Shown here piece after piece: positions 1 through 64,000 of a DNA stretch of 64,000 nucleotides. The position numbers and the translations under genes were made by a program. Source of the stretch: Gossypium raimondii (taxonomy: Eukaryota; Streptophyta; Magnoliopsida; Malvales; Malvaceae); the NCBI RefSeq assembly GCF_025698545.1, contig NC_068572.1, positions 3,906,001 through 3,970,000 on the forward strand, written 5' to 3'. Below the pieces are notes generated by a model. It saw nothing but the letters and a program-made list of their open reading frames with translations. It searched no databases and was not told where the DNA came from. The first letter of the stretch is position 1; every line of letters begins with the position of its first letter.

Positions 1-715
1 CAATTTACACATTTATCAATTTAACCTCTAATTGAAAATTTCATTAAAATCACTTAACAAAAGTTATTTAATTAACAATAAGGATTCATTTTCTTCCATT
101 AAACTTCAAAACCTTATCATATTAATCAATGGAAAATCTCAAAATATTCAATATTTTTGCAAATTAGTCCTCTAGTTAGCTAGGTTAAGTTACAACGATC
201 CCGAAAACATAAAAATTAACAAAAATGGGACAAGATAACATTTACATGCAAGGGACTTTCTTTGAAAAATTTTCAAGCTTTTCCAAAGCTCTTCTTTGCT
301 AGAAAGATCAGCTCATGCATGAATGAAAAAGATGACCCCTTTTTGTTTTATTTAATTTTAACCTTTAATTACCTATTTACCAAATTACCCTTTCCTAACT
401 TTAAAATTTTCATAATTGCCAAGCCACGCACATCCAATATCACCTTTAATGGTCAAATTACCATATAAGGACCTCCGATTTAATGTTCTATAGCTGTTTA
501 ACACCTTTAGCTAATAGAACACCACTTTCGCACTTTACGCGATTTAGTCCTTTTTCACAAATTGAGCATACAAACGGTAAAATTTCTTAACGAAATTTTT
601 ATACTATCATATTATCATGCTGTAGATATTAAAATAATATTAAAATAAAATTTTTAACTTCATATTTATGGTCCTAAAACTACTGTTCCAATTTAACTGA
701 AAACGAGCTGTTACA
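1..715 (-). repeat. LTR-like retroelement sequence running off the left edge
   Basis: Read on the minus strand, this stretch starts at 715 with TGTAACAGCTCGTTTTCAG, the same kind of terminus as the solo LTR at 25248 (TGTAACATCTCG). Inside, both share the same order of short motifs, such as a GTTGTAGCTTAA-like block. The other end lies outside the window, so no target duplication can be checked. No coding potential is visible. Confidence 0.55.
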
Positions 716-2290
716 AGAATGATTCGAAAATCTACCGAGACTGAACCTGGATAGTGTGAGCCTTAGGGATGATTCGATAGACACTTTCCACAAAATGCCA
801 ACTATAGAAAATAGAAAACAGAACAAAGTAAGCTTAGTAAGTTCATAGTTTAAACGTACCATAACTTACCTTGGAATAAAAGAAATACATAAATACAATC
901 AATTTACACAATATTTTCAAAACTTGACATTACATTTCACAAGTGGTAGGTGAGTCTATCATAATATTATATAACAAAATATAATTTATCATTTTATTCA
1001 ATTCAGTCCATCTATTTAAGTCTAAAGCATATAATTGAATCATTCATTTCTTTTAATTAATCAAAATAGCTCTATGAACAATAACAAAGGGTCAAATACT
1101 CGGGTATCTACACCATAATAGAGAGCACCATAGTATTGTATAGAGGCACCGAAGTACAAACTCGTACAAGCACACGACTAACCCTATTGAAATGCCAATT
1201 GTATCATATCCTACATTCATTCAAGCTCAATAAACATAACAAAACATTTATCTCTACAAATTAGTGCATTTCTCACCTTTTGTAGTAACTTGTAAACATT
1301 GTAAAATACATTCAAACACTATAAATTCACAATTTAACCATAATAAATACATATAATTACATAAGTATACCCTATGAACTTACCTGTAATAACAACAACG
1401 ATTAAATTGTCGGGACTAATCTGTAATTTTTCTTTTCCTTTATCATCTATCGTTGGTTCAAATATTGATCTATACATTAATTCATTTCAAATTATCAATT
1501 CAATTACCTTAAAATCTCTAATTAAAGGCACATGACAACTTAATTTTTACAAAATTTCCTAAAGTTTTGCATGTTATTCAATTTACTCCCTAAAACCGAA
1601 ATAAGCATATCTTTCACATTTAACCTTTATTTTTCAACCCATTTTCAATTTCATCCTTTTATAATCAAATCTAAGCTTACAACCAACATATTTAACGTCA
1701 AAAGCATAAAAAACCATCAATGACAACATCTCAAAGCTCTAACAATTTTACAATTTAATGCTCAAAATTAACTAAATTAAGCTAAAACGATATCAAAAAC
1801 ATTAAAATTATAAAAAACCAACCTAGAAATCACTTACATGAAATGGATGAATGATTGAAGATAAAAACTGGCTTCCCTTGGTTCTTTTTGTTAACAATGA
1901 AAAAGATGATGGCCCCCTTTATTTTTATGTTTATTACCTTTTAATGATGATTATTATTTTTAACATTAATTTAACATATAAATTATAACAAAAATAAGCA
2001 CAAACCGTCGAACCTTAATTAAAAATGGCCTAGTTGCCATCCAGATCCTTGAATGATTACTAAACAAGCTTTTTAACTAATAAAAATCAATAGTGAGCAA
2101 ATTTTATGATTTTTATGATTTAATTCTTATACATTAATTACTAACCGTTCAATAAAATTATCGGACCAAAATTTAATAAAACCCTATAATAGATTCGTAA
2201 GTATTAATAAATAGTATTTAATGACTCACTATTGGGAAATGAGATTCTGAGACCACTGTTTTCGATACTACTGAAAATCAGGCTGTTTTA
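716..2290 (-). repeat. Older LTR-related sequence
   Basis: On the minus strand the sequence begins near 2290 with a motif close to the start of the 25248 LTR (a CAGTGGT..GGACC-like block: CGAAAACAGTGGTCTCAGAA). It carries the typical order of LTR motifs through about 1080-1200. The LTR ending at 715 may be inserted in or next to it. Both termini are unclear. No gene is visible. Confidence 0.4.
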
Positions 2291-2390
2291 TTCTGCACTA
2301 TACATGCAATAAAAAAAAAGAAAACAACAATAACAATAAATGTACCCAATAGATAATTTCGTACATTTAAGTTTAACAATGAATTTATAC

Positions 2391-2408
2391 ATATATATAT
2401 ATATATAT
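2391..2408. repeat. (AT)n microsatellite
   Basis: Nine AT units in AT-rich intergenic DNA upstream of the paladin-like gene. The rest of 2300-2800 shows no recognisable feature. Confidence 0.8.
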
Positions 2409-2800
2409 TTATCCTAGAAAAGATGGTATGAAATATCAACCTATGTGAACATGTATTATTTAGATTTAATAAAAATAATTATTTATTATACATCACATGT
2501 AATAATTAAATGCTAAAAAATATTTTGATGATTCACTAATGATTTTTATAGTACTTAGTTTGATTTAAAGATTTAAATGAAAATGATATATACGATTAAG
2601 ATTTTTAGTGACGGTTATGTTGTTTCGTAACAAATATTAGATTATTTGTGACACTGATAAAGTAGGAGATTTGAGGCTTAATTGATAATTTATTTTGATT
2701 TAAAATTTAATTGAATTTTGTTTTCTATTAAGGCTATGAAATTATTTTAATTTTTTAATAATTATATTAGATCTAAAAACATACCATCTGCCATAGTAAT

Positions 2801-3413
2801 TATATAAAAAAAAAAGGTCTGCCCTTTGTCCGTCTTATTTTTGTGGTGTTGTTAACTTGAGTGGACCAATGAAATTTTCCATTTTTTCTCTTCAATATCT
2901 CTTTAGCTTCAATCCTTTCCTTTCCTTCCATTTTCCCTTCTCTCGATCTCATTTCACAAAGTTAAAGACCCTTTATTTTTATTTTTTGTCTTTTCTTTTT
3001 CTGTCATTGGTTCCTTAGGAAAAGGGTCAAGTTCCAATCCTCTAAAGGATTGAAATTGGAGGTGAGTTTTGTTTGTTCCACTTTCCCTCAATCCCTTTTC
3101 ATGGCATTGTCTCCACTATTTGTTTTCCGGCATTGGTTTCCTTAGAATTGTCTAGAACAAGGGTTTAGTTGGAATCTTGGGAGGGATTAATGTGAAATTC
3201 ATTCCTTTTGCATTGACTTCTCAAGGTGTTCCTTTATTTTCTGGCATTGGGTCCTTTAGAATCTTGAATTATATTCTCTTTGCATTGAATTTTCAAGGGA
3301 AAAAAAGTGTATTTTTCCTTTATTTTCTGGGATTGGGTTCCTTAGAATTTTGAGGGAAAAACAAAGGTTTAGTTTGAATCTTGAGGAGAATTGAAGTGTG
3401 TTTGCATGAGAAG
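2801..3413 (+). promoter_or_regulatory. Promoter and leader of the paladin-like gene
   Basis: A TATATAAA stretch at 2801 is a plausible TATA box. It is followed by a pyrimidine-rich leader. Positions 3061-3066 (GGTGAG) look like a splice donor, so the 5' UTR probably has an intron. From about 3000 to 3390 the leader holds four imperfect repeats around GGCATTGGTTCCTTAGAA, each containing a CCTTAG that could act as a 3' splice site. The mapped transcription start is unknown. Confidence 0.4.
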
Positions 3414-6400
3414 ATGTCGATACCAAAGGAGTTAGAACAAGTGATGAAACTGAGAGGTGGTTCGGTGTTGGGTAAAAAGACCATTCTCAAGAGCGACCAT
3501 TTCCCTGGATGCCAAAACAAGCGATTATCTCCCCAGATCGATGGTGCTCCTAATTACCGTCAGGTTCTTTACCTTAATTCTTCTGTTATTTGTTTTCCCC
3601 TTCTAGAGAGTTCTTATGCTACAGATATATATTCATATACATACATACATATGTATATATGTGTATAGGGGCTTAATAGGAATTGGCATCTAATTGGAAT
3701 TCTTGCCTTCTCTGCTGGATTTCTTTCATTGCCCTTTGCTATTATCTGTTTATTTACTGCTTTCTTGGATATCCTATCTATAAAAATGAGGGGCTGCAAG
3801 ATATATGCTTCACCTCGTTTAGTAATCTAATAAATTATGAGTTATGTTTCACCTCGTTTAGTAATCTAATCGGTGCTATTAAATTTCATGGTTTACAGTA
3901 TACTGTGCCCTTAGTTCTTTAACTGTTATTGGTGATATGTGTCTTTAAATTATCGCGTATGATGCAGATGATGGTTTGGTTACGTGATTATCACTTTGAA
4001 TTGATAACTCTTATTATATGGTACGATCTATTTTGTTAAAATTCATGTTCTTTTTTAACCCTTTTTCTTTGCCTTTATATTTTGATCTGCTAATAACAGG
4101 CAGATTCATTGCGTGTTCATGGTGTTGCAATTCCTACAATTGTTGGAATACACAATGTTCTTAAGCATATTGGAGCCCAAAAGGGTGGGAAAGCACATGT
4201 TCTTTGGATTAATCTTCGGGAGGAACCGGTAAATGATGCCTCATCCGTTGATTACTGTTTGTGGATAAGTGTATGGACTGTGAAATATAATTGACATTTG
4301 GGATACTTTGCTTGACTTATTTTATGAAAATATTTTAAGAATTGGGACAAAAGTAGAAGTTCGATTTCTAGGACCACTTATGATACTGAAGATAAGATAA
4401 CATGAAGCATAATATCAAATCAATCACATGGAATGAGTAGAAAACAGAAAATCATTGCACACGTAGTAACCATAAAAGTAAAGAGAAAGAAAAAGAAATG
4501 GTGGAAATCTGCTTCATCTAATAAACAATCATTCTCTTTACGCATTTTTTTGACACAAATTGTCATAGATGCTAGGTCAACTAGTAAATTCAAAGTTTTA
4601 AGCCATTGGTTATGTAATCTCAAAACAATTGCCTTCAGTCCCTACCAAAAATGATTTTCTTTTTACATATATTTGGTAAATCAACTTGGAACCATAAGGT
4701 ATCTACTCCATGCTCCCATCCTTAAAATACAAAAGGAAAATTTTTTCTTTGCCAGGAGAAAAACATATATTGATGCTTATTTGTTATGTTGTTGATGATG
4801 ATAAAATAGAAATGTAATACATGCATTCATTATTCATTAGAAACCCTATGATGATGAACTTGATTGTGGTGTGCATGTTGTTTTACGTAAGACTTTTAAT
4901 GAGTTCTTTTTCTTTCCTAATTTGCTTATTCTAATATTTACATATATATTCTTTATGCTTAATAGGTTGTGTATATTAATGGACGCCCCTTTGTTTTACG
5001 TGATGTGGAAAGGCCCTTCTCCAACCTTGAATATACGGTATGTTAGCTTTGTGAAGATTTTTTAGTTTACTTGTGTCTGAGTATTTGTTAGAAATTGTGA
5101 CTTCAAATTACAGTAGCTACTCATATTATTAATTGCGCATGTGCAAGATAAGGGCCTTTTTGTTTATTGTTAACTTGATTATAGCCTTATATTGTATAGG
5201 GAATCAATAGGGACAGAGTTGAGCAAATGGAAGCTCGATTAAAGGAAGATATCCTGTTGGAAGCTGCTAGGTATGTCCTTTGGTTGCACAATTTCTTTAT
5301 CATTTGTAAATGTTTGTTTGCTGTCTTTACAATTGATTGCCCTACCTTGCATGATAGCAAATTTTATTTGGAATTATGACATAGCAGATATGGAAATAAG
5401 ATCCTTGTCACTGATGAACTGCCAGATGGTCAGATGGTGGACCAGTGGGAACGAGTATCCTGTGATTCTGTGAAGACACCTTTGGAGGTATAAGTTTTGG
5501 AAAATAAGAAAATGTGACTGATCTGCCAAAGTTTTGACTTATTATCTCAAACTCATTTTTGGGTGTTTCATTGGTTTAGGTTTATGAAAAATTGCAAGTC
5601 GAAGGGTACTTGGTTGACTATGAGCGTGTGCCTATAACAGATGAAAAGTCACCAAAGGAGCTGGATTTTGATATTGTGGTGAGTTCCATGTTATTAGTCT
5701 TATTCTGCTTATTTATTTGAATAATTAATGTCTTTTTTTCTTGAGACACCCTCCCACTTTGTTACATCCTACTAAATTTCTGCTAATACTTGGACAACTA
5801 AATATCAACACCATAGTTTTTCTTCATATATAACTTAGGGTAATAAGCACATATTTTCTGACCAGTTGAACTTTTTACTGTACATTATGCCCTAGTATAA
5901 CTTAGTTTTGTTCTGGTAATGCGGCTTGACTGCAAATTTTCTTTATTAGCAATATTGGAGGGCTCTTGAGAGATTGAATTTTCTGTCTGTTTTGCTCTTG
6001 GGTTGACTGATTTGAAAGCAGTGGATGTGGAAATCAATGGATGCTATTTATCTCTTTTTAGCTTAGTGACTTAAATGAAATCATGTTGAACTGCTGAAAA
6101 AGGATTCGTATAGCTAAATAAATTTTTAGCTAAAAGAGTATAATAAAAGGTAGAAGCTTACTAATTTATGTGTTTTTACATGATGTCACGGTGATTCAAA
6201 ATTTTGGTTTTTAAAGAAGTATAATAAAAGGAGAAGCTTATCAATTGACATCTGAAAATTGCACTGTGCTAATAATATATTACATTATCTCTTTCTTCCT
6301 TTCTGAGTCCAGGTTAATAAAATTTCTCAAGCTGACATAAGCACAGAGGTTGTTTTTAATTGTCAAATGGGACGAGGAAGAACAACTACTGGCATGGTGA

Positions 6401-9400
6401 TTGCTACTTTGGCTTATCTCAACAGAATTGGAGCGTCTGGTAGTGTTGTCTCTTTATTTATATAATTTTAACTCAAACAAGCTACACATTTTCCTTCTAT
6501 TTATGCCAGTTCTTGTAACTTTTATGATTGAAATTGTTTAGGCATTGGAACAATGAAGGGGATTCCTCATCTTTCTCATTTTGCAATGAATCATATCAAA
6601 CCATAGTGTAATTTGGCCTTGAATTTGTACAGAGACAGTAAAGCTTTCAAGAGAGTTTTACAAGAGAGTTACCTGATTCCCCCTTTTTCTTGTATAAGAT
6701 ATGTTAACTCCCTAATTTAGTCAATGGTAGCATGCTTCCTTGAGAACAGTGGTTGAGTCCTCTCCTCAGAACAAGATTCACTCTCATCCTGTATTAGATT
6801 GCATGCTTTTTAACAGTTTATCACTAGTAGATATATTTGATCCTTAGTAGTACTGAGCTGAATAGTTGCTGCATGCAAGAGAATCCTCATGCATTTGAAA
6901 ACGTATAAAAATTGCCTAGATAGAGTAAAGGACCTCTGACAATTTATGAACTTGAATGGACTTGTTATACGGCTATGTGTCCTCTTATCATTTTTCTCCT
7001 AAGTACCTTGTGGACATTATATATTATCTATTATGAAGTAAAACTTGTTTGTTTTATTTCAAGGATGATGATTTCTAATACTGCTTTTAAGCTCTTTGGG
7101 ATTTTCTTCTTTGAAAGGTTACCATTATTAGGAGTTAAGGGCGAGGCTGAGTGTGTAGGAGCCATTTAGGAACTATAGTAACATAGAGAGAGAAGCTTGT
7201 CATGGATTACTTTGGTAATGGTTGTCTTTGAAAAGAAGTAAAACTTTATGAACTATAGCTATCTTCTCCTCTGTAGAATTGTCTAGCATGAATCAAGTTG
7301 CGTCCTAAATTAAAGAGTCTAGAATGAAGCAGCAACAGTGGGACACAGAATCCTTCAAATTAAATTTGTGGAGAAAAAAAAAACATGCATGGTGATGATC
7401 CTCCAGATTATAAAAAATATACTAGGAACCTCCTTTTAAGTTCAAAACTTGGTTTGCATCAAATTTGTTATTTGTTATATTCATTAAACTGTTTTTAGAT
7501 TGCCTTCAATAGTATTTAATTTATATCTACTTCATACATATAAAATAAATGTATAACTGCATGTAATGTAACTTATTATGATTTCTAAATTATTATATCT
7601 AATGATTTAGGCATTCCAAGGAATGACTCAATAGGGAGAGTTTCTGACTATGCTTCTAATGTCACTGACAATCTGCCCAATTCTGAGGATGCAATTCGTA
7701 GAGGAGAATATGCGGTCATAAGAAGCCTGATTCGGGTCCTAGAGGTATTATACTATTACTTGGTTGATTCTTTGACATCTGCTTTGGTCATTTTTCTTAT
7801 AAAATAGTGGCATTCCTTTAGGGTGGTGTCGAAGGGAAAAGACAAGTGGACAAGGTCATTGACAAATGCGCGTCCATGCAGGTATGGCTTTCTAAGTATC
7901 CATATTTATTCAGGCTTGCTCTAAGCTTAAAGTCTGGTTTGAAATAAAAATGCTGCTGAGCAGACAATTGCCATAATTCCTTGTTGATATTTTATCGTCT
8001 TTATCTACAAGGCCTATTAAGTTTTATCATCGGTGAATACTGGATACTACCCACTGATGTGTCGCTTTAAATGCTAATACAGAACTTAAGAGAAGCAATT
8101 GCCACTTATCGCAATAGTATCCTTCGTCAGCCAGATGAGATGAAGAGGGAAGCAGCACTTTCGTTTTTTGTGGAGTACTTGGAGAGATATTACTTTCTAA
8201 TATGCTTTGCTGTATACATCCACTCAGAGAGGGCAGCTCTCCGTTCTAGTTCCTCTGGTCATACAAGTTTTGCTGACTGGATGAAGGCAAGGCCAGAGCT
8301 ATATAGCATTATTCGCAGGTAAAGATATGAATGGAAGTGTTATAAGAAGTTTCCTCTTTTAATTTCAGGAACTTAAGCTGAAGCATTTGAGATACTGACT
8401 TTACACTTATAGAAGCAGTATAGATACTTGTATCACTTATTTAATAATATGTATAGGTGCCATGTGGTGTGTCAAATAAGGCAGACATTTTGAGAGCTGT
8501 GATTATGAATTGACTAATAGTAATTTGTCAGCGGTGCTGAACTGCCTGGAATCCGAATCTTGGCTTGTTTATGTGATCAATTCTTAGCATTTAGTTATGA
8601 TGATCATATATAACATTATCAATATTGGGTTGGTTGCCTCTAATAGTTCATGTCCTTGCCTTCTAATGCTTGGTTGGGGCTCAAGTGCACTAGAGCCTGC
8701 TGAATAGATGTTGTTTGCAAGTTAAACTTGCAAGACTGATTCTAATTTAGCCATTTGGTGTCGAGTTGATATGGATTAGCCAGCAACAAGTTGTTTCACA
8801 CCAACCCCATTTTTTTTTTCTCTTAAGTTTCTTTTAGAGAATTGTTTAGTAAAGAAAGGGAAGGGGAATGCATTTATAGCAACTCAATATGCATATGAAT
8901 TTACGTTGGGCTGCATAGTTAAAGTTCTTTTTCTCACCCTAAGTTGATGCTAAAATTGTTGTTAAATAATTTTTAAAAGAAAACCATCCCAGATTCAGGA
9001 CTTTTTTTTGGTGCATGCATTACTCTACAATGTATTATTTCAGGTTGCTTCGGAGGGATCCGATGGGTGCACTTGGATATGCAAGTCTGAAGCCATCTTT
9101 GACAAAGAGTGTTGAATCTGCTGATCGTCGCCCTCATGAAGTGGGTGTAGTTGCTGCTATGAGGAGCGGAGAGGTTCTTGGCAGCCAGACTGTCCTAAAA
9201 AGTGACCACTGTCCTGGTTGTCAAAATGTAAGCTTACCAGAGAGAGTAGAGGGTGCTCCTAACTTCAGAGAGGTTCCTGGGTTTCCTGTTTTTGGAGTCG
9301 CAAATCCAACTATCGATGGAATTCGATCTGTCCTTCAAAGGATTGGCAGCTCCAAAGGTGGTCGTCCAGTTTTTTGGCACAATATGCGGGAAGAACCTGT

Positions 9401-12400
9401 CGTTTACATTAATGGAAAGCCATTTGTTCTCCGTGAGGTTGAAAGACCCTACAAAAACATGTTGGAGTACTCGGTAAATTATTTTTACTTCTTGTTATCT
9501 GTAAAAAAAATTGTTGAGGATCTGTGTGGTGGAGCTTTGGGCACAGAAGGGTCTCTAGTTGAGGTGTTTCACTTCATTGTAGTATGAGTTCTGCTTACAG
9601 TAGCATCATTACTGGTTCTTTGGTCATTGCCATAATATTTACGTGTTCATGCTGAGTGCAGTCATTTGATTGGTAAATGATTTAAACATTTATACTTGTG
9701 CCTAAAATTAACATGGGTCTTTTGAAAAGAGTACCTGCTTTGATTTATGCAAATTGTTTTTGAATCCTTCTGCCCCGTTCACTTGGGAAGCAAAGGGCTG
9801 ATTGGTACTGGAATCTAAATTGGTCTTGGCATTCAGGGAATTGATCGTGAAAGAGTGGAGAGAATGGAAGCGCGGTTGAAGGAAGATATCCTGCGAGAAG
9901 CTGAAAGCTATGAGGGTGCTATAATGGTCATTCATGAAACAAAGGATGGTCAAATATTTGATGCTTGGGAACATGTCAACTCTGATTCTATACAAACTCC
10001 ACTAGAAGTTTTTAAAAGCTTAGAGGATGATGGTTTTCCCATTAAATATGCTCGTGTGCCCATTACCGATGGGAAAGCTCCCAAAAGTTCAGACTTTGAT
10101 AGACTAGCTGCAAACATTGCTTCTGCTTCAAAGGATACTGCTTTTGTGTTCAATTGCCAGGTATTTCTTTTTCAAAATGTCTTCATGTGCTATATGAGTT
10201 TGTATATGCTTATAAAGTTTTTCATTTTGCTCTTTTTACTGCTCTCACCTAAATGTGATTGTTCCCTTTCTTTTCATAGATGGGCAGAGGGAGGACAACA
10301 ACTGGTACTGTTATAGCTTGCCTTGTGAAGCTCCGTATTGATTATGGGAGACCAATTAAAGTTCTGCCTGGCGATGTTAACCATGAACAGGCAGATGGGA
10401 GCTCCTCTAGTGGTGAAGAAAGTGGAAGTGATGCAACTAGATTGATTTCTAGTACTGTTAAAGTGAGAACTAAAAATGAGCAAGGCCGTGCATTTGGCAT
10501 TGATGATATCCTACTTTTGTGGAAGATAACAAGATTATTTGATAATGGGGTGGAGTGCCGTGAGGTCCTAGATGCTATTATTGATAGATGTTCAGCACTA
10601 CAGAACATACGGCAAGCAGTTCTGCACTATAGGAAGGTGTTCAACCAACAGCATATTGAGCCGAGGGTGAGGAGAGTAGCTCTGAACCGTGGAGCCGAGT
10701 ACTTGGAGCGGTACTTTCGCTTAATTGCTTTTGCTGCATATCTTGGCAGTGAAGCATTTGATAGTTTTTGTGGACAAGGAGAATGTAAGATGTCATTTAA
10801 GAATTGGTTGCATCAGAGACCAGAGGTTCAAGCAATGAAATGGAGTATAAGATTAAGGCCTGGGCGATTTTTCACCGTTCCTGTAAATCTTCCTCTCTGG
10901 CTAGAATCAAGTTAAAGGCTTAATCAATACAATATTCCTAAGATTGCTACATTTTAATGTTCTTATACTTTGTTTTGAACTTGTTTAACTACTTTTGGTT
11001 TTCGAATGCAGGAGGAGTTAAGAGCACCACATGAACTGCAACATGGAGATGCTGTTATGGAAGCCATTGTAAAGACGCGAAATGGTTCTGTCTTGGGAAA
11101 AGGCTCTATACTTAAAATGTACTTCTTTCCTGGTCAGAGAACTTCCAGCCACATCCAAATACATGGTGCACCACATGTCTTTAAGGTTTGCTCAAAGGAA
11201 AAATAACTTTCTTCAGAAGTATTTAGTATTCTCCTATATGTTTTAGAAGTTATTTTTTCCTAGTTAAATTTATCTGCTGCATTACAGTAAATCATGTATC
11301 CATATTACCTTTTTCAAGGGTCCATTCCATTCCCTCCATGTTAGTTTAGTTCAGTGCCTCACATCCTATCTTAAATCTCTAGGTGTCAAACTTAGACAAC
11401 AAGCATACATCTTCTTGGTCTTAGGTTACATAAAATGATTAAACATTTGCAAACCCTTGTATTAAATCCTTCGAACCTGTATGTTCAGGTGGATGGATAC
11501 CCTCTTTATAGCATGGCAACTCCAACAATTACTGGTGCCAAAGAGATGCTAGCATTTCTAGGTGCCAGGTCAATTGCAGGAGTTGCCGGTCAGAAAGTGG
11601 TGGTAACTGATCTTAGAGAAGAAGCAGTTGTGTACATTAATGGCACGCCATTTGTACTGAGGGAGTTAAATAAGCCTGTTGATACCCTAAAGCATGTCGG
11701 AATTACTGGACCTGTGGTATGTTATCTTAACACATATTTTACTTTTTGTGGCAAGTTATTTAGCACCATTACTTCAGCCAATTTCTTGCATTGTGAAAAA
11801 TTATGTAGGTGGAACACATGGAGGCACGGCTAAAGGAAGATATATTGTCAGAGGTTAGACAGTCTGGTGGTCGAATGCTTTTACATCGTGAAGAATTTAG
11901 TCCATCATCAAATCAGTCCAGTGTTGTGGGATACTGGGAAAACATCTTTACTGATGATGTGAAGACAGCTGCTGAACTATATGCTGCTCTAAAAGATGAG
12001 GGGTATAATATAGAATATAGGAGGATTCCATTAACTAGAGAGAGGGAGGCTTTAGCTTCTGATGTGGATGAAATCCAGAACTGTCAAGATGAGTAAGTAT
12101 CTGTATGTCTAGCTAGTGCTTTGTTCATCAGTCTATTGAAGTTATTCCTACAAAGTTTTTGTTGCATCTGATTCCACCTGCATCTATTCACACATGCTTG
12201 CGCAAGTAACATAGTTTTAGCTCAGGATATTATGTATTAATGGCTTCTTAGGTGAATGATGTGTTGTGGCTGGCTTTATGGTTATTTTCGGAAATTTGCA
12301 GCACAGATTAAAATTTGTCAATATGAATAGATATCCTTTATGTTCTTTTCCTGTTGGGGGAGAACGGCAATTAAAACTGAACTGCCACAATTGGAAAAGC

Positions 12401-13866
12401 CCTCATCATTAGTAGTTCTGGAAAAGCCAACAGCATCTATTAAGGATTGTTCTTTTTCCAAAACTGCATTTAGCGATATGAGGACCATTTTAGTCATTAT
12501 GATACCAAGAATTTGAAGAAGTATTTTCTCTTGTGATTGCTTAAGGGGACTTTGAGGTAAATATATACTTAAGTTTTGACCCAAAAAGGAACTGTGATCG
12601 TAGATTTAAATGGTTCCTTGAAATTAAATCATTGTTTTGAAGCTGCAATTATGTGTTCTACAGCTCCGCAGGGTGTTACCTTTATGTATCACACACTGGA
12701 TTTGGAGGAGTTGCATACGCGATGGCAATCATTTGCTGCAGACTTGATGCAGAGGTGAACTTTGGAACATCCAATGCACAATCATTGGGCGATGCACATC
12801 TCAATTCTACACCTGAAGAAAACTTGCCATCCTGGACTTCTGAAGAAGAAGCACGAAGGATGGGTGATTACCGTGACATTCTAAGCCTTACAAGAGTTCT
12901 CATGCATGGTCCCAAAAGCAAAGCAAATGTTGATACTATTATTGAAAGGTATGTCTCATTTCCTTTTTTCTCTTTTCCCCCTTTATTTAGATATTAAAGA
13001 ATCAGAATGAAGTTTATCGTCTCACTCTTTTACTATACCATCAATATGTATAATCAGATTCGTGATTCAGGTGGTCCAGAGAGCAAAATGATGGATTACT
13101 GTACTGAGTTTATTTCTTCATTTTCTTTTCTTTCTGGACTCAGTTGAACGTGCCCACCTTTTGCTTCTTTAATTTTTTTCATTTGAAGGCTTTTATTTTG
13201 TTTCATATTTTAGGCAACCAGCTTTTTATCCCTGCCCTTTGCCATTTAACATTCCAGTTATTGGCTTTTTAACCCTTAAATGGTGCTGAGTTTGTTCTGT
13301 TTTTTTGTGAAGGTGTGCTGGTGCAGGGCATTTACGAGATGATATCCTCCATTATAGTAAGGAACTTGAGAAGGTCCCAAGCGACGATGATGAGAATCGA
13401 GCATGCATCATGGATATGGGCGTTAAGGCTATGAGGTTAGTTATTACATAGTTGCATCTAAAGCAAACTACAATTTTACTGCCTCAATCAAGTAGCATGT
13501 CAATTAGTGTTAGTGTATTGATTGATGGGTTCAACTTGAACTTCAAAGCCATGCTCCTGCATTTAGTTGGTTTTCATTGCTAATGAAACTCAATATTCTC
13601 TCTTTTTTTCCTCCTTTCATGGTTTGATAATCTAGTGTGCCTGATCGGGGTTAGGTTGTTGCTACTACGAATCGAAACATACCAGGGTTTGTATTTCATG
13701 ATCCTTGAACTTTTGTATTTGTTTATTTTGCAGGCGTTATTTCTTCCTCATCACGTTCCGATCTTACCTATACAGTACATCTCCAATTAAGATGAAATTC
13801 ACAACTTGGATGGATGCAAGGCCTGAATTAGGACATCTCTGTAATAATCTTAGAATTGATAAATAG
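3414..13866 (+). CDS. Paladin-like protein with three phosphatase-type repeats
   Basis: Nineteen coding exons join without a frame break into 1253 aa, close to the length I recall for the single Arabidopsis homologue: 3414-3563, 4100-4228, 4966-5037, 5200-5270, 5388-5487, 5580-5678, 6313-6439, 7611-7744, 7822-7881, 8083-8318, 9044-9473, 9837-10160, 10280-10882, 11012-11185, 11489-11716, 11809-12092, 12664-12948, 13313-13435, 13734-13866. Three repeats of about 420 residues start near residues 11, 432 and 865, each with a VLG..(T/S)(I/V)LK motif and a later VVYING.PFVLR block. Repeats 1 and 2 carry the Cx5R loop FNCQMGRGRTTTG (Cys224, Cys643) of cysteine-based phosphatases (PTP-like phytase/paladin family). 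Repeat 3 has SHTGFGGV there (His1084), so it is probably inactive. The substrate is unknown in plants; animal paladin is reported as a phosphoinositide phosphatase. There is no signal peptide or membrane span, so a cytosolic protein is likely. The start at 3414 is the only ATG in frame in exon 1 before the first repeat. Confidence 0.92.
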
Positions 13867-14949
13867 TTTGACAGATTATAATCGCCTTTAAAATTCAAAT
13901 GTATGTAATGTATGTAAGCATGTATGTATGATGTATAGGTCTCAATGCCTGTTCATAGCTTATCCATTAATGATTGATTGCTATACACATATAGAGAAGG
14001 GTTTGTTATACTTTCGAAGCCTTTCCTTTGGAGCTTCGCCAGGTTGAAAATTCGTAGAATCATAAGCTAAAAACTCAAGTAGCAAGTTAACCCAAATATA
14101 TTATATTAAGAGTTTTGTTTTCAAGTTTATAGAATTGTACTATTATACTACAAGTATATCAAAATATCAATTTAATGTTTGTTTTTTTTCTTTCCATTTT
14201 GCTTTTTGTCTCATTTGATTTTGTCTAGAAAGTGTTCATACATGTATAGGCCTTAACACTGCCAATTTAATACTTCTCATTGCTTGTTTAGGTATTTTAG
14301 CTTTGATGGGTTTTACTGGATTTATGAAAAACTTTAGTGATTAGTTAAAACAATTTTCTTTTTGGTTCCAGTGACATAAGATTTGTGTTCAACACATTAA
14401 TTAGGGGTTGATGAATTTTTCCAATAAATATTTTTGTTTGTTTATTAAGTTAAATAAATGAATATGAGCAAGATTTTTTTAAGATTCTTTTTTAAACAAA
14501 TCCAACTTAAGCAAAGCTTTTTTAATTTATTTATGTTTATGGATATGATTGTTTTAAAGCTCGTTTAATGAACCATTCAAAGCTTATTTAGTTTTCTTTT
14601 ATTGTTCAATTATTAATTATGGTTGATTGAGTTTGGTGTTACAAGTGATATCAATTTAATTACTCAATTATGAAGCAAACCAAAAAAATTAGAGCTATCA
14701 AAATAGGCTCCAGCATGAGCTTTATAAAATCCAAGTTTGGAAAAGCCTGAGAATATCCAAGCCCAATAGAACTTCAGTCGAGAAAGCTTGAGTCCGTAAC
14801 AGATCTGAGCTCGAGGCTGATTTAGCTCGAGCTTGAGATATATTTGACCCAAAACATGAAAAAGTTTGAATTTATAACTAAATAGTCAAAATAGAATTTA
14901 ATAATTAATAATTTTTTATGTTATTACTTAAAATGTATTCATAAGTAAT
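13867..14949. other. Intergenic DNA, 3' side of the paladin-like gene
   Basis: It begins with the probable 3' UTR, including a TATGTATG-rich stretch at 13900-13935. The remainder is AT-rich. Around 14690-14850 there is a degenerate stretch with GAGCTCGAG/CTCGAGCTT motifs, probably an old transposon end. No gene is seen. Confidence 0.5.
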
Positions 14950-15705
14950 GCATATAGGGAATTATGAAGCAGAGAATACGGATTGACAGACTCTATTTTC
15001 TATAATATGTTGGTGCTTTGGAAAGACCGAAACTCATTTGTTTTTTCTAACAACCATAGTTGTCTTTATGCCATTGTGACTAATGTTATTCTTGGGCAAA
15101 AAATTATGCAGAATCCGGCTCGAGACTATTTCAGGCCAAGCCCTATGTGCCTATTGTTACATTGGTCTCGCCCGGAGAGGGGTTGGATAAAATTTAATAT
15201 TGATGGTGCGGTTTCAACCACCAATCTTTCTTCATCCATTGGAAGTGTGTATAGAGATTCAGATGCTAACTGGTTGGGTGGTTTCTCGATGACTTTTTGG
15301 TAAGGATTCTGTCTTTAAAGTAGAAACAAGGGCAGTATTGGAAGGTCTAATCATGGCCTGAAATAAGGGATTTAGACAGATAGAGGTTGAATGTGATAAC
15401 GCACTACTGGGGGAGTTAATTCTAGCTGATGGGGGAGAAAATAGCAATTTGGTTGAGTTACGTTTGCTGCATCAAATTCTGAGAAGGAGGTGGAGAGTGA
15501 GAATCCATCATATTCCAAGAATTCATAATAAAGTGGCCGATCATATGGCTAACTGTTATATTCCTGGAGTCCCAAGTTTGCAAGTATACGACGAACCCCC
15601 GGATTCAGTGAAAAGTTTGCTATTAGCCGATTTAACTCGATCAATGCTGGATTAAAATGTAACTAGTTGGTGTCTCGCTTAATGCTGTTGTTTTCTACCA
15701 AAAAA
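14950..15705 (+). pseudogene. LINE 3' end with RNase H domain, decayed
   Basis: Conceptual translation in shifting frames gives the plant LINE RNase H pattern: GWIKFNIDGAV at about 15182-15214, then an SSIGSVYRDSDANWLGGF-like strand, a VECDN segment near 15388, and a C-terminal IHHIPRIHNKVADHMA at about 15500-15550. Stop codons and frame shifts split it. It ends in an A-rich tail at about 15699, as expected for a LINE 3' end. It is non-functional. Confidence 0.75.
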
Positions 15706-15735
15706 AAATATATATAATTTCTATATCTATACTAT

Positions 15736-18700
15736 TTAATATAGTGATTGAGTTGAGGAATCGACCTGATAATATTGATGCTATGTTCGACATTGCAAAC
15801 AACTATTTTTCGATTTGTTTACCGGTCCTTATTTATTATCAAGAATTGAAAGTTGTATCACTGATGAGATGAATGCTACTCTTAATGCTGAGGAGATTCT
15901 CCAAACGGTCAAAGGCATAAGCCCAACGAAAGCATCATGTATTAATGGATTCCCAACACTTTTTTATCAGAAATTTTTTGGCACATTGTGGGAGTGGATG
16001 TTGGTTAGTACTGTCTTGGTGTCTTAAATAAGGTTATAGAGGCGAACTGTATTAATAAGACGAATATTGTGTTTATTCCTTAAAAGCCAAGTCGTAAAAA
16101 CATGATACATTTTCATGTTATTAATCTTTGCAAGTATAAAATTATTTAACAAGTTATTGTGAATCGGTTCCAAATAGTTTTGGATAAGTGCATTGATGAA
16201 GTTGAGAGGGCTCTTGTGTCTGGAAGATAAATATCAGACAATAAGTGACATTTCCTTGAAGAAATGCTTGGTCGGTTGGGTCTTAACTAAGGTGAATTGA
16301 GTTGATTATGCCAAATAGAGGGTTTAGACAAGGTGATCCTTTAAGCCCATATTTGTTTCAGATTTGTTGTGAAGGTTTTTCATCCTGGTTGAAGCTTGCC
16401 AAGGATGAGAGGTCTGTAAAGGACACTCGGATTTGTAGAGGAGGGTCGGGGTTAACTCATTTATTTTTTTGCCGATGATAACATTACTTTTGGAGAGGCT
16501 CCGATTACGGGGTGACAGTGATTAAATCTATCATTCACATGTATGAATTGCATTTGGGTCAGAAAGTGAATTTTGATGTCTGAAATTTTCTTTAATTCCA
16601 ATGTAGCCGGAAGTTGCTGTGACCAGACTGTTCAATTGTTTGGGGTGCTAAGAACTTTGAATATCGAACGATATCTGAGGCTCCCTACGATGGTTGGGAT
16701 GAATAAGAGGGCTGCATTTCAAGGTCTAAAAGACAAACTGAGGGTGGGTAGATAGTTGGAGTTCGAGGATGCTCTTGCATGGTGAGAAGGAAGTTTTTAT
16801 CAAGTTTATCTTACAGTTGCTACCGACTTATACTATGCCCTGCTTTTTATTAGCGAAAATGCTTTGTATCGAATTGGAATCCATTATTAGCTAGTACTAG
16901 TGGCAAAAATCTCGTCAAAAACGTAGTATACATTCTTGCTCGTGGTCGTGCCTTGTGTGTCCAAAGAGAAAGGGGGCTTTGGATTCATAGATTTGGTGAA
17001 ATTTAGTATTTCTCTATTAGCAAAGCAGGGCTGGAGGCTCATCACCAACCCACACTCTTTAGTCGGTAGGTTTTTGAAGGCCAAGTATTTTCCACATATT
17101 GATTTCCTTCGGTTCGAGTGAGGGAGTCATCCTTCTCTTATGTGGAAAAACATTTGGAGTTCAAAAGGGTTGTTAAATGCAGGATTAAAGTGAAGAGTGG
17201 GGGATGGTACCTCTTCTGATTTGGGAGGATCGCTGGCTATCCGATACTAGTCCCTGTAAAATTTAATCTCCCAGAATTAGTGGCGTCTCTTATGTCTCTG
17301 AATTGTTTCTACCTAATAGTAATGCTGACGAGGTCCGAAAGATTCTCTGTGTGCCCATTGCCCATGCTCCCGTTCTGGATATGCTGGTCTGGTAGCCTGA
17401 TTACTCTAGCTTATACTCTGTGGGAAGTGGGTACAAATTGCTTGCTTCAGGCTGGGCCTATCACTTCAACCAGGTTCTCGTTGACAAGCCTATAGGTTGC
17501 CATCAACTTTGTATCATAAGTTTGTTCCTACTTTACACAGTTAAAAGTAAAAAAGAATTAAAAAGGATGCCATATGTCCTAGATGCGCCAATGGCAGGGA
17601 GACTATACAATATGTCATATTGAAGTGTCTATTTGCTGTGGGGATTTGGACTCTGTTGGGGATTCACTAGCCTGCTACATTAGATAACAAGAAGTTTAAG
17701 GGAGTGGTTGAATTACATGTTTGAGTATAATGATGCAGCCACTCGACAATTAATCTCAGTTGTGGTGGGTGCTATGCTGTGGTCAAGGAACAAATTAGTA
17801 CATGAGGGGGTTCGTCAAAGTAGTCAGGAGTTTGTTACCTGGTCCAAAGTTCATGTATAATTATTTGCAACCATAATAACTTAGGGTCAGTTCTTCATTG
17901 CTTAAAAAAAAGTACTTTTGACTCCAAAAACACTTTTAAAAGAAAAGTTGTGAAGAATAAGCTGCTTTTGGCTGAAATTTTTAGAAGCACTTTTGAAAAG
18001 TGAAGCTAAAAATTTTAGATTTTCCTCTCCTAAAAGCACTTTTGGTGCTTAATTACTTTTTCACCCCTCCAATAACATAGTATTTTCCTTTTTTTTTTCT
18101 TGGTGCTTAATTACAAATGTGTTAAAATCATTAATTAAAAATAAAAAAATATTTTTTAAAATACTAATTACAAATATTTAATGGTTATATTTAAATATTT
18201 AAAATATAGTTTATATATTCTAATTAAATTTTATAAATAATTAATATTTATTAATTAAAATATTTAAAATTTATATTTCATATATTAAAATATTAACAAG
18301 TTATAATAATTTTTTTTATTCTTACTAAAATATAATAATATTAACTAATTTAAATATTATTTAAATGCATATTTGTTACTTGATAAAAACATGTTTAAAA
18401 TGGACATTTTATTTCTCAAAAGCACTTTTAGACAGCAATGCTAAACACTCAAATTTTAAACTAAATTTTTTAAAAGCACTTTTAAAAGCAATGAAGAACT
18501 GGCCCTTAGTCATGGGGTCTTACACTATTAGGAATGATATCGTTCCTGTCCTATTTGACTCCAAAGCTAGGGCAGCGGTTCGTGGTCTAAGATTCGTGAC
18601 TGACATGAGGTTCTCCTACATCGAACTCGAAGGAGATTCCCGTTCGGTTATCAGAAAACTTTTTGGAAAGCAGCTGGACAGATCAAGCATCAGTGTAATT

Positions 18701-18840
18701 ATCGAGGATGGAACAACTCTCCCTACATGGTTTGAGCAGTGTATTTTCAAGCTCATCCCGAGAGAAGGGAATCAATCAGCTCATTTATTAGCTAAAGAGG
18801 GTTTTGCTTCCACTAGGGATATGTTCTATGTTGAGTAAGT
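15736..18840 (+). pseudogene. Second decayed LINE: reverse transcriptase and RNase H, split by a MITE
   Basis: Pieces of a plant non-LTR retrotransposon ORF2 appear in order. An RT N-terminal segment with KGISPTKASCINGFPTLFY lies at 15909-15969. NRGFRQGDPLSPYLFQ lies at about 16316-16360. The catalytic F-A-D-D-N lies at 16468-16482, in another frame. A zinc-finger-like linker follows near 17570-17800, then an RNase H domain at 18509-18838 (VLFDSKARAAVRGL, ELEGDSRSVI, IPREGNQSAHLLAKEG). Many stops and shifts are present. The RNase H part is separated from the RT by the MITE at 17884-18505. Confidence 0.8.
17884..18505. mobile_element. Tourist-like (PIF/Harbinger) MITE, 622 bp
   Basis: The terminal inverted repeats are nearly perfect: the left begins GGGTCAGTTCTTCATTGCTT and the right, reverse-complemented, begins GGGCCAGTTCTTCATTGCTT. 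The subtermini are rich in AAAAGCACTTTT. The target duplication is TTA (17881-17883 and 18506-18508), the usual type for this superfamily. The interior is AT-rich without coding potential. Removing it rejoins the LINE linker with its RNase H domain. Confidence 0.88.
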
Positions 18841-19329
18841 ACCTGAATTAGTCCGAGGGGTAGTGGAATCGAATCGGTGTGGGTGTATCCACTTATAAAT
18901 TGATTGCACCTATCAATTTATCTTAATTCAATTAAAAAATTATCGAAATCTCATTTTTTTACAAAGAATGTACATAATAGAATTTAAACCTATATGACAT
19001 AAGTCTTTAATGTATCAGATTTACTATTTCAATCAAAGTCTCATTTGAGTTTCATATTGTTGTGCGAATAGTTTACTATTTTTATTAGAAAATCTAATAT
19101 TCTAGACAAAATCTCAGCAGAATATATCATAATACAAAATATTGGAAGATAAGTAAAATAATAAGAAGGCCAAAAATTTAACAAAGTTCAACAACCACCT
19201 CTATTTATAATAGTATAAACACTTCACAACCTTTTATTTTTAGATGCTAGATTGTGCAATTTCAACCCATATAAATTTTTTATAAATATATTTGTTATAT
19301 AATTTTGGGATAATATAATTTTTTTTCCA

Positions 19330-19470
19330 CCCATGATGAGTGTACCATAGAATTGAATCATAGTTTGGTTGGTATCGGCATTATTGCTAAAGCATGAGGA
19401 CATGGGTTCAAGCATGTTGAAGTGTGTTTATTCTATTATTTAAGGGTTGGGGAGAAATTATAGGTACTTC
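19330..19470 (+). repeat. tRNA-like SINE remnant
   Basis: A TTGGTTGGTATCGGCATT stretch resembles a Pol III box A. It is followed about 30 bp later by GGACATGGGTTCAAGCATG, resembling box B. The same pattern, in two halves, flanks the composite CACTA structure (31707-31746 and 58587-58660). Confidence 0.4.
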
Positions 19471-19635
19471 CAAGCATTGTATTAAAAAAATTACGTTTGA
19501 TTATTTTATATCTAAAAATAAGATATATATTTATAGTTTGTTTAAATTTATTTGTTTATTGTTTTAAATATATTTTAATTTTTCATAAACATGTTGGATT
19601 AGAATTCATGAATATGTTAATTTAAAGTTCATAAA

Positions 19636-19930
19636 GGGATAAATATTAAAATTATATATGAACTTTGATTTAAGGTGTAATTGTATACATAAACTCTAAT
19701 TGTGGTTTAAATGTATACTTGAAACTTTAATTTTGATTTAATCATACACATTTAAAGAAATAAATATAATTATTTATATATGAAATATATAAACATAAAA
19801 TAATGTTATATCAATAATTGTGTTAATAATTTATAAGAATTGAATCAAATTAAAGTTTCATGTATAAAATTACACAAAATCAAAATTTATGTATATAATT
19901 GCATATTAAATCATAGTTCATGTATAGTTT
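19636..19930 (+). repeat. Dispersed AT-rich repeat, copy 1
   Basis: It starts AAAGGGATAAATATTAAAAT and contains repeated blocks of the form TATATGAACTTTGATTTAA..TGTAATTGTATACAT. Related copies lie at about 30885-31215 and 50212-50520. No terminal repeats or coding region were recognised. Confidence 0.5.
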
Positions 19931-20182
19931 TGGGATTTACCCCGTTCATAAACAGATTCATTCAATTTAAACAAATAAACATAAACACGTTGTTTAAATA
20001 AACAAACACGAGTATAAATCGAACACGAACAAATGTAAAAACAAACATGAGTAGATAATTCAAAGAAAATATATTGAATTGGCGACGTTACCACATACAA
20101 AACCAATATTTTGCTCTTAAATTACATTATTCAATTCCCAAAAGAAATATGTATAATATTTTCAATTACAGAAGCCAGTTTT

Positions 20183-21768
20183 CTAAGTTTTCTTCGGGGC
20201 TAGCTTGTTTTTGATTTTGTCAACTTCTTTGGTGCCAATTTGAAAGGTCTTTGTCAACACATTGTCTGGGACAGCCGGTGTCGATGTAAACAATGTTGCG
20301 GCAATAGATTGAGTTCCAGGCAATTGGCTGTTAAATCCTGCTATAACGGATGCCGATTTGTCGCCGTTGTTCTTCTGGAAATGAACCAATCCCCTTGGGA
20401 ACACGAAAACGTCGCCTTTCTTGACCGATTTGGAGATCAACTTGTTTGATGTGGTGATGAACCCCACGTCTAATTCACCGTCGAGAACGAAGATGATCTC
20501 GGTGGCTCGTGGGTGAGTGTGAGGGGGGTTAAGGCCACCTGGTGCATAGTCGATCCGAGCAAGCGAGACGCCGAGGGTGTTGAGCCCTGAGATTTTCTCG
20601 ACATTGGCTCCTGTTGCCACTGATCCAACCGCGTTGTTGATGACTCCTGGATTGGCTAATCCGCTATAAAAAAAATCAGCTTCGGTAACATTGGCTTCGT
20701 CCTTGCATGGAAATCCATTAACCTTTATCCCTATACAATTAGTATACAAATAGGTTAAATAATACCCTGGCGAAGTGGCCTCATGCTAAATTTTAATTTA
20801 GATTCTTTATAATAGTAAAATTGCATTTTGACTTCCAAAAATGATAAAATTTTGATTTAATCCTTTAAAATTATAAAGATATAAGCTATTAAAATGATGA
20901 AATTATATTTTACTACCGTAAAATATATAATTTAATTCGATCCTAAAAATAATTTCAGGCTCGCCACTTCCCTCAAGATTACAAAGAAAGAAAATATTTT
21001 ACTATACGCAGATTCACATATAATCACATTCAGGCATATTGAATAACATTTTGTAACTCATTGAATATAGATTTATATACTGAAAATGTGTTGAATACAA
21101 AAAGGTCTGAATGTAGTAATTATTTTACAATTTAATCTTGAACTCTTTTTTGGTTCACATTGCTCTCTAAATTTGACAATTTTTTTCAATTTTGGCCAAT
21201 ATAATGAGATGATATTGCGAGATTGCATCATATCATCACTTAAAATTTTTTTTAATAAAAGCTGGAGAAAATTTGTTAAGGTCCAAAACTAATGAACAAA
21301 AAAATTTTAAGGACTAACATGAGCGAAGCCTGAAAAACTTTTTTTAGGGGGTCAGAATTAAGTTATAAAATTTTGAACGCAATTTCACCATTGTACTAGT
21401 TAATATGTTTATAATTTTTTAAAGGACTAAATTAAAATCTTATTATTTTAGGAGATCAAAGTACAATTTTATCATTACTAATTTATAATTTTATACGTTT
21501 TAAAGGGTAAAAGATGCAATTTTCCAATTTTGGGGGCATGATCCCTGCCCCTCCTTCCGTCTTGGAGACAAAGTTAAGAAAAGTTCCCAAGTAAAAAAAA
21601 AAAAAAAAAAAAGGTAAGAATATAGATTACAGTTGTAGTAGTTGTACCAGCAGCTTTATTAGCTACGCAGAGATCTTGGAGAAGATCAGGATCAGAAGCA
21701 ACCAAGCTGAAGAGGGCAACAAAGACGAAAGGACACGCAAAAACCTTAGCAGCCGCCATGAAAGACAT
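20183..21768 (-). CDS. Germin-like protein (cupin, secreted)
   Basis: Two exons on the minus strand, 21768-21648 and 20730-20183, join in phase 1 to give 222 aa. A second in-frame ATG at 21759 would give 219 aa and is an equally good start. Residues 1-25 form a hydrophobic signal peptide. Cys34 and Cys49 fit the conserved N-terminal disulfide. Germin box 1 holds manganese ligands His111, His113 and Glu118 (PPHTHPRATEIIFVLDGEL), and box 2 supplies His157 (GDVFVFPRGLVHFQ). An NVT sequon lies near residue 54. Germin-like proteins are apoplastic, oligomeric, manganese-binding cupins; some have superoxide dismutase activity, often tied to defence. The specific activity here cannot be told. The 917-bp intron (20731-21647) contains an A-run of more than 20 bases (T-run on the coding strand) and repeat-derived sequence. 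Confidence 0.92.
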
Positions 21769-21873
21769 TCTTAAACAAATGAAATGAAGAGAAACAAGAG
21801 AGGGGACAGTAATTGATAAGAGAACAAAGCTTGTTGGTTTGATTGTTGGAAGAGAAAGGGTTTTAAGTCTAGT

Positions 21874-21884
21874 TTATATATAGA
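21874..21884 (-). promoter_or_regulatory. TATA box of the germin-like gene
   Basis: CTATATATAAAC on the minus strand lies about 105-115 bp upstream of the start codon, a plausible TATA position. Confidence 0.55.
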
Positions 21885-22659
21885 TGTATAAGAGACAATG
21901 GTTAAAACATTGGTTGGTAAAACAAGACTCTAAGCTACTTCAACTTAAAACCAAAGCAAAGCAATATGTTTAAATGCATAAATTTAACTTGGACCCTTGA
22001 GATTATCGAGGCCTGATCAAATTAGTCCCTCTATTATTAAATGGACTTGTTTAATCTTTATATTATTAAAAAAAATAAAATCATATCAAAATTGAATAGA
22101 GCCAATATTTGTTGTTTAAAAAGTATCTTGAATATTTTTTTCAATTATAGTTCAGTTCCAAATAGAATATTTTGTTTTACAAGAAATCTTATGATTTGTA
22201 CTTAATTGATTCTTTTCAAAAATAGAGGGACTAGTTTGATTCAATTACTATAATATAAGGACTCCTAAATATTTTAACCGTTGAATTTTTGTTGGTATTA
22301 AAATCAAAGTGGGAAGAGCTTTCAAAATCAAAGTGTGTTGGGGGAGGGCTTAGCAAAGAGATAATTTGATATTATTCATTATTGGCTTTGGTTTTTTATT
22401 TGAGAAAAAGTGAAGAGTCGTTTTTATATCACGCAATTACCAACCACAATGAGAGGAATGGCTGTGGGGTGAATTGGGATGGCGCTGCTACCGGTTTTCC
22501 TTTTGTTACAAAATTAGTAGGGATTATTGTTGAGTTTGTGTGACCTGAAGTCCGTAAGGATTATTGCTAATAAGCACAAAATTGGATTGGGGTTGTGAGG
22601 GTGGAGCCCCTGTGGTACGGGCCATATTGCATAAGTTGAGTCTGTATAGAACTACACTT

Positions 22660-22865
22660 CTACTATTTGACTTTGATTAGAACAATGTTTTTCAACCCTT
22701 AAATAAATGTAGTCGAAACTCCTCTTGTATTACTCGGTTTTCAATATTAGTGGATTTATTCTGCTTTACTCGTGGTTTTTTTCTCAAAAGGATTTCCACG
22801 TAAAATTGGTGTGTTCTTATTTTTCTTTTCTTATTGCTTTGCGATCGTTCTACTGTCATTATTGA
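22660..22865 (+). repeat. Copia-type LTR 3' part, remnant
   Basis: The order TCCTCTTGTATTACTCGG, GTGGATTTATTCTGCTTTAC and TTTCCACGTAAAATTGGTGT followed by a T-rich stretch and TTGCGATCG is typical of plant Ty1/copia LTR ends as I remember them. The 5' end is lost. From 21900 to 22660 and from 22866 to 24010 I see no gene. Confidence 0.5.
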
Positions 22866-24010
22866 TATTTATTATAACAAAATCGATCACCGTAGTTAAA
22901 ACACAGAAATGAGGAGATTGTAACTGTTTGATTAAATCACGTTAGAAACTAAAAAATTGTGTTGGTGAGCTGAAACTTGTTAAACCTAAAATAAATACGT
23001 TGCTTTTCTCTAAAAATTAATTGTTCTCTTTCTTTGGTGCTAAAACCGGTTGAATTGGTTGAAAGGTAAGCTCACGTTTCTCAATCTAAATCATACGTGT
23101 TATAATGGGTTTTTCTATAGATGCCACCGTTTGTTTAGTATTTGAGTTTGTTACTTTTTTTAATAGAATATTTGTGTTTCTTTATCCAACAAGGTACTTG
23201 TATTTGGCAAAAGCTATATTTTTTGTACTTGAAAGTAACATTGTTAATCTTTTTGTGTTTAATTTAAGTTTTAGGGTTGAGTTGATGAAAATCATAATTA
23301 ACTAATAACATCAGCAATTATCGATTATCAAATCAATTATAAAGACTGAATTAAATACTAAAAAGTTAATTATGTTATCTTTGAGTACTAAAATATATAA
23401 CTTTTACTATATTAGATAAAAAAACACACTTACCACGCTAGAAAAGAAAGTGTTAAACACGAAACTAAATGATATATTAAACAAATTAGTAATACCAAAT
23501 TTAGTCAAATCCATGATGTGAGTGAAATATGTATGTAATAAATGGCTTTGATTGAAGCAGTAAAGTTAAATAATAAAAATCATAATAATGTGATGATGAC
23601 ATGATATTTTGGGTTTGAATCTCATTATATATCGTTAGTATTCTTCTAGATTTTTATGAAAAGACAAAATAATCCTCAAAATAATAAATGAGGGAGTTTT
23701 GATAAAAATCATTACTCTCAACTCTTCATGTTATCAGGAATGCTTTACAAAATTCAGCCTTATAAAAATTCTCAGAAAAGCAACTACATTTCTCATTCAC
23801 ATAAATGGTATCTCAAAAAGAGAATTATGCTTATCCTCCACTTGAAAACCAAGATATGAGAATTATGAAGAGCGCAACTCATTTTTATTTTCTTTGTAGT
23901 CTGACACTTTTGTTTTTCACCATATAAATAGCAATAAATAATAATTTTAAGTGCTATTAAAATTGCAATATATTGGCAACCATCCATATTTGAAAAGTCA
24001 AAGATATTGG

Positions 24011-24518
24011 TGTCAGAAAATTCGCACCGAAAATCTGAGCATTTAAGGCACCGAAAATTGGGTTGAAATTTGGCATGGGATAATTGCAATTTTTGGTCCT
24101 TAATTGTATAGGGACTTTGCAAGTTGATCCTTAAACTTCAACTATAAATAGGCCTAACTATTTCTCATTTTCAATATCCCACATATGTCATTCTCTACTT
24201 AAGGCATTGTTCTCTCTCCTTATTTATAAATTTTCACTTGTATTTTGGAGTGAAATATATTTGGTAGTGCCTCAGGACGTAGGCAAAATTTGTTGAACCT
24301 CGTTAAAATTCTAGTGTTCTTTATTTTTTATTTTGCATTTTTTGCGAGTGTGTTTGTAGTAATTCATTGTGCTATTAAATTACGATAGAGGGATATTCTG
24401 GCTAGGAAAGACCTGGTACTTAAGTGATCCTCGTGATCCACCTCTCTTTCCTGGGAATTGTACTTAGTGTGATTTTTTAGTACAATAATTTTACTCTTTT
24501 ACATGCTTCCGCGCAACA
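24011..24518 (+). repeat. Copia-type LTR, about 508 bp
   Basis: It begins TGTCAGAAAATTCGCACC and ends CTTCCGCGCAACA. The internal GTTGAACCTCGTTAAAATTC and GGGATATTCTGGCTAGG blocks are typical of a common LTR family. No matching target duplication is visible and no internal region follows in the same orientation, so it is a solo LTR or a truncated one. Confidence 0.55.
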
Positions 24519-24649
24519 CAATATGACTTAAGTTTTTCCTCTCAACTTAAATTTTGGGATCTCTAGTCAATTAAGTACGGTTCTTTTTACCTTTTAAAGG
24601 CTTTAAGGTCATTACTCTTGAGATCCCTAGTCAATTCACGATGTTTTCC

Positions 24650-25247
24650 CTTGACTTTACACAATCAATGAAAATAACTCCATCTGACTAGCTAGTTTTA
24701 CCATTATATATGTCGCTTTGAATCCTTCCAATTGTTGATTGATTGTCACAATAGACACAAATAGCTACTACTAGCTTTGGCCAACTTGAAATATCCTTTA
24801 ATAAATTTTGAAGCCATTTAGATTCCCTTCCAACTTTATCAAGAGTAATAAACTTTGATTTTGTCATGGACTTTGCAATACACTTGGCTTAGAGAATTCC
24901 CAAGATATTGTACCTCCACCAAGTGTGAAAGCATATCCACTGGTTGGTTTTGAATTTTTAGTATCAAATATCTAATTTGTAACACTATTGATGCAAACCC
25001 AAGATCTAAAAGACTCTCAAAATCTTCAAGTTTAGTAAATCGACAAGAGAAACATGTTTTTGGTGTAAAAGCAAGAAGATAATTTGTCCTATGCCACCTC
25101 TAATTAACTTGTGATTGGAAAAAATGATAATTGGACAACTCCCTACGATACCCCCTAGATAAATTGTACCTAAAAAAATATGGATAATGGAAAAAATAAA
25201 TAAGGTGAATCTCAACCTTGAAAAAAAAAAGTAATGTGAATCTCTCA
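24650..25247 (-). pseudogene. Ty1/copia polyprotein C-terminal (RNase H) remnant
   Basis: Translation on the minus strand from about 24990 down gives TSGYAFTLGGGTISW, then in a shifted frame GRESKWLQNLLKDISSWP and ICVYCDNQSTIGR, the usual end of copia RT/RNase H. Stops and shifts break it. The solo LTR at 25248 is inserted at its edge, and sequence continuing after 28044 to about 28200 probably belongs to the same old element. Confidence 0.7.
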
Positions 25248-28039
25248 TGTAACATCTCGTTTTCCAGTGGTTTCAGGACCACAATTCTAGTGTGTGAGTT
25301 CATAAATGTTAATTATTTCATATTTATTAGCTCATTACTATCATATTAAAATTTGGTCCAAGAATTTTGACGTTTCGCTAGTTAATTAAAGAAAAAGGAC
25401 TAAATCATAAAAATTATAAAAGTCAGTCTCTATGAGTTTAAAAGTGAAAATGAAATATAAAATCATATTTAAATGGACTAATATGTAAATTTAGCCATTC
25501 TTGATGTTAGTGGCCGATTTTAGATTTGATTTATTAAGTTTTATGATTAAAGTGTTATAATAATAAAACAAAAAGAAAAACAAAGGTCACTTTCATCATC
25601 TTTGTTCTTTCAACTGAAACTCCCTGGTTGAAACCTTGGAAAAATCGGCCAAGCTTCATTTCTTATGCATGGTATGTTTTTCTAGCTCGTTTCTCGTAAA
25701 TTTTATGTTTTTAATATCGTTGTAGCTTAATCTAACTAGCCCATGGACTATTTTGTGAAACTGTTAAAGTTTTAAAAACTTTTGATTAATATTATTGAAG
25801 CTTTTTAGTTGTTAATGGTTTAGTTTGATGCTTGATGATGAATTTGGATTATTTTGTAAAGTGATTTTGAGTAGATTTAAGTTTAGGTACTAAAATGATA
25901 AAATATTGAATTTTGCTTGGTTTTCTTGTAAAATTGTAGAATTAGAGGGCTGTATATGGATGATTAAAATTCAAAAATATGGGTTAGGGATTAATTGTGA
26001 AAATAGACTTGTTTCGACTTTAGGGACTAAATTGAATAAAATACAAAAGTTTAGGGCAATTGTGAAAATGTCAATAAGAAGTCATATGCATCAAATGAAT
26101 TGTTATGAAGTATTTTGGACTAATAATTGAAATAAAAATATTGTATAGATCAAGAACCAGAGAAAATTGTGGAAAAGAGAAAATTACTAACTAGTCCCTA
26201 ATATTACTATTTCTACAGTTTTGCCCTAGTAAGCTCATACGATTTAGTTTGTATAATTTGAAATGCTATATTGATTGTGAGTTGTGGTTCATTGAATATA
26301 TATGTATAATTAAATTGTTATAAATTTATACAAGGTGAGAAAATAATTGAATTGTAAAGTGTTAATACGATGATATGTATCGAGCCCGGATGAACATAGG
26401 ATAGGATACAATTGACATGTCAATAAGTTATTTTGCATGCTATACAAGATTGACTTGTGATGAAATGATGATTCATGACTTGTTATTATACACTAAATAT
26501 ACCAGAGTCTAGCATTTGTTATGGATTGCTGAGTTATATTTACAGTAATCTTGACGTGTTTCTTGGGACGAATGTAAAGCCTACAAGCTTGGAACTTGGT
26601 GCCCAGGTGTGTTTCTGGAAGGATGTTAGCCTACGGGCTAGGCACTTGGTGCTCAGGCGTGTTCTTGGTTGGATTGGCTTAGTAGAGCATTCTGACGTGT
26701 CTTGAGTGGATAACCACGTATCCGTATCTGTTTATATCGTTCATCAATGACATGATGATTATATGCACTTGATATTTCTTGTAATGATAGATAATGATTT
26801 TGTTAATTATTAAATTATGTTTTCAAGGTAAGTTATATCGTTTCAACCTATGAACTTACTACGCTTTTTGAAGCTTACTTGTGTCGTTTTTCCTATTTTC
26901 TTGTAGATATCGTTTTGTAGAATTAGGCAATCGGATCAAGTTGAAGATCATACTATCCAACTATCTCTTGGTAGACTTTGAGAATGTTTATTTTGGGATA
27001 TGTGGCATGCAATAGGAGTATCTTGTATTTGTTTATAAGTGGTATATTTTGTGTTTGTATATAAGTTGAATGTTTATGGCAAATTATGTGGTGGATCATG
27101 TTTGGTTTAGAGATTTGAATGTGATATTTGCTTGAATGAATTAAATGTGATAGGTAATGTTTGAATAGGTAATACTTTGGTTGGAGTTGTTTTTAATTCT
27201 ATGAATTGGTATATGTGTATGGTTTTCTGTTGATAGCTAATATGTAGTGCATATACTTTGGCAATGAATGTTATTTGGTGATTTAATTGTGGTATATTGT
27301 CACCTTATATGGTCTTATTTAATTAAGTTTGAACTTGGTAGAAATTGAAGTTGAATGCTAGACTTGAATGTTGTTTGTGATGGTGCCTTATGGCATATTG
27401 GTTAGAATTAAGTAAATGACATGTTTTGGTATGTTTTTAGTGTGATTTGAACAAGTTGAATGATTGATTAATAGTATACTTGTAGCCTAAGTAAGTATAA
27501 ATGGTATAACTTGCATTTGAAGGTACATTTCAGTTCACACGGTCTGTCACACGGCTTGACACATGGTCGTGTGTTTCACATGGGCATGTGGCACGGCTGT
27601 ATGCTATATTTAATTTAGGTGTCAATTGGATCACACGTCCATTGTCTGTTACACGATTTGGAGACACGGTCGTATGCCTCCACCTATACGGTCTTAGGCC
27701 TTACACACGGTTGAACAACACGACTATGTCACATATCACGATACGTCATTCACCTGCCACACAGCCTGATAACATGGTTGTCTGACCCCTATTTTCTATT
27801 TTCACCTTACTTTTTTGTTTTGTTTCAAATTAGTCCTTACTTGTTTCTAAACTAATTTTAAAGTCTTGTAGGTTTGATTTAAGCCCCATTTTTGTAAGAA
27901 TGCTATGATTATTGAATTATTGTCTATAAAGGTTTGTTTTAAGTAAATATTGAATTAAAAATTCATATTCTTGACTGGTTAATTATCATAACATCTCATA
28001 ACCCTAATCTGGTGACGGAGACAAGCGAGAGGTGTTACA
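25248..28039 (+). mobile_element. Solo LTR, 2792 bp, with perfect 5-bp target duplication
   Basis: The termini are TGTAACATCTCG and GAGAGGTGTTACA (TG..CA). Direct flanks are TCTCA at 25243-25247 and at 28040-28044. No internal domain, primer site or gag/pol is present between, so this is one LTR left by recombination. Near 27530-27780 it contains several ACACGG/CGTGTG motifs. Small open frames inside are not convincing genes. Confidence 0.88.
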
Positions 28040-28399
28040 TCTCAACCTTGCTTAAAACAAATCACAAAGAAACATTAGCATCAGAAGGTCTCCCTTGCTT
28101 GTCTTTTAACAGTAACAAATTGGAATTTGTAATAGTTAATTTTGACACCCTTCCACTGAGCATGGATTTGTTCTAATTGCTTCATAAATCCACAAGTAAA
28201 CAGATTAATTTAAACCTAAATCTTAATCCAATTAATGAAAGCATCCGAACAAAAAATAATCTAAACTTTTTGAAAAGAAATTACAAGTAAAAATTGTAAA
28301 CTTTCAAATAATTGTCATAAAAAATAACTATTACAAATCATGATCAGGAGTGTGACTTAAACTAAAATAAGATTTGGAATAAAAATTTACATATAAGAC

Positions 28400-30423
28400 T
28401 ATAACACCCCTTACTTGGAATGAACCGATACGTTTTGAGCAAGACATATCACATTTGGGCACTGAAGCTAATTTAACTCAAGCATCAATATCCAGACTTC
28501 TCTTTAACATAATATATACTCATTTAAAGATATTTAAGTCATTTTTAAGCTTACTTTAAAGTTTTGTTATAATCTGGGGTTATTCGGGGCTTAATCGGGG
28601 CAAAACAGGGTAAACATGGCCAATGTCGCGACACTGGAAAATGGGTGTCGCGACATTGGGCTTTAGATGTCATGACACCTAAAATAGAATGCTCCAATGA
28701 CTCCAATGTCACGACACTGAAGGTTGGGTTTTGCAATATTGATCGGATGTTGCAACACTGGGCTTTGGATGTCGCAACATCGGAAACAAATTACTTGGAA
28801 CATGTTTAAACAATCTAAAAACAAGTTCAAACTACCATCAACCTTCCTATAACACATCTAAACACTTTAGGAACTCAAAATATACTAGATTATCATTCAA
28901 AAACTTCACCTAACACATAAATATACTCATCTAAAGAAGTCAAATTCCTAAACACAAAATAATAATTAACATCTATGGTATAGTTTTAGAACCACATGAG
29001 AATTTACAACAAAAGTTTATATGATTATAACCCTAAGTACATGCCAATATTTAAGTTTCATACTCTTCACTCCTTGCTTGATGATGAGATGAGGATGAGG
29101 AGAGCCACTTCAAACTCCACCTTCAAAACGATATTTACCTACATGTTTTGAAACAAAGCGTTAAGCTTATGAAAGCTTAGTAAGTACTAAAGAATTCAAA
29201 CCTTGCCATTGAGTTTAATTAACAATTTTAATAAATAAATAAACATGTTAACATGATGACAATAATTAGTCTTAGTTAAAGAATAGCGACAAAGTCATTC
29301 TTCATTTTTTCATTTGCCATACTTTTATCACAAGTGAACAAGAAGGATAAACAAAATAAAATCACAAATACATTAGCAAATAAGTACTAAATCAGGAGCG
29401 CCAAAGTCGCTAATGACATGCCATCTATATCCCAAAACTTTAAAACTTGTCTACAAAGGGCTTTATGATTATTGTAAAATCATTATTCATCACAAGTACA
29501 ATCAAATTTCATATTTTCAAAATCACACATAACTTTTCAACATTATATAATTTAGTCCTTTTCTTTTCACAATTATATAACATTCACAATATTCACATTC
29601 ACTTACCATCTCCTTGGGTAGTTCACATATTTATTAAGTTAATAATACTAAATTGAATGAAAATAACATGTTCATTAATTTTATTCTTTCCAAAAATCTA
29701 ATTAGGTAAGGAAAATTCTAAAGTGCTTACAAATTTTGCTAAATTAGACTTCCTTCAAGTTTTGTTTACTTGTTTCCCCTTGTCACACCCCTTCCATCTT
29801 CTTCCTTTTCTTTCTTTTAAAACCTTAGTTCATCACATTATCTAGATTTTGTCTCTCCTCAAGTATGAATGGTTCACTTCTATTCAAAAATTTAAGCTTA
29901 CTAGGTTGTGGGTACCTTGATTTAGTTAAGGTTTTCAATGGGAATTTGATAATTTTTAGCTTGAAATGGCCTTAATGGTGATGGAGGATGAAATTGAAGA
30001 GAAAATAAAACTTTCTCATCTTTTACTTAAAATATCACCAACATTTTAATAAAAATAATTTAATTTAATATTATAATAATAGTATGATGAATAAATAAAA
30101 TATTATTATAACTAAAAAAATCCATCTATCATCATTATCCATTGGATCTTAGTGAAATTGCTCTTCATGTCATCACATATTTTACCAATAATTTAATTTA
30201 ATCCTTTTTGCTTTTAATTTCTCACTTTAACCCCAACACTTTGTAAAACCTTACAATTTAGTCTATATCTCAATGTAATATCTCCTACTACATCAGTCTT
30301 TTAAATTTTCTCCAACCTCTACTTCCTTCTTCACTAACACTTATAAATTTTCTTTTATTTGTTTAGAATAATTTCGACTTAAAATTATATTGTTATGATC
30401 AAGGGGTTTTCGAGGATGTTACA
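28400..30423 (-). mobile_element. Second solo LTR, 2024 bp, with perfect 5-bp target duplication
   Basis: On the minus strand it starts at 30423 with TGTAACATCCTCG and ends at 28400 with GTAAGGGGTGTTATA, where TTACA is expected, a single C-to-T change. Flanks are AAGAC at 28395-28399 and 30424-30428. Positions 28620-28790 hold several variants of TGTCGCGACA, a palindromic motif. No internal retroelement coding sequence is present. Confidence 0.85.
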
Positions 30424-30884
30424 AAGACTTTAAGTCCGGTAACTCCTGTGACCTCAATACTATTATTAAACCAACAACTCATTGAAATCTATTATTTTTT
30501 AAAACTTAAAATAATTTATAAAATAGAATGAAATAAAATCCAAAATCCCATAACTATACCTACTACCAAATTAACCCGTTTAGCAAGTGGTGTTCTAATA
30601 ATTGGGAATGGTTGTAGGAAACATGGATATGGCAATGGCAGGCTCACAATGCTTTCACATGCATTGACACCATATGCGAATGAATTATTATGTATAGATA
30701 TTTCATTTAATTTGTATAAATTCGTATATTATAAATTTAAATATTTAAATATTATTTTAAAGGATTTAAAGTTAAAGTTGATGCGATGGTTAATTTGCAA
30801 ATATTTATTTTATTGAATTTATTTTACTTTTGTCAATAATATATTCGATTTTAATAAATATTGTTTGAATTTATTTTATTTTTT

Positions 30885-31215
30885 ATGGAATAAATCTCAA
30901 AATTATACATTAATTTTGGTCAAATGAGTAATCTTATGCATGAACTTTGATTTTGTGTAATTTTGTAAATGAAATTTTCATTTTGATTCAATTTTCACGA
31001 ATCACTAACACAATTGTCAATATTAATTATAAAACCATTTTATGGTTACATGTTGCATACACAAATAATTATATTTATCTAATATATAAATAAATTGATG
31101 TATTTATTTAAATGTATGTGATTGAATCAAAATAAAAATTTTATGTATACATCCGAACCACGACCAAATATCCATGCGCATGATTGCAACAAAGTTCATG
31201 TGTAGTTTTAAAATT
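30885..31215 (+). repeat. Dispersed AT-rich repeat, copy 2
   Basis: It contains blocks of the form GGAATAAATCTCAAAATTAT, CATGAACTTTGATTTTGTGT and AATTATATTTATCTAATATA, also found at 19636 and 50212. The surrounding 30430-31706 shows no gene. Confidence 0.45.
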
Positions 31216-31706
31216 TAACTTTTTTTATAGATAATGAATGACATGTGTCTTTTGAAATACATTTACAATTTTATTTTCTTAATCCTTTTTATAGGTCAAA
31301 TATCCGACGGCCCTCGGCCTTTTGTCCACACAAATCCTCTTATTTTGTTATTGTATTTATTTCTTCAACAAGTGACGAAATTTGGGTCACACAATCTCTA
31401 ACACTAACAATAATGCTGGTGTCAATCGTCAATAAATCAATATTCTAACCTCTAAATGATTTTTTGAAAGTATATTTTTCTTGATACTAACTTAAGCATT
31501 TAAAAGCATTCTGAACACAAACTTCACCAAGCATCTGAGTATATTTCATCTTCTACATGATATTCTAACTCAATCCAACACCAAAAAATAATATATACCA
31601 TTGAGTCACAACTCATTAAATACCAAACTGATTTATTTTCAAATATATTCTAATAATTTTATCTGTAAATAATTAAATAATAAAAATATAGCACTTAATA
31701 TTAATA

Positions 31707-31746
31707 TTTATTGTCGATTGAGTCTTAGTTTGATTGACATTAGTAT
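31707..31746 (+). repeat. Left half of a tRNA-like SINE (box A side)
   Basis: GATTGAGTCTTAGTTTGATT followed by GACATTAGTATT matches the first half of the SINE pattern seen at 19330. It is cut at 31746 by the CACTA end. The missing box B half is found at 58587, with ATT repeated at the cut. Confidence 0.55.
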
Positions 31747-31765
31747 TCACTGCACCAAAATAGGC

Positions 31766-32335
31766 TTTTAGCGGCGCTTTTAGTGGCGTTTGGATAAAAA
31801 AACGCCGCTAAAAATCGAGCATTAGCAGCGCTTTACAAAAAACACCGCTAAAGATCTAGCATTAGCGGCACTTTAAAGCGCCGCTAAAAATGAGAATTAG
31901 CGGCATTTTTTGAGAAAATGCCGCAAAAACCTAAGACCAACGACATCATTTTTTGACCTTTCGGGGCTTTAACGGCATTTTTGGAGAAGCGCCGCTAATG
32001 CTCCGGGCTTTAACGGCGTTTTTTGAGAAGCGCCGCTAATGCTCCGGGCTTGAGTGGCGTTTTTTGAGAAGAGCCGCTAATGCTCCGGGCTTTAGCGGTG
32101 TTTTTAGAGAAAAGCCGCTAATGCTCCGGGCTTTAGCGGTGTTTTTAGAGAAGTGCCGCTAATGCTCAGGGCTTTAGCGGCGTTTTTGGAGAAGCGCCGC
32201 TAATGCTTAGGGCTTTAGCGGCGTTTTTGGAGAAGCGCCGCTAATGCACAAGGCTTTAGCAGCGTTTTTAGAGAAGCGCCGCTAATGCTCAGGGCTTTAG
32301 CGGCGTTTTTAAAAAAGCACCGCAAAAACATTTTA
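31766..32335. repeat. Left subterminal hairpin array of element P
   Basis: About ten units with a period near 41-60 bp, each of the form TTTAGCGGCGTTTTTGG..AGCGCCGCTAATGCTCAGG, so each unit can fold as a short hairpin. Such arrays are expected transposase-binding sites in CACTA elements. Confidence 0.85.
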
Positions 32336-32619
32336 TCTGTCTAATTACTATTTAAATTGTTTATTTATATTAATTAAAATTCAATTTATTTTTAATTGGA
32401 TATTTTTTAAAAATGGATAAATTTCAAATAATGACACGTATAAATAAATTGAAATAAAAACATAGAAAAATATTTGTTAAAAATGGAAAATTAAAATATT
32501 ATTATTTAAAATAATTTTAAAATTTTTGGGTACATGACTGATTGATTTTTAATTTATGTATTAAATAATTTCATATATAATTGTAAAAGATACGATAGTA
32601 TTAATTTTAAAATATTTAA

Positions 32620-33245
32620 TTAATTATCATTATAGTTTAGGGTTTAATATATATGATTTAGGGTATATGGTTAATTTAGGATTTAAGGCCGGTTTAGGAG
32701 TTACAATTTTAAGGTTTATAGATTATGGAATTAGGGATTATGGATTAGGGGTTCTAGTTTAAGGGTTGTGATTTAGGGGTTAGGGTTAGAGATTAAGAGT
32801 TAGAGATTTAGGGTTTATAAATTTAGTGTTAGGTTAGGATTTAGGGTTTAGATTAATTAGTGTGCTTTAATTTATATTACATAAGGTTTAGGGGTTAGGG
32901 GTAGGGATTTGAGTTAGGGTTCAGAGTTCAGATTAATTAGTATTTTTTAATTTATATATTAAATAAGGTTTAGGGGTCAGTAGTTAGGGGTTAGGGGTTT
33001 GTGGTTAGGGGTTAGAGCTTAGAGCTTAGAGCTTAGAGGTTAAGAATTAGTGATTTAAGGTTTAGGGATTCGGGGCTGGGTTAAGGTTTTGTTTAGATTA
33101 ATTAGTATTTTTTAATTTATATATTAATTAAGTTCTTATATAATTGTAAAAGAGGGGTTAGGGGTTTTAGGGTTATGTTTATGATTTAGGGCTTAAGAGA
33201 TAGGGGTTAAGGATTTAGGGTTTAGATTAATCGGTGTTTTTTAAT
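32620..33245 (+). repeat. Degenerate telomere-like TTTAGGG-rich block
   Basis: Many TTTAGGG, TTAGGGG and GGTTTAG words in one orientation, interspersed with repeats of AATTAGTATTTTTTAATTTA. A shorter version occurs at the equivalent place in element Q (53328-53445). Confidence 0.6.
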
Positions 33246-33878
33246 TTATATATTAAATAATTTCTTATATAATTGTAAAAAGATAATATTTATTTTAATA
33301 TATTAAAATTATGATTATAGTTTAAATTATTTAAGAGATAATAGATCAATTATATATATTAAATAGTTTAGGATTTAAGGTGTACTTTAGATTTGTTAAA
33401 TGATGAAATTTTATACAATTAATTAATGTTTTATATTGAAAATATTTAATCTAAATTTAGATTAAATGGTTTAAACCATTTGATATATTTAAATATTAGA
33501 TTTAAAAATTGATAAATAAATAAATTCATGTAATGATTGATCATATGGATAAGTAAGTATCTATTTTGGATAGGACCAATTTATAACAAATAAAATGAAA
33601 TACAAAAACTAAAATCATTCCATATTGAACATGCAGCAAAATAGCTATATTTTAGTTAGCAAAATAAAAGATTTTTAGTAGAGCAAAACAACGTCGTTTT
33701 GTTCAAAATAAAATAATTTTTCATGACATTTTTATGGTAAATGCCGCAAAAAATAAGCAATAGCGGCGATTTTATAAAAAAAACATTTTACTTTTAGAAA
33801 TCGCGTCATTTTACAAAAAAAACTTCCCCTATGAAATCCTTAATCTTCCCAGGGCTGACAATGTTTTGAACTTCTTTT

Positions 33879-34050
33879 GATACCCGTTCCCTTTCCATTC
33901 ACGAAGTCCTTTCTCCTATTACCCTTTACCCTCTCCCTCTGACCCTATCAAAGGAACCCAGCTTTCCATCTCGCTACCAGACGACGATGTTTTAAACTCT
34001 TTTTTCATCGTTTTCTCTACTTCCCCTTCTTCTTCTGCTCTCCAATGGCT
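33879..34050 (+). pseudogene. Captured fragment resembling leukotriene A4 hydrolase N-terminus
   Basis: Frame 1 from 33879 reads DTRSLSIHEVLSPITLYPLP and a neighbouring frame continues DPIKGTQLSISL and then FIVFSTSPSSSSALQWL. Together these resemble, from memory, the N-terminal domain of plant leukotriene A4 hydrolase/M1 aminopeptidase. The frame shift between the parts makes it a pseudogene fragment. It lies inside CACTA element P and is read as captured host sequence. Confidence 0.5.
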
Positions 34051-35760
34051 AACTAACAAATACGAGTCCCCACCCATTCCACCAAACATGTTTATCTTGT
34101 CTTTCAGAACAAAAGAAACAACACCACCAGCCTAAGCCTAAACAGATCCGAGCTTTCTATTTTGGCTAAACCAAGACTATATCTTGTTCTATACTGTTGG
34201 TGGGTCTGTTTGTTTCCAAAGATAACTTCACTGCATTTTCTTTGCTTTTTCCCAATGGATGTTTTCTAGCTTCTTTCTTTTGGAGATTAGTTAGCTTCTT
34301 TTCTAGGTTTTTATTTCTATTTGGGGTTCTTTTCTTTTGTCGTTCTTTTCTGGGTTTAAATTTGAAACTTAGATTGCTTTTCTGGATCTGCTACTTCTTT
34401 TATTTCTTATTCCATTCTTCAGGCATATATGTTTGATTATGTGTTAAGGCATGATACATTGAGACCTGATATATGTATATGTATGTATTATTCACCTCAT
34501 TACCTTTGCAAGGATTAAAGATTGTTGAAATTGATATTGGAAACATAAATTCTCTAAGTGGGAATTTGCAGTCAAATAGGTAGAACGAACACCTGACCAA
34601 GGTATTAAAGAATGGTTTCTTACAAGTTATTAATAACCTGGAAAGACAGGTGATAAACTGTGTGGTTTAGGACAACTTTATGCATTTATATATATTAATA
34701 GGAATTCATTATATCCACATAAAATTGTTAGCTTTGTCTACATTATTCTTCTTTTAAACTATTTTTATTTTAAATGTTAATATTTTTTTTGAGTTTTAAT
34801 TTGTACTATTTTAATCAAATAAATATAATTTTGAATGTAAAAAAATTAAAGAAAATAAAAATCACCATCGTTATTATTCTAATATTTTTAAAATAAAATC
34901 ATGGTACAAAAGAGAAAAGATCAGCTGTTCTCAAGTTAATAATTTATATTATGTCTATTACTTTTGGTTCTTCGATTGTCGTTCTCTATAGACCGTAGAG
35001 GAAATGTAATTTATTTTCTTGGTTACATGTCACAATGTTTTATAAATTGGATATAAGTGACTATTTAATCTTTGCATTTTAAGGAGGAACTTATCTGTTA
35101 TTTATTTTAGAATTGTAACATTGAATTCCTCACTTGTATTAGATTTGATGAACTGGAGACAGCATTGATGGAGATGGTTAAGCTAGGGTAAACTGGAATA
35201 TGTTATTCAATTTGCCAAAATTTACAGTCAATTGCCGACTTGTTTTTAGAGATAATTATAAAACTATGTAATTCCTATCATGCAAATCATTTTGCTTGCT
35301 TTTACCTGGCACCTTAGGCTTCTTCATGAAATTTGCATTACCAGAACTTGCTAAAAAACCCGTGTTTCTGGTTTTCATGAATCATGAATTGGAAGTTGCT
35401 AGTTTTCTTAGCAGTTTGAAGATTATTTTCTTCTATCCATATGAATGTCTTTATGATAATGATGCTTGTAGATTTGCGGAACAAAATGCAGCTGCACAGA
35501 GATATTCTGTTGAAGTTTTGTGTGATTGATCGGATGTGTATGCTGGCTTTCATCAACTACTTTCGAAGGCCTTACTAGGAATTGAAATGGTGTGCAAAGA
35601 GATTGCTTCTTTTGATCTGATTTTTCGATATAAATACTGGACAAAGTATGGATATTTTACTGCTGTTAGTAAAATGGGATTCTCTTCTTAGGATCTTAGT
35701 TTCTTCAGTTGTATTAGACTCAACAATGGCTTGCATTGCATTGGTGTTGATTTTACCTAA
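34051..35760 (+). other. Remaining cargo of element P, origin not recognised
   Basis: Compositionally this is gene-like: pyrimidine-rich stretches, a possible exon at 35140-35185 (FDELETALMEMVKLG), another at 35330-35400 (FALPELAKKPVFLVFMNH) and another at 35470-35600 (RFAEQNAAAQRYSVEV). I do not recognise the source proteins. No long uninterrupted frame exists. Confidence 0.35.
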
Positions 35761-36000
35761 ATTTCGAGGTTTACAATTTTTAATTTTTATTAATTATTTA
35801 CATTTTTTCATGTTTATTAATTTTTATTATTATTTAAGCTTCCTTTATTTGCCTTCTTTTATCATTTTCATACAAAATTTAATTTAAATAATATTTTTTA
35901 TTTATCCTTAAAAGTATATTTAAAAAATAAATTAAAATATAATATTTATCATAAAAATAAATATTATTTGATTAAAATAATTTTTTTGCATGATATGTTT

Positions 36001-36186
36001 TTAGGGGCGTTTTTGCGAGAAGCGTCGCTAAAGGTTTGTTCTATAGCGGTGTTTGTGAGGTCGTGGTCTATAGCGGCGTTTATTTCTAAAAGCACCGCAA
36101 AAGTTAGCGACGCGTTCAATACCGGCGTTTTTAGCGGCGCTTAAAGGCCTAAAAAAACGCCGCTAAAAGCCTGTTTTGGTGTAGTG
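36001..36186. repeat. Right subterminal hairpin array of element P
   Basis: Units such as GCGTTTTTGCGAGAAGCGTC and TAGCGGCGTTTATTTC..AGCACCGC, ending in AACGCCGCTAAAAGCCTG and the terminus GGTGTAGTG. Confidence 0.8.
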
Positions 36187-37058
36187 GTAATTTGTTTGAT
36201 TATTAAAGTTTCAATTTTGCTGGCTATGTATTGTTCGAATGTATCGAGTTAGGCTCAATTGCGAAACTGTCCATCCCATGTTTTTTTTCCCAATCCGTTA
36301 GTTTAAACAACAATCATATAGTTTTTTATTCATTAATTTCACATAAAATATATAAATTGGTCATCACCAATTCCCTTGAATAGGTCTTTTAAATTTCAAT
36401 ATCTCATACGAAATCATTCTGCTCACTAATCTCACACAATGTATACACAAATTATCATAATTTTAATAACACAACTCCACCAACTATCACAAAAGCTGAA
36501 CTCAAAATCTTTATAAATACAAAATTTTGTATTTTTTAATCCCTATGAAGCAAAGATCTAAAGGGAAATAATCAAACATTCAACTTAATTTCATTATTTA
36601 TTTATAGAACCTTATGTTTTTGCAATCCAACATTAAATCCAAAGGGGATCTTATAGGAGCTAGGAGACCTTCAACCCTAAAATTTTGAGAAATTATCATT
36701 AAGGCTTTTTATAATAACCTTAAATCCTAAGCAAAGGTTTGAAGATGAATAAGATGTTTTGCAAATAAAGCCATGAGTTTACTAATCTTCTATGCCTCCT
36801 CTATGTTTGTATTCCAAACTTGTGTTAAAAAATGAATACACCCCTCTTCCGTTTATTCTTTTCTTTCTTCTTTAGCAATTAATTTGTTTTGTATGGAAAT
36901 ATTTATTTATTTGGTCATATCTTTGGAAAACATTCTTGAATCATCTTGGCTGGATCTTTAGTGACAAATTATTTATAAATGACAATATAATATGGCTTTC
37001 TATTATAATTCAATTAGATTATATAAAATGTTTTCAATTCATTCTGCTACTCTTAACA
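36187..37058 (+). other. CRK-cluster intron/spacer homologue
   Basis: This matches the intron between the two ectodomain exons of CRK B (about 44495-45295), for example ATTAAAGTTT..AATTTTG.TGGCT and GAGTTAGGCTCAATTG. It therefore belongs to the CRK repeat unit, cut on its left by element P. No gene of its own. Confidence 0.65.
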
Positions 37059-39906
37059 AAAGCTTTAGGTGCTAGACTCGGGTAGTTTCACAACCAGCAG
37101 TACATATGCCAAAACTTTGACCATATTCTCCATTCTCTCCCACACAAAGTCTCATTGCATTCCTCCCTTTATCATTTGTTGTAACAAAAGAATAGTCAAT
37201 TCGACTGTTGAGTAAGTGGTTAGCCAATCAATAGAAGGATCTGCTCCTTTGATTGGATTTAGTTAGCCATCTTCTTTTGTATTCATTTCAGCCTAAGTAG
37301 ATATGGTTGCCAGCACACTTAGTATCTAGTCTAAACAATCTTCCACTATATGAGTTGCAAGCTTTGCTCTCTTGCTCCTTAAGGCTAGTGGAGTTTTTGT
37401 GTTTCTTGTTACGTGTCCTTCCACGAGTTGATGATAAGATCTCTTTTTTCTGGGAAAAAATTATCAGATGAAACGAAACAAAGCAAATCAATATGGATCC
37501 CACTTGGTGCAAGCTTATCAGCTACTCTAGGACTAGCTCTGTTTTCTGCTTGTGGTTTCTTTATCTGGAGAAGGAGAAACGTTCAAGGTATGCACTATTA
37601 GATCATGCTGGCATTTACAAATTTATGTTATAATCTTATAGCCAATCACATTTTGTTTTATTACAGAGGATAAAGGCCAAGAAGTTCGATTACTTGACTT
37701 GGTAATGGGAAGTGTTCCTCGTGGGAACTCAAGCGAAAATTTTGATCTACAAAATGTAGGAAGGTCGCAGGAGTTTCCTTCAATTCAATTGAATATTTTA
37801 CAAGCAGCAACCAATAATTTTTGTGATGAAAATAAGCTAGGACAAGGTGGGTTTGGCCCTGTATACAAGGTAATTATGGTTAGGAACTAAAATAACGTGG
37901 TTAAGAAAAAATGCATGTTCATATGTTAATTTGTAGGGCACACTAGCGGATGGAAAAGAAATTGCAGTTAAAAGGCTCTCAAGAACTTCTGGTCAAGGGC
38001 TGCTTGAGTTCAAGAATGAGGTCATGTTAATTGCCAAATTACAGCATAGGAATCTTGTGAGGCTGTTAGGATGCTGCTTAGAGAAAAACGAAAAGTTGCT
38101 TGTATATGAATTCATGCCCAACAAAAGCCTTGACGTGTTCCTATTCGGTTTGATCCTTCAACCTTGAAATAACAACATTATCTTATACATACACAAAATA
38201 AATTTGAATATTTAACTTGTCATTTCTTTTTCTCTCCTTCTTGAGCATTTGTCAGATTCGAGTTTGCCTGCCCAACTAGTTTGGCAAAAACGATTCAATA
38301 TTATTAAAGGAACTGCCCGAGGTATCATGTATCTGCATGAGGATTCTCGTCTTAGAATTATCCACAGAGACCTTAAAGCAAGTAATGTTTTACTTGACCA
38401 TGAGATGAATCCGAAAATTTCGGACTTTGGTATGGCAAAAATTTGTGGCCGAGATCAGAATGAAGCAAATACAAATAGAGTAGTCGGAACATAGTAAGTC
38501 TATTAATTGGTTCTTCCCAACTTATTAACTCATAAGCTTACAGGGTTACATCTACTTATTTTCTTCACCATTAGTTGTTGCCAACTTCAACTTATCCATA
38601 TTCATCGACCAGTTCTGAGAAATATGTCCTCTACATCAATATCATATAAACTAGAAGGACCCCATGCAAGCAATGAATCTTAGTATGTTTCATGGTTAGT
38701 GATTAGAAACAGAACTTGGTTTTGTTACTGAGAGTATCTGATATGTGATTGATATACACTGAAAATCAGTTCATGTTTGTAAAGTTTCTTATGATTATCT
38801 AATTTTGATTTAGTTTTTCTTCATTGTTTCTTATAAACTACAACAGTGGATACATGGCACCCGAGTATGCTATGGAAGGACTTTTTTCTGTCAAATCTGA
38901 TGTTTTCAGTTTCGGTGTCCTTTTGGTGGAGGTTATAAGTGGAAAAAGGAATAATGGGTTTCATCTTTCAGAATACGGTGAAAGCCTCCTGACTTTTGTA
39001 TGTTTTCTTATCCTATCAAAATTTAAATAATAGATTAATACCATGTTATGTATACTACGCTAATTCTAAGTAAGAATCGTAGGCGTGGAAACTATGGTCC
39101 AAAGGAGAAGGAATGGAGTTACTGGATAAGCATCTTGTTGAGTCGAGTGTGCCCAATGAGGTTGTTGGTGTTTAAGGGCAGCAGCAAGCTGCTTTGATCT
39201 TGCTTGGACAGCAAGCCTCAAGGCTTGCAGAAGAAACAAACGCAGAAAGAAAACAGAAAAGAAGCTTGCGAGTGGAAAGCAGAAAAGAAAAGAGAGAATT
39301 TGAATGAAAAACAACCTGAAATTTTTCATTAACTTGAGAATAAGGCCTTAAGCCATTACATATACCAGCTAACTTGTAAAACAAACAAGTTATCACCTAA
39401 TCAACTACCGAACACCACTAATATGCATTGAAACTTACAAGATTAGCTTGCATAATAGCTTTACTGATTTTTAGTCAATCAACATCAAAACATCTACCTA
39501 CTAAGTTCAAAATGAAGTAGATTACAAAAGGATTAAGGAACAACTAAATGTGGCAACTAGATCAGAACTTTGAGCTTCAGCTGCTGCACACCATGGCTCG
39601 ACTGCATGCTGACTTTCCTCTTGCATGGCCACCTTTGTTGATCAGCACCTGGCATGGGAACTAACCTCAACAGAGGTGCTTAAATGCATCCAAATTGGGT
39701 TATTGTGCGTGCAATCAGATCCGGCAGACAGACCGACTATGTCAACAGTGGTTGCAATGTTAGGAAGCGACACCATAACAGTTCCTCTACCAGCGAAACC
39801 TGCATTTTATGTTGGACGTTTTATTGCAGAATCAGTTCAACCCAATTCAAGTGATAAAATATGTTCTGTTAATGAAGTTACGATTTCAAACATGTCACCT
39901 CGGTGA
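37059..39906 (+). pseudogene. CRK A: receptor-like kinase pseudogene without ectodomain
   Basis: Positions 37059-37160 keep a frameshifted scrap of the DUF26 ectodomain (TTTAGGTGCTAGACTCGGGT). The rest of the ectodomain is deleted, and the sequence resumes in the region upstream of the transmembrane exon. The downstream exons match CRK B in size: 37468-37587 (transmembrane), 37667-37869, 37937-38147, 38256-38493, 38847-38997 and last exon 39083-39162 plus 39678-39906. Kinase motifs are intact ([41 protein letters not shown]), with KICG where B has KIFG. A 510-bp solo LTR interrupts the last exon; removing it and one TSD copy restores the 309-nt length seen in B. With no signal peptide or ectodomain it cannot be a normal receptor. 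Confidence 0.88.
39163..39672 (-). mobile_element. Solo LTR (510 bp) inside the last exon of CRK A
   Basis: Read on the minus strand it runs TGTTGAGGTTAG to ACACCAACA. The flanking direct repeat is GAGGT at 39158-39162 and 39673-39677; CRK B has a single GAGGT there (48210-48214). It is related to the solo LTR at 42734-43220, which lies in the opposite orientation (shared GTCAGCATGCAG near one end and CACCAACA at the other). Confidence 0.9.
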
Positions 39907-40123
39907 TTGATTAGTCATTCCATCTTCAAGTTTTTCACTATTACAAGATATGATAGATTCTAAAAATTTTGTTAAGCCGCTCTTTTAGCTAAATGTTCTG
40001 CAACATTCCAGCAAAACACAGGGAGATGTTCTTCCGAGTTTTCTGTATTGGTCTTTGATATATATGTAAAAAATGACAAAGGGGTATGAAAAATTGGTAT
40101 GAAGCTGACTTTTCAAATCCAAA

Positions 40124-42015
40124 GTGGGAACGGTGGGAAAATCATTCCATTACCGAAGACAGAGCAGCAAAAACGAGTCTATTTGTTCAAAACTGACTTT
40201 TCAACGAGTATGGATGAGAAGGTACAATTTTCGTTTCATTTTTCTTGGATACAATTAATTTCACCACTTTGCTAAGCTCAAGGTAGACTTTGATTTCGAC
40301 CAAGTCAAAAAATAAAACCCGAAAGAAAAGTCCTTGGACTTTATTATCTGTCAACTTCAACCTCCTAAAGGAGGAAACATGGAATTATCTCATTACAAAA
40401 TGGTAATACACAATTAGTAGCTCTGGTGATTCCAGAGCACAACCTCCAAAATGAGGTTTCAATTTCGGGCATACTTCCTCGATAAGGTTTGAATATTCTG
40501 AAAACCATCATCCTATATGTGGTTCAAATAAAATCAAATTATCAATGCTTTCCATATGCAAAGTAGGGGCTGAAGTCCCATTAGAATCTACCGTATTAAG
40601 TATTAACTAGCTCAATGATTCTGAAAACTGGCCTATAACAGGCACGTAGTATTGTATGAACAATGAAACCAAAGGAACTTCAAAAATAGTGAGAACAGTA
40701 GAAAAATCATTCCATTGCCGCTGATAGTCAGTGTTGGATTTTTTTATTACCGAACGGTGGGAACGGTGGGAAAATCATTCCATTACCGAAGACAGAGCAG
40801 CAAAAACGAGTCTATTTGTTCAAAACTGACTTTTCAACGAGTATGGATGAGAAGGTACAATTTTCGTTTCATTTTTCTTGGATACAATTAATTTCACCAC
40901 TTTGCTAAGCTCAAGGTAGACTTTGATTTCGACCAAGTCAAAAAATAAAACCCGAAAGAAAAGTCCTTGGACTTTATTATCTGTCAACTTCAACCTCCTA
41001 AAGGAGGAAACATGGAATTATCTCATTACAAAATGGTAATACACAATTAGTAGCTCTGGTGATTCCAGAGCACAACCTCAAAATGAGGTTTCAATTTCGG
41101 GCATACTTCCTCGATAAGGTTTGAATATTCTGAAAACCATCATCCTATATGTGGTTCAAATAAAATCAAATTATCAATGCTTTCCATATGCAAAGTAGGG
41201 GCTGAAGTCCCATTAGAATCTACCGTATTAAGTATTAACTAGCTCAATGATTCTGAAAAACTGGCCTATAACAGGCACGTAGTATTGTATGAACAATGAA
41301 ACCAAAGGAACTTCAAAAATAGTGAGAACAGTAGAAAAATCATTCCATTGCCGCTGATAGTCAGTGTTGGATTTTTTTATTACCGAACGGTGGGAACGGT
41401 GGGAAAATCATTCCATTACCGAAGACAGAGCAGCAAAAACGAGTCTATTTGTTCAAAACTGACTTTTCAACGAGTATGGATGAGAAGGTACAATTTTCGT
41501 TTCATTTTTCTTGGATACAATTAATTTCACCACTTTGCTAAGCTCAAGGTAGACTTTGATTTCGACCAAGTCAAAAAATAAAACCCGAAAGAAAAGTCCT
41601 TGGACTTTATTATCTGTCAACTTCAACCTCCTAAAGGAGGAAACATGGAATTATCTCATTACAAAATGGTAATACACAATTAGTAGCTCTGGTGATTCCA
41701 GAGCACAACCTCCAAAATGAGGTTTCAATTTCGGGCATACTTCCTCGATAAGGTTTGAATATTCTGAAAACCATCATCCTATATGTGGTTCAAATAAAAT
41801 CAAATTATCAATGCTTTCCATATGCAAAGTAGGGGCTGAAGTCCCATTAGAATCTACCGTATTAAGTATTAACTAGCTCAATGATTCTGAAAAACTGGCC
41901 TATAACAGGCACGTAGTATTGTATGAACAATGAAACCAAAGGAACTTCAAAAATAGTGAGAACAGTAGAAAAATCATTCCATTGCCGCTGATAGTCAGTG
42001 TTGGATTTTTTTATT
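40124..42015 (+). repeat. Three tandem copies of a 633-bp unit downstream of CRK A
   Basis: Unit starts are at 40124, 40757 and 41390, each beginning GTGGGAACGGTGGGAAAATC and ending near GATAGTCAGTGTTGGATTTT. Copies differ by single-base indels (for example CCTCCAAAA against CCTCAAAA), so the triplication is recent. CRK B has only one copy (48664-49275). The junction ATTACCGAAC shares ATTACCGA with the sequence about 20 bp into the unit. No coding frame is conserved. Confidence 0.92.
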
Positions 42016-42289
42016 AAAAGTTTAGGGTTTAATTAAAATTTTTAAAAAAATTTGGAGGATTTAATGAAAATATTTAAAAATATTTTAAGAATATTTTAAC
42101 ATTATAACTTTTGAAAATAATAAATTTTATTATTTCATTTATTAATTTAGATCATATACATATTTTCTTCCTTGGATTTGAAGTATAATTTAGATTTGCA
42201 GTTATTGGTTGGATTTGATGTTATAGGAAATTATGTTGACAATTCGGGTTCTATATGAATGAAAATTGGATGTTAAAAATATGCTAAAG

Positions 42290-42695
42290 TTAGTGGTGCT
42301 TTTTCCACAAACGTCGTTAAAGAACATGACTTTTAGCGGCGCTTTTACTAAAAACACCATTAAAGAACATGACCTTTAGCAGCGTTATTAAGAAGAGCGC
42401 CGCTAAAAAACATTTAAAACCCTCGAAGGTTATGTTCTTTAGCGGTGTTTGTAGAAAAAGCATTGTTAAAGGTTATGTTGGCGTGAGAAAAGCGCCGCTA
42501 AAGGTCATGTTCTATAGCGGTGTTTTTGTGAGAAACGCCGCTAAAGATCATATTCTATAGCGTCACTTTTTCACATAGACGCTGTAAAATTTAGCGACGT
42601 CATCTATAACGACGTTTTTGTGGCGGTTATAAAAATGCAACATATAGTTCGCGGCGCTTATAAGCCCCGCTATAGGCCAAAAAAACACCACTCTA
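42290..42695. repeat. CACTA right-end remnant, third family member
   Basis: Degenerate AGCGGCG/CGCCGCT hairpin units (for example GAGCGCCGCTAAAAA near 42400) lead to GCCAAAAAAACACCACTC, the counterpart of the last bases before the right TIR of element P. The terminal GTTTTGGTGTAGTG is not recognisable. It lies between the tandem repeats and the promoter of CRK B. Confidence 0.6.
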
Positions 42696-42733
42696 TTTTC
42701 CTGACTGCAGCAACATTACATTAAATTAGTAAG

Positions 42734-43220
42734 TGATGAAGTTGGTCAGCATGCAGCAAACACTCGACAGCAAGCAGGCCATGAAGACCAAGCTATGCAG
42801 GAGCTGCTGCAACAAGTTGTTTTTTGTTCCTTTTGTAAACTTTAGTTCATGAAATGGGTCTTAGTTCATTTCTAACTAAGTTAAGTATTTGATTGATGTA
42901 ATTGGCTAATGTATGAGCTGTAAACGCAGCTTTGTATAGGTTTACAAGTTAAAATTTCAAGTTTCCATGTAATTAGTAGAGGGAGGTAATGTTTAGGTGA
43001 TTACTTGCTGTTTTTGACAAGCTTAGTGCTTGATTTATGTATTGGCATCATGTCATTGTTTATTCAATGAATGAATCAGATTTTGTTCATCAAATACTCT
43101 CCATTTTTCCTTAACTTTTCTTCTTTCTTTTGCTCGAATTTGTTTGTTTGCTCAGCAAGTATCAAGGCTTGTTGCACAAGACACAAGCTGAGCTTGTCTG
43201 CTTCTGTTCCAGCACCAACA
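42734..43220 (+). mobile_element. Solo LTR (487 bp) upstream of CRK B
   Basis: It begins TGATGAAGTTGGTCAGCATG and ends CCAGCACCAACA, with the direct repeat GTAAG at 42729-42733 and 43221-43225. It belongs to the same family as the insertion in CRK A but in the opposite orientation. Its end lies 246 bp upstream of the CRK B start codon, so it forms part of the upstream region of that gene. Confidence 0.88.
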
Positions 43221-43307
43221 GTAAGGAATCCAAAAGAAGATTGTCCACTGAACAAACCTTTCCTTCTCATATTAGGTATGATTGAGGAATTAAAGACCAA
43301 GTTTCGT

Positions 43308-43357
43308 TTGACTTTTAAAAGCTTCAAGACTTTTGCTTTAATGAGCGGTCTTTGACT
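43308..43357 (+). promoter_or_regulatory. Two W-box cores upstream of CRK B
   Basis: TTGACT occurs at 43308-43313 and 43352-43357, within 160 bp of the start codon. TTGAC(C/T) is the WRKY-factor core, and CRK genes are commonly WRKY-responsive. Only the motif is seen; binding is inferred. In fragment C the first is changed (CTGACT) and the second is kept. Confidence 0.4.
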
Positions 43358-43466
43358 CTTTCTCCAACTCAATCCCCCATCTCTTCTTTGCCATGAAAAA
43401 TCTGGAATAATAAGTTCCCACTTCTTTCTTTTGGGTTTCGTTTCCTTCAAATTATACAACCTCAAA

Positions 43467-46400
43467 ATGTGGGTTAAATTTACAGCTCTTTCTTCAATTC
43501 TCTCCCATCTGCTTCTCAGCATCAGTCTTGTTGAGGCATTCATAAGATGCTACGACACTGGTAATTTCACCATAAATAGTACCTATGGTAAAAATCGGGA
43601 CCTTATTCTTGCTTCTCTCCCACCGAATGTCTCTGCAAAAGGTGGTTTCTTCACTGCCAATGTTGGCCAAAACGCCTACAAAGTTTACGCTCTTGGTATG
43701 TGCAGAGGAGACTCTAGTCGTGACGATTGTTATAAATGTGTCAATTCTACAATCCACGACCTCAAAGCTAACTGTCCCAACCAGAAGGAAGCCCTTTCAT
43801 GGGAAGGGCAACCATGTCATGTACACTATGCAGATCGCTCGTTTTATGGAACCCTGGAGGAGTTAGGAAACCCTGAGGCAGGCTATAATACGGGCGACAT
43901 CAAATCTAACTTAACAGAATTTGATACGATTTGGGAGAGTTTGATGGACACAGTGGTGAGAAACGCTTCCAACGGCTCTTCTACTCGTAAGTATGCAACC
44001 AGGGAGGCAGACTTTACAGTATTCCAAAAGATATATGCGCTAATGCAGTGCACTCCAGATTTATCACACGAGGATTGTGATTCCTGCCTAAGGCAATCCG
44101 TGAGTAACTATGAAAGCTGTTGCCATGGGAAGCAAGGAGGTTATGTTACGAGGCCTAGCTGTTATTTCCGCTGGGATTTGTATCCTTTCTATTCTATAAC
44201 AACCCCATCTCCTTCCCCAGATATAAAAGGTATGTAGGCATCTTCTACATGACTCATGAGTAAATTGAATTAAATTAAAATTAGAATAAATAAGCATCTT
44301 TTCAAAGAAAATGAATTCTAGTAGGTATCATTCTAAAAGGGCTCGACATCTATAAGCAAATATATTATATATTAAAATAAAATAATTATATCAGTAAAAA
44401 TGCTATAAAGGTCATCAACACTAACGCACATAGGTTGGATAAGGTTATAGCCTAAAGGATTTTGAACCTTTATTTCTGCCTTTTCATAGTAGGTAATTAA
44501 AGTTTGAATTTTGTTGGCTAGCTATGTATTGTTTGAATGTTTAAAGGGTTGCCCTTTGTTTAAACTATTACAATTTGATTTTTCCACATCAACTCCGCCA
44601 TAATCTTCACCTCAATAAACATATATAGCAAACTCCATACCATAATAAATTTGTTCCTTTAACTATTTCCCACAACTTCCATGGTCAAATGTAATGAATA
44701 GTGCATCAAGAAACAACTATCTTCCTCTAATTAATAAATTCGCAAACTCCCATTTATAAAAAATTCATTGAGTTAGGCTCAATTGCAAAACTTCAATTAC
44801 ATGCTTTCTAAAGTCTCTAATATCCCATCACATAATTTCACATAAAGTGTAAAAATTGGCCATCACCATTTTCCTGGAATAGGACTTTTAAGCTCTAATA
44901 TCTCATACAGTAGTCTTTTTGTTCATCGATCTCACACAATGTATACCAAGACTATCATAATTTTGAAAATTTGAAAAGAGCTTAACGTCTATAAGCAACC
45001 AAAACTTACTGTTATTGTTATCTAATTTGTAATTATTTCTCGTAGTTATCTGATATCCTAGACTTGCAAAATTACAAAATTTGTCCAAATATTCATCCAA
45101 TTTGAGAGCCTTCTTTTCTCAATCCAGCACTCTTCTTCGTCTCTGATTGCATTTGATTCAAACAAAAAATTTGAGGCTTTCCTATGTTTTTCATTTGTTG
45201 GAACAAAGAAAGTCAGTTCCACTGCTGACTAAGTGGTTAGCCAATTTATAAAAGAAAAACCCCTTAACGAAAGCTTTCATATGGAAAATTTTGCAGGCAT
45301 CAATCTAACCTACCAAAGCTTTAGGTGCTATAATGACTCGGGTAGTTTCACAACCAGCAGTACATATGGAAAAAACCTTGACCATATTCTCGATTCTCTC
45401 CCACACAACGTCTCTGAAAATGGTGGTTTCTATGAAGCCATTGGTGGCCAAGACTCCAACAAAGCTTACGCTCTTGGGATGTGCAGAGGAGACTTAAGTA
45501 AAGGTGACTGTTATCGTTGTGTCAGTTCCTCGGTTAATGATCTCAGAGTTAAGTGTTTTCACTGGAAAGAAGCCGTTTCATTGGCAGTTTTACGACCTTG
45601 TATTGTACACTATGCAAATCGCACATTTTTTGGAAACTTGGAGGTAGAACCCACGGATGCAGCTCATAACAATGAAAGCATCAAATCGGACGTACTAACA
45701 AAATTTGAAATGGCTTGGGATGGTTTGGTGGTCAGTTTGAGGAGAAATGCTTCCAACGGCTCTTCTAAGTTTTATGCAACTGAGGAAGCAAAATTTACAG
45801 AATCTCAAACTATATATGCACTAATGCAATGCACCCCAGATTTATCACAGGAAAATTGTTGGACCTGCCTAAAGCGAGCCACAGAAACCCATAATGATTG
45901 TTGCCGTGCGAAGCAAGGTGGTTTTGTTCAGAAGCCAAACTGTTATTTCCTCTGGGATTTGCATCCCTTCTATGCACTAGGACCTGACAATACATTTACA
46001 AAAGGTAAGTATGGCTAGATGACTCGTAAGTAAATTGATGTAATAAAAATTACCAAATTGGAACATGGAAACCATCTATTCATTCAATCTCTAATATGGT
46101 TTGAGAGCCTTCTTTTCTGAATCCAGCATTCCTCATAGCCAACGACTTAACCACAGCTCCTTTTCTCAATCCTTCTCATCTTCTTCATCTCTGATTATAT
46201 TTGATTCAAACAAAAAAATTGCAAGATCATTTGTTGTAACAAAAGAATAGTCAATTCGACTGTTGAGTAAGTGGTTAGCCAATCAATAAAAGGATCTGCT
46301 CCTTTGATTGGATTAAGTTAGCCACCTTCTTTTGTATTCATTTCAGCCTAAGTAGATATGGTTGCCAGCACACTTAGTATCTAGTCTAAACAATCTTCCA

Positions 46401-48444
46401 CTATATGAGTTGCAAGCTTTGCTCTCTTGCTTCTTAAGGCTAGTTGAGTTTTTGTGTTTCTTGTTACGTGTCCTTCCACGAGTTGATGATAAGATCTCTT
46501 TTTTCTGGGGAAAAATTATCAGATGAAACGAAACAAAACAAACCAATATGGATACCACTTGGTGCAAGCTTATCAGCTACTCTAGGACTAGCTCTGTTTT
46601 CTGCTTGTGGTTTCTTTATCTGGAGAAGGAGAAACGGTCAAGGTATGCACTATTAGATCATGCTGGCATTTACAAATTTATGTTATAATCTTATAGCCAA
46701 TCACATTTTGTTTTATTACAGAGGATAAAGGCCAAGAAGTTCAATTACTTGACTTGGTAATGGGAAGTGTTCCTCGTGGGAACTCAAGCGAAAATTTTGA
46801 TCTACAAAATATAGGAAGGTCGCAGGAGTTTCCTTCAATTCAATTGAATATTTTACAAGCAGCAACCAATAATTTTTGTGATGAAAATAAGCTAGGACAA
46901 GGTGGATTTGGCCCTGTATACAAGGTAACTATGGTTAGGAACTAAAATAACGTAGTTAAGAAAAAATGCATGTTCATATGTTAATTTGTAGGGCACACTA
47001 GCGGATGGAAAAGAAATTGCAGTTAAAAGGCTCTCAAGAACTTCTGGTCAAGGGCTGCTTGAGTTCAAGAATGAGGTCATGTTAATTGCCAAATTACAGC
47101 ATAGGAATCTTGTGAGGCTGTTAGGATGCTGCTTAGAGAAAAACGAAAAGTTGCTTGTATATGAATTCATGCCCAACAAAAGCCTTGACATGTTCCTATT
47201 CGGTTTGATCCTTCAACCTTGAAATAACAACATTATCTTATACATACACAAAATAAATTTGAATATTTGACTTGTCATTTCTTTTTCTCTCCTTCTTGAG
47301 CATTTGTCAGATTCGAGTTTGCCTGCCCAACTAGTTTGGCAAAAACGATTCAATATTATTAAAGGAACTGCCCGAGGTATCATGTATCTGCATGAGGATT
47401 CTCGTCTTAGAATTATCCACAGAGACCTTAAAGCAAGTAATGTTTTACTTGACCATGAGATGAATCCGAAAATTTCGGACTTTGGTATGGCAAAAATTTT
47501 TGGCCGAGATCAGAATGAAGCAAATACAAATAGAGTAGTCGGAACATAGTAAGTCTATTAATTGGTTCTTCCCAACTTATTTAACTCATAAGCTTACAGG
47601 GTTACATCTACTTATTTTCTTCACCATTAGTTGTTGCCAACTTCAACTTATCCATATTCATCGACCAGTTCTGAGAAATATGTCCTCTACATCAATATCA
47701 TATAAACTAGGACCCCATGCAAGTAATGAATCTTAGTATGTTTCATGGTTAGTGATTAGAAACAAAACTTGGTTTTGTTACTGAGAGTATCTGATATGTG
47801 ATTGATATACATTGAAAATCAGTTCATGTTTGTAAAGTTTCTTATGATTATCTAATTTTGATTTAGTTTTTCTTCATTGTTTCTAATAAACTACAACAGT
47901 GGATACATGGCACCTGAGTATGCTATGGAAGGACTTTTTTCTGTCAAATCGGATGTTTTCAGTTTCGGTGTCCTTTTGCTGGAGATTATAAGTGGAAAAA
48001 GGAATAATGGGTTTCATCTTTCAGAATGCGGTGAAAGCCTCCTGACTTTTGTATGTTTTCTTATCCTATCAAAATTTAAATAATAGATTAATACCATGTT
48101 ATGTATACTACGCTAATTCTAAGTAAGAATTGTAGGCGTGGAAACTATGGTCCAAAGGAGAAGGAATGGAGTTACTGGATAAGCATCTTGTTGAGTCGAG
48201 TGTGCCCAATGAGGTCCTTAAATGCATCCAAATTGGGTTATTGTGCGTGCAATCAGATCCGGCAGACAGACCAACTATGTCAACAGTGGTTGCAATGTTA
48301 GGAAGCGACACCATAACAGTTCCTCTACCAGCGAAACCTGCATTTTATGTTGGACGTTTTATTGCAGAATCAGTTCAACCCAATTCAAGTGATAAAATAT
48401 GTTCTGTTAATGAAGTTACGATTTCAAACATGTCACCTCGGTGA
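43467..48444 (+). CDS. CRK B: cysteine-rich receptor-like kinase with doubled ectodomain exon
   Basis: Eight exons join in frame: 43467-44229, 45297-46004, 46523-46642, 46722-46924, 46992-47202, 47311-47548, 47900-48050, 48136-48444 (900 aa). Exon 1 carries a signal peptide (about residues 1-24) and two DUF26/Gnk2 domains; exon 2 is a second two-domain ectodomain lacking a signal peptide. All four show C-x8-C-x2-C ([52 protein letters not shown]). Both ectodomain exons end in phase 1, so either can splice to the transmembrane exon ([20 protein letters not shown]). The kinase has the glycine loop [11 protein letters not shown], Lys610, HRDLKASN (Asp707) and DFG (Asp725), so it is an RD serine/threonine kinase at the plasma membrane, probably in stress or defence signalling. 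Transcripts using only exon 1 are possible; exon 2 could also be a relic of a neighbouring gene. Confidence 0.82.
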
Positions 48445-48663
48445 TTGATTAGTCATTCCCATCTACAATTTTTTCACTATTACAAGATATGATAGATTCT
48501 AAAAATTTTGTTAAGCCGCTCTTTTAGCTAAATGTTCTGCAACATTCCAGCAAAACACAGGGAGATGTTCGTCCGAGTTTTCTGTATTGATCTTTGATAT
48601 ATATGTAAAAAAATGACAAAGGGGTATGAAAAATTGGTATGAAGCTGACTTTTCAAATCCAAG

Positions 48664-49275
48664 GTGGGAACGGTGGGAAAATCATTCCATTACCGAAGAC
48701 AGAGCAGCAAAAACGAGTCTATTTGTTCCAAACTGACTTTTCAACGAGTATGGATGAGAAGGTACAAGTTTCGTTTCATTTTTCTTGGATACAATTAATT
48801 TCACCACTTTGCTACGCTCAAGGTAGACTTTGATTTCGACCAAGTCAAAAAAGAAAACCCGAAAGACAAGTTCCTTGGACTTTATTATCTCTCAACTTCA
48901 ACCTCCTAAAGGAAGAAACATGGAAGTATCTCATTACAAAATGGTAAGACACAATTAGTAGCTCTGGTGATTCCAAAGCCCAACCTCCAAAATGAGGTTT
49001 CAATTTCGGGCGTACTTCCTCGATAAGGTTTGAATATTCTGAAAACCATCATCCTATATGTGGTTCAAATAAAATCAAATTATCAATGCCTTCCATATGC
49101 AAAGTAGGGGCTGGATTCCCATCACAATCTACCGTATTAAGTATTAACTAGCTCAATGATTCTGAAAAACTGGCCTATAGTATGAACAATGAAACCAAAG
49201 GAACTTCAAAAATAGTGAGAACAGTAGAAAAATCATTCCATTGCCGCTGATAGTCAGTGTTGGATTTTTATATTA
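48664..49275 (+). repeat. Single copy of the 633-bp-type unit downstream of CRK B
   Basis: This corresponds to one unit of the tandem array at 40124-42015, with more point differences and a short deletion (GGCCTATAGTATGAAC in place of the longer form). It marks the right part of the A/B segmental duplication, which fades out near 49350. Confidence 0.85.
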
Positions 49276-49349
49276 AAAGTTTAGGGTTTAATTAAATTTT
49301 TTTTAAAAAATTGGAGGATTTAGTGAGAATATTTAAAAATTTTGGTAGG

Positions 49350-50589
49350 TTAAATTAAAACTTTTAAAGGCTTAATGAGAACCAACAAAAAAAATTTAAG
49401 GGATCTAATTAAAAATTTTAAATTTTTTGAAAGACTTAATGAAAATTTTCAAATTTTTTGAAGGGGCCTAACTCTAATTTATTATATTTTTAATGTCTAA
49501 AAAGAATTTTCAAAATTTTGTGGGAGACCCCCTAGGGCTTCATTATCATCCACCTCCAATAGTAGTACCATTTTCAGCACCAAAACGAGCGAGGACATCT
49601 AAAAGATTAAACTATTTTGAAAATATTAACTTTCAATTAATCAATGTTTTTTTTTTGAATAAGTTATTAAAAAATACTTAAATAATAAAATAAATGTAGA
49701 TTTAAAATGTGAAAACCTAGAAAGTTTAGAAAAGTAAATACTTTTATAATTTAAATAACTCTAAATATTAAACATTATTAATAAAAATATTTAAGATTTT
49801 ATGTTATATAACACTGCATTCTACATTTTTTATTTGATAACTTGTGAAGTGGGATAATGTCTACTAAAACAAATTATATTAATAGGATAATTATACTAAT
49901 TAGTAATTTTATCACATATGTATGCACATAGAATGTATTTAGAACAAAAGTAAGTATAGTGAAAATAACATTTATTAAATAATGAAATGTCTAGTTTGAA
50001 ATTAATACTAAACATATATGCAATACGTGTGAAATTAAAATAAATAAATAAGTTTAAATATAAATAAAAAATTAAATGGTTAAATACTTGTTATTTAGAA
50101 TGATAAATGTATTCCAATTGTACTACACATATACTTTTGTAAACTACTTATTTAAAATATATGTAATAATGCAACAAGTAATTTGAAATTAATAATAATA
50201 TACAAACTTAAAAGGGATAAATCTTAAAATTATATATGAACTTTGATTTAATGTGTAATTGTATACATGAATTTTAACTTGGTACAATTATATACGTGAA
50301 ACTCAAATTATGGTTCAAATGTATAGTAGAAATTTAATCATACATATTTAAAGAAATAAATACATCAATTTATTTTTATATTGGATAAATATAATTATTT
50401 ATGTATGCAGTATATAAATATAAAATAATGTTATATCAATAATTGTGTTAATAATTTACAAGAATTGAATCAGATAAAAATTTATATGTAATTACACTTA
50501 AATCAACTTAAAATAAAATAAAATAGTTTAATTTCTCAATTAAAAGAATATTTTCCATTAACTAGACGCAGGTGAGAGACTAAGGCATT
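49350..50589. other. AT-rich spacer, no gene seen
   Basis: Low-complexity AT-rich DNA with no convincing frame. It contains the third copy of the dispersed repeat (50212-50520). Confidence 0.5.
50212..50520 (+). repeat. Dispersed AT-rich repeat, copy 3
   Basis: GGGATAAATCTTAAAATTAT at the start and TGAACTTTGATTTAATGTGT match copy 1 at 19636 closely. Confidence 0.5.
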
Positions 50590-50803
50590 ACAGACCAAGT
50601 TTCGTCTGACTTTTAAAACCTTCAAGACCTTTTACTTTAATGGGCGCTCTTTGACTCTTTCTCCAACTCAATTCCCCACCTCTTCTCTGCCATGAAAAAT
50701 CTAGAATAATAAGTTCCCACTTCTTTCTTTTGGGTTTCCTTTCCTTCAAATTATACAACCTCAAAATGTAGGTTAAATTTACAGCTCTTTCTTCAATTCT
50801 CTC
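50590..50803 (+). pseudogene. CRK C: promoter and first codons of another CRK copy
   Basis: This matches the upstream region and start of CRK B (about 43289-43502) almost base for base. The first codons ATG TGG have become ATG TAG at 50767-50772, so the frame ends after one residue. The match stops at about 50803, directly against the gypsy fragment. One W-box (TTGACT) remains at about 50652. It is the broken 5' end of a third CRK copy. Confidence 0.8.
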
Positions 50804-51843
50804 TCATCTCATACGCCTCACAACCCTTACGAACCAACTTCTCGACCCTCAGAGCAGAAATCACATTTGATAGATAATTTCGACACTCCCCTATAAGCAC
50901 CACCTCATCCCCCTTCACAGTTTTTAGTACCACCCATTTAGTAGCACAGTCCAAATTCACTTGATGCTTAACCAGCCAATCCATACCCAGTATTAAATCG
51001 AATTCTCCAAAAGAAAGTTCCATTAGGTCCGCCAAAAAGATGGTTCCTTGAACCTCCAACGGTACATCTCTGAACAATCTGTTCACCCTAACTGACTGCG
51101 CTAAAGGACTTAACACAATAATTTCACTCGCAGTGGTTTCAACCATTATACCCAAAGTCTCAGACACCGAGCATGCTATATATGAATGTGTAGACCCAAC
51201 ATCAATCAGTGCAGTATAAGGTACATTATAGATAAAGAACGTACCAGTAATAATATATGGGGTGTCTCCATCCTTCGGGGACGTTGAGCATAAACCAGAG
51301 CTGGCTGCCTTGCCTCAGTATGACCAGCACCTCTGCCCGGTGCTCCACGACCACGACAAATACCATTTCCATCTTTGGCCTGACCACGGCCTCTCGGTGG
51401 CTGCTGAACACCTCTCGGCAGTTGAACAATACCCCGACCTGAAGCTTGTATCTGCTCAGGTCTCCGTAGACAATCTCTGATATGGTGCTCTAATGATCCG
51501 TACCTCAAACATGCTCCAATCCTTTTCCAGCACTCGCCATAATGGCATCTACCACAGTCAACACATATCTGCTGTCCAGTAGCAGCAATAGGGGCCCCAA
51601 CTCTGACCGACCCATCCATTCTAGCCTTTTTGTTCAGCCTCTGAGCGGAACTCTAGGGCTCAGAATCTCTCTTATTCCTACTATTTTCTCTGTTCAGACG
51701 CTTAATACGCTTCACCTCCTCAACGATCTTCGCCTTGCCCACTAGTGTGGCAAAGTCTTGCTCCCTCTGTGGAGCTATCAAAACTCTCAGACTATCCCTG
51801 AGGTCGTCCTTGAATCGAACACACCGCTCATAATTGGTTGTCA
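50804..51843 (-). pseudogene. Ty3/gypsy gag-protease remnant
   Basis: On the minus strand, from 51843 down, it reads as the end of the gag capsid region (RFKDDLRDSLRVLI), a zinc knuckle (CLRYGSLEHHIRDC) and a retropepsin-like domain (LIDVGSTHSYIAC, LILGMDWLVKHQVNLDC). The knuckle has Tyr where the second Cys is expected, and the protease has DVG in place of DTG, both likely inactivating. There are in-frame interruptions near 51640 and 51200. Its 5' part is cut by CACTA element Q at 51844 and its 3' part abuts CRK C at about 50803. Confidence 0.85.
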
Positions 51844-51862
51844 CACTACACCAAAATAGGCT

Positions 51863-52380
51863 TTTAGCGGCGTTTGGATAAAAACGCCGCTAAAGATCGA
51901 GCATTAGAGGCGCTTTACGGAAAAAACCACTAAAAATAAGCATTAGCGGCGTTTTCCAGAAAGCGCCGCAAAAAACCTATGCCCAACGAAGCCGTTTTCT
52001 GAGCCTTCGGGATTTTAGCGGCGTTTTTGGGAAAGCGCCGCTAATGGTCAGAGATTTAGCGGCGTTTTTTGGAAAGCGCCGCTAATGATCAGGGCTTTAG
52101 CGGCATTTTTGGGAAAGCGCCGCTAATGATCAGGGCTTTAGAGGCGTTTTTGGGAAAGCGACACTAATACTGAGGGCTTTAGCGTCGTTTTTGAAGAAGC
52201 GCCGCTAATACTTAGGGCTTTAGCGGCATTTTTGAAGAAGCGCCGCTAATACTCAGGGCTTTAGCGGCGTTTTTGAAGAAGCGCCGCTAATACTTAGTGC
52301 TTTAGCTACTTTTTTGAAGAAGCGTCGCTAATTCTCTATTTTTAGTGGCGTTTTTTAAAAAGCGCCGCTAATGCTCAGGG
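51863..52380. repeat. Left subterminal hairpin array of element Q
   Basis: About nine units of TTTAGCGGCGTTTTTGG..AAGCGCCGCTAAT(G/A)(C/T)TCAGG, parallel to the array in element P but with its own unit variants. Confidence 0.85.
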
Positions 52381-53327
52381 ATATAATATAATCTAAAATA
52401 TTTGTTAAAAATGGAAAAATTAAAATACTATAAGTTCTTTTAAACAAAATATATGGCATAACCTTATATATGGAATAAAAGGCGGCATCACGTGTTAAAC
52501 TAATTCAATTATTATTTAAAAATTTATATAAATAAAATAGACATAATGATTTATTTATCTTTCTAACTTTACAAAAAATTATTTCAATCCTTTATTTAAT
52601 TTTTATCTTTTAACCCTTAAATTTATATTATTTATTAAATCAGCTCAAAATAGATGGGAAAAATTATTCTTTATTAACTTTACTAAATATGGAAGCCAAA
52701 GGCCCTGAAATGAAAACAATTTTCACCTAAGCGTTTTATAACTTATACACTTTTAAATTAATAATGGTAAAATTACATGTTAATCCCATAAAATGATAAA
52801 AATTTTATTTAATCCTTATAAAATATAATTAAAATGGTAAAATTAATTTTTAACTATCCTAAAATATACAATTTAATTCCATCTCCTCCAAAAAAATAAA
52901 AATAAAAGAAAAACATTACCGTTAATCTAGTTCATAGGAGGCTGAAAGTGATACCCGGTTCGATGAAGTTTTACAGTAAGTGCAGTTTTAGATTGTAAAT
53001 GTGGATGAACCTTATGAAATGCTTCAACGACACCATTCTTACTTATTATCTCACAAAAACACCCAATTATTAAATAAACTAACAAAATATTTTCTGTAAA
53101 CTCCTTTAAAATTTCGAAAGCCGAATGTTGAAAGAGGATGGTGATTCATTTATATAGGACTGAAATTTAACAATTTCAATATATATATTTTAAAATGTTT
53201 AGATAAGATAGATTTTTATTTGAATTTACCAGTAATTTATAATATCAACATTAAATCTACAATTCTTGATTTTCTTTTTTTAAAATAATTAAAATTTTAT
53301 TCTTATAGTATTTAAATAATTAGGGAT

Positions 53328-53445
53328 TATTATGGTTTAAGGGTTGGGGTTTAGGGGTTAGGGATTAGGGGATAGGAGTTTAGGGTTTATGTTTTATGAT
53401 TCACGGTTTAGGAGATAAGGGTTAGGGGTTTAGGGTTTAGATTAA
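53328..53445 (+). repeat. Telomere-like block in element Q
   Basis: GGTTTAGGGGTTAGGGATTA and similar words, followed by TTAGATTAATTAGTATTTTT, in the same relative place as the longer block in element P. The rest of 52380-53930 is AT-rich without genes. Confidence 0.6.
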
Positions 53446-54172
53446 TTAGTATTTTTAATTTATATATTAAATAATTTCTTATATAATTGTAAAGAGATAA
53501 TATTAATTTTAATATATTAAAATTATGATTATAGTTTAAATTATTTAAGAGATAATAGATAAACTTTATATATATTAAATGGTTTAAGATTTAACGTTTA
53601 CTTGATATTTGTTAAATGACACGTAAAGAATATTTGAAAGTAAAAACATAGAAAAATATATGTTAAAATGGAAAAAAATTTAAAATAATATTATTTAAAA
53701 TAATTTTAAAGTGTTTTGGGTATATGACTGATTAGGTTTTTAATTTATATATTAAACAATTTATTATATAATTGTAAAGAGATAATATGAATTTTAATTT
53801 ATTAAAATTATCATTAATATAGTTTTTAAAGTTTTTTCTCTTTGCTTTAAAATTTTTGTTTTAGTTTTTGTTTTCTTACATAAAAATTATATAAAAATTT
53901 TAAAATTTATCTAATTCTTTTAAATATTACTTAGGTAAGCAATAGCGGCGTTTAAACAAAAAAAAAAAAGTCACAAATATGTATTAAATTTTTTCAAAAG
54001 ATACCACAGAAATTTAATTTTTTTAGTGGCGTTTTTTTTTAAAACGCCGCAAAACCCATAATCAATTGTAAAGAAAATGGGGGGAAGATGAGGGGGGAAG
54101 ATATTGAAACAAAACAATTAAAATTAAATCAACCAAAGAAATCCCTAGAAGCCTAAAGAAAAGGGGGGGAAG

Positions 54173-54361
54173 ATGAGGCCGAGGCCGACACCGATGGAAT
54201 TCGTGAGGGACGCAGACGACCAAGGTTCAGCCATGGAAGTCGACGGTGTTGACACACCGGAGATCTTCGGCGAAGGCGTCATCGCTTCCGACAACAAGCT
54301 CGCCTATGCCGATTTCTTCAACAACTTCGAAGACGATTTTGATGACTCCGATATTGACTAA
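54173..54361 (+). CDS. SMAP1: Small acidic protein 1-like protein (SMAP1), 62 aa
   Basis: The single-exon frame of 62 residues ends in the acidic block FFNNFEDDFDDSDID, preceded by SDNKLAYADFF. This is the diagnostic C-terminus of plant SMAP1, a 62-residue nuclear protein needed for normal response to the synthetic auxin 2,4-D in Arabidopsis, linked there to AXR1/COP9-dependent signalling. Start ATG at 54173; an upstream ATG-like repeat of the leader (GGGGGAAGATGAGG) occurs at about 54080 as well. The frame is complete and the length matches the family, so selection may still act on it or capture may be recent. Tyr in ADFF's upstream Ala-Tyr-Ala (usual Ala-Asp-Ala as I recall) is a small deviation. 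It lies within CACTA element Q, so it may be a transduplicated copy. Confidence 0.8.
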   Translation: MRPRPTPMEFVRDADDQGSAMEVDGVDTPEIFGEGVIASDNKLAYADFFNNFEDDFDDSDID

Positions 54362-54550
54362 AAAAGAAGAAGAATCGTTTGTACGTCTCTTCTCTTCTCT
54401 GTCTGTCTTTCTTTCTCTTCTTTGGCTTAGCCATGTCTCTGCTTTCTCTATAATTTCCTTAGCAAAGAAGAGAAAGCAAAGAAATCAAAGTAAACAAATG
54501 AGAACCCACCAAAAAATTCAAATCTCTTGTTAGTTTTTTTTTTTTTTGGT

Positions 54551-54573
54551 GCGTGTGTGTGTGTGTGCGCGCG
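54551..54573. repeat. (GT)n/(GC)n microsatellite
   Basis: GTGTGTGTGTGTGTG followed by CGCGCG, between the SMAP1-like gene and the syntaxin-like fragment. A (TA)n run lies at 54949-54974. Confidence 0.8.
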
Positions 54574-54625
54574 TTCAAAAAAAGCGAATTATTTTTGGGT
54601 TTTAAGCTGTTGAACGGTGAAGAAG

Positions 54626-54708
54626 ATGACGGTTGCAAATAGTTATGATTTGTGGAAAAAAGATGCCTTCTTTTCTGCAGCAGAAGAGGTTCAAGAATCT
54701 GCTGATAT
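54626..54708 (+). pseudogene. Captured first exon resembling a syntaxin-like (SYP6 N-terminal) gene
   Basis: From the ATG at 54626, 27 codons read MTVANSYDLWKKDAFFSAAE then EVQESAD. They end at a good donor (AT/GTATGT at 54708/54709). This resembles, from memory, the start of plant t-SNARE-related proteins with a syntaxin 6 N-terminal domain. No second exon of that gene was recognised downstream, so it is an isolated exon inside element Q. Confidence 0.55.
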
Positions 54709-54709
54709 G

Positions 54710-57210
54710 TATGTTATTTTTTTTAATTTTAAATTTTATGCCTTTTTTTTTTAAATTTACTGGGGTTTGGTTCGTGACATGGGTTTTATTTGTGCTTCTT
54801 AGATGTTTGTTTAATTTCATATAATTGACTGTTCAATTATTTAGTTTTTTTTTTGGGGGGCGGGTTTAAAGGTTCCTTTTTTGTTGTTGGGTTTCTGCTA
54901 AATGTGCTATATTTCCTAGTTTTCTTGCTGATATGTATGCTCATGCTTATATATATATATATATATATATATATCTGTTCAACTAGGGGAAAACATATAA
55001 TTAAAGGTTCCATTTTTTGGTGGAAGGTTATATGCTTGTGATTTGAAAACTTCAACGAAAATTTTGTTATGCTTAATGTTATGAATCAACCACTTTATAA
55101 GGTTTTTGTATATATAAACAAGTTTAAGCTTCAAACATATATTTTTTTAGAATAATTATTTCATGAAGTCTTTGAAGTAATTTAATGGCTTCTGCTGCCC
55201 TTGTCCACCATGGATATTTGTTGACAGGTGACCTGTAATGGAACCATGAAGTTTCTATAAAGCATTTTCATAATTGCTCGACTTTTCTGTGTCACTTGCA
55301 ATGCAAACTAAAGGTCTACATTATAGCCATGCTGGAATTTGTTTATTTGTAATTTGTTATTTTTCTGTGTTTTTTTATTTGTAATTTGTTATGTTTTCTG
55401 GGTTTTGCTTATAATGTCTGCATTAATATTCATTTCACATTTTTGTTTTTCCCCCTTTGTAAAGATATTTGCTTTTGTTTCTTATTCAAAGTTCTAAACT
55501 AATTTTTTCCCTGTAATTTCATTTTTAGAATCAAAGTTTCTTTTTTTTTTAATTATTTTATTAACAACATTGACTTTTAATATTTATTTTGATAGTTTTT
55601 TTTGGGGGAGGTGTGGGTTGGGGGGCGGGTCAGCATATTTGCTTTTGAACATAAGATTGATTCTACCTGTGTTATGTATTTGCCAAATTCCAGTTTTGGA
55701 TTCAAAGTTTGTATGTGTTTCTTACCATTTTCTAAGAAATAAAAAAACATGTTATCAATATTGTCTTTGTTAAGTCTTTTTCACATAATTTTCTTTGAAG
55801 TTTGAACATTGTTTTGCTCCTTTTCATTATGGAAAAACAAATCCTTTTTCCAATTTAATCTTTGTTTTAATTATTTTATGTAATTAAATTACTCAAAGTT
55901 TCTTTCCTTTTTGATCCAAACTTTTCTTTTGTACAAAATTACTCTCTTTCTTAACTTCTTATATTATATATATGTTTTATAAGATTAGCTTTAGCTCTCA
56001 GTTTTCAGTTTCACATTGAGTTATTTGAGCATTTTTCATATTTCTTTCTAATGTGGGACAGATTTCATTTTCTTAAAAAGAAAAAAATTATATTGTTTTC
56101 ATATTAGAGTTGATGATTATGATTTAACCTCCTCTACAATCTTTCAGTCAAGGGAAAGTAATGAAAGCTTATAGCCATGCTGGAATTAGCACCATCATCA
56201 ATTCATGGTTGTAGATATTAAATGGTCTAGGGAACACTGTGTGTTAGAATTTGTACTAACTGAATTCCTTGCAATGATCTCTTGTACTTTTAGCTAATAC
56301 AAGTTGTGCCCATTTGGCAGAGAGATGCTTGATTTTCTTGTTTCTATGTTTATGCAGAGGTTCGGTGTCAAGCAAAAGGTTCCAAGATTTGACATGCTTA
56401 TTCTGTTTCTTTCACCTACGGAATGAAATAATGAAATTATAAATTAATACATAATAGACTTATATTTTGATTTATGAAAAAATTATACATAATTAGTGAA
56501 GCTCAGTTCCTTTGTTTGAATTCTTATGCTTTAGGTAGATAAGGGTTTCTCTGTACTGCCTGAAAACATTTTGTACTTCAAAAATAATATGCCACATGAA
56601 AATAAAATAAAAAAGAATCAAATATAAAAAATTCGAACATAGAAGAAGTTTAATCAATTTGCTTGCAAAAACTCTTCAAGGTCTATCTCTTTTCATCTTC
56701 TAGGTATGTGTTTTCTTGGTTTTATATATAAATTCTTTTCTTTTGACAAAGAACTTGAGGTTTAATTAAATTTGACTAAGGACTTGGGGTTGAACTAATT
56801 TGATTCTTGTTTTTTATTTTATTTTATTTTATTGGCAAGAAAGATAAAATATTTTATTTATCAACTAATCTAAAAGATTTTGAATTCTTATGCTTTAGGT
56901 AGATAAGAGTTGTTTTTTAGTTGTTTTCTTAAATTATTTATGATTATATTAGTTGCAATAATGAAAAAATAATTTCATTTATGTACTAGTAGGTTAAATG
57001 GTAAATTCTTTTATATAGCTGCTTTGGCTCGTAAGCTTACCTGGTTACGTGGTAACTTGCACAGATTCTAGTTTTTCTTTTTCTGGGAATAGGTAGATCG
57101 TTTTACATTAGTCAATTATGTATGCCCCTGGGTAGTTTTACCTTAATGATTTGTTTTATTTGTAGTCCATTACTTGAAATCAGTTTTTGAGCTAGTTTTC
57201 TTATTTTCAG
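54710..57210. other. Non-coding cargo of element Q
   Basis: T-rich, intron-like sequence. Possible short exon scraps occur near 55190-55250 (following ATGGCTTCTGCTGCC) and 56360-56400 (after a GCAG acceptor, AGGTTCGGTGTCAAGC), but I cannot assign them. No long frame is visible. Confidence 0.35.
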
Positions 57211-57362
57211 GTCAGCAACACGGATCTTGAAGAAAAAAAAGCTGAAGATCAATGTTCATAGGCCTGTGTGGACAAGGGTTGTCTTTGATGAGGAAGGCAA
57301 CACACTGGCTCCACTTGCTATGTTGGCTGACAAGACGAGCGGCGATATACTGCTTGACCAAG
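57211..57362 (+). pseudogene. Captured exon resembling DEAD-box RNA helicase 32/DBP4 C-terminal part
   Basis: Between a strong acceptor (TTATTTTCAG, ending 57210) and a donor (CAAG/GTATAC at 57362/57363), one frame reads SATRILKKKKLKINVHRPV then VVFDEEGNTLAPLAMLAD. From memory this resembles the C-terminal region of plant RH32, the DBP4/DDX10-type nucleolar helicase. Only this exon is present, without the helicase core, so it cannot make a helicase. Confidence 0.55.
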
Positions 57363-58404
57363 GTATACGTAATCCCTTCTGTTGGCAAATGTTGCTGCAA
57401 TTTTTTATTTTTCTTGAAATACCTGAGTCTAGCACCCATGTTTGAATCGTGTTTGGACATGATGGGTATAGAGTTATGACCCTTCAGATTCATGGAAAAA
57501 CTTGGAAAAATTGAATATACCTGTATTGGAAAAATTGAATATATCAATGATCAATTTAATTATTATAGTGTTCTTCTTTTTCCTGTGCCTTAGTTCTCTT
57601 TTATGCTATATAAGACATTTCTATATAACGTTAAACAACAGTAGTGCAGTTAGCATGTTTCTGTTTTGCTTTTTGCAAATTAATACTATTGTTCCTTGTT
57701 AAAAAATTAAATAGTTTAGACGATCATTAGAAAGAATGCCTATTTGTAACACATGGAAGAGCTATGATTGAGATTGTTTGTTAGTATAGTTCAACCTGCA
57801 ACTAAAGCTGCACATAATTGTTTGTTATATTTTTTTTTTTGAGCCTTAATGGCTATATATATTTTTCATTTTAAACATCTCTATTGTTTACCAAGTTGGT
57901 TGGCTTATTTGATCATTTGGTTTTGCATCCTTTAGATATTGAAGGTGTGGTGGATTCAATCTCTTCAAGCTGGAAAAGCCAAGGCTTAGCACTTTTTCAA
58001 AGTAGAGTGTTATTTAATGTTGTATTCCATGGTCGTTTATCTTAGTCAGAACTTGAATTAGGTGTTATTGAAACAGGGTTTTGTAGCTACCTTGTGTACT
58101 AGCTTCTTTAATCATGATTGTTAATTATTACGTGTTTTGGAGCTTCTTTTATATTTGGCCTAGTTAATATAGATCAGATGAGCTGTGAGGTAGATTGCTG
58201 ATTTATTTAAACATAATATTTTAATTCTAAATTTAAATTCATTAATTTTTATATTTATCTTTAAAGTTAAAATTTTAATAGAAAATTTAATTTAATTAAT
58301 TTTTTTATCCTTAAAATTATATAGTTTAAAGTTTAAATTTCAAAAATAAAATAAAATAAAATATTTATTATAGAAATAAATATTATTTAATTAATTTTTT
58401 TAAA
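57363..58404. other. Remaining cargo of element Q, no exon recognised
   Basis: T-rich, intron-like and AT-rich DNA between the helicase-like exon and the right hairpin array. The short open frames look like chance frames. Confidence 0.4.
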
Positions 58405-58586
58405 AGCTATGCTTTTAGTGGCGTTTTCGAAAAAGTGCCGCTAGCAGCGTTTGTGGAAAAAGCGTCGCTAAAAGTCCTGGTCTTTAGCGGCGTTTGTGAA
58501 AAAAGTGCCGCTAAAGGTCCTGGTTTTTAGCGGTATTTTTTCCGGCGCTTATCAAAGCGCCACTAAAAACCTGTTTTGGTGTAGTA
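58405..58586. repeat. Right subterminal hairpin array of element Q
   Basis: Units such as TTTAGTGGCGTTTTCG..AAGTGCCGCTAGC and TTTAGCGGCGTTTGTG..AAGTGCCGCTAAAGG, ending in GCGCCACTAAAAACCTG and the terminus. Confidence 0.8.
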
Positions 58587-58660
58587 ATTGTTGTCAGTGC
58601 AAGAAGACATGGGTTCGAGTGCGATTAAGCGCATTATTTTCCTATTTAAAAGTGGATATG
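58587..58660 (+). repeat. Right half of the split SINE (box B side)
   Basis: ATTGTTGTCAGTGCAAGAAG, GACATGGGTTCGAGTGCG (box B-like) and AAGCGCATTATTTTCC follow the CACTA end directly. They are the missing part of the SINE half at 31707-31746. Confidence 0.55.
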
Positions 58661-58712
58661 ATAAGAACCTATAATAAGAATAATGTTAAAAAAATTAACA
58701 TTTATCATTTTA

Positions 58713-59767
58713 GGGTCTGTTTGTTTGCATGTAAAATATTTTCATTATTTTACTTTGTTTGTTTGGTGGAAAATGAATTATCAAAGGAAATCATTCTAAA
58801 AAAAAAAAAGAAGGTAAAATTAAAGTTCTTTTAAGGAAAATGTCTTACCAAACTTTTTTCCGGAAGATGCTTTCCAAACTGATAAGGCTCTGTTCACACT
58901 ATCTTCACTGTCGAAGAAAACAGATCCTTATATTCAAATTCTATACTTTTTACGATTTAGTCCCTGAAATCTAAATTTTTACTAGTCTACAATTTAATTC
59001 CTCAAAAATAGATTTTTTTTATTTTACAGTTCAGTCCTAAACCTCGTTTTGTATAGTTTTGTAGAATAGACCCTTTTCTAAAATTTCCAGATTTGATAAT
59101 TTAGTCCTTACAACTAAAATTGTCAAAATTTTAAAAATTAGTCCTTGATATTTGAACAGTTAAACTTTCATATTCTATTTTTCAAATTTGTAAATTCAAA
59201 ATAATGTAAATTAGTCCTAAAACTCAAGTTTTGAAATCTTTACAATTTAACCCCTAGAGTTTCAAACTTTACTATTTTATGCTCAAATTTTCATATTTCA
59301 TAATCATATAATTTAGTTACTACATCAATGTTTGATTTCATTACTCAAACCCTTACTTCAATTTGGTCCTTACTTCAATTTTTATCAAATTAAATCATTT
59401 TTCAACTTATTCATCCAAATAATATTCAAAATAAATATTTACCACTTTCAACTTAATTAAACATAATTTATATTCTCTAATTTATGAAATTAACAATTAA
59501 GCTTAATTAAGTAAATTAAGATTAATTAAAACTAAAACATGATTAATTAAAATATAAATGAGCTTTATGAAATAAGCTCAAACAATGAAAAATAATAAAA
59601 GCTTAAATATATGTTTGTTTCATCGAAAACAACATTTATGAAATATTTTCAAGAAATTTGTCAAACAATGTAAAATATTTTGCATGATTCATCCAAACAC
59701 CAAAAATATTATCTTTTCTAGAAAAGTAAGTTATTTTTAAAAATCATTTCAGTGAAACAAATGAACC
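58713..59767. mobile_element. Possible PIF/Harbinger-like element, about 1.05 kb
   Basis: The left end GGGTCTGTTTGTTT and the reverse complement of the right end (GGTTCATTTGTTTC) are similar, with TTA at 58710-58712 and 59768-59770. Between lie subterminal motifs (GTAAAATATTTTC; GTTTGTTTCATCGAAAAC at 59610) and, at about 58910-59590, LTR-like TTTAGTCCCT-rich sequence that may be a nested insertion. The ends are imperfect, so this is tentative. Confidence 0.35.
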
Positions 59768-59770
59768 TTA

Positions 59771-60263
59771 TTCAAAATCCAAACCCTACTTAGCTCAACT
59801 TAAGTACATCAAGTAAATTAACAATAATTATAGAAATCGAAAAGTAGGGTTAAATTGAGTGTCAAGTACTATATCAAACTAAATCAAAAATTTCCAAAAT
59901 TTTCGCTTCTTAATAAGAATCATTAAGTCAAATTTATTTCCAAAATTCCATGAAACTCTCATCATCCAACATGTGTATCATTCTCAAACAACACATAGTT
60001 TCAAAGAAAGTCAACGGTCCAAAAAAAAATCTTTACAAGTTTTGGAAACCTTAATTAAGACAAAGATTTTTGCTTTGTTTTCCAGTCATCAACATGTCTA
60101 AAAGCCGTCAATCTCGTTTTTTAATCCAATTTTGTCGGTGTTTATAGTAAATTTATGATTTTACGTACATTTTCGCCTATATTTAGTGTTCCCCCATTTT
60201 TTTTCAAACATTTCATCATATAATTATTTATCTTTTTCTTAGTAGAATTAGCCATCCCTTTCC
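59771..60263 (+). other. Upstream region of the proline dehydrogenase gene
   Basis: AT-rich, no other gene. A TATAATTATTTAT stretch at about 60218 is close to the start codon. I did not find the ACTCAT element described for Arabidopsis proline dehydrogenase promoters in this stretch. Confidence 0.4.
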
Positions 60264-62611
60264 ATGGACAGAAGGCTGCTGCCGGCGACCACCCTCCGCC
60301 TCTTCAACAGGCGTTTTAACTCCACCGTCTCCACGGCTACCGTTTTACAGACCCTAAAACCCGAACCAGCAGCTTTGACGATCGTCAACCTCGATGATCA
60401 CCGGAAGCTTTTCGCTTCGGTTTCGACGTCGAAGCTGCTACGTTCATCGATCAACCTTGGGTTGGCCTCTAACGAGACGTTCGTTGATTTCGGAATGTGG
60501 GTTATGAATTCTAGGCTTATGGAAACCAGTTTGGTACGTGATGTTATATTGAAGACCGTGAAACACACGATGTTCGAACATTTTTGCGCCGGCGAGACGA
60601 CGGAGGAGGCGGGGGAATGCGTGAGGAAAATCCACGACGCTGGCCTAAGAGGGATGCTTGTATACGCCGTCGAACACACCGGTGATAACACCGGTTGTGA
60701 TCGGAATTTGGAAGGGTTTCTTCGTTGTGTTGAATTCTCCAAGTCCCTCCCACCTTCTTCTGTAAGTGTTCTTTTTTTCATTTTTATTTGCTTCAATACT
60801 GAACCATTAATTTTTTATTTAATTACCTAAATAAAAATATTGTGATGTAAATCAAGTTTTTTTTTAATATTTACTTGACTTTGAGATATAAGAAAATTCA
60901 TTTTTAAGTACTTCATTGTAAAAATAATAATAGATTAAACCTGGGTAGTTGTTTTTCTAATAACTTCCGATTATTTTTTGGCACCAATAAAATTTAGCAC
61001 ATCATCAAATTTTAAAGACATGAAATTATTATTATACACTTATCCATAAAGAAATTATTTTATGGACCTTTCCCACCACATTATTCATGGTCTATTTTCA
61101 ATTATTTCATAACATGTCAATCATTTTTTCCATGTCATTGACACAGAATTTTGTTAATTTTTTTACCTTGAATTCTAACCCTAACATCTAACTTTGAACC
61201 CTAAATTTAGAATTTCGAACCCCAAACGCAAAACCTGTAACACCGAACCCTTGAACCTCGAACCCAAAACCCAAACTCGAACAATGAACCTTAAATCTTA
61301 AACCCAAACCTAGAACCTTGAGGTTTGTGGTTTAAGGTTCAGGGTGAAATAATTACCAAAATTATGTGTCAATGACATGGAAAAAATTAAACAAAATTTC
61401 TAATTTTTTTAAATTTGTTGCACAAAAATAAAAAAATATTAACGTATGGAAAAAACAAAATGATTAAAATTTGTAAAAATAAATAAATAAATTTATTTAT
61501 AATTTAAAAAATAATTATTTTAAGTAATTTAATTAAAGTTAAATTAAGTAGGAGAAGATATTAGATATAGATGAGTGTATAATTATACTTTGTTATCTTT
61601 AAATTTTAATGACGTAGCACTATTTTATTGGTGCCTAAAAACTATATTTTTAGGATGATGATAAAGTAATTTATTCTTTTTTTTAGTATTTTTAGTGATT
61701 GTTTACTTTTATGTAATTAAAAATAAATATTTTAATTTTATATTTGTTAAAATTATTATATTTGTCAATTTAGCCACTAGTTTTCAATAACCTTTCCTTG
61801 GTCCCTTCTTTATAAATGGCCAAAAGGTAATTATATTTAATTCCTTTTCTAATTAAATTAATTATACAAGGCACCTTTTAGAATTGTATTAATATTTAGC
61901 CATGTTTATCATATGGTTTTAATATTTTATACATTAATTTTTTATAAATTGAATAGTTGAGTTGGTATCATTTTAGCTGGTTGGCAATAAATTAATTAAT
62001 TGTATAAATCATCCATAATAATCACATTATTTTGGGTAAACTATAAAATATTCACTTTTATTTGTTTCAGATTACATTTTAGTCATTTATATTTGAAATG
62101 TTACGTTTTAGACACGTTATCATTTTGTTACGAAGTGGTCACTATATTGTTAAGCTTCGTTACCTCCCTAACCGCAGACCTATGTGGCAGTCTAAATGGG
62201 TTTTAAATGTCAATTTGGATGTCCTACGTGGCAGTCCAAATTAAATTTATTTAATTAAAAACCTATTTTCATCCTAGCAATTGGATACTAAAGTTGGCAT
62301 TTAAAACACATTTGGACTGCCACGTAAGATTGTTGTTAGGGAAGTAACAAAACGATAAGTGACTAAAATGTAATCTGAGACAAACAAAAATGACTATTTT
62401 TGTAGTTTATCCTAATTGTTTTTAAAAACTTTCATTATAATTTCAACAATTAATAAGTAATTTGAATCTTCAACCCTAAGTTCAAATCTCATCATCAGCA
62501 ATTATGATGTGTGAGTTTTCTTCCCTTATGTGAATTTTGTCTAGCTCTTTTTGTATTAGTCTAAATTTTTTCGATTAATCATCTATTGTGCATTGTACGG
62601 GTCGGATTCTA

Positions 62612-62663
<52 letters not shown>

Positions 62664-63714
62664 CTTGTACTATTAATACAATGTTGTCAATGCATTATTT
62701 TATGTTGTTTTTTTAACTATCCTATTAATCCGTGACAACAGGTAAGTTTCCTCATTGCAAAGATTACAGCAATATGTCCCATCGGCCTTCTTAGAAGAGT
62801 TAGCGACTTGCTGAGATGGCAATACAAAGACCCTTCTTTCAACCTTCCATGGAAGCTCCACACTCTCCCAATTTTCTCCACTTCAAGTCCTCTTTACCAC
62901 ACTCTTCAGAAGCCTCCACCACTAACTCCAGAAGAAGAGCTTGACCTCGAACTGGCTCACCGAAGACTCCAAAAACTCTGCCAAAAATGCGTACAAGAAA
63001 GCGTACCTCTATTAATCGATGCCGAGTACACGTCCTTGCAACCCGCCATCGATTACTTCACTTACTCTTCGGCCATCAAGCACAACCAAGACGGTAACCC
63101 TATCGTTTACGGCACGGTCCAAGCTTACTTGAAAGATGCGAAAGAGAGGTTGTTTATGGCATCCAAAGCTGCTGAAAAACTAGGAGTTCCGATGGGGTTC
63201 AAGCTAGTAAGAGGCGCTTACATGTCGAGCGAAACCGAATCGGCTTCTTCGTTAGGCTATGATTCCCCTATTCATAATAGCATCGACGAGACTCATGCGT
63301 GTTACAACGATTGTGCTGGTTTCCTGCTCGAAAGGATTGCTAATGGCAATGATGCAGTCGTCTTTGCAACTCATAATATCGATTCAGGTACTAAATTAAG
63401 TTGTCCTTTTCAATTTTAGTGGCGTGGGGGGTTCTTGAAAAATAAACAAATGGTGTGTGTATCAAACAGGGAAGCTGGCGGCATGTAGAGCAAGAAATTT
63501 GGGGATTCAGAAAGGGAATCGGAGGCTTGAATTTGCACAGTTATATGGAATGTCGGAAGCACTTTCGTTTGGGTTGAGAAATGCAGGCTTTCAAGTAAGC
63601 AAGTATTTGCCATATGGACCTGTGGATATGGTAATGCCTTATCTTTTAAGGAGGGCTGAAGAGAATAGAGGATTGCTATCTACTTCAAATATTGATAGAG
63701 TACTCATGTGGTAA
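60264..63714 (+). CDS. ProDH: Proline dehydrogenase, mitochondrial (PRODH)
   Basis: Three exons, 60264-60761, 62742-63387 and 63470-63714, join in frame into 462 aa. The enzyme is a FAD-dependent dehydrogenase on the mitochondrial inner membrane that oxidises L-proline to pyrroline-5-carboxylate, the first step of proline breakdown. The N-terminus is rich in Arg and Ser/Thr (MDRRLLPATTLRLFNRRF), fitting a transit peptide. Recognisable barrel segments include LIDAEYTSLQPAIDYFTYSS, VPMGFKLVRGAYMSSE, VVFATHN, EFAQLYGMSEALSFGL and the substrate-site helix PYLLRRAEENRG with its paired arginines. The C-terminus stops at LMW, roughly a dozen residues shorter than I recall for the Arabidopsis enzyme (499 aa overall). 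The stop overlaps a donor-like ATGTG/GTAAGAG, so a further exon is possible. Intron 1 (1980 bp) holds two inverted-repeat elements and a long TA run. Confidence 0.92.
60975..61640. mobile_element. Foldback-type element in ProDH intron 1
   Basis: The outer arms at about 60975-61053 and 61566-61640 are inverted copies (TTTTTTGGCACCAATAAAAT on the left; ATTTTATTGGTGCCTAAAAA on the right). A second inverted pair lies inside (TTTCCATGTCATTGACACA near 61126 and TGTGTCAATGACATGGAAAA near 61364). The centre has ACCCTAAA-like words. No coding region. The target duplication is not clear. Confidence 0.7.
62034..62412. mobile_element. MITE with long terminal inverted repeats in ProDH intron 1
   Basis: The left end is GGGTAAACTATAAAATATTC; the right end, reverse-complemented, is GGATAAACTACAAAAATAGT. 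Both continue into a shared TCAGATTACATTTTAGTCA block, so the arms are about 60 bp. A second inverted pair around CTACGTGGCAGTCCAAAT/ATTTGGACTGCCACGTAAG lies inside. The ends resemble Mutator-like MITEs; I could not confirm a 9-bp target duplication. Confidence 0.75.
62614..62659. repeat. (TA)n microsatellite in ProDH intron 1
   Basis: About 23 uninterrupted AT/TA units 80 bp upstream of the exon 2 acceptor. Confidence 0.9.
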
Positions 63715-64000
63715 GAGATAATTAGGATTTCTTTCAATCAGATTTTAAAATATTGGTTGGTGGGCTAACCAGTCTAACCTCTTGTTCCGATATTACAACC
63801 AATTTTTGTACAACTAGTTCGACCGATCAGTCTGATCGGATTCCAAAATCCATGCAGATGGGATGCAAATGGTTTGAACATTGGTTTATAGTGTCAATTT
63901 GCAACAGTTTTGCTAAAAGAAAGTCTAACATACTTCTTACTTTATAACATTAAATCTAAAATCAACTTCCAGCAACGTTAAACACTGTCAAATTTTTTTG
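63715..64000. other. Downstream flank of ProDH
   Basis: Probable 3' UTR or last intron followed by unassigned sequence with TTGGTTGGTGGGCTAACCAG, a short palindrome-like stretch. No frame continuing the ProDH C-terminus was recognised. Confidence 0.4.

Follow-up and report, generated by a model that had tools for sequence, protein, structure and literature searches.

The window, a stretch of 64,000 nucleotides on contig C8 of Gossypium raimondii, contains a block of 26,839 bp that extends from the left end of one CACTA element (E1) to the right end of another (E2), with 15.7 kb of DNA between them that holds cysteine-rich receptor-kinase (CRK) genes (Table 1). This anatomy, which had been put forward in a sequence-only reading of the same DNA, is confirmed: the CRK cluster lies between two elements that share both family and orientation, and all four ends fall where that reading had placed them. 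Matches to the terminal motif with up to three mismatches number four in the window, against 0.39 expected.

Table 1. Features of the block and of its insertion site, with positions in the window
Feature	Positions	Strand	Evidence
Probable 5' target duplication of the SINE, ATTAATATTTATT	31700..31712	+	11/13 bases identical to 58694-58706
SINE, left part, ending in ATT	31713..31747	+	Alignment with 18 genome copies and one window copy
ATT, left copy of the block's 3-bp target duplication	31745..31747	+	ATT here in 17/19 other SINE copies
E1, CACTA element, 4439 bp, ends CACTG...TAGTG	31748..36186	+	Terminal motif; sister C10:30904551-30910755
GTA, retained flank at E1 right end, in CRK upstream DNA	36187..36189	+	BLAST homology; GTAATT by eye
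CRK gene 1, broken (exon 1 mostly missing, 510-bp insertion in last exon)	37056..39906	+	Self-comparison
633-bp unit, three tandem copies, 99.8-100% identity	40124..42016	+	Self-comparison
CRK gene 2, first exon, two Stress-antifung (DUF26) stretches	43467..44234	+	Self-comparison, domain matches
CRK gene 3, seven predicted exon-like open stretches	45242..48444	+	Two DUF26, kinase, DUF3403
CRK gene 4, truncated to first 44 bp	50766..50809	+	Alignment with gene 2 and with three C6 copies that extend further
Break, CRK gene 4 // gypsy, 0-1 bp shared sequence	50809..50810	.	Alignments of both sides
Gypsy gag-protease fragment, truncated on both sides	50810..51843	-	RVP_2; 14/14 aligned copies extend both ways
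TCA, retained flank at E2 left end, in gypsy gag	51841..51843	+	14/14 aligned gypsy copies uninterrupted, without E2
E2, CACTA element, 6743 bp, gene-like internal DNA, ends CACTA...TAGTA	51844..58586	+	Terminal motif; sister C5:36719613-36726480
ATT, right copy of the block's 3-bp target duplication	58587..58589	+	SINE copies, flank reading
SINE, right part, 3' limit approximate	58590..58693	+	SINE alignments
Probable 3' target duplication of the SINE, ATTAACATTTATC	58694..58706	+	11/13 bases identical to 31700-31712

Pkinase and DUF3403 domains were found in the exons of CRK gene 1, and the first exon of gene 2 is followed directly on its 3' side by the upstream DNA of the next gene. No signal peptide was identified in the open stretches of gene 3, and the second codon of gene 4 is a stop. 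The cargo also contains decayed repeats and tandem duplications, as well as a third CACTA-like remnant at 42290-42690. The left limit of the gypsy fragment is sharply drawn, in that 36 of the 42 non-self match rows among the matches listed start at 50810 or 50811 and none starts earlier. The resulting join of CRK to gypsy DNA is absent from all three of the C6 counterparts that reach that point.

E1 and E2 have termini of the CACTA...TAGTG type, and 3-bp target duplications flank two sister elements, CAT/CAT for the sister of E1 and GAT/GAT for that of E2; subterminal repeats with a 41-bp period occur near the left end of both E1 and E2. For a third sister element, no right end was found within the stretch fetched. 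The earlier description of the elements holds for their placement and orientation but needs amendment elsewhere, as E1 and E2, members of the same CACTA family, belong to different subfamilies, and the outer termini (CACTG and TAGTA) each carry one substitution in their last five bases, the inner termini being perfect. Each of the two elements resembles one sister at both of its ends, and judged from these comparisons neither looks chimeric.

The outer ends share the flank ATT, as had been claimed, when read at the exact limits 31748 and 58586, and the inner flanks, likewise read at exact limits, differ (GTA to the right of E1, TCA to the left of E2). Taken alone, the ATT match is weak evidence, since about 2% of random flank pairs would agree equally well. 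The decisive evidence comes from the sequences outside the block, which are indeed the two halves of a single SINE. Elsewhere in the window, another SINE (19352-19508) can be aligned gap-free across the block join, and 39 of the 41 non-window match rows from the same genome are unbroken there (among the matches listed, with 40 of 1999 candidates scored). The other copies have a single ATT at the join, compared with two in the window; among the 19 that were aligned, 18 are gap-free for 15 bp on either side of the join, and ATT stands immediately 5' of it in 17. This continuity leads to rejection of a chance origin for the ATT pair and places the outer ends at one ATT of a formerly continuous SINE. 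As the SINE is otherwise unbroken and has one ATT, the two outer ends (left for E1, right for E2) entered it together, in a single insertion of the CACTA type. A target duplication belonging to the SINE itself is probably also preserved on both sides of the block, at a level of agreement equalled by 0.9% of random 13-mers of the window; this match is supporting only, because its first four bases are found as well after the A-run of the window's other SINE. The whole window gave no match to Rfam at gathering scores.

The inner ends, by comparison of their flanks with relatives, are situated in other DNA that elsewhere is without the elements. To the right of E1, BLAST homology to CRK upstream DNA begins at 36199-36202, and the GTAATT of the flank was matched by eye with window positions 44493-44498 and with C6 copies, the alignment program having placed these bases elsewhere. 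Three of the six C6 copies inspected are continuous through the matching position without E1; copies 57532 and 36588 have different DNA on the left, and copy 36607 is unaligned there. For the first site of E1, the base-level position is thus given by six bases matched by eye, at a point where three of six C6 copies diverge. The right end of E1 stands in CRK upstream DNA whose counterparts are without E1, and the left end of E2 in gypsy gag DNA that is without E2 in all 14 aligned copies. Flanks of a first insertion are accordingly found at both inner ends, clearly for E2 and, for E1, with the exact base read by eye.

These flanks bear on two other histories of the block. Stepwise growth, in which a single CACTA element enters the SINE and the CRK DNA and inner ends are added by unrelated insertions and deletions, would be in keeping with the long history of the cargo suggested by its decayed repeats, CACTA-like remnant, and tandem duplications. 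It offers no account, however, of an E1 right end and an E2 left end that both stand in sites elsewhere without elements, nor of the completeness of both elements, and it is highly improbable. Homologous recombination of a CACTA element resident in the SINE with a circle, or with an ends-out fragment, carrying CRK DNA and the second element would also yield a SINE with matching outer target duplications and foreign DNA between elements of one family. A crossover with a circle, the alternative named in the sequence-only reading, would swap element halves and leave equal inner flanks, whereas no chimeric element is seen and GTA differs from TCA; a crossover within E1 or E2 is disfavoured by the sister matches at both ends. 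Ends-out exchange would have needed both crossovers very close to the termini, an arrangement compatible with these comparisons. Recombination of either kind is highly improbable, and the version with a circle is disfavoured.

The block is probably a CACTA macrotransposon that moved whole. A CRK cluster and its surroundings would first have received two CACTA elements of the same family and orientation, E1 at a GTA that lies 5' of a CRK gene and E2 at a TCA in a gypsy fragment. Transposase would then have treated the outer ends, left in E1 and right in E2, as a pair, bypassing the two inner ends; everything between the outer ends would have been cut out and inserted at an ATT of the SINE on C8, with creation of the 3-bp duplication. 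As had been argued earlier, a single transposition using these two ends explains all four flanks, given a SINE that is continuous without the block and inner sites that elsewhere are without the elements. We infer that movement was by cut-and-paste, that the source was a CRK cluster of the C6 type, and that an autonomous CACTA element supplied the transposase. Several observations count against macrotransposition. The outer termini, necessarily used, have one substitution each, and the unused inner ones are perfect, so that later mutation of the outer termini is needed. In addition, the CRK//gypsy break within the cargo must be assigned to an older event, and the donor scar was not found in the same genome. 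The by-eye placement of E1's first site and the imperfect likeness of the cargo to C6, described below, weigh on the same side.

The CRK relatives lie on a contig other than that of the window. Among the matches listed, the best counterparts of the CRK cargo are on C6 (98% at 36518792, 97% at 36583414, and 96% at 36570569), with further relatives on unplaced scaffolds such as C192 and, among the places scored, none on C8 outside the block. Non-exon parts of the cargo reach just 72-95% likeness to the C6 stretches compared, some having no match, which rules out any one C6 stretch as the donor. A donor for the inner segment, which the sequence-only reading had proposed seeking elsewhere, did not emerge, as the same genome yielded neither a near-identical second inner flank nor a scar. 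For the right flank of E1, with all 27 candidates scored, the longest match was 78% over 234 bases and the best over at least 98 bases was 89%; for the gypsy flank, the best of the matches listed (40 of 1350 candidates scored) reached 89% over the full length and 90% over one part. No excision scar was seen among all 28 candidates scored in the same genome with a CRK-upstream query that ended at 44489, short of the site GTA at 44493-44495, where continuity was read from the sequence of the C6 copies. Searches with the interiors of E1 (40 of 153 candidates scored) and E2 (40 of 420) likewise placed none of the matches listed in the CRK regions of C6 or on C192. With a donor that had been excised, no near-identical second inner flank would be expected.

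The same searches weigh on the main rival to macrotransposition, a composite insertion formed by re-replication, which the sequence-only reading had not raised and which likewise accounts for the flanks; it is considered unlikely. The proposed donor order is gypsy-E2-spacer-E1-CRK, with the right end of E2 facing the left end of E1. The facing ends would transpose in S phase into the unreplicated SINE, replication would pass again through each element and its flank (CRK for E1, gypsy for E2), and the broken copies would be joined at 50809/50810. Such an event predicts the same outer anatomy and target duplication, and a non-homologous cargo join with 0-1 bp of overlap, missing from the C6 counterparts mentioned above, does divide E1-side from E2-side DNA; the two sides would measure 19.1 and 7.8 kb. 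In a study of maize, composite insertions are 14-24 kb where sequenced, one replication fork covered 4.8-18.9 kb, end-joined cases have 0-4 bp of overlap, and the model has target and donor on one chromosome with the flanks copied (PMC4270019). With copied flanks and a shared chromosome, near-identical CRK and gypsy flanks should persist on C8, but none was found there or elsewhere among the matches listed, the relatives of the CRK DNA lying on C6 and on unplaced scaffolds. Composite insertion in cis is disfavoured, and the join, which is present inside the insertion, may be an older deletion. A history in two steps is quite unlikely as well: reversed-ends transposition with re-replication would first create the CRK//gypsy join in a composite insertion at or close to the CRK cluster of C6, and this structure would then jump to C8 as a macrotransposon. 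If true, this would be a natural example, in CACTA elements, of what was predicted in maize, where composite insertions were expected to be able to jump further, and receptor-gene clusters would have a copy-then-move route by which to spread.

The means by which receptor and resistance gene clusters come to unlinked loci are not settled, and macrotransposition is offered as a hypothesis in one source (PMC7202015). Read as a macrotransposon, the block shows a possible route by which defence-type gene clusters arrive on new chromosomes, and it would preserve the anatomy of one such move in its target SINE, duplicated ATT, two complete elements, and flanks from earlier sites.

Macrotransposition of Ac/Ds in maize was reportedly described by Huang and Dooner in 2008. 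As in that system, the outer ends of two linked elements, alike in family and orientation, would have served as those of one transposon, and the DNA between the elements would have been carried with them. Unlike it, the block is of the CACTA rather than the hAT type, is natural and seen in an assembly rather than the product of a laboratory event, and has as its cargo a receptor-gene cluster whose nearest kin are on another contig. The acquisition of DNA by neighbouring Pack-TYPE elements is said to have been treated by Catoni in 2019. In two papers, neighbouring CACTA-type elements of the same orientation are treated as one, with the DNA between them included (PMC8903248; PMC13317346), and inner ends are deleted or mutated in a model whose described fragments are 58-280 bp (PMC8903248). 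The block shares with this model the joint action of neighbouring elements and the DNA between them; it differs in having both inner ends perfect and a load of 15.7 kb with several genes. It resembles the composite insertions of maize (PMC4270019) in its outer ends, target duplication, similar size range, and internal join, and differs from them in superfamily and in that the expected cis donor was not found among the matches listed. In the collection of papers searched, the two that name both macrotransposons and CACTA concern, by their titles and the openings of their abstracts, Ac/Ds and a Stowaway-like MITE. Macrotransposition at this locus would extend the mobilisation of neighbours as a single unit, from Ac/Ds and the short loads of Pack-TYPE elements, to a pair of CACTA elements that carries several kinase genes.

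The terminal motif CACTACACCAAAAYAGG is present four times in the window, against 0.39 expected, in a sequence containing no N. These copies delimit two CACTA elements, E1 and E2, set 15,657 bp apart around cysteine-rich receptor-kinase (CRK) DNA, the cargo. Both elements carry subterminal repeats of 41-bp period, and in a self-comparison of the window their left subterminal stretches are 79% identical over 510 bp. Because the ends, this stretch and a few interior blocks (e.g. 89% over 254 bp) are common to both and the remainder is unlike, sequence comparison places them in one family but in different subfamilies. The four termini and the common sequence thus bear out the sequence-only reading of two like-oriented CACTA elements of one family around CRK DNA.

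The element flanks are, from left to right, ATT, GTA, TCA and ATT. Joined with one ATT, the outer flanks form one SINE, which we label tRNA-like from a B-box-like GGTTCGAGT; an Rfam search of the window gave no match for it. Another SINE copy in the window can be aligned across the join without gaps, and 39 of 41 match rows from elsewhere in the genome likewise span it (best 40 of 1999 candidates scored). In an alignment of 19 further SINE copies, 18 are ungapped within 15 bases of the join, and ATT directly precedes it in 17. The ATT/ATT agreement has a chance probability of ~2% and is weak evidence alone. The target duplication (TSD) of the SINE itself probably survives on both sides of the block (E1, cargo and E2), with 11 of 13 bases matching, a level expected by chance in 0.9%. 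The SINE runs unbroken with a single ATT when the flanks are joined, so E1's left end and E2's right end behave like the termini of a single CACTA insertion flanked by the usual 3-bp duplication. That the outer flanks are halves of one SINE, each with ATT, is confirmed by the genomic copies spanning the join.

Features of the block and related repeats, in window coordinates
Feature	Coordinates	Length	Remarks
Pieces related to dispersed repeat	19633-19883, 30947-31127		
E1	31748-36186	4439 bp	complete, bounded by terminal motif copies
Insertion in last exon of CRK gene 1	39163-39672	510 bp	
Tandem unit, three copies	40124-42016	633 bp each	copies 99.8-100% identical
Putative third CACTA remnant	42290-42690		decayed subterminal repeats of the E1/E2 family, without clear terminus
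CRK gene 3	45242-48444		seven exon-like stretches open, predicted from sequence
Lone copy of 633-bp unit	48663-49343		~94% like the tandem three
Dispersed repeat, probably a MITE	50209-50506	~300 bp	84-88% at many genome places, both orientations
gypsy fragment	50810-51843		left of E2
E2	51844-58586	6743 bp	complete, orientation same as E1
Exon-like open stretches in E2	54172-57362		

The inner ends lie in different flanks (GTA, TCA), as had been proposed. E2 adjoins gypsy gag at its left end, a site that 14 of 14 aligned gypsy copies cross without E2, and E1 has CRK upstream DNA on its right, with BLAST homology beginning at 36199-36202. The GTAATT right of E1 was matched by eye to CATAGTAG-GTA-ATT (44485-44498), a site that continues without an element there and, with small differences, in three copies on contig C6 (near 57567570, 57525162 and 36595899). 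Since an indel follows GTAATT, the alignment program put these bases elsewhere and three more C6 copies diverge at the site, the exact base of E1's original insertion is likely rather than proven. The absent halves of the two inner sites are not beside the left end of E1 or the right end of E2. SINE continuity and inner flanks together support one transposition pairing these two outer ends.

The alternative first offered, recombination with a circle carrying the second element, is highly improbable: it needs equal inner flanks, whereas GTA and TCA are observed, and a crossover inside an element, changing subfamily part way, whereas each element matches a sister at both ends and in interior parts. 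The E2 sister (C5:36719613-36726480, TSD GAT/GAT) matches at 0.88-0.99 of aligned bases per 200-bp window from the left end, 95% over 4.1 kb of interior and 86-93% at the right end, with large length differences within the repeat array. The E1 sister (C10:30904551-30910755, TSD CAT/CAT) matches at 88-94% over the left 1.8 kb, 87-98% in interior blocks and 91% in the right subterminal part; for a further sister (C10:11995837), the stretch retrieved showed no right terminus. Neither element looks like a hybrid. With its exon-like stretches and parts that match separately at most other scored places (best 40 of 420 candidates), E2 looks like a Pack-CACTA lineage whose internal blocks are common to several subfamilies.

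By Pfam, the cargo has kinase domains and DUF3403 ends, and two of its first exons hold a pair of Stress-antifung (DUF26) stretches each. CRK gene 1 has mostly lost exon 1; its insertion probably predates the block's move, as a C6 copy (57575975-57578441) aligns straight across it (90% overall, 73-76% inside). Gene 2 is a first exon only, no signal peptide was identified in gene 3, and gene 4 begins ATG-TAG and is truncated after 44 bp. One tandem duplication in the cargo is 98.4% identical over 1993 bp, and the 633-bp triplication may be either a very recent local amplification or an assembly effect.

In the plant assembly searched (750.8 Mb, 281 contigs), the closest cargo relatives among matches listed are on C6: the gene 2 exon (98%, 36518792), gene 3 (97%, 36583414) and the gene 4 start (96%, 36570569). 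C6 has a second CRK cluster at 57.52-57.59 Mb, and more distantly related CRK-like matches lie on C5, C10, unplaced C192 (79-84%) and unplaced C115 (90% over 136 bp). Apart from its exons, the cargo is 72-95% similar to the C6 stretches compared, which have no match to 42187-43186. On C8, the contig that holds the window at 3906001-3970000, the sole match beyond the block is the dispersed repeat (among 40 places scored). C192 (211,902 bp; locus C192:8750-9000) carries gene-2-like copies at 71-163 kb and, at 7.8 kb, the highest-scoring other gypsy copy (89%; best 40 of 1350 candidates).

Macrotransposition is the preferred reading. A donor ordered E1-CRK-gypsy-E2 would have been excised whole and inserted through the outer ends, the CRK//gypsy join being an older event. 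A composite insertion, modeled in PMC4270019, would instead start from gypsy-E2-spacer-E1-CRK, the facing ends jumping to an unreplicated site and both flanks being recopied and joined. This reading, which is unlikely here, predicts a join within the cargo, and gene 4 ends at 50809 where gypsy begins at 50810, with an overlap of 0-1 bp; 36 of 42 non-self gypsy rows start at 50810 or 50811, and no row starts to the left of these positions (best 40 of 1350 candidates scored), while past the break the gene 4 sequence continues in all three C6 counterparts extending that far. Its sides, 19.1 and 7.8 kb, are also near the 4.8-18.9 kb per fork given for maize in PMC4270019. However, under this model the donor flanks would stay behind on the chromosome of the insertion, and the flank matches found are not near-identical: for the E1 right flank, the longest match spans 234 bases at 78% and the highest identity over at least 98 bases is 89% (all 27 candidates); for gypsy, the best full-length match is 89% and one part 90% (best 40 of 1350). 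Macrotransposition is preferred because cut-and-paste removes the donor and no near-identical flank copy was found. No donor locus, excision scar or empty allele was found in this assembly, where repeat searches scored the best 40 candidates and could miss a donor. Against macrotransposition, the outer termini, necessarily functional, each carry one substitution (CACTG, 31748-31752; TAGTA, 58582-58586), and the inner termini are perfect; later mutation, which would also have left the block fixed, may account for this.

Macrotransposition is known for Ac/Ds, from which the present case differs in superfamily. According to evidence presented in section 9 of PMC8903248, adjacent Pack-TYPE elements are mobilized as a unit, their inner ends being deleted or mutated; compared with the Pack-TYPE cases in that section, the load here is 15.7 kb with several genes, and both inner ends are intact. 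The Pack-TYPE model expects the opposite of the pattern in this block, in which the outer, used termini are mutated and the inner, unused ones perfect.
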